Origin: Ancylostoma caninum
Taxonomy: Eukaryota > Nematoda > Chromadorea > Rhabditida > Ancylostomatidae
NCBI GenBank assembly: GCA_037903475.1
Contig: JBAJFG010000019.1
Location: 7,129,001 to 7,193,000, forward strand
Length of the DNA stretch: 64,000 nucleotides
Direction: 5' to 3'
The translations under genes and the position numbers were made by a program. Below are positions 1 through 64,000 of this stretch, in pieces. Within the stretch, counting starts at the first letter, position 1, and the number at the start of each line of letters is the position of its first letter. The notes under the pieces were generated by a model. That model saw nothing but the letters and a program-made list of their open reading frames with translations. It made no database searches and had not been told where the DNA came from.

Positions 1-481
1 AATTTAAAAAACCATGGGAAACTTAAAATTGATTGCTTATCTCACGAAAGCAGGAGAAAAGCTGAAAATTTTCCTCAGTTCCCCAACAGTTCAAAATTCT
101 CGCGCGAAAAAATGATTCCACGTAGCTGCCTATTTTCGATTAAAACTTGATTACGGCATATATCTGATCCTGAACAACATTTTTCCGGAAGTAAGAATCA
201 ACCGCCAATTGGCGCTTTACTGGTAATTACACCTCAGTAGGAGATGGCAATTCTGGTCGAATTACCACTACCCTAGACAAATTGAACTCTATCCAGCGTT
301 GCAGACTCGTTGTTGACATCTTCGAACATCTTCGCTAAGACCTTAATGGTGTTTTGAATTGCATCGCGTGATGTGTTTTCCGGCATTGTGATCGCTGACC
401 TTCGGCTAATTTCTATCTCTTTTTCGCTGAACTTTCTGATGTCACGATATGCGCTGACCTTCGCACAATTCTAATGGCCTG

Positions 482-489
482 TATAAAAG
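482..489 (+). promoter_or_regulatory. TATA box upstream of the Gly/Tyr-rich gene
   Basis: TATAAAAG stands about 510 bases before the ATG at 994. Transcription starting about 30 bases downstream would give a leader of roughly 480 nt, removable as an outron by trans-splicing at the TTTTAG acceptor that touches the ATG. Position and consensus are seen; function is inferred. Confidence 0.5.
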
Positions 490-540
490 AGCAACTTTTC
501 AAACGATAGAGTAGTTGTCCTGAGTTTTTCTTCGTTCATC

Positions 541-702
541 ATGTCTGAGTCGCAGTATCACAAGACCAATATCAGTAGAAAAATCCTAGCATTTTTATTA
601 CCACTGTTATTTCTTACGAGTTTTCTATCAGCCACTGTGGTCAACATCAGTTCTTCGTTCAAGATTAGATATAGTCTTATTGAGAAATATAAGTTATTTT
701 GA
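541..702 (+). CDS. Small 53-residue ORF with one hydrophobic segment (doubtful)
   Basis: An ATG at 541, about 50 bases after the TATA box, opens 53 codons ending in TGA at 700-702. Residues about 15-34 form a Leu/Phe-rich hydrophobic stretch that could be a signal anchor or uncleaved signal peptide; the rest is polar and basic. I do not recognise the peptide. It lies in the stretch between the TATA box and the SL-type acceptor of the next gene, so it would be discarded with the outron if the leader is trans-spliced. It may be an upstream ORF, a separate micropeptide or chance. Confidence 0.2.
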   Translation: MSESQYHKTNISRKILAFLLPLLFLTSFLSATVVNISSSFKIRYSLIEKYKLF

Positions 703-993
703 TTCTCCTCACCTCATGTGGAAAAATTCCGGTGGATTTCGCTTATTTTCCGGAGATTTACGTATAATTTTCGGGCGAAATCGGGGAATATTTCGGCGAA
801 AAATTAGCGAAATCTGCTCGAAAAAACCCGTAATCTACTGGAATTTTTCCACCTGAGATACTGTTTTGGAAAATAAAAGGGTAGATAGGCCTTACTCCTC
901 AAAATGTTTGCATCTATGCATCTCTGCTTCGTCTACATATATATTCTTGCTGTAGGTTTTCAAGAGAACTTTTCGAAATCTCGGCTCTTTTAG

Positions 994-2996
994 ATGAAAG
1001 GTTTCGCAATTCTACTTGCTCTCGTCGTTGTTGCGGCTGCGCAGTTTGGTGTGAACAGCGCTATCGGTGCCAACAGTAAGTTGTTTTAAGCCATTTGCCG
1101 CTGTCCACTCCAGAAAAAGTTAAAGACAGATTGACATGATTGAGAATTCACAACCGTGTTGTGTCATTATACAATTCCGGGATCCTAGTTGTGTCATAAT
1201 AGAATTCCGAGATCCTAAAAAGACGTTTAGCTCTCACAGCAGTTGAAAAGTTGAAATTATCTTAAGGTCTTTTGAGCTAGTGACCAACAAAAAGGTACCG
1301 AACCGACGAAACCCGAGCATAAGTACGAACCCTATTCCTCCTAATTTAGCCCGCTTCGCCAACGTCAACTCAGGACTAAATGCTGGCTTCCAAAGGCCAG
1401 CATACGGTGGACAAGTAAGTGTTGTAGAGTGTTCAATATGGAAAACCTATGTTCCAAGAATATCCTTATTTCCTCACAATCATTCTTGAGCTATGACTTT
1501 TCAGGGATACTATGGTAACCGAGGATATTACGGTAACCAAGGATATTATGGTAATCGAGGCGGCTGGGGACAACAAGGCAGTGTTTACGTAAGTTGAACA
1601 CCATATTTCAAAGGGCGACCACAAGTGAAGTAATACTGTGAGAATGTCAGAGTGCAGAATGGAAATAACTTTTTTTTCAAATAGATCTAGAAAACATTCA
1701 TGTCTCTTAGCAAAACAACACTTGAGGCGACCTTCTTGTCCTTGGAACTAGATGTTTTTTCGAAGTTTTTACGCCATACTATCCTCTTATATCATCATAA
1801 ATGGTGAATTGAACGTACAGCTAACGTAGTTAGTGGATGACATAGGTGTAAATTTCGAACGTTTTTGGTAGGCTTCGTCTATATTCACAGTTTTCAGAAG
1901 GCTTATAAGACGCCTGGCTAAGCGTTTTTTAAAAGACCTCCCCCCCCCCGAAGTGGATGATTGCAAAATCATCGCTACTTGAATAATTTTTTAATTAATC
2001 ATAGCGCTCTAGGGTGAACCGTGCTGGTTTCCACTATGACTTCATCCTACAGGAAGTTACTTCATCAGTTATTCTACTCGCGATGGACCTGCTTTCTTCA
2101 AGGACTTCATGTCCAAAAAACACTCGGTCTGCTGTTCCAGAAGCATTCCTAGAGCAACATTTTATAATACTTAGAAACTACACAGCGTTCGGAAAAACTT
2201 GATGAGGTTGGAGATAAAAAAACCCGCAAGATATTAGGCAAACTGTCTCTTGTAATCCTTATCAGAGATGTGGGGACATGTGAATGTTGATAAGTTGAAT
2301 TTGGTCTAAAATTAGGAAACTACCCATGGGACTCCATCCATTTGCACGGCGAAACAAAATGATAGCCTATTAGCCTAACATGACACATTTTTCCAATATA
2401 AGAAATCAAAACCGAGTAATTTAAACTTTATTTCAGGGACAACAGGGCTACTATGGTCGTGGAGGGTGGGGACAACAAGGAGGTTTCCAGGTTTGTCATG
2501 ACACTAATCGTAAAAACCCAAACCCGACGAGACAGGGCAGGCAAAGAGAAATTAAACCCAAGTAGAACTAACAAAAACATTTCCTAGCTCATGAAATTCT
2601 ATGCTCTGCCGATCATAGATGTGAGAACGATCAAATTCGTTGGATATTCGAGCGTTTTCATGCATTAAATTGATAATACAAAACAAAGCTAGCAGTTTCA
2701 ATACATCGAATAATCTTCAGTATTTCAGGGGCAGTACGGAGGTCAACAGAACTACCAAGGAGGAGGTTTGTTGCATCTCAGGGTTTAAATAAAGATACCA
2801 TTCCTATGGTCCCATCACATGTGGCATTTCTACAGGATGGGGACGACCTGGCGGTTTCAGTGCTGGACAATCACTAGGAGTTTCCGGAGCACGTAGTGAG
2901 TTTATTTTCCTTGATATGTGTGTAGTCTTGAGTAAAGGCGCTATTTCAGCCGGACTCGGTGTCGCCAGCAGTTTGGGTGCCTTCGGCAGGAAGTAG
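994..2996 (+). CDS. Secreted Gly/Tyr/Gln-rich repeat protein, seven exons
   Basis: Exons: 994-1075, 1281-1414, 1505-1588, 2437-2490, 2729-2765, 2836-2895, 2950-2996. All phases agree (1,0,0,0,1,1), giving 165 aa. The acceptor TTTTAG abuts the ATG, so SL trans-splicing is likely. Residues 1-20 are a signal peptide with an Ala/Leu/Val core; residues about 28-60 are a basic, Pro/Asn-rich linker; then come GYYGN(R/Q) repeats, two RGGWGQQG blocks and a Gly/Gln tract; the tail is Gly/Ser/Ala-rich and ends in Arg-Lys. No cysteine is present in the mature part. Worm Gly/Tyr-rich secreted peptides include antimicrobial and cuticle- or eggshell-associated types; which applies here cannot be told. Exons 3 and 4 are symmetric phase-0 cassettes carrying the same motif, suggesting growth by exon duplication. 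Gene structure is sure; function is open. Confidence 0.85.
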
Positions 2997-3104
2997 ATAA
3001 ACACCAACGACAATTTCTACCTCGACGACAGCGGATTTGCGGCTGAATACTTTGATTCGCTAGTGCATAACTTACGAATAAGTGTAAATTCACATATTGT
3101 TCAG

Positions 3105-3110
3105 AATAAA
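3105..3110 (+). terminator. Poly(A) signal of the Gly/Tyr-rich gene
   Basis: AATAAA lies 109 bases after the stop codon, a usual nematode 3' UTR length. Confidence 0.65.
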
Positions 3111-5630
3111 AGAAAACATGTCGCGATGGCAACGTCTAAATGTATTACGTACACACATACACACTAGTTGCGTCGTTCAGTTCTCTTTACTGTGTAGTTT
3201 CAAGAAGAAATCTCCAGACGATGAAACACCAGCTTTACAATCCTCATCTATTTTTTGGAGGTGTTACCAGCTGGTACCACCTATCATCTTTACAAATTGC
3301 GTACGTGTTTTTTCCACGAAGAATCTCAAGCTGCATGACGATAAAGTAAACATGTCTGGATAATTGATGGTGGCAGACAGACTGTAGCTATTTCTTTTTT
3401 CTTCCTTTTCAAATTGACCTCACTGCAGGAGGATGAACTGCAGAGCGATCAGCTGTACTTGTGTCTGACCTCAGCTGGTGTTCCCTGGAGCAGGCTCCAT
3501 AAAGTTCTCGTGAAGCAAAGAAGCCTCCGTTTCGGCTCTGAGAAAGTATGGAGGAGGGGATTCGGGAGAATAAAGAAATCTAAAAAATTTGCTGGGTTCA
3601 TGAGAACACCAACTGGGATCACTGAAAGAGCTCGTGATTCTCGAAAAATTACCACCCGTGCCCGTAAGGCTGAGGTAGAATTGCACACTGAAGACATTGG
3701 AGAATGTACACTTTCCTTAAAAAACAGAAGTTTTCTGGACGACACGAGTTTCATTCCAGCAGAATTTTTCTCGCATTCCATCCCAGGGAATTGGAACGAG
3801 AGGAATGCTTTTCCGATCTCGGAAACTTTCAATATTCTGGTGTTTTTTTGGGATTCCGAATCTCTAAGCCCAAGATCCGAGAAATTGCGACAAAAAATCC
3901 GGAGCTTGCATGAAGTTTTGAAGAGCAGACAAATTGCAATTCTTCTTAAGATTTGCCGCTAGTTTTCAGTTTTTTTTTCAGTTTTTTTTTAAAGAAATGA
4001 CAAGCATTCTGCACGAAACGGCGGTTACGAACCAAGAATGATGCTTTTTAGTTCTTTGAAAACCCGCCCTTTTCGTGTTTTTCCACATTTCCTCAATTAC
4101 TGGCTCCTTTCCCTGCTCTAGAATTTTTACACAAAATCCATTGTTGTTTTTTTTCAATCACAACGCCTTCGAAGTCCTTCCACGCCGCCCTCTAAGAAAA
4201 CAAGTGAGATCATTAGGACCTAGAGATATCTCAAACTCGACCATGTGAAAAAAGGCGTGGCTCACCTGTGAGCTACGCAATCGTCAATGGGTTAAATTTT
4301 TTTCAGAATTTTTTAAATTCTTGTCATTCACAACATATAACAAACAAAGTAATCGACTGATCACTCGATAATTCTCTTAAATCGTTTGAATGCAAATCAT
4401 TCGAAGATTCAATTATTCGAAACCCCTGATTTCCTCCAATTCCAATGATTTCGTTAATGTTATTTATTTTCTTTATCTCCTTTACTCCTCAATAGACTTG
4501 CGAAACTTCCAGCACTTGATTATTTACTTGCAGTAGAAGCTAAAACAAGGGGGAACCCCATTTAAGACTTCCACCACTGCAAATCTCTACCTAGTTTTTT
4601 TTTAGAGTTCTTCCAAATCTCTACTTTCTTTCTTAGAGATCTTCAGAGATAGAATTTCCTCTGGCTTCGTCAGAGTCTCACGTACGTATGTTTTCTCTAT
4701 AAGCTCAATTCATTTATAAAACGAGCTCAAGAGATTGTTTGAGTGTTTGATTTCATCTGTAATCTCTTGGTTGTGTCCTGTTTCATTCCACACATGTGTT
4801 TCACATGTTCAGTGAGGACAAAGATAGATTTTCATGAAACCGATGTGAAATGTTCGTGCCCCATTGTTCGTGTAGGACAATAACGAGGCAGTCAGAATAA
4901 TCATCAGGGCTAATTTTTGTTTTTGATGGCTTTGTGCTCGCTGTAAAGAGCACCAAGAATAGCCAAACGTTATGTGGAGCATGAGCAATGCTTCGAATAA
5001 CTTTAAGTGATCTTTCATCTCTCTTCAGTGAATAATGCTGCCTCAAAGTAGTTTCGTACATATTTTTCCCAAGCATAACATCGGAAAGAATTGCCGAAGA
5101 GTCTTTGGGAAGTATGTCAAAGAGCGCAAACAACCCAGCAAATACCCAACGTTCTCTAATTGAGCTGAACAACCAAGTTGGTCTAATTTGCCTTGGTGAT
5201 TGGGTGACCAAGGGCACGCCATCCTTCCCTTTTTCTTTCGAAAGCCAGTTATAACGTAAGGTCTCTTCTTGAAATTTAGTGTCGTTAGAAAATTCCTCCC
5301 CTTGATTATGAGTAGGGAACAAAGCACTACACAGCAGTTTTGAGCTGGAAAATTACGAAATCCCTTTGGACCACAGCAAAACTAACAAAGTCTTAGCAAT
5401 CGAGCAAGGAAAAAGATAATAATCTCAACTTTCCAAACGCCATACTTTCGAAATCCTGATTTTTTAGGTGTTGGTGTGAGTCCCAGAAACGAACTTGCAG
5501 TATATATTTTCTGATCTCTTCCAAATCGAGCTGAACTAAGGCACCTTCAACCGCTTCCGTGGTAATACGAGACTCAACGAGTAGGCATTTTGCTGCTGCG
5601 GGTTTTTTTCTGGTACCTGTGTATCTGCAA
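3111..5630. other. Intergenic; two unrecognised open frames
   Basis: A plus-strand frame at 3414-3962 (182 codons) and a minus-strand frame at 4801-5322 (173 codons) are long for this composition. Neither shows a domain, signal peptide or repeat that I recognise, and the 3.4-4.0 kb stretch is also open on the opposite strand, which favours chance. Nothing else was seen. Confidence 0.4.
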
Positions 5631-5639
5631 AGGACCGTA

Positions 5640-5830
5640 TTGGTGCGTATCTGAGCTAGATGCATCGCTGAATCTACCGACAGTATAGCTGTTAAGGTGC
5701 CTAAATTTACCCATAACCCGGCTCCCACCAGCATGTTTACCCGTACGTGATTTGTCTATGCTCAACTATTGCTCATGAGTAATCCTGCCCATAGATTCGG
5801 GATTACCCATCCTTCCAATGATGCATACTG
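5640..5830. repeat. GATTACCC/GGGTAATC palindromic repeat family, degenerate copy
   Basis: Family pieces present: GATGCATCGCTGAATCTACC near 5661, AAATTTACCCATAACCCGG near 5703, and GGGATTACCCATCC followed by ATGATGCAT near 5800-5825. Order and motifs match better copies at 15.4, 19.9 and 34.2-34.6 kb. Confidence 0.5.
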
Positions 5831-8800
5831 GCTCTGTAACCGTGTCACTGTCGTCTGCACAGAGCTCCCTTCGGTCGACTCCTTTCATGCAGAGCGCTGC
5901 TTGCTTAGAATATAGTCCCCCCTGTCGAACTTCAACCAAGAATTCCGCCGCGAACGTTCGGGAAAACACATTATTCTATTCAAATAGTTGTATCCTGGAA
6001 GGGACACGTACGTTCATAACAGCATTGCCCACTTACAATGGTCCTGGTTGAAAACATGCATTCTGATGGGGAATTAAATTTCACGCGAGTAGACAGAGGA
6101 AAATGACATGAACAGAGTGTTCTAGTACTCATATTTTTGACCCTATTCACTTAGTTTATCCCCTCATGGCATTTCAGACGGCAGCTTTTTCCTAGAAAAG
6201 AGTGAGAAAATGAAGCTTTAGTTAGGGCGTTGAATTGGGCTGAAGTATTCTCTCTACTCGGCATCCATCGAGTTCTCTTTGTGAGTTGTCCCCCTTTCCC
6301 TTTATGTGCTTTCAGCATTCTCTATGCACCCATTTTGCACTTCACGTTCGGTATTGGAAAGCATTTAATGTGCGTTGGACATCACTGGCACTTTCAAGTG
6401 CCATTATGTTCATGCGTTTTTTTTCTCAAAAGAAATAGGCAGAACGGCTTTCTTGAAGAACATAATCGTATAGTGAAGTGCTGGCGTTTTTGCTATAACA
6501 AGGCTCGCGCTTATATCAACGTGGATGCACAGTCCCAGCTCAGAATCGTTTTTGAGACTTTCGCTAAGTGATCCCATAAAAAACAACTCGAAAGCCGCTT
6601 TTTGAGCAAGGAATTTTTGTGGATCATGTGGGCGGAGCCAAGAGGTTACGTGGTTCTCAAGTCATGTGCTACTCACCCTATCTCATCATACATGGAGTGC
6701 AGTTTCTATTCCGTTAGGTTGTGGACGCGCAACTCTCAAGAAAGTGCAACTTCCTCCGGAATATGTGCTCCCGGGAGTGGATTAGGTCTGTTGAGGTTCA
6801 TTGCGGTCCAGATGGTTGTTCTCGTGCTCCACATGTTGTTGTAACGGCGCATGACGTATTTTGCCCATCTGTGTTTCGTGGATGCCATGTTTTCTGACGA
6901 GTCTATGATCTTTGACTTTATTAAGATGTTGCTTCTACTGCTTCCATCTATTCGTTTCTGGAAGACATCTTTCTACTGCCCTATGTATCGTTTTCTTAGT
7001 AGTGGAGATGCTTTTTTATTAGTTATAGATTTGAAAATGTACGTGGAATCAGTCATTTCAATGAGTTGCTGCAAAATCGATGCCGGACTTTGATAGCTGA
7101 TTTTGAGTCGTCATAACTAGGCCGAAGCTAAATTTTTCCGCAGATCTAGCACTCATTCAAATCAGCACATCATCGTCATTTTTCAGCTGAATAATACTTT
7201 CATATGGTATTAATAATAATTCATATGGTCCGAAATTAATCTTTTTGAAGCAAGCAAAATCAGCATAAGCGTTTCGAGCTGATGCATTTTCACGGCCTAT
7301 TAATTCTCTCAGGGAAGTATCCAACTGCCTGAATTTGTGGTCATCTAAGGGAGCAGTTCATTGATAAGGATTTTGAAAGAGATTCTCTATCCCACCAGTA
7401 TTTTCGTCCAGATCGTGTGAAGTTTAAATGTAAATAGTGATGTGTCGTGCAACATCATAGGATAATTTGAGGAAAACTCGTCCATTTTGTTCACCATCCC
7501 TGTTTATTACGAAACCCCAAAAACACCAAATTAATGAATAGCAGTACCACGTTCTAGAACCTGAACAGATCTTCTTGTGAAACCTCGTACTAGTGCCCTC
7601 AAAACGGCGTTGACGTTACCGAGTTTGCGTCTACTACTCCGAGACACACATCCCCAGAACCGCATAAAGGGTACCAGCAGTAGGCTACGCCTTTGTTGGA
7701 CATTCCCTCCCGCATACGCTGGCAATATTCGCCTTCCTAGCAGCTGCGTTCTTACCGAGTTATAATTCATGATACGGTTTGGGACGATTTTCCGCAAATG
7801 ACTACATTTCGAATAACTCTCGATTAACCGAATAAAATTGAAAAGAGAATAAAAAGGCAGAAACGAGAAAAAATGAGTTTTAAAGGTTTGAATACAAAAT
7901 TTGCTGTTGGAACATTGCTTCATAATATATTCCAAAGTTTGTGGATCGAAAATCCGACATCGATTTAGCAGTCATCTTTCCTGTTCTCACTCTGTTCCTT
8001 TTGCACTGCCGTAGAGGCTTTCTTGGCCGAGTGAGCAAGAGAGCCATCCTTTCGTGAAGAAAAGCATACTTTTTCCTATTCCTTCTATGATTCCTGCCAG
8101 TTCTTTCGCAGTCGTTACCTCAGTTTAGTGCGAGTGAAGAACATCGCGAATATATAGACATTTATCCGTAACTTAAAATCCGATAATTATTTTGTGCGCA
8201 TTTACTAAAAAAAGTATTTACTTGCTAAAAACCTCGCCGCTCGTCAAAAGACCAAAAGACCGACGACCATTTTGTATTTATTATACATAAATATAAAGAA
8301 TATTGCATATGGGACTTGAAGCGTTGTCATGCATAAACTGAAAGCACATTCATAACATGTTCGAGATGAAACGAATACATTTGTTTAGTCTGAAAGACCT
8401 CTTCTTCACAGAGCACACTATGATTTTACTAAAGTTCACAGCGGGAGGTTTTTAGAAAGAGCTGTACTTGCACGTTTTCTTCAGTTCGATGGCCACGTGA
8501 TGTGAGTCGTGCTTGGAACAATGCTTTCATTGTATGTGCATGTCTGGCATGGAAGGTAGAACAAGCGCTAATAATACCTCTATCCGCGAAAACATCGGTG
8601 GAAGCCATTGACGGAGGAGGTTTCTTGAAATTTGAGTTGGTGAGCTACGTAATAGAGACCTAGTCTCCATTGACTCTTTATGTTTGCAGGTTGGTAGTGT
8701 AGAGCGTACACGAGGCTGCAAGTTTTTTTAGCCCCAGCACTTTACTACCTACGCTAGCTAGCAGTGGTCGCCCTTAAACTCCACACAGTAGAGCAATAGT

Positions 8801-9600
8801 AAGGTACGGTTACCCAACTCGCTCTTGTCCTTAGCCGTTAAAAAAGAAAATAACAATATCGGGTACAGTTCTATGATACTAACCTGCAAACACGAAGACA
8901 TCTTGCCGAGGTTCAGGGAAAGTCGGTCATGGCGATTGACTCCTTACTTTTATGACTTGCGTTCATGCTGCTTTTCGGAAAGACTTGGAGCATCCCGATG
9001 ACACTACTAGTTCAGTACTTTGTGTTCACTCGACAGAGAGAAAAAACGCGAAATGCACCTTATCTGTGTGTTTCTCTATTTATTGTTGTTCTGATAGCGA
9101 GTGATTATAGCTATTACAAAAGATATTGGTAGAACAGTAGGACAAAAAAAAGTACTCAAGAAGTTCAATTGAATGTCAGTTGGATTAGCACAGCAGTGGC
9201 AATCAAATTAGAAAGCAAGTCGTTCTAAATGTCCTCCAAGAAAGATTCACTCCATATAACTGAAGAGTTTTTTTTTTACAAAGGTTTCTACGTCTACTAG
9301 AAATCATATCTTTATATCAGTGACTTCCTTGGAGAAACGGACCCAAATTCTTTTTCTCATTTGCGTTGGTGAGACAACTCGTGCATCCCATCTTCGAAAG
9401 AGAATGCCGGTCAGAGTCTCAATTCACTTGTATAATATTCAGTTTTTTGAGCCTGGGTTAAAGCATCCAATGCGAAATTGATGAGCTGGACTAGTAAGAA
9501 TGACGTGCCTCGCTTTATTCATGACCTTCACCTGCTTTTCAAACAACTGATCTTTCTCCTGTCTCCTCCTCAAGAACCATTGCTTTCAGAATGGCAACTT
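5831..9600. other. Intergenic, no recognisable gene
   Basis: Only short open frames on both strands. A moderately GC-rich patch at 7535-7770 is open on both strands and may be a repeat copy. No splice-consistent exon chain was found. Confidence 0.4.
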
Positions 9601-9626
9601 CTAAAGAGTACGCATGTACTCTTTAG
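9601..9626. repeat. Perfect 11-bp-arm hairpin
   Basis: CTAAAGAGTAC, loop GCAT, then its exact complement GTACTCTTTAG. It lies just left of the foldback element starting near 9635. Confidence 0.7.
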
Positions 9627-9634
9627 CGACTGTT

Positions 9635-9943
9635 AGAAGCATAGTCAGGTAGCCCAGGGAGTGCATCCGTGACTTTGTCTGCAATTGCGGCTGACACATG
9701 GTGTCGGCCAGCTAGCACTCGTAAGCTGATATGATATGATAACGCAGGGACATGTGTCCGGTAGATTTCAGTGAATGACAGTAGGAAATATAGAAGGAAT
9801 TGCGTCACATACGTATTAGGAATTACAGAGGGAAGTGTAAAAATTATATTGAACCAGCTGATCAGCCGGACGATACTACGAGGCAGCCGTAATTGCCGAC
9901 AAGGTTTCAGAAGCACTACTAGCTAGGCTGCCCGACTGTAAGC
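9635..9943. mobile_element. Foldback (MITE-like) element with imperfect ~55-bp inverted ends
   Basis: The left end (AGTCAGGTAGCCC... to CAATTGCGGCTG) and the complement of the right end (AGTCGGGCAGCC... to CAATTACGGCTG) align with scattered mismatches and small gaps. No transposase frame lies between them. No target duplication was identified. Confidence 0.5.
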
Positions 9944-9949
9944 ATACAT

Positions 9950-10618
9950 ATATCCAGGACAGTTGGCTATCGTTCATTGTTCAAAATCGATTCGCTTATT
10001 GCGGTTGTGTTATCCTACAACGGTTCTCGTATATGGTGGTGGCCAAAAACATATTCTGTCCACGAATTTTTTCACAAACGCCACATCGTTGGCGGATGGT
10101 TTGCGCTGCTTTATAGTGTTTAGGCGTGAGATGCAGGAAGGGACCTACAAAAATGCGAGAGTATAGGCTTCAGGCAATTATATCCACCTGATTTTGTCTC
10201 TCCTCTTGGTTCGCAACGTTGTGGGTTTGCGTGCATCATTCGTCGACGTAATTTGACAGAGATTGCATCTAGAGGCAAACAATGACAGTAATGCTGAGAT
10301 AAATTCTTCTGGAAATCTTCTTTCCCAGATATGGTAAAAGACCTATTCTATGTGCTCGTTTTTGCATGTCTGTCAATAAATGTACTTTGCTTGCCGCACA
10401 AGCTTAAACTCGTTTACTCTCTTGAATATTCCAATGAGAAAAAAGTGTTTTTTTCATTTTCATTGTGACTCGTTTTTTTTTCTTTTTCTTCTCCATCCAT
10501 CCTCCTGTTCCCCTTTTTAGCGTTTGTCGCAGTGCTCAAAGGGTTGCAGTGTCTCGCTCTTCTCCGCTATATAGCACGATCCTGGATATCATCCTTGATG
10601 AGTCGAATAATCTCCCTC
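9950..10618. other. Intergenic, no recognisable gene
   Basis: T-rich and C/T-rich tracts around 10440-10500; no domain or exon chain seen. Confidence 0.4.
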
Positions 10619-10627
10619 GTATTTTTG

Positions 10628-10836
10628 GGGTGTGTATCATCGTGAGGGAAAACGAGGCGGAGCTTTCCCGCCCTCCACGATCAACTCGTCCTCTGTCCAT
10701 TCAAACTTTGCATAGTCATGTATAGTGAAATCGCGCGCGAAAAGAACGAGTCAACCGTTTGGGGCGGGAGGAGGATTTGAACGAACCAATCACAGAACTG
10801 TACCAGCCCCGTTTTCCCTCACGATGATACACACCC
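10628..10836. mobile_element. Non-autonomous TIR element (MITE) with 9-bp target duplication
   Basis: Perfect 27-bp terminal inverted repeats (10628-10654 and 10810-10836) begin GGGTGTGTATCATCGTGAGG; similarity continues after one mismatch. Identical 9-mers GTATTTTTG flank the element (10619-10627 and 10837-10845). The 209-bp interior codes for nothing. A 9-bp duplication is typical of Mutator-like (MULE) elements, so that class is inferred. Confidence 0.85.
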
Positions 10837-11159
10837 GTATTTTTGCATATGTGGTTGCATTGATTTTTCGGTGCTGCTCTGGCCCGCTTGCCTCCATACC
10901 TTTCATCTCCGAGGGAACGGTGGAGCAGTGGTCTTCTGATGAGGTGACCAAACCAGCATCATTTTTGTGCACGTACGTAGTTGCAGCTGGATCGGTGCCG
11001 TCTGTATCACTGTTCCTATGTTTTTGTTCGGCACCTTATCACACCTCTGAGCTCACATGCCCATCTAAGTATAAGTGTTAAACACGCGTTCGTGCATCTC
11101 CCACATCAGCATTCACTCCGGTACATCAGTGGTGGCCTTGCACCATTTTCGCCTTCTTA

Positions 11160-11618
11160 ATCTCTACAATTCTTTGCGACCCAAGGTACTCTCAAATATC
11201 TTGGATCACTAGGCATTAATGTTGTTTCTCAGTTGATTCTCTTGAGCATGCGCGGGTAATCCTTTCTTCAACTGCAGCACACACCCTTCCGTAACACCAC
11301 CGTAACACGCATCCACCCAAACGCAATACGTTTGCGTTCGCAACAAGAACATCATCCTCTACACCTCTTATGATTTCACTTTTCTTAATGTTCAACCTTA
11401 GCCACGCGTCTGCCAGTGCTGACAGACGCAAATCGCTGGCTATGTGACAAGGGGTACGCTGCTGGTCTCTGATTGGTCGATTCATGCTCGCATGTCGGCT
11501 GCAGCCTTCGAGGGTATGAGCAGTTCTGCGTGGATATGGACAACTTTTCTAAGCTTGAATGAGACAGATGGATGTTATCGTAACCCACAAACTGTGAGAA
11601 GGTGGCCACCAATGTCAT
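11160..11618 (-). pseudogene. Possible reverse-transcriptase (LINE) relic, minus strand
   Basis: A minus-strand frame (11216-11485) contains a stretch like LRLNIKKSEI, which resembles the segment after the catalytic box of nematode non-LTR reverse transcriptases (pattern LRLNxKKTE). It then runs about 40 residues to VEERITRA, comparable to the following VxxRIxxA block. The FADD catalytic box was not found and the reading frame is broken. This is a weak family call from one motif and spacing. Confidence 0.25.
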
Positions 11619-11719
11619 CTAGTGCGTCGAATTTGAAGAAGCAACATGACTTGAGCATACGCGTGCGGCGCGGTCGCGTCGCAGCGTACGTCTTGACCGC
11701 CACCCTTACTGAGCAGTGC

Positions 11720-13312
11720 TAATGCTGGGCCTTCCAATGGGTGTAACTAGGCCCCAGCAAGAGCTTTTCGTGAGGTGAAAATCGGAACTAAGCCCCCTTT
11801 GAGAATAGAAAATTCACGAAGTCCCCTTTGAATATTTGTACAGAGGGGACTACCTAGAAAACAATTTCCTAGCCATCAAAAGGCGTTTTTTCTCTTGATC
11901 TAATAGTCGTGTTGCCCTAAAGTTGAAAGAACTGAAGGGCAGCATGGATTCAAGAACGATTGGAAAAACCAGCAGTAATACCAAACGCTTTTCTCCCACT
12001 TCTGCACTCAAAAGCAATATACATTGTGTGCCATACAAGTCAAAAACAGCTGAAGAACCTCCGAGTGCAATTACTTCATCAGTGTCCTATCTTTTGCCAA
12101 ATCATGTAATACTCTAGTATTTGTTATTCACAGCACTTTCCAGCCTAAATAGCGAGATCGCCATTCAAAGTACGAGCCATTTTCCTGCAGACCACCTTTC
12201 GTTCTCGCTCCATAAAGGCATTGCTTTTCTTGGGACCAACGAAAACCCCAATTTCTCCCTTGCGAAGCTCCTTCTGCTTTTTGCCTTCTTTATGAAGCCC
12301 AGCTTGCCCTCGGGGCATTGGTGCTGGAGCCTTGAGGTAACTGTGTCAGATGTCACAGTGAAGAAAAGCGTGCGTGCTTGAGAGTAATCCTTGGTGCACA
12401 CCCAGTGTTGCATCAGGGTTCGATGTTGCTCTACGTGAAGCAACACTCTCGCTGTTGCTACGGTACATGTTTTGGGCTGCCTTTTATTATATACTCTGTA
12501 AGACCACGTTCTCTTAACAATCCTAAGAACAAGAACAATACGTATTTTTATAAGCTTTTTTAAAAGCTAAAAATGCGATGTTGCACGATATTGTTATCGC
12601 TGTACTTTCGCATCAGTTGACAGGCAATAAAGATGATATCAATTGTCAGTCGCTCGAACACAATAACGAACTGGACTTTTGAACCTTTTTTTGTGAAGAA
12701 AGTGCTAGAAATCTCGAGATCAAGTGCTCTAGTCAATTGAAAACCGTACTTTTCATTGAAAGATTTCATTTGATTGAAGCAATTAAGGCATGCTTGCTTA
12801 TGATAAACACGGTTTTTAAATCACTAGTTCTTTATCAGCAGTGTTCGAATCCATGCAAGACCTATGCAGAACCCATGCATGAGACTGGGAAAATCGTGGA
12901 GCTTTCGAGAGTTCTGCATCAAATTTGCGTGGATTTACAATTGCTGGGACAGAACTATCTAAGAAATTGCACGAGCACGTGTGTCTTAATCGGTGGGATT
13001 TGCATCTTTCACTCTCTTCCATAACACGTTTCTTAGGTTTTCTTTTTTTTAGTACGATGGCGGGTACCACATGGTAGTCTATGAATAAAAAACCACCTGT
13101 TCACCTTAAATTTTCTGCCACACTAAAAAAGTAAGTACCTGGATAAGGCAAGTCGAGCAAGATATAGAGACGTTACTATGCACTAATCAGAAACTCGGAT
13201 GTAAGCCTATTTCGCCTCTTCTCCCTAGACAAGCATAAGTCTAGAATTGTCTCAAACCACTCTCGAGGTTCGTCGGGAGGGTAGAAATGCTAGGTTACTA
13301 TAGAAAATAGAG
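11720..13312. other. Intergenic, no recognisable gene
   Basis: Only short frames; none has a domain or matching splice phases. Confidence 0.4.
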
Positions 13313-13320
13313 GTGTGTAT

Positions 13321-14241
13321 CAGGGATGAGTGGATTATCCGTGTCCGATTATCCATCTTGCCGTTATCCGTAGGTCTTGGTCGATTCTGACTGTGTGGAT
13401 AGGGCCAAAAATAGTAGCTTCATTTCGGACATTTTCAACAGAGTAGAGCCTTCATCTCAAGAAGTATTACTCGATCTAGCGCGTTTCACTTCATCAGTGG
13501 TTTAGAATCTCGTTGCAGGGCAGAAGGTGATACAGACTTGTACCCGGTACCTGGTGAGCGGTGCCTCGCCAGGCTCTGAGCGGTGCCTCGCAAGGCTCAT
13601 ATCGGCTATTCATTGAACCCTCCCGTTTCTACCAATTTTTTAATCTATTCGTCAAATAGCGTTTGAGAGTCAATACTACGATAACTGTCAGACAATACTA
13701 GAAGGTTTACCAGAACTCCACAAAAGATGTATGAAGCAATGCTTCAGTCCTCTTCAGCTCCCCTTCCCCCTCCCCTCCCCTTCCTACCTCAGCCCACCCC
13801 AAAACAAAGCCTTGGACCTTACGTTTGTACCGAAGAAGACATGGGCACGTATCATTCCAAGCAACTGGTTTGCCAATTAAATTAACAAATATTCAAATGT
13901 CACTGGAAAATGTTGTGTTTATTGCAAACTCTAACTACCATCTCTTCATAACAAGACCATGCTCGGCGTCATGCTCAGAATGGCGAATTTTGGTGATTAA
14001 CAGGACGGAAAATTTGTGCTGATTCTTCCCCACAGTACACGATATTAATAATGATCGATAATGTACACTATTAATAATGATCGATAATGTTATGATATTT
14101 TCACTTTTATCATTTTTAATATGGTAGAAGGTGGTGACTTTTAGCATCTGAATCATTTATCCGTCATCCGGTCATTTTTGGCCTTTTCGTTATCCGTACC
14201 GCTATCCGGGTCGTGTGAAATCTTGTGTTCGCTCATCCCTG
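13321..14241. mobile_element. hAT-like non-autonomous DNA transposon
   Basis: The ends are CAGGGATGAG (13321) and its complement CTCATCCCTG (ending 14241). Flanking 8-mers GTGTGTAT (13313-13320) and GCGTGTAA (14242-14249) match at 6 of 8 positions, a decayed 8-bp target duplication. Just inside both ends are several TTATCCG/CGGATA repeats (about 13335-13372 left, 14160-14210 right), placed like subterminal transposase-binding repeats of hAT elements. CAGGG-type termini, 8-bp duplication and subterminal repeats fit hAT. No transposase frame is present in the 921 bp. Confidence 0.65.
14043..14092. repeat. Tandem duplication, ~25-bp unit, inside the hAT-like element
   Basis: TATTAATAATGATCGATAAT is present twice in direct tandem, each followed by GT. 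Confidence 0.7.
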
Positions 14242-14249
14242 GCGTGTAA

Positions 14250-15229
14250 ATGACTAAGGAGAAGAGCGGAGTTGGCAGGAAGTGAGGTAGATCAGTGGAA
14301 GTAGGGAAGATAAGCAGTTGGAAGATAAGAGAAGAAAATTCATTTGAAACTAAAAGTACTAACTGAAACCACTGAAAATGAGGACATGCCACTCAGACAA
14401 CAGTCTACTAATTGGTCTACTAATTGCCAGAATGCTCTTCTAGCAGTAGCGGACGTAGTGTAGAAGGGGGGAGGGAGCGAATTTTTGAAATTGCCTTACA
14501 GAAGGAATAAAAACCTTGTATTAGTTTATTTTTAATTATTTATCTGTGTTATTATTTGTTAAAATTTTTTTATCACTTATTGACTATTAAGGATAACATT
14601 TTTGTTATTAATTTTATCTTCCACCTGAGTCCCCAAAACGGCGGAGACCTCGATTTTTTTTCCACGCCCTCCCCCTCCCTTCCGGGCATTTTCTGCGTCC
14701 GTCGCTGTCTTCTAGATATGTTTATCCATGTATTCATGTAATTGTTGTTACGTCACGGAAACGTGCCGTAATCTATAATGGGAACAAAAGCCAAGAAAAC
14801 CGTGACTTGATCAAAATACAAAACAAAGAAAAAGAAACAATGTCGTTCGGAAGTCGACGTTCCTGTGAATAACTTTAAACTGTCCAGGCGTTGTCTAGAT
14901 TCCATGCCAGTCGTCCTTTTACAAAAAATCAGGTGCAAATCATTACGGAAAGAGAAAATTGACAGATTGCTACCATGACACAGGAAACAAATTAGGGAAG
15001 ATAAGTTCTCCTTCATAAAATGTGTTGAGCTGCGGGTTGGGTTCGAGTAGTGCTTGATTGCTGATCTCTTTCTTGGATGATGATGGAAAGCAATCTGCGC
15101 TCTCGTTGACGCAGATAGGAGGTATTTCTTAAGGTCGAGACCTTAACGATACAAACAACAAAAAGAACGCAATATGTATGCTCAAGTATATGTATATGAA
15201 TATGTAAGTAAGCGGATTTTTGTGCTCGG
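14250..15229. other. Intergenic, no recognisable gene
   Basis: Includes an AT-rich stretch around 14510-14610. No gene signal seen. Confidence 0.4.
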
Positions 15230-15540
15230 GTGCATCACTGGGATTAGTCATGGTAAAAGTGTTGATACGCTCCAATTTAGTCTACATCTAGTACCCATCA
15301 AGATTTTTCCCTGAAGGTGGCTCTTTACAAAGCTGTTACCTGTGGGTAACCATATGAGAGTAACCATTCACATGGTAACCTCATCCGTAGTTGGAATACA
15401 TCATTAGATTACCCAGGCTAACCATGTTGGTGCCCGTTTAAATGGTGGATAAGTTTGCGTAGTGTTACCACTTTACCCTGGGTAATCTTAACGATGCATG
15501 CGGTTCCATATGGTAACCATATGAAGCATAGTGCACGAGA
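15230..15540. repeat. Palindromic GATTACCC/GGGTAATC repeat cluster
   Basis: The clearest unit is about 15398-15503: left arm CATCATTAGATTACCCAGG, right arm CCCTGGGTAATCTTAACGAT, complementary apart from a few bases, separated by about 55 bp. A partial left arm with ATCACTGGGATTAGTCATGG stands at about 15233. The flanks carry more TGGTAACC/GGTTACCA pieces. Confidence 0.75.
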
Positions 15541-15719
15541 CTGCAAATCGTTCCAGGCATCCGGGATGAAGAGGATAGTAGGAGGTTGTTACGCAGTCAG
15601 CGGAAATGCGCCTCATCAAAAAGTTTTTGCGATTCTAGGTTGAATCCGTGGCGCATCTCGAAAGAAGAAAATGGATAATTTGAGAAAAAAATTTCGTTGT
15701 ATGTACATCACAACCCTAG

Positions 15720-16150
15720 CGCCAGATGCATAAGTGAGATTAACTTTAGTAAACGTGTTGACACAACAAAAAGTTGACCCTTGGCACCTACCAAATGTTA
15801 ACCCACACGTGGCGTTCCCCACACTCAGTCGCTACCCATAAGTGTGAGATTATCCATCATTCCAGAGAAGCGGGCGAGCCCTGCTTTCTTGATCGTTCCT
15901 GGGCACAAGTGGGGTGATTCACAGGTATCGAATCATGGATGAACCTCCTTGAACGAGCCGCCGAGTTAAAATAAAATAATAATAAAATAATGTAAGCTGT
16001 GCTAATCGGACGGTTTGAACCATTAGGATTACCCAGGGTAAACATGGTTATGCCCTCGTCTTTGGATGATTTTAGGGATTTCCATAGGTAATTTTAGGGA
16101 TTTTACCACGATTATACTCGGCAAACTTAATGATACATGCCGGCCCTGCG
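15720..16150. repeat. Palindromic GATTACCC/GGGTAATC repeat cluster
   Basis: Left-arm copies lie at about 15726 (GTGAGATTAAC... then GTAAACGTGTTGAC) and about 16021 (TTAGGATTACCCAGGGTAAA). Decayed right-arm sequence (ACTTAATGATACATGC) lies at about 16125. Confidence 0.65.
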
Positions 16151-16214
16151 TGCTTAATCTATCCCTCAGAACGCATTTTTATAATCGAACATGTGGATTT
16201 CGAAGTACATGCGG

Positions 16215-16830
16215 TCATACTTTGATATCTCTGTACAACGGACGGAAATTCACTTTTGAATGAACTTGCGGTCTACCTTTTGACGCACAGATGACGTGCA
16301 TATAGTTCGTTCTTTCTGCCGCCGCTGCATCTATCACGACGATGTTTTCGATGGGTGTCAACTGTGCATTCCTAGCATTCCAAAGCCTGCCTACCCACCA
16401 AGCGGATAGAGGCGGAGCCGAGCTGCAGTCTTCCGCCGCAGAGCCGAAGCTAAGCTCGCCGCAGGTCATTCCGCTGTCCGGCTTCGGAAACCCAGCCACT
16501 TCTCTTAGCGTTTTCTTCACTTCCTCTATATTTTCGTTAGTTTTCTATTTGTGCTAGTTGTCTTGAAGCTTTTCAGACATCCAGCATTGAGTACGAGCAC
16601 CTTGCACTTTATCCCGTATTGCAGAATCTAATAGCTTCTGTGAGCTGTCCTTGAATAACTTCGTTGGACCTCAATTCAGCCAGTTCCTCTTTGTTCCACT
16701 TGTCCGAACATTGACTGGCTGGTTGTGCATCGTTGAGCAGACCCAAATCCAATAAGTCCTCGATCCTGACCTGTATTTGTTTTAGGTATTGTCCCCAGGT
16801 GTTTTGCCGCAGAACTGCTCTCATATCCGA
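16215..16830 (-). pseudogene. Unrecognised minus-strand open frames, possibly a broken gene
   Basis: Two minus-strand frames (16609-16824 and 16215-16520) share a stretch of higher GC. Around 16610-16650 the apparent coding sense seems to pass from one frame to another. No domain is recognised; a decayed retroelement or a lost gene are both possible. Confidence 0.2.
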
Positions 16831-16927
16831 ATTTTCCTTACAAGCAAGTCTTGGTCTTCATTTTCTTTCTTTACCTGGCACTGACTCAGTTATAACTCGA
16901 ACGTTCGGCTTCTGTTCCTCAGGTGTG

Positions 16928-16971
16928 TTTCCTGAACTCTGCAAAACATTTCCTGAACTCTGCAAAACAAT
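16928..16971. repeat. Perfect 21-bp tandem duplication
   Basis: TTCCTGAACTCTGCAAAACA occurs twice back to back. Confidence 0.8.
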
Positions 16972-17039
16972 CAGTGTGACCTATGGATCATTTCAAGCCT
17001 TTTCTGTCACAACAGATTTTTGAGAGGAACAGTTTGCAG

Positions 17040-19640
17040 AGAGCGGAAATCATTAGATATGGTTGAGCTGATTTCCATAAAGTAACTAGCTCTACATTTT
17101 CTACTCCATTCCACCATAGCTTATGTACAATTTCCACGAACTCTCACAAGACTTGTTCTAGCTCGATGCATTACCATCAAGCCATTTTTCCGCTCATTTT
17201 ATTACTCGAATAACGCTTGGTTAGCTTCTTTCCATAGAAGCTTGTCCCAACTTCAATGGAAAAAAAGGGGATGAAAATAAAAAGCTTGATAATTATGCGT
17301 CAAACTGATGGAAATTTCCTGCTGCGGAAATTTAAAAAAAAAAGATAATTTTTTAGTTTTTAGTTGAGATACTGAGCAGAAATACTGCAGATTTGCCTAT
17401 GCATGAAACGAAAGGAGGCTTTCTTGAGCAAATAATTGCATACTTGTCATTAGGGACAATCTTACAGATAAATGGACTTCTTTTTTGGATGATTGCCCAT
17501 CAATATTGTCCACATGGTCACATAATACCTAAGCCAATGAAGTGAACCTATTATTTTAGAACCAAGGATCTCATCTATACTGCCTCATTTATTTGATTTA
17601 TTGTATTTACTTAATAATTGACCATTACGAAATTAGCCACATACAACCATCTGAGATAAATCAATAAAAGGATAAAGAAGAAAAGTAATTAGATTATTCT
17701 TCGCAGAGAATCTGATTGTGTGTTATGTAGAAAATTATGTATTTCTCCTTTGGCTCCCGTTTTTTCTTCTTCCTTTAAATAATCCTCTTCACCATCTCCT
17801 TTCTTTCTTATTGTTTTTTTTTCTCCTAGGCTAAATTTATCGTAAGAATTTTGATTCTTCCATGAATTTGGCACCAGCAGCTGATGTGGTGTTTGAACAC
17901 GATTCCTAAGGAGGTGTGAAGAATCGAGTTTCGCACCTCAGTAAGCATACAGCCTGCCACTGCCGTGTCTACGTAGTTTTTCTTCTTTCATTATCTACTC
18001 AACGACTTCTTGCTACTCCGTTTTCCGAGAAATCGCCCGACATTGCGATATTTTCTCTGGCTGGTGCGATGATCATCCCCTCGATTCCTTTTGTATCCTG
18101 AATGATTAATGGTACCTAATTGTTATTGCTTGAAATGACAATAACAGTGTGACGAGTTACATCTCGTTGCTATGAAAAGTATTAGTTTTATATCCTCCAG
18201 AGGTTTATGACGTGGGCGAATACGTTTGTTATGACTGACAGTTGAGTCGTATAGAATCAGGCAGTACTCGGGGAAAAAGTAAGAATTTTACGCAAGGAAC
18301 TTCTAAGGACAACTCGTCCCAAGGGGGGGGGAGGCGAAAATTCTTCGTTTTTGAGCTCTCATGTTCTTCTTTCTTTGAACCTGGGCATGTCATTGCGTTG
18401 CTGGTACTGTTTAGTCTTCGTTTTTGCTTATTTATAGCAGCCAACATTCAAAAATATCATGTTTTCTAGCCAACGGAACATCTGGTCAATGAGGATGTTT
18501 CTCATACCGCAGCTGCAAGATATTTACCTATCCCTCTTACATCAATCCTGTCAAGTTTGAGTTTGAAAGTCGGTATGTACTGAAGGTAAGAGAAGCCCTA
18601 GGTGACTCTGAAAAATAGTTAGGTAACAAGAGCCGGTGTCGTAAGGTGAAAAAAAGGAAGTGGACGCCGGTGCGGGTACGCTAGGGATTTTTTGAGCTGC
18701 ACTCTCTTTTTTTGCACTGCAGCCGCATCGCAGTAGGCTGGCAATCAAGATAAATTGACTGAGAAGAATGAAAAAAATGACTCACTCAAGCTCTGTCTAA
18801 GGCTTCAGAAATTGAAAGCAATTGGCTACTACTCGGCTAAGCAGAGATTCGGTAGTGCATGTTCTAGTAATAAATATTAAATTTCGAAGAAAAACTAGCA
18901 AATAATAATATTTGTCAACTAGTTCTATTTTGTTGCATTTATCTTACTGTAAGTGACCCTATTTATATATAGCAGGCATTTCACTTATGAGCAACTACGT
19001 TTTCCGCAGAACTCGTGCAATAATTATACTTTATGCTTTGCTGGCCTTTCGCTACCATTTCCAAGAGCCATGAGTGATTATTTTCGAAGAACGTGTACTT
19101 TTTATAAATGCTATGGAGTTGCTGAATGCAGGGAGCTATTAGAGCTGACGAAGCTCTGAATGCCACATCTATCATTTTCTAGAAATCTTTGTTACTGCAT
19201 GCTGTCATATGTTCCTGAAAATTCCCCTTAGCAAGCATGTCCTATGGGGGGAAGGTCGGAAAAATTCGAAAAAAAAAAGAAAAAATCGGCATTTCTTTTA
19301 AAAAATGCAATGGCCCGTAGCGTTCTGCAAAATAATTTGGGAAAAAAGTTTGAAAGATTATGAGAAAGACGTAGGTTTTGTGGAAGTCCATGTGTAGGTG
19401 CTGCTGCCACTGCGAAAAGTAGAAAGTGAAAAAAAGAAAAAGATGTATACCTGAAAATCAGTAGACGGTTTTGGACCCTTATCATTGTCCCTTATCACGC
19501 CTGTTCTCTATTCGATACCACCCATTATCCGGCCCCTGCGTATTGGATGGGTTCTACCACGCTTGCCTACCACGCTGTGCCAATAACACAAATAACAAGG
19601 ACGCAAACGAAATAAACTATTCACTACCCAACGCCACGAA
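17040..19640. other. Intergenic, AT-rich, no recognisable gene
   Basis: Short frames only. Contains a run of nine G at about 18325. Confidence 0.4.
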
Positions 19641-19867
19641 GGTTTGGTACATTGGGTGGTAAAGTGGGTAGGCATCACTAGCAGTCCACCAATCTGACGT
19701 AGAGAAGAGTTGATCCGAAACGGTCAGGAGCCGTTGCTTTGAATGCACCAATCGCGCAACTGTAGCACCGCCCCTTTACCAGCATAATGGACCACACTAC
19801 TGGTAGAACCTTCTTCACCCATTTCGTAATATTTTTAAAGTTTGCCTCGGATTTGCTGGGGACTCCA

Positions 19868-19967
19868 TGCATTATTGATATTGCCCGGGTGAACGTGTTA
19901 ACGCCACGCAAATTTACCCATACTTAACAAGGTCAACACGTTTACCTTAGGTAATCCCGATCATGCA
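19868..19967. repeat. Palindromic GATTACCC/GGGTAATC unit, well preserved
   Basis: Left arm TGCATTATTGATATTGCCCG continuing GGTGAACGTGTTAACG; right arm CAACACGTTTACCTTAGGTA continuing ATCCCGATCATGCAC. The arms are complementary over about 38 bases with a few mismatches. The spacer carries AAATTTACCCAT, shared with other copies. Confidence 0.8.
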
Positions 19968-19979
19968 CATAGCCCTTGA

Positions 19980-22900
19980 TCATCCACACTATTCATCTAC
20001 TGCTTCATAACTGGACAATTACGTGGAACAGTAACAAATGATAGCATATAAAAGAACTGAGGAGTTATTGGGGCTGTACCAGGAAAAAGGGGCGTGGCCG
20101 AGCTCTGCGATTAGCCAGTTCGTCGGACTGACCAATAGAAGTGCTCATTCGCTATGCCTTCTTCGAGAGTAATGGTCCACTTTCATTGTCCTGCGCTGGG
20201 AAAAGGTGGCATAAAACTAGAAGCGATTGATTCCTGAAATCTAAAAATCCTACGAAATGTTTTAGACTTTATTGATATCCTGCTGCTTTTAGCCTCATAG
20301 TGACAGTTTATTCTTTGTTTCTTTTGCAATTTCTTGTGATACAGTCATTAGAACAACCTTAGGATGTGGGAGATAGGATAATAATTGCGCCTTTAAGAGG
20401 GTCCAGTAGTTTTAAATCAATGAACCCTAATAGCCACATGCATAACATATAATTGCTGTCAGCTTTTTTTTTCTATAATAAACGTTTGCTGTCAGTTTTT
20501 TCTATAATAAACGTTTTGAATTTTACCAATTTTTTTCGGCTTTTGAATCTTACTCTCTGTAGGAAGTCAAATAGCTAGTTTCTTCTCTGGAAATCCTTTC
20601 GGCGCCTATCTCAATCTTTTTCGAGGACTACTGAGAATTGGCAAGGGCAGTTCCCTTCAGGGCTAGTTTTTCGCGCGCTTCTATTTAACCAATCGTCACG
20701 TCTTTTCTGGATAGCTATAGCTACGTCGATTCTCCTTCTCTGCAGTTGTTTTCTATCTCCTTCAGAATCCCCATACTTCATCAGACCACCGCTCCCTATT
20801 TTTTAGGGATCTGCTCTAAATCGCCAGTTGTTCATCAAGATCCCAGCATGCGGCAGCAAATATTTCACATGTTGGAACGGGGGGCCGTTTCGCAACTACG
20901 AGTGACGCTGGTGCAATGCATCACCTCCGCGGCTCGTAGAAGACCACGGGCCCGCGCGCGATTCGATCTACAACACCGCTCAAGCGCGCGATGTTTACTT
21001 GCGCGGGAATCAGTGTCCGCGGCCTTAAAATATGCATTTATGCTAAGACACGCCGTTCATTACTCGCATGGGTGTTCTACGAAACTCCACTACAAAGCGC
21101 TCCGCCAGCGAAAACAACGGCACTGGTGTGCGGGCCGCCCGAACACGCAAAGGACAATGGGTACTTGCCAAAGTGCTAAACGCTTCGTTCTTTAGCACTT
21201 TAAGCTGCTCCGCGGCGATTTTGGCGCTATTTTTGATGATGAAAACGGGCGATAAGGGAGAGGCTGTATAGTGCCGTTCGACTTTGGTCTAGCCAACAAC
21301 GGATTTTCATGCTCCATGAAATATTTGGATCAATGACGACATGTCACGAGATTCCACACGCACACGCTGCCCCATTAAAATGCCGTTGAGAAAATGCGCC
21401 GATGAGATGTAAAGTGTTTTTTCCCTCTTTGGATTGGAGGAAGCGGAAACTGCTTATGTTCCCGTCGTTCTGGAAAAAGCGGCGATACGGAGAAACGGGT
21501 AAATAACTCCATCACTACAACTGAGTACCTTAGTTACCGTAGTTACCATTAAAGTTGTTCCAGTATACCTTTAAAAACTCCTTAATGAGTCATGCCTCAG
21601 CGAAACCGAACAATACATAAGCTTAACATTATTACGTTGCCTTGTTTTTGTAAGATATTCTTATTTCATTCGCTCTGCTATATCTAAGTGCATATTACAC
21701 CTATTATTTCGCTAGTACATAAGTATGTACATACCTATTGCTGAGCTCCTATTCATACTCATTCATTATTCATAATCATATTTCGTCCACATCCAGATTT
21801 TATTGTCATATTTCTCTATTCAAGCATATTGTTTAGCACCTCATGCATTTAAAACCTCAGATTTGCCAAAATAATGAGAAAATGAAGAGAACTCCATTTT
21901 AGCTAGTGGGTTTCCGGGAACACATCCCATAAAAAAGGGTCTTTGAAGCTTTTCCGAGTATATTGAAACGCACTACTCCTAGAAAGCTGATAAAAACCCT
22001 GAATTGACATTCCCTGATAAAAAATTCTTCTTCTGACAGCGTCCAGGAAGCGTCTCGAATACGCTTGAATGGTGACCGACGCGAAAATTTGCAAAAAGAG
22101 TGACACGTTTAGCTCTCTTGGGTTTTGAATGAAATTTGTTAAAGCAACATAGGTTTTTAGAATTGTCGTCTCGTTGCATAGTCGGATCCTTGTTGAAGGC
22201 GCAGAATTTTGAGGAGCTATTATTGTAGTAGGCTTTCATTATTCAGGAGCACTTACTGTTCAGTTGTGTTTTATGAAAATTCCTTCACGTTAAAGATTTC
22301 TCCATTTCTTGTGGAAATTTTGAAATTGGGCATTCTTGACTAATTTTTCCATATTTACTTTACATACATGCCTCTAGATATCGAGTTTTAGGAGCTCCTA
22401 TCAAAAAGATCAGCAGCTAAGGTAATGCTGAACAATACCTACTTTCAAATCCAACTCTTCAAAGAATGTTTCCGTTTTCTGTCTATCTATTTATCTGTTT
22501 ATTTATTCTCTTAATAGTAACTCCACCTACATGTTCTTCCAATGCTGCCTCTGTTTTTTTTTCAAATTACGTTGTATTTTTTCCTCGATGTTTGGAGTTG
22601 AGCGCTTCTTCTGATTTTTTAAGAGCTCCTCCCTCTAGTCCTCGGGCACTAGACGGAAAGATGTAGTTACATCTTTGCAGTAAATAAGCAAGTGAACAAA
22701 TAAATACATAGGGTTTTTCGCAAACTGTATGCCATTTCCTGATTATTTTTCGAATTTTCTTCATTTGAGCTCTACAAAGTCTTAAGGAAATTATTCCTTT
22801 TTCAAAAATTCATAATTAGTAGCGGGCGCAGGTCTTTCCGTTCAGTGCACCATTGTAATTGCATTATGTTTTATAGTTGGGGCCGAATTGTCTAATAAGT

Positions 22901-23110
22901 GATCACTGATTCACTCGGAATTCAAAAATCCGATTTCGAATAAGTCTATAGTTCGGATGTTTGAAAACGAGGGAGCAATATATTTCATCAGAAATAATAA
23001 GGAAGCATTCAGGTCTACCTCTTCATCTCTTTTTTTTTTGAATATTTGAATTCTTCGGATCTAGTCGTGGACAAAAACTGAATAAATTGAATTAATCGAT
23101 TTTTATTCGG
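19980..23110. other. Intergenic, no confident gene
   Basis: A GC-rich island at 20890-21200 carries a 149-codon plus-strand frame (20746-21195) rich in Arg and Ala with no recognised domain; the neighbouring frames are open too, so I do not call a gene. The rest is AT-rich. Confidence 0.35.
20456..20519. repeat. Imperfect ~30-bp tandem duplication
   Basis: GCTGTCAG, a T-run and CTATAATAAACGTTT occur twice in a row; the copies differ in T-run length. Confidence 0.7.
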
Positions 23111-23142
23111 TCCTAAGTATATCGTCGGTATGGGTCTTAGAT

Positions 23143-23193
23143 CGTCCCAAGGTATGCAAAGCAGTATTGCTCTGCTTCGTATACCTTAGGACG
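23143..23193. repeat. 22-bp-arm hairpin, short loop
   Basis: CGTCCCAAGGTATGCAAAGC and its 3' partner pair over 22 positions with two mismatches and one G-U pair around a loop of about seven bases. It could be a small foldback DNA element or a structured RNA. The loop is short for an ordinary pre-miRNA. Confidence 0.6.
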
Positions 23194-23209
23194 ACCCCAC
23201 GACGCCTTG

Positions 23210-25540
23210 CCCCATTATCTGAAGGGGAGAGCCCACGTGTGTATATATGTGCTCAGATGTTTTGAGAAGTCTCAAGCCCTTATACCACTACAACGATGTC
23301 CGAACTCCCTGGCGGGGGCCAGCAACGCATTGATCCTATTTTGGACTACGACGAAAAGAAGTGCTCCTCTTATGCTGCTTTTCTTCCTGATGCGGCTGGG
23401 ATTTGTCAGCAGCTTAGAATTCTTTCCCACTTGGGGGATTTTTTCTTGATCTCACTTCTATTACATTTTCACCTGTTCGCTGTGGTTACCGCTCTCATAA
23501 TGTTAATATTTCATATCGTTGTCGGTAAGCAATTTGCGATACCCACTGCTTTCTAACTCCATAAAAAATAACTAATAATAGAAGTTCATTTATTGAATTA
23601 GCTCTACCAATTCTTTGAATTTGTCTATCCAATTACTGACCAATCGTCCAGTCATTTTCTGGTGATATCCCGTATTAAAAGCATAGCGACAAGACCAAAA
23701 AACCAGTGGTTTTAGGATTTTAGGATCTGATTCCATTTTTACCCTATTTCTAGCTTCACTCTCTCAGCTCCGCCTATCGTTTTCCCACTTCTCCTACCTC
23801 ACATCACCTTGACTACAAACTTATGGGGGCTAAGCCCCTAAGAATGACTCATACCTCTGAAAGTGTTCAAGTGGCTGTTCAAATGTGCTGTTAAAGTGTA
23901 CAGGATGGGCCTTAAATACGTTAACAAAGAAACGGACAAGCAGGTAAAGAATTCTGATGTAATTTCGAACATTGTCGCATGATTTTTGTTCATTGCCTCC
24001 CAGTTAACAAGAGACAACACATCATCCATGAATATCCTCCATCTGCTAGAAATCAGACCCTGAGACGTTCAGTGAAATGGCAGACCGTGGCCCGCAAGTA
24101 TGCAGTTGGGGTAAAATTCATACCCCATATTTTCAAGTGCTTTTTCGAGAAGTCCCAATTTATAAGGGGTTTCAAGCAAGCATATTTCTCAGACATCACG
24201 AAACCCTACTAATCCAGTCAATGAGGTTCCGTTCAGTTGGGTTACCAATCGACTAACCAGTAGGTCCCAAAATATACTGTTCTCCTTGTCCCGAAACTGA
24301 CATAACCTGGGGGATGGAGAACTGTTTCGCGAGAACGTCCGAGAAGGAGCTTAGAATTGCGTTAGATTCAAGGCGGAGCTTCCTTCTTCCAGAATAAAAC
24401 ACGTGATGTTACCGTTTCTTGGCCTACCCTGTATTTCCTTACCTGAGGGCTGGGGTTTATGAAGCGATAACCAAGTAAAACAAGATACATAGTTAGCGTT
24501 GTTGGTTATAGTAGAGTACGTAGTGGCAGGAGAAGCTAATGATGGTTGCTGGCTTGCTAGCCTTGTTTTACCCGACTATGCACTAATAACTCTTAGCCTA
24601 AGTAAGATTTCTGCGACATGCAGAATATGGAAAGATACTTTTATAAGGAGATTTGACATGAAAGATGTATGAACTTCCAGCTTTTGCAACGGGGGGGGGG
24701 GGCGAGACGCCTTAATTCGATGTTCCCAAGTAAACATGTGAGCATGTGCATGCTGGAAAGCTTTTTGCAAGCTCTTCTGTTGGATTAGTTTATTGGAATT
24801 GGTGGGAATGTTAATTGCTGCTTCGAACAAAGCACTGCATTCTTTTAGGAAAATCGCCGGAAGCTTAACTCTTGAACGACTGGCTCTCTGCTTCATATAT
24901 ACAGCCGAGATGCTGTGGGATCAGCGCTGCGACCTGCAAGGTTTTTGGTGGTCCCTTTTCTTCTTCCTTCCATTTTCCGCATATGGATTATGTTCTTGGA
25001 TTCCTGAGATCATCCGAGGATTCCATGCAAGGTGACTACGTCAGCTCCGTGGATTCACCCGGATTAGCTGTGCTTTGATACCAAAGCAGCTTGGAAATGT
25101 TGTTGTGTCTGCGAGCTGTGGCCGCGAGATTATGTGCAGATCTTTGCATTGGCAATGTATTCTCATTCTTCTCTTCTAATCTCTTCTCAGACCCCTTGCT
25201 TACACCATTTCCTGTTAAATAATTATGATTTCTGGTTAAATCCGTGGTGAAGTTTGTCTACATGATGTTGAGCTCGTACCTACATCTCCCACTTCTCCTT
25301 CCGATCAGTGATTGAAGCAACCAGTGATCTCATCTGTGGCTAAAATTCGGGTCTTTTCCATGTTTCTCCACTTTTCTCGTCATTTTTCATGCTTATATTT
25401 GAATTGAGATAAAAATAACCAACTGAAATTAGCGGCAGCACAAAAAATGTCAAAATTGAAATTTTTTAAAGGACCTAATGCAAATGAGGTTCAGGTTGCA
25501 GGGCTTGGTCTTTCTTAGCTGTCTTCTTCTTCTGTTTAGC
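23210..25540. other. Intergenic, no recognisable gene
   Basis: Contains a long pure G run at about 24691-24703. Frames are short and show no domain. Confidence 0.4.
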
Positions 25541-25546
25541 TACAGG

Positions 25547-25714
25547 GAACTCCAAACGGCCGTGTGCAAAGGGCGAAACCGCGGCGTGGTGTGGAACTTG
25601 GGTGTCCGCTTCTAGCAGAAGCAGAGAAGCCAGAGCCACATGTAAAACCTCTGTGTCTCTGCCAAAGAGACCTGCGCCGCGATCGCGCCCCTTGCACACG
25701 GCCGTTTGGAATTC
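25547..25714. mobile_element. Foldback MITE-like element, 168 bp
   Basis: The ends GAACTCCAAACGGCCGTGTG (left) and the complement of the right end, GAATTCCAAACGGCCGTGTG, differ at one base. Complementarity continues inward to CGCGGCG with a few mismatches, so about 40-bp arms enclose about 90 bp. GC-rich against AT-rich flanks. No coding capacity. Confidence 0.75.
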
Positions 25715-27057
25715 TCAGTACCTTGATTACGTACGTAGTACATAGTGTACTGAACGAATGATGTATTCTGTACACATATTGGATATTCGAATATTCGACC
25801 TCGAATAAATCTAGAAGTGAAAAGTGCAGAAAAGTATGAGTCTTACAGCCATGGGCGAAAGAAAAAAGATTCTGTAAAACTCTTTGTTTCTGGAAAATTC
25901 AATTTTCCAGAAAGGGCCTGCGCATTATTAATTGATTTCATATATTCGATTTCTACTGGGTCACCACTCCCTTTATTTATTTATAATAGTGATTCCAAGG
26001 CCTCGCCAATAAATAATAGGTCATATATAAATTAGAGCAGACAACAAAAGAAAGCATTTCCTGCCAATGTTCAATTTTTTGCTGCCCTACTTTGCTAATA
26101 ATGTAATTGAAAATCCATAATATCTGCTTCTGTTCATGCATGCTTTGATAATGAAGCAATGGATCCTTCCTGACGAGAAAAAATGAAACAGCTCGTCAAC
26201 GCCATGGTTCTTTGGCGCATCCCGGGATTCCATAGAAACGCGCGAACCAATTCATGCTTCGCTGAAGTTCGCTTGCATCTGTTTCCGCTTAGTTTTTTGT
26301 TATCCCTCTCGCTCTATCTCTGTTTCTCATTCCCCACCTTCTTACTAAGGTCATATTTTTGGCCTTCTCTTTTGTTTTTCTTCTTGCAGCTCAAGGCCAT
26401 GTATACCCGGCCACAATATTGGTGCTTGATTTTTGTTCCACAAGTAGTCGCTGAACGGTCAACAAATCCACAAGTCTCCTCCGGATGGTAATCGGATTCA
26501 CCCCCGTGCCATTGTTAGGTCAGTGCTGGTTCGCGAAATTCACTTATCACGACGAAAACGCTTCAATGGCATCACTCGGACGGCTATTTTCGGATTACGT
26601 AGGCCTTAACGGCTTAACGACATTAACGCCTCCGGTCCAACACATGGTTCCATTGTTTTTTCCGGGTTTCACTGCGCTGGCTTCGACCAATCTGTCAACA
26701 ACGCCATTCTTCTTTCAGCTTTTCAGCTTTTGCGAATCAATTCTTTCAAGAAAAACCACCTAGCCTACATATGAGATTGAGCTTTCGAAACCTGTGACTC
26801 AGTGGTACGGAATGTGCACGTGCAGATTTCACTGCTCAACAGCGCATTTCCGTTCAACATTCCGCCATAAATCTTGCTTATGTGCCAGGATTTTGCGCCA
26901 GCGTTCGCTGAGGCCGCCGCCGCCTCCGGCTTAAGCTTTTCCTTCCTTGCACTTTCTCCAATCCCTTCCACTTCATCATATGATCCCTTCGGCTTCTCGT
27001 TCAGTCGTCATCGCTTTTCGGCTAAAAGCCCACATTCCAGAAAATTCCCCGTTCCAG
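25715..27057. promoter_or_regulatory. 5' flank of the NDNF gene
   Basis: No gene recognised. A GC-rich patch at 26890-26935 lies about 150 bases before the start. The acceptor GTTCCAG ends at 27057 and touches the ATG, so the mRNA 5' end is probably trans-spliced. No convincing TATA box close by. Confidence 0.4.
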
Positions 27058-30000
27058 ATGAATTTCCTCTTCGCACTTGTGGTGCTGGTGCCCGGCTGCA
27101 TAAGTGCGTTTTTCGTACCACAATGGAAATCGTTGCGAGAAAACGTGGAAATTGTTTCCGATGTTGGTCCAGGGCATGAAAAGAGGTCATTACTACGCCA
27201 AAGAGGTTTGAGGACGAAGTGGTTGATGAGCTATTAATTGAATTTTCCAGATTTCTCTACTCACACAATTCTGACGGGCCACTTTTCCTGTTCGTCACCC
27301 CCTGTGGAGCGTCGGTGCACTGGAGGCTCTACAGCTTCAAAGGAGGTAGGTACATCCAGAGATTTTTTTGATGGATTTTTCAGATGGATTTTCATGTCCT
27401 ATTCCGTTCCAACACTTCGAAGCTTATATATTGGAGAAAACAAATGGTATTGAGAACATCGTTCCCTAAGGCTTTCTCAGCTCCTGGGTATCCTTGCATC
27501 TAGTCCTTCCCAAGATATCTGGAAAAATGGACCAATTCAAAAAAGGGATGGACAAAAAATCTCTTTTCTCGCTTTCACACTCATTTTACGCTTTACTAGA
27601 CTTCAAACATTATTTCTGCATAACTCTAGTTAATCAATACCATTTTTTGATCTCTCTATTATTCTTCTTACTTTTCGGGAAGATTAGCGCACACCTGAGC
27701 ATATTTCTCTGATCGTCTGCGGAATCTCCTTCCACAACCATTTTCATTTCCACTTTCCACTAATTTTCTTTCTAATAATCCATCCATCCATGTCATCCAT
27801 TTCGGGTAATTGAACTATTTCGCGGAATTGAATCAAGTATCCCTGAAAATTCGTATGTATGTACGTTCTGAAAGTGCGAAACTTGGCGTCGCTTTTCTAT
27901 GGGAGCTGCCAGGCCCCGCCTAACTTCATAGAATCTTAGAATGGATTATTTGATTTTAAAGTTTAAGAAAACTGGGAACATGGTATGAATTTCCTTTTGT
28001 GCAACTCTGTTTCTAGTGACTCTTCCTGGGAATAATTCTTACCTCAAGCGACATTTTTTCAACATCTTTGCTTTTCTGGAATTCCCTTTTATTCCTGCAA
28101 TGTACGAGACATTTTTGTTTAGAAATCGCTTGAGCAAGGCTAGTCTCCTAGGTCCTCCTTCTCCAGCTCTCAACTCAACTCCCCATGTTCTTAGGATGAG
28201 AATGAGAGCTGTTACTGCACTCTGTCATAGTTCATTTCTAATCTTTAATTGACCAGCTTTTTAAGCATAGAGATGGTAGTACATCCAATTATGGTGAGCG
28301 GATGCTTAGTACAGTATTATATTAGTGTTGACGATCTGTGAAATCCCTCAAGACGGAAAAAAAAACTGATGAGAACAAAACCGGAAGACTGTCTTATCTT
28401 GATGCAATGCGGAAATCCATGCCTGCTTGGATTTTCCGCTGTCGCGACGTCCATCAACAGCTCGTAAATGTCTGGTGGCGGGGGGAAAATCTGCCAACAC
28501 TACAGGCCGTAAACAAAATTAGCGCTCACAACAGCATTTGTCGTTGTTTGCATCGGGAACGTCTCCAGAACGAATTTTCACCTTCGACGTCGACTGGGGA
28601 CGTTTATTTCGAGTCACTTGGGCCTGTGGGACAGGAAATGAGCTGTTTGGGGTATGGTGGAGAGAGCGATCTTTCAGCGTTGTTCGTTCTGACGTTTTTC
28701 ACTATCAAGAGGATGTCGGCACACAAGGAAGTCAAAAGAATAGCTGCTGATTGAAGAAGTCTTGCGAAACGAAAAAGTGCATCACGGCGGTTCAAGCAGC
28801 CCGATCCTGGCAATGCATCGCCGTACGCCTATGATAATAAGCGACAGAATGTGCTCGCCAGTAAATTTTACACAAGAAATGAGCCCGATACGTAGCGATC
28901 ACAATAAATTGATTGTGTATGGGACTCTTATAGCATAAGGTAACCAACCCCTAAAAGGAAATTGAGTGCTTTTCCTTGCAGTTGTTGTTTTTTTTTTCAA
29001 GCTTCTTTCTTCTTTACCTTGTTCAATGAAGAGACATGTAAACATTTCCCAAATCCGTGAAGAAGTGTGTAATGGCTTCAAAAAACAGCGGCGCTACCTA
29101 CCCGCGCGATTTCGATCCTGAAAAAAGGAAAAATCTCACGAAACGTGGATTTACCCCTTACGTGGCATTATTCTTACAGGTTTTACGATAACAATAATGT
29201 TAATACTATGAACTCCAACCTTATCAGGGAAAATCCATGAGCTTTGTACAGAATGCAGCAAAACATCATAGTAACCTCTCTCGGAAATCCCCTGTGTTAA
29301 GGGAAGAGCAAATTTCCTGCGTCGGTAGAGTGTGACGTGGATTTCGGCGTTAGAAGACATCCGGATTAATCTCGGGAATCCGGCGGACCTCATAAAAATC
29401 CTCGCGTTGGGGGCTTTGAGGGAAAATCTGCTGTGCTGTTAGACGTTTCTGTGTTTTTTCTTGATTAAAAAGGATAACATAAAGAGAAAGGAGAATGAAG
29501 CAACAGATAAGTCCCTTCGCCGGCCCCTACATGCTACCCGGTAAGAGCTTTACCAGCCCCTACAAGGGAATACAGTCTACATACTATGCTATTCCCTGTG
29601 GTTTTAGTTTTTTTTACTCTTAAGCCAGGCACAATAACGAGAGTTCGGACAGCTTGCAAGGATTCTGGTAACTTCCACGAGGTTGTCTGGTGTTTTCCCG
29701 ATCAGTTTCGTCCACAGTGATGTCTTATAACCCTTCACCTACTGCACGGGTTATGAAAATTTACTTGAATTTTGTGAATATACTGGAAAATAGAGGTCTC
29801 ACACAGAACTGAGAACCCTAGGAGCATGTTCTCAATTAAGCGGCCCAGACATGACCTTCGGGTCGTTCTACAATCTTATTAGAGGGCTCCTGAGCCATGA
29901 TAGACTCCTAGCCACAGCACGAGACTTGCAAGAAACTGCCATCGGCTTGCACTCTCGAAGATTGGTGCTTCTTCTCCGTACGGATTGCCGCTCTCTTCAT

Positions 30001-30855
30001 TTGCAGGAAAAATCCTCAAAGGGCATCACATCTCCTCTCAGGTCACAAACCCGAGGCGCTCGTTAAACCATGCACTTTTCCGTTAAGGGCTAGAGAGCAA
30101 ATGTCTCGGTCCAGTGGCTAGAGGGGGTTGCACGTCAAAACCAGGAAGTCCGTAGAGTCTTCAAATCTTCTGATGGCTAGTGTACTTGATTTCTTTGTTT
30201 TTGTTTTCGCCTCGCAACGAAAACGCTGCTTTTGAGCGATTGCACGATGCTTTTGAGCAGCGAGGCTTTCTACGGAGGCACTAGCCGAAGACTAATAGGG
30301 CTAATAAGAGCCCTCATTCAGGTTAGGATAGGATTGCAACGAGAATAACAAGCTTGAGCAGGAGAAAGACAAGAAAAAACTAGGGAATGTAAGGTCGTTT
30401 GAGGAGCTTCCACAGGAATTTTACTCCTAGTTTCACTTACTTTGCCATAAAAAAAGCCTGAGAAACTACTGGGAATACTAGTAATTCACTGGCATAATTA
30501 CTGGTGTTCATATTCCAGAAGTTTTATGGAAAGCTTCTTAGCAATTTATCTCTGCAACTACTTGATGGCATCCAATTTTTCGAAGCTACTATGTAATTGC
30601 TCCGGGAATTACAACAGATTTCTACCGTGCGCGCGCCATGCAAATTCCGTGCAAACTTCATGCAGTACGAAGCTACGTTGACATGAGGTGGACAGTGAAA
30701 TGGAATTTCTTTCTTAAAATCTGCATGAAACATGCATAGGATGTGTGTGACTTCCATAATTTTGTTTTGTCTTACTTTACCTTTTTATTAAATTTCTAAA
30801 ATACTTCTCGTCTCGGAAACTGTTGTCGGTATCAAGCACATCATCTGTGATGTAA

Positions 30856-30894
<39 letters not shown>

Positions 30895-33800
30895 ACAATA
30901 TGATTACCAACGATAAGGAAAATATTATACTGGTAAGACCATAAAAAATTGTAAAGGAATGTCGTCTATTTACCCGTTTCGTTCCCTCATTCATGTATGG
31001 ATAGGTAGGTCCCCCCAGAGTTCAAGCTTGAGTCAAGCTTCATGCAAGCTTCAGTTTTCCAACGCTAGCAACGAATTTTGGCTATGAATGCCATGCAACT
31101 GGCTAGAAATGGAGCAGATTCCATGCATATTTCATCATATTGTCAGCCACGGTTTTTCCCATGCAAACATCGTTTGATTGATGCAATCTCCTTTCTTGTG
31201 CACTCCCGTGTTCAACCGCTCTTCTCCAGTTACTGTCTGGCAGCTGAAATTAATTTTATTGGTGTCGCATAAAACAGTAATTTCTTCATTAAACCTTCAA
31301 ATTGGTAATAATCACCAAAGCCACTCGTTTTCAAGAAAGTGACTTTCTCAGATTTCATGGGTCCAACGTCGTCTATGTACTAATCACTACTTACATCTCT
31401 CACGTATGTACTTCATATGCACGATATATATCTGTTAGCTAATGGAGCGCACTTTTTCCATAGGTTTCGGCCGTTATCGCAAAGTGCCCGCCAGAGTGAA
31501 ATCGAAAACGCTTATGAGCCTATGGGGCTTTTTCACCCGGGCAAAAACTGCAAATTTCCCCCGTTCATCACCAGCAACTCACAGGCAGCCGCAAATGTGG
31601 CAAATTTGGTGCTGAATTGGTTCGCTGAATGGCTTCTTTCGAGGTGGCAAAAACGTGTGGCGCCACTTCCGCAGCCGGGTACAAGTGCTTTCGAGGCTCG
31701 AAATGGGTAGCTACGGGGCTTTAGATGAGGGATTTCCCTCAGACTGTCGTCGGGAAGAAGCAACTATGAGAGAGAGGCGTTCTGGCTTAGATGGAGCTTA
31801 TGGTGGCGGAGAATGGGCCTTTGGTGTTTAAGCTGAAGGATATCTTGAAGGATTAGGCATTTCAAGTGCAAAGTTAAACCTGTTTACCTGCTGTAGTTTA
31901 TACTTAGAGTGCTGCCATAAGCATCCTTGCTATCCTTATTTCCTTATATCCTCGCTTTTTGTCTTATCCTTTCGAGTTTTTTCTTGCTTGGTGCACCTTC
32001 CCGTGTAGAAAAAGATAAACAGTAAATAAAAAGAAGAAAAGAAATAGAAGCAAATAAATCCCAGAAAATTCGCAGGTTGGCGTTTTATTGCTGTGCTGGG
32101 GCTTTGACAAAATTATCTGGGTTCATCTTTTATTATGGAGTACTAAAAAGCCAAATAACCTTGCCTAGAGTATGCTACAGTACACCACATGAAGCATTTC
32201 CATTTCCGTTGTCTAAATTGCTTCACTAACTCCCATTTCGTCTTTCCTCTCTTCCTAATTTTTTTCTATTCTTTTCGCTGGCTCTGTTGCAATGAAATTT
32301 TCACTTACAGACATCTCCGAGCTAACTCCGAACGAGTCCTTGGATTCGCCGAAGCTCGAGTTGATAGCCGGCCAAGAGGATGACCGGCGAATGACGTTCT
32401 TCAAGCAGCATGTCTCGAGAGGTGAGCATAGAGTGAGACGTGGTTACTCGGGGATCTGTAAGGCTACTGTAGCGCTTTGTCGCCAGGGAATTCCTATTGG
32501 GACCCTTATTATTACCGTGACGCTGGCTGCTTATCACACATTCAGCTGAAATGGGACTTGAACCTGCCCAGTGGGATTTAAAAATAGCTTTAGCTGGATA
32601 TAGCTACAGTAAAGGTTCAGATTTGATATCGTTTTGGACTTTAAAACGTATCTCATGACAGTTCTTCTATCATTCCGTTGTTCTCCACTGTTGTTCAGAC
32701 AATATGCCCCAAATCTCTACGTGGGACCATCTACATATCCCAATGGCCTAGCAATAAGATATTCCCTGATAATCTCCATCATTGCCGTAGAGTTTTAGAG
32801 CTGTAATTCGGAAGGTACAGGGAACGTGAATCACGATTGCACCTCTCCGCGGGCCTGGAACGCCGCGCCACCTACGCGGCGCGGCCGAGCGCTGTGGATG
32901 TCGGTGTGTTGCCTCGCCCGCGCCGCGTAGGTGGTGCGGCGCTCCAGGCCGGGGGGGGGGGCAGTTGTGATTCACGCTCCCTGTACCCTTGTCTTCAGAT
33001 ACTGTAACTGAACTAGTTTGTACTAGTTTGAGCATTTTATAGTACAGCTATTCTATTTGTGGCTCTGATGATAGATTTCAAGGATAATTTACCTGAGCAG
33101 CATCAATGAACTGTGGGGAAGAGGGGGGGGGGGTGGGGGTGGGGAATGTTTCTGTTGTGTAGATTCACCTAGACTCTACAGTTACAGATGAAGAAGCTTA
33201 CCGTGATTACTACGGAATTTTCCCTTCCAGGTTGAAAGATGTAATGGATATGTTTCTAAAGAAGCTCTGTTTTTATGATTTAAGCGGCTTTCAAGGCCAT
33301 TCACATCACGTGCAGCTTTTCTGTGAGGATGTCGTTCCCATATCCTGAAAAATGACCCGTTAGGCTTCCCAATCCCGAAGATTAAATCCTATTGTTTTGT
33401 TTGAGAATTTTCCGGCAAAATGGTGAATTCCCATCTGCGAGAGAGCTACCGTAACCATGAGCAACATCACTGGCAAGCTTAAAAAGAGGGGAATCACTTA
33501 TTTCTTTTCTAGAACATAGTTACTGCTTGAGTTATCAGTAAAATTGCACTGGCGGCTGAAGCATCATACAAAGGACGCTGCAAAAGTTGTACATCTTGCA
33601 GCAAGTTGTCGACAACTGACACAAAAACCCTCCCACTATATCCGTCACACAAAGACATTCCACAGAGACCGCTGCTTTGACGACGACGCTACCGTACCTC
33701 TTCCGCGCCCTGGATCTGCTGTCGTCATACACGTGTTTTGTGTGACTGTGTTGGAATGCAGTAGAGCATCGGCCCGCGGTGTCACATGACATCGCGCGGG

Positions 33801-36800
33801 CTTGACCCTGAGGCCATGGGTCGTCCGCGGCCGCCGCGGCGTCGACGACGGGGGCGAACAGTTGCAGAGCAGCGCCGAATGGCTGCTGAGCGCACATTCC
33901 ACGCATTCCACGGACTCGACAACTGTCTCCACGTTAGGGCCGATTGATCATCATGTGCTCAACGAGAACGCGATTGACTCGCCCGGGGGAAATGGGGATG
34001 GGCCAGCAACGTATGAGGGAAAAAACAGTGGAGTGGCAGAGATTTTTTACGGATTTTTCAAAGGACAAATTCAACAACTCTAGCAGAATGGTCAGATTTA
34101 ACCTTTGCGGCTTATTTTTTTCCACTTTATTTTGACGTCTTCCCCGTCAACACTAACCTAGGGGCCGAGTGCATAACTTAGAATACCCGGAATAAATGCG
34201 TCAACACCTCTCTCTCTAAATTTACCCATCATTACCAGGGCCATCGACACATTCACCCTGGGTAATTTCAATGAAGCATCTACGCCTAGATCAGGGAGCG
34301 GAAACATCATTGAGATTACCCATGGTAAACGCGTTGACGTACTTCTTTTAAATTTTACTTTGCGTCCATCGTATGTTTTACCCTACACGCCCTTATCCAT
34401 AACCAGTTGCTATCCATGGGTAATCATATCCATTGGCACGAGATCTCTAATCGTTCCAGTGATGCATTGATGTCCAGGGCCTAGATGCATCACTGCGGTT
34501 ACCCATCATAAGCGTGTTGACGCCCATGGTAACTATGAGTGAATCAAGGGAAGTCAGCGCGTTACCCTGGGTAATCTCAATAATGCGTGCGACCCCAGAG
34601 CAAATTCCATTACCGCTCGGTAAATTTGATTCTTTTGTGGATATCCCTGAGCAAAGTAAATTTAAGAGGACAAATTTGGTGGTGTTGGGCCATCCAGGAC
34701 CTGAGCTCGCATTTTATGGATAAATTGGCTTTATGCACTCAGCTGCCTTGGACTACTGAGCACCATCTCTATGAGTCACCAGCCATTCGTGGTTTTCCGG
34801 ATGTTTCATCTCCTCTCATCATGGTTAACTGTGGCAGTTCGACGAGCATTCACGGCGTCGTTAACAATAGAGCTGAAAAACCGCTACTATGACGGGATAC
34901 TTACTAGCGAAATATGTTTTTAGTAGAATTTCGAGGAGAACAATGGATCTCTCACGACTAGAACTCCTTTGTCTCGGCTTTATTGTTGACGACGCCGTGA
35001 AGCTCCAATTTGCTCTGCCTAAAGGAATCCTTGGGAACTCTGGGCAGCACTTACTGCTGGCCTCAAGGAGTTTTAAAATCGAATCCAGAAGTTCATCGAG
35101 CCACATAGGTTAATTAAGCACCTACAGGAGAGTCGGAAGCTCTACGGACTGCGTGGTCGGAATTTTATTACGAATACGCTCTTCAACGATTCAGGGAGGC
35201 CTAAAAAGGGATAGCATCTTAGTGCTGAGGCTGCACTTTTCACTGTGTTCCGGGCGAGTTATCCTGAAGCTCTGTGTATTTGGGGGCTGTGAGATGCTGT
35301 GAAGTCACCGGCATTTAGATGTTTTTCGAGGGAATTTTCTCAGAAAACTCCTATTTTCAGCAAAGGGTCAGTCGAATTGAATGATGTTCGAATATCCGAA
35401 TGCATCCACGTGGTACATAGTTTCGGAGCTGTAGCAGTGTTTTGTGAGCTTCCAAGAATGAGAAAGTAAAAGAAAAAGTTCCTTTCAGTTCTTCTACCCG
35501 CCCCCATGTTAGTGGTTGTATTTGAAAATTCAAATAATTATTCGAAACTTATTCGATCCGGTTAACACTTCAATTTTCATTCCTTCACTGCTTTTTCCTG
35601 GAAATTCCATGCCTTTGCCGGGAAACTTCCTCCTTTTTTCGCTTGCTAGCAGTTCTATCACCAGGTATTGAGCCATCATGACGTCAAACATGGCAATAAC
35701 GAAATTTTGGTCGGAATTTATGGTTGTTCAACAGAGGTGAAGGCAATGAACGACACTTCAGCGAATTGAAAGGTTTTTTCCACTTGGAATGGATGGTAGG
35801 GATCAGTGGGAGGGAAAGCGCATGCGGGTGCATGAGCCCGAACATGATTGGGTTCAAGTGAAACTTTTGCGTCCAGACAGCTTTTTCAAGGCATTTTTCG
35901 CCCTCAGAGAGTGAAAATTTCAATTCCAGGACCTCTGCTGCTGGTGCTCACCTCGTCATTCCCATCGTCAGCCCGTTTGTTCCTCTCACATTCACAAGAT
36001 GAGATGGACGCTTTTTATCCGCCACTACCGCATGATACACGTCTAGCACATGCTGTTTCGAAGAGCGATGAAAATCCTGAGACGAATCAGGTGCTGATCA
36101 CATGGAAGGCCGTCGATCGAGTGAGGTTCGTTGTTTTGGAGCCGTTCCAGACGAGTGCCTTCTCAATAATTGAAGAAGTGGCTGTTTTTCTGCGCTCATT
36201 AGCTTTTTTTGTTGCTTGAGCCTTTGCTGAGTTTGGTGTGGGCGAGGAGGGGGAGGGGGGAGGGACGAAAGACTAGAAGAGATTCTCCACCACGTCCACT
36301 CCGTGGTGTTGAAACATCGTCTAGGTCAGGGTTCTTTAAAAAAGGAATATTTCCGGCCTTGAAGATGTGCGTAAGTTGGTGCATCGGTGCAAGAGTGAAG
36401 TGCACCTTAGAAGAGAAGAACTAAGGAATATGAGAACCATGTTGAATATCGAGATAGGACTCTATTTGTTGGATAAAATTAAGTTTAAGCTATTCACTTA
36501 CTGTTTTGATTTTTCAAATAAAATATAGTAGTTCTTGGGCGTTTCATTTTTACCGCTCATTAAGTCTTATAGGACACATGCATCAATAGTGGCCTATTTT
36601 GAAGTCTTAATCTCAGCCTAAGGTATCAAATAGCATAGGAACTTGAAAAAATCGTAATATCCTTTCTTTTCGGAAGATACGTCTTGCAGAAGGGAATTTT
36701 ATTGCAATGAGAACGATTTTTCCACTTCTTGGCTTTATTTTGAGACAGTTTTCTCGTTTAAGTTTCAGTAACGTAATCCAGAATAAAGCTCAGAATACAG

Positions 36801-39800
36801 CATTTGAGGAACTATTTAGATATCTATTTGTTTATCTATTTATTTACTACCTCCATTTGCTAACCTCAGAGATCATGACCGTCGAGGAAAAAAACTAGAA
36901 AACGAAGAAACATTTTAAGAAAATCCCTCTTTAAGAAAACGAATAGAAAAATCAGAATAGAGGCCTAGGTTCACGAGCAATTTATTACTGCAAAGTTAGC
37001 TTATACGAAATCTTAGTTGAGAATAAAGGAGTCAACAAGCTCTTTCAGCACCATTTCGCAAGAGATCTTATCAATTTTCATACATTATACCTGTAGGCCA
37101 TGTTTTTCTCTTTTTCCTCCATGTTCTAGCCTTGTTTCCATGCTAACAGTCCCAGTAGATAACATAGAACTGGACGAGACGCAAAATGAGAGTTTGGAAT
37201 GGAGATCATCTCACTTCTATCATTTTAATTTCTCTTTGTTGTTATTGTTGTTTTCCTACATTGCCGTATCAATGTGCATACTTCTGAGAGTGAGAGGATC
37301 TCAAACACCTGATATTAGAGCAGTCTTATTATTTCTTATGAAAACGATTTCTAACATCTTGTTCACCTAGCAAATAGTGCATGAATTTCTTGAAGGCACC
37401 CTTTAAGGACCTTGAAGGAATCTTTTCACATCTCTAAAAGTTGACTGTAGTGTATGACTACATCCCTTCTGCTATGTAAGGTTCATAAATAACGTATTCA
37501 CTATACATTTTCACTGATGATCTTTTGCAAGCGACAGAATCAGAAAAACCTTACGTATGTTTTTATAACACAGGTATCTTGAGATATATAAATACAAAGT
37601 GGATAAATAGATTTAAAAAAACATAAATACAAAGTAGATAAATAAATTTTAAAAAAAGATTGAGTAAATATAGTACGGGTATTTGCCTTAAAGTCATCTG
37701 TTTCAGGACAGCAGAAGCGAATCGCTACCGTTTCTGCGCCATCGTATCCCGTAAAGTCCCCGATTGGGCCGTTTGCGGTGAACTCAACGAAGGTCTCGAG
37801 TCCATCCACTGCGTTCCACAGACCAATAACTCGATGATTATCCAGAAGCTACGGTAGGTTTCTGCTTACCATTCGTTCTTGGACAACACTATTTACAAGG
37901 TTTAGATCTGGGAAGCGTTACTTCATCACGGTATTTGTCCGTGACTCCTTGCACGGAAGCACATCATCGTATGAAACGCTGGAGGTGAACCTTCGCCGAG
38001 CACCGGAGAAGAATCACACGGAGACGAGGAAGGATGAGGTAGTGGCTCGTTGTTCTGATTTTGTGCTGTCACGTACAGTCACCTGTGTGGACGTTTAAGA
38101 TTTTTCAGGAGAAGTCTCTTCATGACGCTGTTCTCGAGGCTGGCACACTGCCAGCCAAGAAAGGATCCACTGTCGACTATCAGTTCATGGTGTCAACAAA
38201 TGCGACGCAAAGCAGCAAGGTGAGTCGATGACGGCTTTGAGACTGTTTTTTATTGCGAAATTATATTTATATGCAAGGGGCGTGGTTCATCCAAGTTGGG
38301 GACATACGTGGATTTTCAGCGGTAACTCACCAAAATCTTGAATAAACGATATCAATGGATAATTTATGGATCTAATGGAATGAGTAAATGGTGTAGAACA
38401 TAGCGAAATGACTATTCAAAGGTAGTGTGGCACGTTTCACTAGGGAATATAAATGGAGAGATATGCTATATGTAGGGAAAGAAAGAAAACAAGAAAATGT
38501 GCCGTATAGGTGAAGAAGGCGGGCAGTAGTCACAAGCACTAAACTATTGCTTGCTTTGAAACATACTATGACATATGTAGTTTGAAAATATAGACTTAGA
38601 AATTAGTGCTGTGTGAAATCAGCATGGAAATTCTGGAGGATGATTGAGATTATTAAGACCAGATCAGTTGAGCGAATTTCAAGGAACCGTTCTCATCCTC
38701 TAAGCCAAAATCAGCAACTCCCTTAGTTCTGCATCGGAGATACGCTCGAAATTCTGGAATAAAGAGAACAAGGAAAGAGGCAGGAAAATAAGCGGAATTT
38801 GTCTGGGATTTGAGCAGAAACCAGCTAAATTACTTGATATATTTGAAAACAAGCTGTTTCTTTAACAGTGCACCATTTACGCAAACTCCCATTAAAATCT
38901 TCCCGGAAATCGAGTCAACGTCATGAAATCACCGTCTGCGCACGAGTTTCTGGAATTTACCCATGGTTCAAGCGGAAATTTTAGGAACTGTCGGCCACAG
39001 AACCAACTGACTTTTTAGAAAAATAGGATTTACGCGAATTTCACCCTATATTTCCCCAAAGCGGCAGAATTTTGCACTACTTGTGTAAACTGTTATATAC
39101 TGGATATCCTTAAGGGTTTTCCTGGCAAGCGCCACGGTGAAATTACCAGTAAAGCCACATATTTGTGCTATCATTATCCGCTTCAATTCATACTCAGAAA
39201 AAATCTCATTGAGCATTTTCCAGACGAAACACATAGTCCACCTGTCACAATGGAATTTTTACTGCCTTTGTTCTGCGCTGAGATGAATGTTATTTTCGAC
39301 CACAGCAGCAACATGTTTATGCGAGATCACCTGGGATACTGTAGCCGCCTGACGCGGCTGTGCTGCGTTTGCGTGACAAGACCTGTTCAATGGTCTGGCT
39401 GGTTACCGTACCCCGAAGATGTTTCGATCTACTCTCTAGAGGATAGGGGCTATGCCAGGTAATTGACCTGGAAGTCGACGACACCGGATCAGTCCCTTTT
39501 CCGTAGTAGCCATTTTGGCGTGCATGGTGTAATTACGTACAAAACACTTTGCAAGACGCAGTTTTTCACTGATTACTGAGTGCAGGCTATTATCGTTCGA
39601 TACGTCGGGACGATGTCTTTCCTCTTATTACACCATTGCGGAAATAGTTTGAAAAGCGATAGCTCACAGTACTTTTTGCAGAGCGACGACATTTGCGGAT
39701 TCCGAAAATACGTGCCGCAGATTCCGCGGCTGAAAATAGCGCCGCGCTTACGTCAATGCCGCGGCAGCTGTCGCCGCGCCGACTGTAAGGCCTGCGGCTT

Positions 39801-42800
39801 TGAGAAAACGAAATGTCATAGGGCGCAGAAATATTTGTGCTCTGCTCGAAAGAACACGTGCGACAAAAACGTTTCCGGTTGTTGGCTGGAGTTTTTTGAG
39901 GGAATTTACATCGTGTCGTACGAAACAAAAACGACGAAAAACACTAGTTGAAGGGAATTTTACATCGTTCTGAAAGCACCCAGAAGCGGCTGCTCAAAGA
40001 GTGTGGTTTTACTCAGAGGTTTTCCTTCTTTCATGGCTAGAAACTCAGAAACGAAGAGAAGTTCACAAAAATTTCTTCTTTGTCATGGGGTTTCGCGTTC
40101 AATAGACTAGGTAACCCATCACATCACCTATACCTGATTTATGCTAGCCTTAGATAAATGAGAATGAGTAGGAAGACAAGACAGCGAAGAAAGGTTACTC
40201 CAAAAGTCAAAGGTTATTTTATTTACTTTTATTATTGTTATTTTTTCGTTTTTGGAGCGTGAAGCAGACTTGGAGCCGGATACATTGTTGGAATGATGGT
40301 TTACCTCATACCTATGGGTAAGATTACCCGTGGGTAGCAGTTAGGTATTGGCAACGTCATGCATGCATAGCTAACCGTATTGAAAGGCAACTTTTGAAGG
40401 GTGAATTTGGGTACTTTAGCACATTTACCATAGGTAATCTCAATAATCCAACCGGTCCCAGGGTTTGATCTGGATTCAGATGCATCATTGAAAGGTTGAG
40501 TAACCTTATACCTATGGATACAATCACCCATGGGTAGTAACCGGGTGTAGACAAAGTCACGGGTCGGTGAACATATTGATGGATGCCGTGTAAATGGTAA
40601 ATTTGCGTATGTTAACATATCTATACTAGGATTAATCCCAGTGATGAATCCGGACTCAAAGTTGTGGTCTGCTAAGCACCCTAACATTAGAAGAAGAGGG
40701 TCAAACGAACCACCCGTTATAGAAATTCATTTTTTGTGTTCGATTTTTCTTCCGATGTAATGCCCTTCTGGGCCCAAATGCATCCTTGGAAAGGTTGGTA
40801 ACCCGTGGGTAGCATGTGAGTATATATAGACAACGTTAGGTACGAGTGAATATGTTGGTGGATGCAACGTAAAGGGTAAATTTGAGAACACTGACCTGAC
40901 CATATTTAACCTCAACAATGCGTCAAGACTCAGAGAGAGAATGCCCTCTCTCTCTTTATACCTATGGAAGGATAGAAGAATTGGTTAAATAGGAACCTTA
41001 CATCGTGTGCTCAGTAGGTTCTGCCCCTCGTCTAGGTTATGTGGCTGATGATACGAGGGTTTGGATATCGGATTATTAGAGATTAGTAGAATTCATGGTA
41101 ACATTCAGAACTCATGGCTCATCCTCTACATACACATTGTTTCAGGTCCTGCTCATAGTCCATGCCTGCGATGGCTATGTTCGTATGTCTGTGTACAGAA
41201 ATGGGAAGCTACTCAAACGAAGCGAGCCGTTTTCGGGATTCAGAAGGTTTGTTGTGAAAAACAGCCATCACAGGCCACTAGGGCATCATCTTACTATTGT
41301 GCTACTTCGTCCATTGTGAGAAGCTCATGGCTCCTGTGCCCATATTTATGATTCCTCCCGGGATGGTGATGATCTTTTCACCCATCCAAAGCGAACGCGT
41401 TTTCCTAGCAAACTATGATTTGCCTTTCCCTTTTCACCAATATTTGTCATCCTTGACTGAGATTAGTTGCTGCTACAAACTGAACTTACCTTTATCCGAA
41501 AAACTCGCCCAGTTCGGAGGGCGGGTAACTCTTAACCTTCCTGGGAACCTTCATAAAAAAGGGTACTGAACCTATTGGTACTTGATGGCGTCCAATGGGA
41601 CACGAGCATAATGTGCGATGTATTCAGAAAAGGGTTACGTCGATTCACAATTGCCGTGTTCCCTCATCAAACCTTCGTTTACTTAGTTTTACTTCATTTT
41701 GAAGTGATTTTTGAAGTTGCTGCCAAGGATCAATCATTCTTGCAAAAACATACCTCTTTTGTTTGGGGGACTTATGGATAAATAGGGAGATTGGACGTCT
41801 CTGGGCAGAATCGTAGGTCCTGTTGCAGAATGCACTTCATTCCCAGTAAGAGGACTCTGCGTAAAAAATCCACATATGTGAACTTGCTTCACCATCATCG
41901 AAGCCTATTCGTCATGAATTAAGCCCCTGCTTTGCAGATTTCTAATCGTCAACGTCCATTCTGGTCAGCTCCGATTTCAAATTACTAACGACGACTCCAG
42001 ATCGAAGAGCGTCCATCTATGGGCTAGCACTCAAGCGGAAAAATCACCATATCCAAAATTGCCTGAGGATACGAGGTAAGCATCCCATTAAATTCGAGAG
42101 TCATTGCCCATAATCATGTTTTTTTTGGAAAAATTCCCGTATGTATGGTTCTGAGAAGAGAGGCGTCATTTTTGGGGAGAGGGGTGTAATCCCCGGGTAA
42201 TAATTCTCTCAGCACATCGCAACTCATCCACATTAACAATAGAAGCACTTGCCGAACTTGCCTAGACGCGTTGGACAAGTGCACTTCGTAGAGATACGTG
42301 GGGATAGGGTCCCTGGGGATGGACGGGTTTGGATCGAGTGTCGGGGATCCGCGCTAAGCACTCGGTTTCACGTGCTCCACCATTAATATATGTAGTTTAG
42401 ATGGACACAGAGCAGTGTGGATTTCTCGTTCCGAGACCCAAATGCGGAAGTGGGTGGTTCAGCTGTCAGCGCTTGTTCTCTAGGCGAAGACGTCACTACC
42501 ATTGAGGAAACACCCCGGGCTAAACATGTGCCGGCGCCTGCAGCTATTATGATTGATGGCATAATTATGTGCGAGCAGACAAGGGACCGAAGCAAGGCCG
42601 CGCTTATTTGCGGGCCTAAGGGTGTAAACAGGGGACGACCGGCTGAGGATAGACTGAAATCTATGTCGAAGAAGGAAATTGTCCAGAATTTCCTGGAATT
42701 CGACTAGGAATTGCTCTTTTGGGTGTTGCTGTCCTTTTCTAGCATTTTGACCACAGCTTTTAACAAGATGAAGGTTCAGCGGCTTCCCTGCTTCCTGTTC

Positions 42801-44617
42801 ACCTTCAATGCAAGTGAATAAATAAACAAGTAAATCAATAAAGCAACGACTCCTCTCTTCTACATCGTGGTCCCTATTCAGCTCCACAAATAGCTCTCGG
42901 TCAATGAAAAAGACGTGTAATCGCAACATTACCACCATGACTACAAGTTATTTTTTCAGTGTAAAAGTGGTACGTCGCTCGTGCTCCACAGCAACATTAC
43001 AATGGTTGCGGTCAGCTGACGAACATGCCGAATATTGCATCTACATGCGTCGCGAGAATGCCAACTATCTGGAGGAGCTTGTCAGCCGGGTGAGATTGTT
43101 CTTCCAGAGATTCCATTAGAGTCTAAAAATTTCGCACAGAATTTCCAAGAAACAGTGACCCGTTGAAACTTTGGGAATGGGGCATTTTTATTGCTTTCTC
43201 TCGGCAGAAGTCGTCTGTCTTTGCGTATCAAACCAGAAAAGAATCCTAGCTGATTATAAGCAATAAAAATTTGTCGCCGGGATAACTCGTCCCCACACCA
43301 TGGATCGGCACTTTGACGCTCAAGCGTCGTACAGGAATTATGCCAGTAACAGCTGGAATTAAATCTGTCTTTTTGCCATTCAATAGACTTCATTTCGCTT
43401 CCTCAGTCATCTATTTTTACGACCATCCCACAAAAGCAGCAATGAGAACCGGTGTTCAAAGAACCATTGCACCTTCACGTGTGTCAACTTTGCAGAACAC
43501 TTGATCCTTACTAAAAATCATTAACCAAACCAGGTTTATACATTGATTCGAACACACAATCGGTCGGAAGGGATCTTCTCGTCGCCCTCTCCGGTTCGTC
43601 GGGTGAAACTTACCCTACAAAAAATGTAAAGAGAAAAATTGATCTCCAAATTTGCCGTTCAAGTGACACACCACCCGAGAGATATCCTTAATTGATCTAA
43701 GCTAGGCTAAGATCTGGGATCTCACTACTTGTCCACAATCCCTTCAGAAAAATTGGATATTTTTACCCTTGCAAGTGAACATGGGGTATTAAAATATAGT
43801 ACGTATTTTTTTTGCTAAGAAATTCTCTCAACTATGGATCAGCTGGACGCTAGGTACTTCTCATGGTCAGATTTATACGCGAGGTATGCACCAGATAGAA
43901 TTGAGCTAGCAGCAGATCTCAGTGATCTGTGCAAATTGGATATGTTCACCAGTATTTATCTATCGAGCCGATGATGGCTATGTATGGAGAAGTTATCGCC
44001 ACATCTTCCAAAATCCAGCGAAGCTCTTTTTTCGAAAATGAACCATTCGACTTGATTTATGAGTGGTCGTTGAAGAAATTCCGCAGAAAAAAAGAAGGCA
44101 AAACACTGATTTTTTTGCCTTGTCATTTGAATCATGTAAATGTTTTGTATGCTAGCTACAAACTTTTCTATGATTTCATATGGGTTTCCCTGTTTCTCAT
44201 AAAATAAGACTACTTACGGAAATTCAATTCTCCTTCTAACCAATGATGGAGTCTTAGCAGGCACAATAATATAGGTAAACAATGACAAACTGAATTGTGA
44301 ATGATCTACTTCAAACATGTCATCTATCTACCGCCCCTCCAGTTACCTCACTTAATCGATATATCGATTTCCAGGCGAGCAACCTCTGCGAAGGCGGTCT
44401 CGAATCGTCCGAGCTGGTCGGCTGCTACTCGCATCGTGGACCAACAGTGGAGGCAATGCTTCGAGACGATTCCATTGGCCTGATCGAAACCACCGTAGTT
44501 GGCTTGGAGCCAGCAAGAACGTATCGATTCGATCTGCTAGCCACGCCTCTTCAACGCGCACAGGCGCAATCGTTACCGTATCGAACGGTGTGGGTTCGAA
44601 CGGCTAACTCGTGCTAG
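27058..44617 (+). CDS. NDNF: NDNF orthologue, secreted FN3-type neurotrophic factor, ten or more exons
   Basis: Exons: 27058-27205, 32311-32421, 35930-36125, 37707-37853, 37906-38038, 38109-38219, 41146-41246, 41938-42075, 42960-43089, 44375-44617. Every junction keeps phase (1,1,2,2,0,0,2,2,0), giving 485 aa against roughly 570 in vertebrates. Residues 1-17 are a signal peptide. A first FN3-like region contains LPHDTRL and VLITWKAV and continues through YRFCAIVSR; a middle part carries SVYRNGKLL; then LPEDTR, a second FN3-like region with LQWLRSADEHAEYCIY, and the C-terminal YRTVWVRTANSC. These anchors keep the order and spacing of the vertebrate protein (LPEDTR, W and FCIY, final Cys). N-glycosylation sequons NNS, NHT and NAT are visible. 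NDNF family members are secreted glycoproteins of nervous and mesenchymal tissue. Against vertebrates about 60 residues are missing between exons 2 and 3; see 32475-32608. Confidence 0.9.
27206..32310 (+). other. NDNF intron 1 (5.1 kb)
   Basis: Holds two moderately GC-rich patches with overlapping open frames, 28430-28750 (138 codons plus strand) and 31430-31730, neither with a recognised domain. They may be intronic regulatory DNA or repeats. The intron also contains the AAAT microsatellite at 30855. Confidence 0.5.
30855..30896. repeat. (AAAT)n microsatellite
   Basis: About ten uninterrupted TAAA/AAAT units. Confidence 0.95.
32475..32608 (+). other. Candidate missing NDNF exon, frame unresolved
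   Basis: The missing N-terminal NDNF segment may lie here. The simplest exon is 32546-32608: acceptor CACATTCAG, donor A|GTAAAG, phase 1 at both ends as needed, 21 residues including EPAQWDLKIAL. Another reading frame across the same bases gives LSHIQLKWDLNLPSG, and the frame just upstream gives TLIITVTL, which looks like the beta strand before it in vertebrates. These two join only through a one-base shift. So either 32546-32608 is a short exon, or the locus holds a frameshift or sequence error. Confidence 0.35.
32814..32987. mobile_element. GC-rich foldback element, ~75-bp arms
   Basis: The arms begin GGTACAGGGAACGTGAATCA (left) and, complemented, GGTACAGGGAGCGTGAATCA (right). They stay complementary through GGCCTGGA(A/G)CGCCGC and CCACCTACGCGGCGCG, leaving about 25 bp of loop. 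A G run of about 11 interrupts the right arm. It sits in an NDNF intron, has no coding capacity, and base composition differs sharply from its AT-rich flanks. Confidence 0.8.
33121..33146. repeat. G-rich tract, possible G-quadruplex
   Basis: Runs of 5-11 G separated by single T in an NDNF intron; on the plus (transcribed-RNA) sense it could fold as a quadruplex. Confidence 0.6.
33540..34080. other. GC-rich island in an NDNF intron, open on several frames
   Basis: The plus-strand frames 33544-33789 and 33802-34083 and minus-strand frames over the same bases are all open. I considered whether the second holds the missing NDNF exon (it reads SSAEWLLS and later ATYEGKNSG) but found no phase-1 acceptor in frame. 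Regulatory DNA or an unrecognised exon remain possible. Confidence 0.3.
34150..34600. repeat. Palindromic GATTACCC/GGGTAATC array, three or more units
   Basis: Units at about 34168-34279 (right arm CCCTGGGTAATTTCAATGAA), 34300-34380 (left arm ATCATTGAGATTACCCATGG, right arm decayed) and 34482-34588 (left GCATCACTGCGGTTACCC, right CCCTGGGTAATCTCAATAAT). Spacer AAATTTACCCAT recurs near 34222. This is the best array in the window. Confidence 0.8.
34844..35005. mobile_element. Foldback element with ~35-bp arms
   Basis: Left arm TTCACGGCGTCGTTAACAAT and right arm ATTGTTGACGACGCCGTGAA are complementary with one mismatch; similarity extends a further 12-15 bases with more differences. About 85 bp lie between. 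Confidence 0.7.
37591..37660. repeat. Imperfect ~37-bp tandem duplication
   Basis: ATACAAAGT(G/A)GATAAATA followed by an A-run is present twice, just before NDNF exon 4. Confidence 0.65.
39580..39951 (+). other. Unrecognised Cys-rich open frame in an NDNF intron
   Basis: 123 codons with eleven Cys, including the pattern CRGSCRRADCKACGF, on the plus strand between exons 38109-38219 and 41146-41246. It has no signal peptide and the phase-0 intron needs no further exon to match the vertebrate layout. The minus strand is also open. Probably chance in a GC-rich patch; a nested gene cannot be excluded. Confidence 0.15.
40300..40930. repeat. Palindromic GATTACCC/GGGTAATC repeat, long degenerate cluster
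   Basis: Right-arm copies at about 40425 (CCATAGGTAATCTCAATAAT), 40620 and 40900; TACCTATGGGTAAGATTACC and CACCCATGGGTAGTAACC pieces recur at about 40310, 40510 and 40795. Periodicity is roughly 190-280 bp. It lies in an NDNF intron. Confidence 0.65.
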
Positions 44618-45110
44618 AACACTACGAAGCATACTGTATCGCATGATGTATATAGTTATCGATATGTGCAATAGTGTGCAGCGATGGGCTGGGTCGGCGA
44701 TGCTGCGAGTAGTCGCGCAGACAGTACATAGTTGGTTTCAAGTGCGTTGCTAGCCCCGCCCATAGCGCGCGCTTCGCTGTATGGCTGGATGTACAGCGCG
44801 TTGCAATTCTCTTAATTTAATAATTACGTACTTGTGTCTGACTCTGTGGTTACTAGTAATCTGTGTAGGTAACAATACCGTATTGTGTGTGTGCGTGTGG
44901 TCCCTATCCCCGGTGACTTTCACCCACCAGCCCGATCTCCTCGTCTTTCATTCCCTCATGTGAACACTGGACGTTATCTCTCCATGAAAATTATATATTA
45001 CGTATTACGTCGATACAGGTATTTTGTAAGCCATGTCGTTAGCAGTGGACGTAGATTTGCGTGGGTGTATTTCCTGAAAGAAAAGTTTGTGCCATTTTTG
45101 GTAGAACGCA

Positions 45111-45116
45111 AATAAA
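45111..45116 (+). terminator. Poly(A) signal of NDNF
   Basis: AATAAA 494 bases after the NDNF stop; no earlier clear AATAAA was found. Confidence 0.55.
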
Positions 45117-45121
45117 TTTTT

Positions 45122-45127
45122 TTTATT
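45122..45127 (-). terminator. Poly(A) signal of the bHLH gene
   Basis: The minus strand reads AATAAA about 490 bases after the stop at 45614. It lies only six bases from the NDNF signal on the other strand, so the two 3' UTRs probably meet or overlap. Confidence 0.45.
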
Positions 45128-45613
45128 ATTTGACAAGTGTACTATACAAGTGAATTTAATATAAATACACAAAAACATAGTTTCTTACAGTAATCTACAC
45201 AAAGGAGATTCATTACAACATGGACCCAAGGCACAAAGTACACCGAAAACACTGGAAAATTAATTCTGCTGTTTATCACACACTACACACAACAAAATCT
45301 ACAGTAATCAACAAACAACAAAAGCAGAACTAAGCACTTTTTTGAATTTTTTCTTTTTTTAACCATACTGTAGCATTAAATGGTCGCAGCACGTGCCCTG
45401 TTTCTCTAACGGCGATAAAAACCCTGCTTCTCTGTTCTCTGCCAAGTGATGCGACCATTGAAGCTTACAACGTCTGTAAAACCCTTATTCAAAATATCCA
45501 GAACAGCGAATCACGTGATTTTTGTGGCACTATACCTGCAGAGAATTAGAGCAAACTCTGCGTCTCTGCCCGCAAATGATTAGGAAGCGAATCTTAGGAT
45601 TATCATTTGCACA

Positions 45614-48600
45614 TCACATAGTTCTCCATGGAATGGTTGTCATCGCGGAGAAAGGGTGAACCGGCGCGACGGCTGGCAAAATGCCAGGAGCTATAGCGGC
45701 CATTTTCAGATTCTGCTGATACTGTAACGCTAACAGATGCTGTGCCATGAAATTGAATCCCGCCGCTGTTGGCCTCATTTGTGGAGAGACAACTGGTGGA
45801 ACTCGTATGGACGAAGGCAACGTTGACAGCGAAAGAGGAGTTGACGCAGTTGGCGCGTGGAAACTGCGCGGCTCTTGCGGTGTGGGCGGAGTTGGCGATG
45901 TTGTGCGCCTTCGTTTCGTGGTAGTTGGACCATCGGATGAGGACTCTGCGCTGGACGGTGACGGGACAGTGGATGTCGGGGTGGAGTCACAGTCCTTCGG
46001 TTGAGATGACGTGGTTTCGGTGGCGGTGGTTGCTGAGGCAGTTGCCGAATGCGGCGAATGATGATCTGAAAATATCGCTGTAGATGTGGAGCTGGGATGT
46101 CTGACCATATTTATTAGAAATGTTGGGAATAACTCAGGAACTAAGTCATTATCTTTGAACAAGTCATCGGGTACGATGAGCCATCTGTATAGTCCTGTTA
46201 GCTATCTGGAATCTTGCTTCATTTCCTCAGGAAGATTGTTGAACAACTTTTCTTATCACGTATCGAGATGCAGGCCTTAAAGGCAGCGTCCTACCTCAAA
46301 ATCATTTCTGACATTTCAATGTGAAATAAATCTCCAGGAGCTGTTGATCACAACGGTATACGTGATTCTATGGAAGATTGGTTGGAAACCCCATTTCCGA
46401 GCCCCAATTTTTATGGAGACTTTGGGCGGAGCTAGGTAACTTTCTGAATAATTTACTCCAGGAGACGTACCTTCTGGAGAAATTCGTTCTACTCGCGAGA
46501 GTTACTCATCCATTCCCTAACAGAATAGAAACCGCGCTCCGTGTGCGGCAAATAAGGGAGTACGTAGTGCGGAAACCCTGCAATCCAGCATCGGCTCCGG
46601 AACCAAGGCGGAATTGCAGGGTTTCCGGACTGTTTCTCCTAAAGTCCTCTGCTTGTGTCCTTCACCCCGATAGTACCTCCGTCCAATTTCGAGATTCTAG
46701 GGCAAAACTTTAGGAGAAATCTGGAAGCAGTTAGAATATCTAACCGAATAGGGTAGCCTCCAGCTTCTCAGTTTTTTTTTCAATTTTTTTTCAAAACACC
46801 ATGCCTGTTCGAAAATTCTCCAGTTTCAAGCAAAGGAAAAATCCACAACTCTATCCATTACCAGTGAGTATCCCCAATGTCCACCGAAGTTAGAGCGTTC
46901 AAGCATGAAGGCAGCGTCTCACCTCAAAACAGATTTTGGGATTTTAGAATCAGAAGAATCTACAGACTGCTTACAAAAGTGCACATATCCCTTTGCAAAA
47001 GTGCTAAGAACCTTTTCTAAGAACTTCTTTTTGGAGAGTTTCATGTGCTGACTGCGACAGCTACCACAATTCCCAGCTCGTTAGACCCCAGTGATCGATA
47101 TCATCGCTGCCACGCATGGCGCAACTCCGCAACTCGTGTTAGCTGTCGCAAAGGGCAGCTCTATCTCTCCACTGAACACTTCATTTAAGAGGGAGCTTTC
47201 AGGAGTTTTGAAAGAAAATATCTATACAACTGCAATCAGCGTTGCCTCCTGAGGATTTTTCTGATTTCATAATTTTGAAATCTAGTGAGACAAACCATTT
47301 ACTTCTGAAAGTATCTATTTTTTCATGACTAATCATGTAAACTACACACACCTGATTTGTATGATGTACTCATGTAAATTTTATAATTGCCAGACCAATA
47401 ATGTTACAGTTGGGTATCTCCATCCCTTCGTGGTTAGAACTTTTCCTTTTCGCCCGAATTTCCGTTTTACCCTGCACCGTGGCTTTAAATCGCCTCAAAT
47501 CCATTCACCTAACCCCTCTTTCATAGCCACACAGAGATTGAAAAAAAATCAAAACCCTATCCAGCCTATTCACAAGAAACCCATGAAGTTTCTCCGGAAC
47601 GGCAGCGTACGTGCCGTCGCAGTGGTCTATTGCCGACTGGCGCCAGGTAAACAGCACTCGCCGAGAAAGCGCGACGACCGCGGCCGGCCGGCCACACACT
47701 TCTCTTGAATTGACTACGGAACGAGGTTGAAAAATACTCGCATACACAAAGATGAGTAATCGAACGGTAGCGAGGTGAATGATCGTTGCCTGGGCCCGGC
47801 ACGCCCGTCCGTGTAAATATTGCCGAGTTTTTTGTTTTATTCTTTGAAACGTTTCAGGTGACGATGCGTCAAATGACAAATATTGGACGTGCTTTTTTGT
47901 TGCGGTGGTGTTAAATTTCCAAGAAAAAATTGGACGCTGCAGGAGAGTTGGTTCTCCTCGGAATTTTTGCAAAATCCAGGAAATGAGAAAAACTGTGGGG
48001 AAAAAACCCACCTCGAAGTGCTCGCAACTTTTTCAGGTAGTCGACGGTCATTTCAAGGATGTCTGCCTTCTCCCATTTGGCGTGACCAGCAGACTGAAAA
48101 CTAGGGGTTTAGGGCAACGATGCTATAGTACTTTTTTATATTCTTCTGAAAAGGTAGGGGAGGTAAAAATAATAAAAAATAATAAGTTATAAATAATACA
48201 AATAGGTCGAGTAACATTTCAGGTGACAAAACATGAGCAAACAAAACTTGTAGTTGACTTCAAAAGGTGGTGTAAACATCCAATTACTGTGGTTTTTAAA
48301 ATTCAGAAAAAAAAGCTGCCGATGGGAAGGACACCATTTTGTCTTGGACCCGTTCGTGGAACCCGGAAATTTCTCCAGTTGGCCACACGATTCCCGATCC
48401 GCCTTGACTAATTTTTTGTTGACTCATGGTACTGGAAGGTCAGGAGGTAATCGTAAGAACATTTTTAGACTGAAACTCCAGAGGTCTCAGAAAATTCACA
48501 GAAGGAGATCAGAAGTCTAACCATAACACCGTTCATAGAATAGCTAATGCTTGATCAAGGGCTTCACAAAATTTCCGATTTCGTTAATTCGTTGATGGAA

Positions 48601-51344
48601 TATTTTATCGAGCAAAGCATTTGAATGGGCTATTATGTACAAGCAGCCCTACTTCATACCGCTAAGGCTACACGGCTGAATTCCTAGCAAAACAGTTATA
48701 GACCTCTGAGGAATCCTAGACCCACCTGTAGTCTGCAGAAACATGTTTGTGAACCACAAATGACACTGCAACCAACAACTGTGACCACCTTGAGCTCAGC
48801 CAGTTAGGATGTCACGAACTCGTTCTCAGTGAAAACAAGGCTTGCGGGTTACCTTCAACATCAGCCTCAATCCAATCCATAGACGTTCTCAGATTTTTCA
48901 AGGAACCTCACATATTGTTTTATACCATGTTAAAGCAAATTTCGCGCGAAAATAAATGGTGTGGAAAGGTTTTGGGTCAATTACAATCTTTTGTTTGAGG
49001 AAGAGGAGCAGGCAACATGAACACCTATTAGTTTAACCTATCTTTCTCTCGCTTTTATGTAGCAATTATGTTTTTTTCCAAGGGCTGTTGCGCAGCCTGT
49101 ATGAAGCTCTAATGGAATTAGTTTGAATTTTTTGGACTATGTGAGAAATCAAAAGAAATAAAAGCAAACATATGTAACTGCATACAAAGTTGTTTGCATT
49201 GTCTAGTAAATCGCAGTAATTTCATTAGTTCTACCGGAATGGGTTGAGGAAGAGTGGGTTCTGGATGAAGAAACCGAAGCAAGGCCCGCACAGCGTAATG
49301 TAGGTAAATCATTTATGTGGAAGGCGATTTACATAATTTTCAATTTAATGAGAGTGTCAAAATCATGCATTAACGACCGTGCACCCTTCACCTTGATTGT
49401 CTTGGTTAATATCTATTATAGTATTCAAAAACCAAGAACGCAAGAACCGATTCCCTGATCTACGGTAGGAACTTCTTTACAGATTCGCCTTCTCCCAGCC
49501 TTGGAGACGCTTCTGATCCATCATTGCACTATCAACACAATGTCGTTTTTTGGCAGCTCCCAAGCATCGACGTTTGACCCCAAAAAAGGCGTCGATGCGT
49601 TTTGCGCACGTGCGCGCCACTCGCCCGGGTGGTCGGAGACGTCGGCGCTTTCGAAGCGGAATAATTGATGCGATTTAATTTTAATTTGGCGTACGACGCG
49701 AATCCCTTCAAGGCGCGCACGAATTATTTAGAAACATCGGTCGAACTGGATTCTACGCCAGCGCCGTACGGGCTGGCGCAGGTCGAAACGTCGTCTTACG
49801 TTGTGATGGCTAAATTCGCAGTTTAGCAATGAAACAAAGACGAAAAACAGCTTCCGCCTTTTGTTTTCTTTTTATGTTTGGTACGAGTTTTGCAGGGCTT
49901 TCTAATTCCTTGGGAATGCAGCGACCTCATCAAACAAAGGTGGTGCTCTTCACAGCTCTTCACAACTACGCCTACAATTATTTATTGAAACGGAGACCAT
50001 ACGATTGCATCCAAGAGATGGAAAAATTGCTGAACACTAGTTCATAGTCCCCTCTTGGGTTGCTGTTTGGTTATTGTTACCTAATAAATAAACAACTATG
50101 TAAGCATTGATAAAGACGGATTATTGAAAGGGCTAGAAGAAAGGTACACGGGAAATAACCCCTGGAAAGCTTTAGCAAGTCGGTTTCTGAAAAGTGATCC
50201 ACATTTTTCATGTACCTTCTTTACAGCTCTTAATCTAGTGTTATTGCTATCGATAGATAATAAATCGCCGGGAACTAAAGACAATCAAGGCGCTGTAGAC
50301 GAATAAATAAATATTCTGTGCTTAAATATACACTCTACAGCATGGGATAAGAGTACAGCAACCAGGAGCAGGGAAGACATAAAAAATTCGATCCATCGGC
50401 AGGAAACCGGACCCTGGAATATGGGCATTTAGTGAAATCGCAAACAGTAACGCGGAAGGTTGGGGTAAAATCGGTCCTCTATCTTTTCAAGTGCTTTCCC
50501 GAAGATTCTAAATTTCTAGGAATGTACCTCTCTCTCTCCGGCACCGCAAAAAGCTACTGGCCATATTGGTTGAGGCCTGTGCAAATGCTTGGCCAATCGA
50601 CAATTCCAAGAGTTCCTTAAATTTACTATTTCTTAAGCCCTGAACAAGAAGTAGCCCGAATGCTGGAGCAGTTTCCTAGTAGGGCGTCGAGAAACAATCT
50701 CTCAAATATATTTGACTCCAAGGTGAAGTACTAGTATGCCCCTATAAGAGCAACTCGTGTTACGGTACCTTTGGCTCATTCTGTAAGCGCCATGATGGTA
50801 TTTGCCTGGTATATTCAATGAATAAATGAATCAACATCCATCCATGTGTAAACATGAAATATTCGTTATAAGAATTCTAATGTAATTAGAAACACGTGAA
50901 TCTCTATTTCTGGGTAAAATATGTACAACGCACTATTTATGAATACGAACTCACCGCGTGTTTGTCACAGATAAGAATCTCCTTTAATTCACTGAGGCAA
51001 TGATTAATTCGAGCCCGTCGTTTCTTCTCCATCATTGGCTTGTTTGTCTGCAACAGATTTACGGTCATTTTCAACAACTGATAGGCCTTCAAATATAAAA
51101 ATCCAAGAAATCCTAGTTATCCCAAAAAAAGTCACCCAGTACCTTTCCAAAACAAGCATATATTTCTGAAGTGTTCATCTTGAGCAAGATTGCTCTACTG
51201 AAGAATCATTTTGAATTTTCATGGAAAATATTATGCAAGAATCCACTGAGAATTTGCTCAGAAAGAAAGGGCCTAAAGTGTTGAGCTCACCTTTTTCATG
51301 TGTCCTCTCTCATCACTTGAGAAGCTCTCAATGTCGGAGTACAT
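45614..51344 (-). CDS. lin-22: Hairy/E(spl)-class bHLH repressor, lin-22-like, four exons
   Basis: Exons in transcript order: 51344-51291, 51047-50955, 48093-48012, 46065-45614; phases 0,0,1; 226 aa. The acceptor TTTTCAG precedes the ATG by one base, suggesting SL trans-splicing. Residues 1-18 are acidic and Ser-rich. The basic region and helix 1 read NKPMMEKKRRARINHCLSEL, with the Pro typical of Hairy proteins; after the loop comes helix 2, KWEKADILEMTVDYLKKL. The remainder is Ser/Thr/Pro-rich with a basic TKRRR patch and a Gln/Leu segment (QHLLALQYQQNL). Hairy proteins bind N-box/E-box DNA and recruit Groucho through a C-terminal WRPW; here the end is PWRTM, and no Orange domain is seen. 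C. elegans lin-22 acts in epidermal and neuronal patterning; orthology is inferred from the bHLH. An intron in the HLH loop is common in the family. Confidence 0.9.
46570..46627. repeat. 15-bp-arm stem-loop in the bHLH gene's last intron
   Basis: CGGAAACCCTGCAAT and its exact complement ATTGCAGGGTTTCCG flank about 28 bases. The size is compatible with a small pre-miRNA-like hairpin or a foldback remnant. Confidence 0.6.
48094..50954 (-). other. bHLH gene intron 2 with GC-rich island
   Basis: A GC-rich block at 49540-49800 includes CACGTGCG and a GCCAGC...GCTGGC palindrome. It breaks with the surrounding AT-rich sequence and could be an intronic enhancer; no coding sense is recognised. Confidence 0.4.
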
Positions 51345-51909
51345 CCTGAAAAGTACGTCTAAAGAAAGTTCGAGGACTTCAAAAACAAAAAAAAATACGC
51401 AGCGTGGCACAAAGTGGAAAGTGACATAGTGGTGGAATTAATGTCTGATTTAATTCAATTATTCATTCATATAATAGATAAGAACAGAGGTGCGCAGAAG
51501 CACTCGAAGGAATTTGAGCAGGATGGCCTGCATGAGAACGAAAATACTAAGAATATAAAGGTAATTTATAATGAGCAAACAAACAAACGGAAGTGGAAGT
51601 GAAAATGTGTAGATTAGGTAATGCAGGGTGAAAGAATCTGAGATACGACATGCCAAACCTTTCTTGCTTATTCTCAGTCTGCGTAGGTACAATGTGGGAA
51701 CGAGTGGGATGAGAAAAAAATAACTGCAGGATGCGAGAACAACTAGGCAGTGGGGCTAAAATACATCACATTTATAAACATTTGAAGCAGACGCATGACC
51801 TCTTCCAAGGATTTTACTCCAGTGTTTGACACTGCAAAGATGGCAAAATCATCACTATTCAACATTTGGTTCGTAAGTTTGGAAGATGGTCTTCCATCGA
51901 AGCGCTCTC

Positions 51910-52115
51910 CTCTCCGGTAGTAAGGTACCTGTTTCCCGATTCACCACTGGAAGGATTGGTTGTCTCATACCCATGACCGTAGCTACCCACATGCATCAGT
52001 TGGGTATAGGCAACTTTAGGTATGGCTAAACCTCTTGGTGGATGCTGGGTGAGGGATAAACTCGGGTACACTGACACGTTTAAACCGGTGATCTCAATGA
52101 ATGCACAAGGCCCTC
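51910..52115. repeat. Palindromic GATTACCC/GGGTAATC family, degenerate copy
   Basis: Contains TACCCACATGCATCAGTTGG, the segment GGTGGATGCTGGGTGAGGGA seen in related form at 40580 and 40860, and a right arm ACCGGTGATCTCAATGAATG. Confidence 0.5.
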
Positions 52116-54956
52116 CTCGAGTCTCCTATATTTGGGACCATTGGTGTTCTTATTTCTCTAGCTTTGACGATTTATGTGCAATCCATAAATTAGGCAACCC
52201 CACTCAGAGTTTTCTTCAATGAATTACGTACATTTACAAAGAAAAGGAATGAGCTAACAAGTTAGAAATGTTAAGAGAAACTCTGTCGGAAGGAAGGTGA
52301 CATGATATCAGTAGAATCTCCCCTAAACTGTGATTTGCCACTAAAATTCTCTTCTTGGTTTCATTGGAAGTAGATTGTTTTTGGCCATATTGTGCAGCTA
52401 CAAACCAAAGCAGCGTAGGAGGTTTGAAAAGCCTTTACATCCTTCTTTTCAGACGAGGGAAAGAAAACATGAAGTAAGTGCTTCAGGGGAGAAATTAACG
52501 TGAAAAATGAAAACTACTGCTCTTTCGAAGGTAGCCCTGTGTAAAAATGCTTTCGCCGCAAATTCCAGAGAAAAAACAGGCAATAGCGCTTCCTCACATG
52601 AACAAAAGCTTCGGTCTTCCACTAATCCTGGAATCCAGTCCATCTCATCGCTAAAGACCTCGCAGGAACGTGGTGTGCGCGCGTGCGACATCGTGTCGAG
52701 CGTTGAAAACGAATTGTACGAGCTTTGGTCAGCGCTAATCCAATGACGCGATGATCCTGTCGTTGATTGTCTCGCACAAATGCATGGCTGGCGTTCGGAT
52801 GGCGAGACGAGAGAGGAATTGATGAGAAGATCATGAGATAGTGCGAGTTCCTCCTGATTTCCCTCCCTGGATTTGATCCACCACAAAAACACAGTGAAGA
52901 ATCTTTCCTAGAAAGGATCACAGGCCTGGACAGAAGCTAGCCATCCAGGTAACTAGTCTGATTACGGTATTGTACTGCAACATATAGTCTACCGTAGTCA
53001 AGTGCTAGTTTCACAGGCGTTGGCTCGGCCTGCCTGGCACCTGTCGCCCACTCGTCCGTCGCCGTCGTCGACTTCGGTCCGTACACGGGGCGACGGAGCG
53101 ATTCCTTATCGCACGGTGCAGTAATCGTTCATGCTGCCGCCTCGCCATTCAAAACAAAACGCCACCACCACGGGTACCGTAATGGTGGTAGATGAACTCG
53201 CTGGCCGGTCGTACACCGACGCCGCCGCTCAGAGCAAAAATCGACGACGAGCGGCAGAGGTGGAGGTATTGTGTTCCTTAGAGCAGTCATTGTAGACTGT
53301 CCTCAATTCTCTGCTTTAAGATCCCAACCTTGTGAGAGGGTTTATGCCGCCCTGGTTAACCAACAATGGAATACCCTTCTACAAGACATCTCTTTGCCGG
53401 GTGATCCTACTTCAGCTTAGTCATTTACAGCTACGGACCAAATAAATGCATAGTTATCATCTCACTGCGATGAAACGTTCCCAGACTTATGGCAATCCTG
53501 AGAAAACGTTCCAAAAAGGTTTACGAATCATTGTTATTTCCTGCATATTTTCACAAAATATGATAAAATCTCCAAATCAGGTTCACTGGCCACTTCGGTA
53601 CAATAATTTTTACTTTTTAATGGGTAGGAACCGAAGAAAAATGGAAGAAAAAGATATACGAGCCATTGCAGAATTTGTACGGGGACAGTGAAGATGCAAA
53701 GGGTTAATGTAAACCAAACGTACGTTACCATGGAACAATAAGCTGAGAAAGATGGAGAGAAAAAGACCAAGGCAGCACCATCTACGGATCACGTAGGAAA
53801 ATCGGCTCTATGCCTGTTTTTCTTCACGTTTCATGTCCTGATAATGAAATTGTACGTTCTTTCCGCTAACTCTGTCCTCCTTATGTTTTGGGTTCTTCTA
53901 TAATTTATTCAGTTTAAAGGAAAAGAAAAAACTGCCTTTGATGCTTTAAAATTGCCTTTTAAGCTAGAAAGGGATAAGTGATGTTCGGTGAAGAAAGACG
54001 ATCCACGATCCACTTTGCAAAAAATTAAGGAGATTGCAACCAAAGAACTGTAGATCGATTAATTTATTTGTTTATGGGATGTGGGCTAGGTTGTTGCCTA
54101 AGAAGAAATATTCCCAGTCCAGAAAGCTGACAGCTGCACATCTACGTACCTGAACCAACAACACACGAAACATTAAGAAACAGAGAAAAAAGAGCACAAG
54201 GATGACAGGGATCCCACAAAAAAATGATATGTATTATCCCTCTCGCAACTCTGGTAACTAGGAGCTCTATTATAGCTACTCAGTACAGTGTAATTCAATA
54301 ATAATCAACTATAATTTTCTGTACCAAAGAAATGGAAGGAAAGAATCGTTTTTCAAGGAGAAATAGCTGAAATCGCAACCACTGCCTTTACTATCAAGAT
54401 TACTCGCAATCTATAATTTTGAATTAATAACTTTTGATTAATTAATTAATATAATTAAGAATCAATAAAATTGTAAATTTGATAATCTACAATTCATATT
54501 ATCAAGATCAAGGTTACTCGTAACTTCATGTAGGGTTTTGCATGTTCTCAACCCATACCGAAGCTCTTGTTCCCTCTTGAGAGTGTTTGCGATATTTTAG
54601 CAAAGGTACACAAGGAAATTTCTCAGTGCATGCGAAAACTGGCGAGTTCGATAGTCGAAATGCAACTGCACCGGAAATTATGAAGTATCCCAGAGGAGGA
54701 GTAAAATGAAGGTAGAATTGTAGAACTCTATAATATCTATTACCTACGTAATTTAACTTACCCGAAGTAAGTAAAACAACGAGAAAATGATAAAATACCC
54801 GCGATAAGTGGCTGCAGTGGGAATGAAGAGCACTTGAATCTATCAAAATTCGACTGAATTCGCGGGATTCCAACAATTCAGACAAAATGTCGGAAGAACC
54901 GCAGCAGAATAGGCCTGTGTGGGGAACGAATCGGAAGGACCGCAGCAGCTATTCGG

Positions 54957-55029
54957 GAGAAATGCAGCAGGAAACCGGAAGGACCGCAGGTCACCTGTCG
55001 GTTCCTCCGGTTGCCTGCTGCATTTCTTC
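54957..55029. repeat. ~33-bp-arm hairpin
   Basis: GAAATGCAGCAGGAAACCGG continuing AAGGACCGCAGGT folds on ACCTGTCGGTTCCTCCGGTT continuing GCCTGCTGCATTTC with four or five mismatches and almost no loop. Short GCAGCAG/GGAAGGACCGCAG pieces also repeat directly upstream (54900-54945). Confidence 0.7.
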
Positions 55030-56229
55030 CAAAAAATTGTCTGAGAACCTCTTCAACGTGCTTTCGAACGGATTCGATTTGTCTGTAAAGTATTAATCAA
55101 TCCACTTATTTTTCATTTACGAACTTTATATTTATGGCAGACTTGTTCAGAGTCAAAATATCCACAAAAAAAAAAACCAAATAGAGCAGCAAAAAGACTT
55201 CATTCTGTCAATGACAGGTAGATGAATGTTTAATAACTAAATTGCATCTTAATTACCAAGGATTTTCTCCAGAACACTGCACAATAACAATGCAAACTTC
55301 ATATAATGTCTCAATATAACCAAAAACTGTCTAGTAAGGCAAACGAGTTCATTGTTATCTGCTAAGCGATGAGAAAGAACGATTTACATAAATTCCTGTA
55401 GAAAAAAAAACAAAAGGTTTCTTGCATCGTCGACGAGCTTATGGTAAAACAAAATCGTTAGAAAAGATAAAGAAAAGTCCCAAAAAATCAGAAAAAGTGT
55501 AGTGGCAACTATGTATATCCTCGAAAGTAGATAACAATAGTCCTGGAAATTCGAACCATCGATGGAGCATAATGTAACCCCTCACAGCAAGTAAAAATGT
55601 CATGTGGAACAGGAAAATATTTATAATCCTTGCGAAAATTCGAGAATAGTGAATTCAGGAATAATGAAACTAAGGACTCAAATAAGGAAAAGGCCTGGAT
55701 ACTCAGTAAATCTCTTTGGAAGAGTCATGTAAAGCTACCGTCATGGCTAGATAACGTGCAGAGAAAGAATAAAACGACACAAAATGATACAAAAACGTGT
55801 GGAGGAAGAGCTTCGAAGGCAAGAAACAAGGACCAGAAGGGCCTGGAAAAAGATTACGCGGCGTAAAAAGTGAAGAAAGAAACGATGGAAAGTATGCATA
55901 GGAATGGCCTTGCTCGACCTCTTACCTCGGTCGAGGTTTTCTGAGGATTTTCCATGTAACGTTCACGCCCAGCAGTACGTAAATAGACCAGGCACAGTGT
56001 GTTGTGTACCACTTAAGTGCCCACTAGAGTGAAAAGTAGGGGAAAACGAGTAGATGATTTATGAAAAACTAAGCCATCGGCTGAGTGTGCGTGCCTGCCA
56101 CTTCCGGTGCAACTCGCGCTGCAAATAGCCTCAGCGACGATGTCAAGGATGCACTTATTCCCACGCCCACTCAGCCTCAGCATCCATGTGTGTAGCAGTT
56201 AGGGGATTAGCATTGATGTATGCTGATCA

Positions 56230-56530
56230 ACTTAACGTCGCCCCCTAGTCGGTCGCCGGCGGCGGCGGCACACTTATGACGCTGACGTTGAGGCCGTAGG
56301 TTAACGAAGCGAAGCCTTCCGGTGGCATACGCGAGCGGCCGCAGCAGCTCGCCGAGTAAATATTGGCACTAACCGTCCGCCGCCACCGCCAGCCCGCCAT
56401 CCTGACGACCACGGCCGGGTCACAAGCCCGTCTGAGTGGAAAAATAGCATCGCAAACAACGCCCGCAGCTCGGCGGTCCACAGTCAACTGTTTCGGAGTT
56501 GGCCGGACGGCTGCCGGTTGAATGGTTCGC
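56230..56530. other. GC-rich island
   Basis: About 300 bp, clearly GC-rich, with a 95-codon minus frame (56245-56532) rich in Arg/Ala and Pro but with no domain recognised. Most likely regulatory or repeat DNA. Confidence 0.35.
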
Positions 56531-56599
56531 ATCTTGCTGGAGAGGGAAGGTTAGGGGCACACACTATTTTCATAATTTTTTAATGGTTATAACAACAAT

Positions 56600-58200
56600 A
56601 ATTGGTGGTTTTGGTAATTGAATGGTTCCTTTAATGTTAGGGGCTCCTGATATAAGTTTTCCGAAGCGTGGTTCAAGGTTATAAGGAGCCATTACTACAG
56701 GGACAAAGCAGGAAATCACCAGTTATGAGGGCAAGGTGAATTTTAATGACACAAAAATTCAAGGAACAAGTATTTTGAGTGAAAAGTAATGACCCCGAAA
56801 AAATTATAGGTGGTGAGGAGAGTCTTCAGAAGTCTGTCTCACTAAGCCTTCATGTTTCTTGCATTTTGTTTTTTTTTTGTTGCTTTATTTCCTCAATGCT
56901 TTTCCATCATTAAGTTACTAGCCAGGTTATAAAATCCATATTTCGGCGCAAATCAGAGCCGAGCCAAGCCTGGCCCACTGGGTTATGTGCCGCAACGGAT
57001 TTCAAAGTAGGGTTACAGGAATTGTGGCGTACTGTCTTCATACATTCGGCAAACAGACAGATAAAAGGATAACTAGGCGAGCGAATAGCGTGAGTGCTAT
57101 CACTCATCCATGGTATCCAGAGAATCAGGATTTTAGCTCTGTACTTAATGGATGGTGTTGCAAGGCCAAATTTTGCCTCGGATCCACTCTGCCAGGGAAT
57201 GCTTACTGAGCCACCTAATAAAATTGGACAGTTTTACCTCCTTAAGCAGTTATTTCCTGGGCCTTTAGGACCAGTCTAAACTAAATATCTATCTATCACC
57301 AAATCAGCTCAAGGCCGCAAGGATTTGTTCGAATTTACACCAATTCCTGTAGCTAGGAGCGCATTCCACACGTCATTACCTAGCAGAATAAATCTATAAT
57401 CTATGTATGACCATTATGGATGGATGCTAATCCAAAATCCGAAATAAAATTGGGCAGTTTTACCTCTGTAAGCAGCTATTTCCTGGGTCTTTAGTACCAG
57501 TAGCATAAAAAATGGGAACATTACTGAGGTATACATACTTACTTTAGGGTACAAATAATACAGAACATAAGCGATAACAGTATACAACATGAAAGCGTTG
57601 GAAGTAAAGATGAGGAAGAATTTTATTTATTCAATTGTTCACGTCTGCTCAGTGGCAAGTGGGCCGATGAAAGAAAATCGAATGAAAAAATGAGCCCCAC
57701 CATCAATGTTGCCTTATTTCCTTTTGAAAAAAGGCTAGACGAAAAACATTCCCTGATACGGTGGCTTCTCATGAGAGGTCACATGGCCGCAATTTCGTAG
57801 TTCTAAGAGAGGGACAAGATCTGGATGAAGCACTCCTCTCCTTTATTATCTCCAACAAAATAATGAAGATTTTTCTATCCTACAGGAAAAGTTGTAAGAA
57901 ACGATTTAAAAATTGGAAAACGTTCACAGTGAAATCATCTGGTTTGCGTAATTATGGCAAAGTTGGGCGTGACAGGGAAACGCACATTGTTCAAAGAAAA
58001 TTCTGCTGCTGACTAGATATGAGTTGTTAGGAATAGGCTCAAGGAGTTGACCCAGAAATGTTCTGAAAGCCCAGAATTCATCTAAGACACTGAAGGCAAT
58101 TCTAAGGACTGTCTTAACGTCAGCCCAAAACCCAAGGAGCTCTCAAAAACCTGACATGAATCTTTCCTACCATTTCTACTGGTTAAAGCAAAGACACAGC
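56600..58200. other. Intergenic, no recognisable gene
   Basis: AT-rich. Contains a ~62-bp direct repeat (57217-57279 and 57443-57504). Confidence 0.4.
57217..57504. repeat. ~62-bp direct repeat, 226 bp apart
   Basis: AATAAAATTGG(A/G)CAGTTTTACCTC...GCAG(T/C)TATTTCCTGGG(C/T)CTTTAG occurs at 57217-57279 and again at 57443-57504 in the same direction with a handful of differences. Confidence 0.75.
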
Positions 58201-58219
58201 AACGGTCGCACTAGGTGGT

Positions 58220-58400
58220 AGCAAGTGAAGGAGTGTGGTGTATCACACGCGCGCCCGTCGTGTGCCCGACGGGTGCGACCGGGCGCAGCACCGCCCGTTC
58301 GTCCACGGCGGGATTACGGTAGCGTGTGCGCTCGCACGCGACACACGACGTCGTACAGTAGCCCGCGCCGGCCGCACACTCGCACATACTAGAGATTCAT
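58220..58400. other. GC-rich island
   Basis: Very GC-rich, with CpG-containing short palindromes (CCCGTCG...CGACGGG near 58253-58272). A 93-codon Arg-rich frame crosses it but has no recognised domain. Confidence 0.35.
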
Positions 58401-59529
58401 CTAGATATAGCGATAATTCGCGGAGAGATTTCGTAGAATCGCCTACGGGGTCGTCGGGGGCTATGGATCTTCTCGCTGAGCGAACATCTCAGAGATGCGG
58501 AAAGAGGATGGGTTGAGAAACGGGGGAGAGCTGGGAAAATTGGACAGAAATGGGATCCTGGAACGAACAGAGATCTAGGACAGGCCTGTAGATCTGGGAT
58601 TTCAATTGCTTCCCTGTGATCCACACCAAGATATGTCCTTCATTTCATTTTCTTAATGATACTCCTCGTTATGGTGTACCTTAGGTACTGTAAAGTAATG
58701 GTAAAGCTCCTCAGATATTGGCTGCAGTATTCAAACCTATGTCAAAGTTTAGAAACTGGGCTATCAAGCCTCATATGGAAAAAAAAATCTCGGAATTGAT
58801 CGCAATTCGGTATTCTTGAGAGCTTAGAGGACCTTGCAGGGAAAGCAGCATACTCGGAAGGCTTAGGACTTTCAACTACTTCCCATCTTTATCTGTTTAT
58901 ATACTCGTTAGATCGGTAAAAATGTTGCTTGACAGTACAGTAGCTCGTATATTCACGGTCAGCATATAGGCTTGAAACAAAGAGGTCCGTTTAAGAGTAA
59001 TTAAAGATAGATTTACATCTTTATCAGATTTATTTTTTCATGGGACTCGAATGGATTCGTGCTTAAAAAGCAGTGGTCATATTACTCCTCTGTACTTTCT
59101 AACGATAGTTACTGCAAAAATTCTTTTCCCCTAAAGCCCTTTCTGGATGTATCTTCAGAAGAAACCTTAGAAAGACGGAATACAGCAGTTCCATCTCAAA
59201 AAAAAGCCACCATCTCACAAATGCACGAACGGGAAAATTCCAAAACATTTTTCTCGTGAAGTAGTGGACCACTTAACATACCAAGATGTTGCTCTTCAGT
59301 GTGGCATTCTCGAAAAGTGCTAAAAAAATTGAAGGTTCCAGCAAAATGATGAATATGCCATTGTGGTTCCAGCTTATCTTGACAAGAAATCTTAAGATTA
59401 ATGGACTAGGAAGTTCGCGACAGTGGTCGAAAATAAGCGATTTATCTTACCACTTGGACGTTTTTTCCCACTCAGGTAAGAGCTAGCATTTGTCACGTGG
59501 AGTGTGTAAAACGTCTGGACCGGCACGCA

Positions 59530-59690
59530 ATAGTAAAAACATGGGTAATCCCACATTGATGGGTTCTGTTACCTATGACCCTCAGCTGGATAGAGTCAAA
59601 CTTCGATGCGTAGGTTTACCCAGCATGTGTACTCCTAGCAATAGGTTATGACTGAGAAGCGATGTGCGGGAATCTGTGGGCGCCACAATG
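59530..59690. repeat. Palindromic GATTACCC/GGGTAATC family, degenerate copy
   Basis: AACATGGGTAATCCCACATTGATG at the left and GCGTAGGTTTACCCAGCATG at the right, in the family's order but decayed. Confidence 0.4.
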
Positions 59691-60529
59691 AACGTAGGTC
59701 ATCTCAAATATTACCAGATCACTAGTGAAATTCGTAGTTATGAAAACAATCCAAAACGATGTGTGCACGACGTACATAAACCAGTGATAGATGACGACAT
59801 TTCATTTTGGGTAAGATTTACCAGCTGCTCAATGCTAGGTATATCGCATCTATCGCTTCGCCGCGTCACGTAAGAGTAAACATTTTGATGGGTATCAGGT
59901 AACGGATAGAGGTGGAGGCGTTAATACATTCAACCTCGAGGCAAACTCAGTTATGCATTCTGCTCCTGGAGGTGGTTCTTCTCTCAAATTCGAAAACTCG
60001 CTTCTGAACAGGTCAAAATTCCGGATTTTTGGGAAGGATAAAGGAACACAGTCCTTGACGACTGAAAAGGAGGAAAATAGGACTTTCTATTCTTTGGACA
60101 CTCGAATTTTTGTACCAGGATCTGAAGAAATAACTCACTTATTTAATTTCGGGCAATCTTTAGGCTTCAGCATGACAAGTACTTATAGTATCTACAGTCC
60201 TTTCAGAAACGACGGTAGTTGAGTATTTGTGCCTGTGATCTGCAGTTCTCTCCTGTCTCCCGGAATACTGCACTATTTCTTGAGTTATCTCTTTCTCTAA
60301 TATCTGCCCAACTACGTCCCAGCAGAAGCGCACTATATCACTAGTGCTAGTGGATGTAGGGAGGTGGTGAGGGATTGCCAAATTTTTCCAGATTCGCTTC
60401 ATAAGGTGGAAACCTTCTTGTTTCAATCTTATTCGCAATTAGTTGTCCATTATTACATCTTACCTGACGTTGTAACCCTTTCTTACCCGGCTAAATACCT
60501 TATACTACTCCCGCGCTGTGTTTGAGCAC

Positions 60530-60740
60530 CAGCGCGTGTAACGATTTCTCCACTGGCACGGATCGCTCGATCTGTCCAGTGAAGCGATTAGCCGTACGCG
60601 TCGTACCTCTATAGCGACCTGTCACTGAGTATTAGAGCATCCAGCGATAGAATTCCGCGATAGCGACGCCATCATCAAACGACGCACCGCTCGGCTCGTC
60701 GCAGAACTTTCGCACGCCGTCACCGTACGCTAATCCTCTT
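60530..60740. other. GC-rich island
   Basis: Moderately GC-rich patch with many CG dinucleotides and no credible coding frame. Confidence 0.35.
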
Positions 60741-60900
60741 TCTGAAACAATCGGCCAGTCCACAGGCGCGTGAGTTTACAGCCTTGGGGAAGCGGCGGGC
60801 AACACAAAGGATTCTCCATGAGTTCAAGGAAAATTGTAGACAAACCAACATTGAGCAGTAGTTCCCATGTTCGACTGTCTTTGAACCTCGGCATTATGAT

Positions 60901-61096
60901 AGATTATGCTTTGTGTATTTGTGAGGTGCACAGCCTGGATCTGGATGCATGACTGAGGCGGTGTTTGTCCGGATATTTTCATGAATTGTTTTGACTCCTT
61001 CAGGCTCCGACGAAGGCGAGGAAGCCGAAACGTCAGCCAATAAAGTGAAATTATAACAACCTCGTGTGCGGCTCACAAATACACAAAGCATAATCT
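60901..61096. mobile_element. 25-bp perfect inverted repeat around a hammerhead-like core (Penelope-type relic?)
   Basis: Arms 60901-60925 (AGATTATGCTTTGTGTATTT...) and 61072-61096 are exact complements. Between them, at about 61004-61036, the sequence CCGACGA-AGGC-loop-GCC-GAAAC-GTC has the order of a hammerhead ribozyme (CUGANGA, stem II, GAAA, cleavage triplet GUC) with one core substitution, C for U at the second position. Penelope-like retroelements carry such motifs near their ends, so a Penelope remnant is an inference. Confidence 0.45.
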
Positions 61097-61099
61097 GTC

Positions 61100-62270
61100 A
61101 TTGAGGAGTAGGTTTATGATCTCAGGATTTATTTATTAATTTATTTGTTATTTATCGGCACAATATGGAAGAAGAACAAAGTGGAAAGTCAAGGGAAGAA
61201 AGAAATCCGATAATAATTAGGATGACACGATGAAATCACATGAACCAGACCTTATTGCTTGTACCTGCACTGTTAACTCTCGTTGGTTTTAGTTAGATTT
61301 TTTAGTTCAACGTTTATTTTCTTTTCTACTAACATTCTTCACTGAACTGATTGAAATTAGAGGCGAAGACTTGACATTGTTTCCTTTGGTGCATATCATC
61401 ATGCAGTAAATAGATAAGTAAATAAAGATAACCGAGAGAAGAGCAGATTTAAAACAACTGGCTGGCATATACGCATACTATACATACGTATGTATGTGCG
61501 GGGGAGGGGAAGATATGCGCATGGTAGCAGAACCAATCTGTTTTCCAGATTTAACTGATTCTTCATTTATATATGAGAGAATAATCAGTTAAATCTGGAT
61601 AAATATCTAGAGTTTCTCGAGTATTAGTGTATTTATGATTTCATTGCTATTTGTGTCATCATTTTACTAGTTCCTGTGTTCATCCTTTTTTTTTCTTCTG
61701 AAGGTTAAGTTATTGGAGGACCCTTTTACTACCGTAATGCTGATGAAATACCAGTGGTTGTGGTTCTGCTCGGCACGATTTCCTCCTACAATTCCACAAC
61801 TACCGTAAAAACATGGATTTAGGTGGAGAGATGCAAAGATAGTGTGGTAAGATCCTAGGCACACAAGTCAAGCTCCGGTTCGCTGCATTTGTCCTTCGTG
61901 TATCACGGGACTCTTGAGAATTTTAATAGTAACGCCAGCCATTCTGTTGGCTCACCAATGGTACTATATATTTCGTGTTAGCTCGCTTTTTTTGATACCT
62001 AGGTGACCTCAAACAAACATTTTGCTCAGATCTAGGCTTTGCAGAGGCATAACCAGGCGAATAACCACGTTAGCAAATCAACGTTGGTTTGCATGGTCGG
62101 CGATAAGTGGGGCAGAGTCAAACAAGCTCATGTCAAATTCAGGACCTGAGCATAGGAAATCTGTCTTCTTTTCTTTGATACCATCGCGGCCAAGTAATCC
62201 TACTAACAAAAATTAATAAAACAGAATAATATTAAACAAAATTTGATTCACTATCTAAATAATACGTCTT
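61100..62270. other. Intergenic, no recognisable gene
   Basis: AT-rich with short TACATACGTATG runs near 61480. Short frames only. Confidence 0.4.
61545..61598. repeat. 16-bp-arm stem-loop
   Basis: CCAGATTTAACTGATT pairs exactly with AATCAGTTAAATCTGG around about 22 bases. It could be a small structured RNA or a foldback remnant. Confidence 0.65.
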
Positions 62271-62275
62271 AAATA

Positions 62276-63187
62276 CAGGGTGCGCCAAAATTACCTGCGC
62301 GTTAATTTTTTCTGTTTCAAATTGGGACGATTGAGCGAACCCGTGAGCTATTTTGTGAGTATGTTTGTTCAAGCCATTTCTACCGTAAACAGCAGCTGTT
62401 TTCGGAATTGGCCTCTTTTCGCGTCTGCACAGGCTTGGGACAACTTCCTACATACAGGATAAAAAATCTTGCTCCATTCGCAGTGGACCTCTGTCCCGTT
62501 CCTCATAACTTTTCCTATAATGGATTTCAGCCGGATCCGAATTTTCATAGGTGGTAGTTCAGGGCTAAGTCTCTACTATTAGAACCATGTAATTAATTGG
62601 ACCATCACTTGCTTGCCACGGCCTGAACAGACATTTTAACTGATGTGCCGATTTTGCTGATTTTCCCGGCCTAAAGCGTGTAATCCAGGAGCGGAATTAG
62701 TACTGGTGAGTGTTTTGGAATCTATGCTGGCCAACAAATCTGACAGCAAAATTTGGTCCTTGGGAAGTGATTGACTGCCAATTTACAGGGAGACATTAGT
62801 TCAAATGCGAGCTGATAATGAATTTTCCTAATTTTTGCCCAAATATGTTGCCATCGTTACTCCCTCTGCTGGCAATCTCACGGACTCCTATTCAAATATG
62901 ATAGAGAGTGGAGTGTGTTCTATTGAGTAAAAGGAATTAGACTTGTTGATTCGTCCTGAAAAAATCTAGAAAAATCTTGCGAAATAAAACCCGCGACCAA
63001 CGGGGTGCGAAATCAGTAGATTTCTTCATGTCTGTAAAGGAACAGAAATAAGTTATTTAGAAAACATGCTATTGTTTACAGTAGGAATAGCTAGTTTACA
63101 CAAAATTGTGAAATAGCTCGCGAATTGGTTTAACCGTTCCTGTTTGGGACCGAAAAATGTTCGCGCAGGTAATTTTGGCGCACCCTG
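62276..63187. mobile_element. TA-flanked TIR element, 912 bp, non-autonomous
   Basis: Perfect 26-bp terminal inverted repeats start CAGGGTGCGCCAAAATTACC (62276-62301) and close at 63162-63187. Both ends are bounded by TA (62274-62275 and 63188-63189), the target duplication of Tc1/mariner-class elements. The interior has only short frames and no transposase motif, so it is a deletion derivative or MITE. Confidence 0.85.
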
Positions 63188-63189
63188 TA

Positions 63190-64000
63190 CTAAAACACTT
63201 GAAGTAACCAAACCCAAAATCAGCCTAGTCCGTGGTTTTACCATCATCGAATATCTAATTGTGTGAAAACCGTACAAATAGTCAAATTTCTGGGCCAGTA
63301 GGGTTGATTTGATTCAGAGTGTTTGAACAATTTGCTAGTTACAGGGTCATTTACAAGCCCAAAGCAGCCCGCGGTGAAGAGACCAGGAATGCGATTTATC
63401 AAAAAGCTATATTGTAGGTTATGAAGATTTTTTAGAGGTTCTGCTAATAATATCACTTTTGTGCCTTTCAATTACGGCGACTATCATTAGCTTGCCTTGG
63501 TGAACTATTCGTAAATTCCACACCACAGTGACAGCGTCACTGTGGAGTGGAATTTACGAATAGTTTCGGGAATTTGAACCTTTCTTTCAGATCGCAGACG
63601 AGACTTTTTGTCGTATAGATTATCCTTCCATTGTGGAAAAATAGAAATAATCTCTTCCGTGACGTCCACATTGCCGGGCCGCTTGATAACCGCTCTTTGG
63701 TGAAAAACACTGGCAGGAAGTGAGACGTCATCAACAGGGCATCCTACGTAATAGAAGAGTCCGAAAGTGATGGATTGGGATCCACGCAGGCGTGGGTGTT
63801 CGTTCATTTTATGCCTTTCCAACCCGAAGTACAAGAACCCTGTACCGGAAACTGCAGAAAGAACTGGATCGTCCGATGGTACGCAGCGTAAAAACCCCTT
63901 CCACGGCGAACCCTAGCTACGGGGGGGGGGGGGCGAATAACTGCCTGCCTGTCACACAGAGCCAGTTGACGTTCGCACACACGCACACACGCGGCGCAGT
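63190..64000. other. Intergenic, no recognisable gene
   Basis: Contains the near-perfect palindrome at 63503 and a run of about 12 G near 63921, followed by a short ACACACGC repeat at 63975-63993. Confidence 0.4.
63503..63565. repeat. Near-perfect palindrome, 30-bp arms
   Basis: AACTATTCGTAAATTCCACA continuing CCACAGTGAC, loop AGC, then its complement with a single mismatch. The three-base loop suggests a recent foldback or MITE end-to-end junction. Confidence 0.85.

What the first reader, a model, noticed from the sequence alone, without database searches (positions are those of the whole stretch)
5640..59690. Dispersed ~105-bp palindromic repeat family with a GATTACCC/GGGTAATC core
The same unit recurs near 5.7, 15.4, 15.7-16.1, 19.9, 34.2-34.6, 40.3-40.9, 51.9-52.1 and 59.5 kb. 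Each arm is about 38-40 bp: ATGCATNATTGAGATTACCC, then GGTAAACGTGTTGACG. The arms face each other across a spacer that often has AAATTTACCCAT. The best units are 15398-15503, 19868-19967 and 34482-34588. Some loci hold several units in a row, so it behaves both like a foldback transposon and like a short satellite. I know of no named family with these ends. The core of each arm is itself close to self-complementary, which could bind a dimeric protein.
Basis: seen in the sequence. Interest (0 to 1): 0.75.

Follow-up and report, generated by a model that had tools for sequence, protein, structure and literature searches.

The report
Old mini-transposon family that self-stacks
The repeats are old, non-coding cut-and-paste mini-transposons in two sizes (about 120 and 180 bases) that insert at the sequence CCNGG and sometimes next to or inside one another; they look like a new or unrecognised family of a well-known kind of mobile DNA.

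Summary
The repeat family is real, but it is two related forms, not one 105-bp palindrome. In 64 kb there are 14 units: 5 short palindromes (S, ~120 bp) and 9 asymmetric units (L, ~182 bp) sharing the S arm at one end. The true ends lie 7 bp outside ATGCAT: TIR GGCCCGGATGCATCATTGAG, with 1,181 matches in the 348-Mb genome at up to 2 mismatches, reversed pattern 0. Units sit in a CCNGG-like target with a 3-bp CNG duplication: significant for S, not for L alone, perfect in a 1,853-bp relative, and supported by one nested insertion. Neighbours sharing one CNG peak at the predicted spacing (17 bp: 9 places; 16: 2; 18: 0). S arms show no upkeep of pairing. Best reading: old MITEs of a PIF/Harbinger-like (PHIS) group, closest to NuwaI (CWG duplications). 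Their regenerated target explains the clusters. No transposase with these ends was found in the searches made. Identity with the strongylid repeat HcRep (111-182 bp units) could not be tested. Interest is modest.

The parts
5653..5833 (+). L unit 1 (~182-bp MITE form)
   Evidence: nhmmer 132 bits
15223..15390 (+).
   Evidence: nhmmer 62 bits
15389..15506 (+). S unit 1 (palindrome)
   Evidence: nhmmer 86 bits
15719..15880 (+). L unit 3
   Evidence: nhmmer 92 bits
16008..16145 (+). S unit 2, with ~16-bp insertion in the spacer
   Evidence: nhmmer 68 bits; alignment
19860..19975 (-). S unit 3
   Evidence: nhmmer 84 bits
34162..34286 (-). S unit 4
   Evidence: nhmmer 83 bits
34292..34294 (.). CAG target triplet left of L unit 4
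   Evidence: sequence
34295..34474 (+). L unit 4
   Evidence: nhmmer 135 bits
34475..34477 (.). CAG triplet shared by L unit 4 and S unit 5 (7+3+7 bp between ATGCAT motifs)
   Evidence: sequence; 3-bp gap
34478..34595 (+). S unit 5
   Evidence: nhmmer 88 bits
34596..34598 (.). CAG triplet right of S unit 5
   Evidence: sequence
40273..40458 (-). L unit 5
   Evidence: nhmmer 139 bits
40473..40656 (-). L unit 6
   Evidence: nhmmer 136 bits
40771..40930 (-). L unit 7
   Evidence: nhmmer 87 bits
51932..52112 (-). L unit 8
   Evidence: nhmmer 119 bits
59518..59965 (-). L unit 9, split by ~261-bp insert at about 59603-59863
   Evidence: two nhmmer pieces, profile 4-100 (40 bits) and 98-175 (23 bits); sequence

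Best explanation
A family of old, non-autonomous DNA transposons (MITEs). Each copy is cut and pasted by a transposase supplied in trans that recognises the ends GGCCCGGATGCATCATTGAG and inserts into CCNGG, duplicating CNG. The L form looks like an internal-deletion derivative of longer (1.2-1.9 kb) elements with the same ends. The S form looks like the L 5' end duplicated head to head. Because the terminal GG/CC and the duplicated CNG re-create CCNGG at both ends, later copies can land exactly beside, or within, earlier ones. This makes mixed clusters that resemble short satellites. The most likely helper is a PIF/Harbinger-like (PHIS superfamily) transposase of the NuwaI type. Shown: the ends, longer relatives with the same ends, the duplication in S, one nested insertion, shared-triplet junctions. 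Inferred: cut-and-paste, the order of events, the superfamily, and the helper.
For: Sharp ends: conservation stops 10-11 bp outside ATGCAT in 27 window ends and in 42 L and 19 S genomic rows. TIR 20-mer at <=2 mismatches: 602+579 genome matches, reversed control 0+0. Duplication: S, n=19, middle base of CNG agrees in 12 v 5.5 expected, p=0.002; stricter overlapping set, S n=16, 10 v 4.5, p=0.003, 3-bp match p=0.0001. Element L094 (1,853 bp) lies between CTG and CTG in a CCTGG context. Nested insertion: in L055 an S sits in an L; joining the flanks minus 3 bp aligns to the L consensus without a gap (score 212.0; 209.6 with a 3-base gap if only S is removed), at CCTGG. Junction spacing 17: 10 matches at 9 places; 18: none; 16: 3 matches at 2 places; reversed controls 0. 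L094 ends match both ends of L, 90 and 57 bp. 13 places (itself included) carry the L094 right end at 96-100% identity. PIF/Harbinger transposases are present: 112 DDE_Tnp_4 matches, and one family ends in GGCCGGTAG or GGCCGATAG preceded by CTG, CTA and CAG in its three copies. PMC4482050 (passages and section 7): NuwaI has CWG duplications and TIRs usually starting GGG.
Against: The boundary was chosen after scanning 100 offset pairs and 8 lengths on the same rows, so the S p-values are optimistic; in that scan the best offset for L was a different one (z=3.1). For L alone the duplication is not significant (n=42, 15 v 12.6, p=0.23; n=27, 9 v 8.3, p=0.46), plausibly through age (19-23% diverged in sample and window). 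The pooled signal is modest (middle base p=0.019; length 3 z=2.0, length 1 z=1.2, others below 0.5). The nested copy has CTG on one side and CTA on the other, and its host L differs from the consensus around the site. No transposase gene flanked by the family's own TIR was found: none of the 112 listed DDE_Tnp_4 matches (150 of 165 candidates scored) lies within 10 kb of the 13 young right ends (coordinates compared by eye), and five ORFs of L094 show no Pfam transposase. Of the seven ends of PIF-like elements read only two (CTG, CAG) are clean CWG before GGCC; no copy was read at both ends with a matching triplet, and the far end of L080/L084 reads differently.
Confidence: 0.75

Rival explanations
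1. It is the already named strongylid repeat HcRep/TcRep (Haemonchus, Teladorsagia) in this species; then the family is known by name although its nature as a MITE may not be.
For: PMC3156134 (passages read): HcRep-like units of 111-182 bp, seven adjoining copies, more than 3000 genome matches; the nearly complete S and L units here (about 110-138 and 146-204 bp, consensus 120 and 182) and the clustering agree closely.
Against: No sequence comparison was possible (accessions U86701 and M84610 are not held). That cluster lies next to a GTCT microsatellite; none of the 15 TRF rows in the window is GTCT. Length agreement alone is weak.
Confidence: 0.3
2. MITEs of another superfamily with 3-bp duplications, for example the pogo-related Tc4/Tc5 of nematodes (fold-back, TNA in CTNAG; recalled), or a hAT family misread by its CAGGG-like start.
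For: Fold-back form and a 3-bp duplication with a free middle base inside a 5-bp palindromic target parallel Tc4/Tc5 (recalled). NuwaII of the PHIS superfamily also uses C|TNA|G (PMC4482050, passages).
Against: The target here is CCNGG, not CTNAG; the scan, which included 8-bp lengths, put none among its 12 best rows; DDE_Tnp_4 elements with GGCC ends exist in the same genome.
Confidence: 0.13
3. A conserved structured RNA or a dimeric protein-binding element kept by selection.
For: S is palindromic; TACCC/GGGTA occurs 10 times in the 182-bp L consensus against about 0.27 per 182 bp in the window.
Against: No Rfam match at gathering scores in the window. Arms within a copy are no more complementary than arms of different copies. 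Copies drift to about 20% divergence.
Confidence: 0.03
4. A short satellite amplified by unequal crossing-over.
For: Clusters of 3-4 units at 15.2-16.1, 34.2-34.6 and 40.3-40.9 kb; 15 of 44 fetched loci with a unit hold more than one.
Against: No tandem array of these units by TRF; mixed forms, orientations and spacings, and 29 of the 44 loci show a single unit in the stretch seen (many stretches are only ~700 bp); one unit sits inside another with a 3-bp gain.
Confidence: 0.03

Closest known systems
NuwaI group, PHIS (PIF/Harbinger-ISL2EU-Spy) superfamily (PMC4482050)
   Same: 3-bp CWG-type duplication; termini rich in G then C (GGG there, GGCC here); TIR length within 12-61 bp.
   Different: Section 7 lists 16 host genomes (fish, beetle, crustacean, mollusc, anthozoan), no nematode; here the middle base is not strictly A/T; no transposase or Myb/SANT gene was found with these TIRs.
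HcRep / TcRep of strongylid nematodes (PMC3156134)
   Same: Unit lengths 111-182 bp, adjoining clusters, thousands of matches.
   Different: Sequence not compared; described in the passages read as a repeat element cluster, not as a transposon family.
Turmoil-1, a Harbinger of C. elegans (PMC2572040)
   Same: Harbinger superfamily in a nematode; Harbinger elements usually have 3-bp duplications; gene-fragment capture, perhaps as in L094.
   Different: 5-kb element with 760-bp inverted repeats (passages).
Tc4/Tc5 of C. elegans (recalled)
   Same: Fold-back shape; 3-bp duplication in a 5-bp palindromic target.
   Different: TNA in CTNAG, pogo-type transposase.

Membership tests
MITE (non-autonomous DNA transposon) | short, non-coding, defined terminal inverted repeats | tested here: met
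   consensus 120 and 182 bp with TIR GGCCCGGATGCATCATTG; 1,181 v 0 TIR matches
MITE (non-autonomous DNA transposon) | target-site duplication | tested here: met
   S p=0.002-0.003 (boundary chosen after a scan); L094 CTG/CTG; L055 nested site; not significant for L alone
MITE (non-autonomous DNA transposon) | ends shared with a longer element | tested here: met
   L094, 1,853 bp; facing TIR pairs 1,169 and 1,321 bp apart on C4 and C13
NuwaI / PHIS | CWG target duplication | tested here: inconclusive
   CNG, mostly A or T in the middle (left T15 A13 G9 C6; right A21 T14 G4 C4); G and C also occur, in decayed copies
NuwaI / PHIS | TIR begins GGG (usually) | tested here: inconclusive
   reads CNG|GGCC; GGG only if the last G of the triplet is counted
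NuwaI / PHIS | DDE transposase with the same TIRs | tested here: inconclusive
   112 DDE_Tnp_4 matches, none within 10 kb of the 13 young copies; L094 ORFs without a transposase hit; left-end search not answered
HcRep | sequence similarity to U86701/M84610 | not testable with these tools
   accessions not held; 12 strings searched in papers gave no relevant hit
Tc4/Tc5 | TNA duplication in CTNAG (recalled) | tested here: not met
   target is CCNGG
satellite DNA | tandem periodic array | tested here: not met
   TRF on the window; unit spacing
structured RNA | arms of a copy kept complementary | tested here: not met
   0.738 within v 0.730 between; no Rfam hit

The most novel reading that the evidence does not exclude
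A NuwaI-type (CNG-duplicating) Harbinger lineage in this genome whose insertion re-creates its own CCNGG target at both ends, so that copies stack with a shared triplet. The lineage moved recently (13 longer relatives with right ends at 96-100% identity), so its helper transposase may still exist in the genome. Strongylid 'HcRep' clusters may be the same phenomenon.
Probability: 0.35. Interest if true: 0.5.

Novelty: new member of a known kind. Interest (0 to 1): 0.33.

Why it matters
If right, it gives a simple mechanical reason (target regeneration) for why a dispersed mini-transposon can look like a short satellite. It also offers a testable identity for an old named strongylid repeat. For genome annotation it is a family of some thousands to tens of thousands of copies (about 0.6% of the sampled DNA).

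Tried and rejected
Rfam and tRNA scans of the window: nothing. Phage and plasmid collections: no match. A 19-base pattern in viral and genome collections gave 5 and 13 stretches; the ten best profile hits printed per model there reach at most 14.9 bits (L005) and otherwise 12.3, mostly over the stretch of the pattern that selected them; by eye L005 looks like ordinary coding DNA (not tested further). I call these chance. hAT was considered because of CAGGG-like starts and dropped for lack of an 8-bp signal. Paper searches: palindromic/strongylid terms (21), HcRep terms, consensus strings (25: 0 papers; 55: 1 unrelated paper), Harbinger/CWG (64), hookworm/MITE (83); of these I saw listings, plus passages of PMC3156134, PMC4482050 (also section 7), PMC12595863 (nothing relevant) and PMC2572040. 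Gene content of the window: 10 of 108 ORFs of 85 aa or more against Pfam, two weak hits under the cut-off. The search meant to show a nematode spliced leader in the genome (136) did not complete.
Full report
What was checked. The 8-mer GATTACCC occurs 10 times in the window against 1.36 expected, with at most 6 in 100 shuffles. The 16-mer of the arm occurs 6 times at up to 3 mismatches against 0.31. Searching the window with single units finds the others down to E=1e-13. Profiles built from the units score at most 7.5 bits in 21 control sequences.

Two forms. Alignment and profile mapping give 14 units. Five are S, a palindrome with ~38-bp arms. Nine are L, ~182 bp; one end of L is the S arm plus AAATTTACCC, and the other end is inverted to it for only ~20 bp. 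The reverse of S aligns with the first ~60 bp of L and then turns back into the arm, so S looks like a head-to-head duplication of the L end. The units cover 2,046 bp of the window. At 14 per 64 kb the window is about four times richer than the sampled stretches.

Abundance. The genome is 348 Mb in 638 contigs. In 20 stretches of 10 kb at regular positions, 9 groups (window-only models), or 10 units after splitting, lie in 6 of 20 stretches and cover 1,243 bp. The stretches lie on contigs that had a hit, a slight bias. Scaled up this is of the order of 17,000 units, with a Poisson range of about 8,000-32,000 (my arithmetic; clustering widens it). Mean divergence from consensus in that sample is about 19% (3 L, 7 S). 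Copies found by BLAST are closer to the consensus (16-17%), as expected from their selection.

Ends and target. Conservation in 27 window ends runs to position -11 outside ATGCAT and then stops. The consensus from 42 L and 19 S rows ends in the same way. Two of the 42 L rows are one place fetched twice (L025, L068), and two pairs (L052; L074/L075) are near-identical duplications. L068 and L075 were left out of the models, and L068, L075 and the second L052 copy out. The outermost conserved letters read C-N-G then GGCCCGG at the left and CCGGGCC then C-N-G at the right. I settled on this boundary after a scan of 100 offset pairs and 8 lengths, so the following p-values are optimistic. For S the middle letters agree left to right in 12 of 19 against 5.5 expected (p=0.002), and in 10 of 16 in the stricter, overlapping set (p=0.003). 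For L alone they do not (15 of 42 v 12.6; 9 of 27 v 8.3). In the pooled set length 3 has z=2.0, length 1 z=1.2 and lengths 2, 4, 5 and 6 below 0.5.

Direct insertions. In L055 an S unit interrupts an L unit; with S and three bases removed, the flanks align to the L consensus without a gap, at CCTGG (score 212.0 against 209.6 with a 3-base gap when only S is removed). The two triplets are CTG and CTA, and the host L differs from the consensus around the site. In the window, L unit 4 and S unit 5 read CAG-L-CAG-S-CAG. In L077 an S and an L in opposite orientation share one CAG; the outer triplet of S is CAG and that of L is CAA. Because each insertion leaves CCNGG at both of its ends, I predicted neighbours with exactly 7+3+7=17 bases between ATGCAT motifs. 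At up to 3 mismatches the genome has 10 matches at 9 places for 17, none for 18 (a pattern with one more free base), and 3 matches at 2 places for 16; reversed controls are all 0. Of the 9 triplets at 17, five read CTG or CAG and the others CTT, CTA, TAG and CCG. Counts are small, and the window's own junction is too decayed to be among them.

Longer relatives. The first 100 places listed show facing ends 1,169 (C4), 1,321 (C13) and 1,853 bp (C67) apart. The last was fetched (L094): it lies between CTG and CTG, and its two ends match the two ends of L over 90 and 57 bp. Its right end recurs at 13 places (itself included) at 96-100% identity over 184-190 bases; the next full-length match is 87% (40 of 102 candidates scored). 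This points to a recent burst. Five of its ORFs carry no Pfam transposase. Two inner pieces match a distant stretch L043 at 79-81%, 1.5 kb apart there, possibly captured or another repeat.

Helper. The genome holds 112 DDE_Tnp_4 matches, including four with identical scores (150 of 165 candidates scored). Where homology between copies ends, three copies read CTG, CTA and CAG before GGCCGGTAG/GGCCGATAG, and four others read CTTG or CTG before (G)GCCCGTAG; the far end of L080/L084 reads differently, and no copy was read at both ends with a matching triplet. These may be cousins by end and target; they are not shown to be the partner: none of the 112 lies within 10 kb of the 13 young copies by coordinate comparison, and the family's profiles find nothing above 4 bits in the 12 transposase loci. 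In PMC4482050 (passages and section 7) the NuwaI group has CWG duplications, TIRs usually starting GGG, and no nematode among its listed hosts.

No maintained structure. S arms agree with their own partner at 0.738 and with arms of other copies at about 0.730 over 30 columns, so the palindrome is inherited and decaying. Rfam finds nothing at gathering scores.

Known or new. PMC3156134 (passages) describes HcRep clusters in Haemonchus with units of 111-182 bp and over 3000 matches. That is a striking agreement in size and layout, but I could not compare sequences. Paper searches for the consensus strings found nothing relevant. I therefore file it as a new member of a known kind, with about a 30% chance that it already bears the name HcRep.

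Noticed in passing
window 32814-32987 and 25538-25723: Two other GC-rich inverted-repeat elements with similar starts (GGTACAGGGAACG..., AGCTACAGGGAAC...), probably another MITE family.
   Followed up: no
window 62269-63194: 42-nt inverted ends (88%) 842 bp apart beginning TTAAATACAGGGTGCGCC, a likely separate DNA transposon.
   Followed up: no
window 60896-61101; 10628-10836; 63503-63565: Further inverted repeats with 30-37-nt arms at 92-97% complementarity, likely younger MITEs or hairpins.
   Followed up: no
window 59603-59863: About 261 bp of unknown DNA splits L unit 9; by eye its outer bases weakly resemble the family's own ends.
   Followed up: partly
L094:1033-1104 and 1180-1343: Inner pieces of the 1,853-bp relative match L043 at 79-81% but 1.5 kb apart there; possible captured gene fragment. 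L094 also has internal direct and inverted copies of a ~180-bp block.
   Followed up: partly
window 11219-11548 (-): ORF of 110 aa that by eye resembles a reverse transcriptase fragment of a retrotransposon; Pfam gave only a weak hit under the cut-off, to a nematode antimicrobial peptide family.
   Followed up: no
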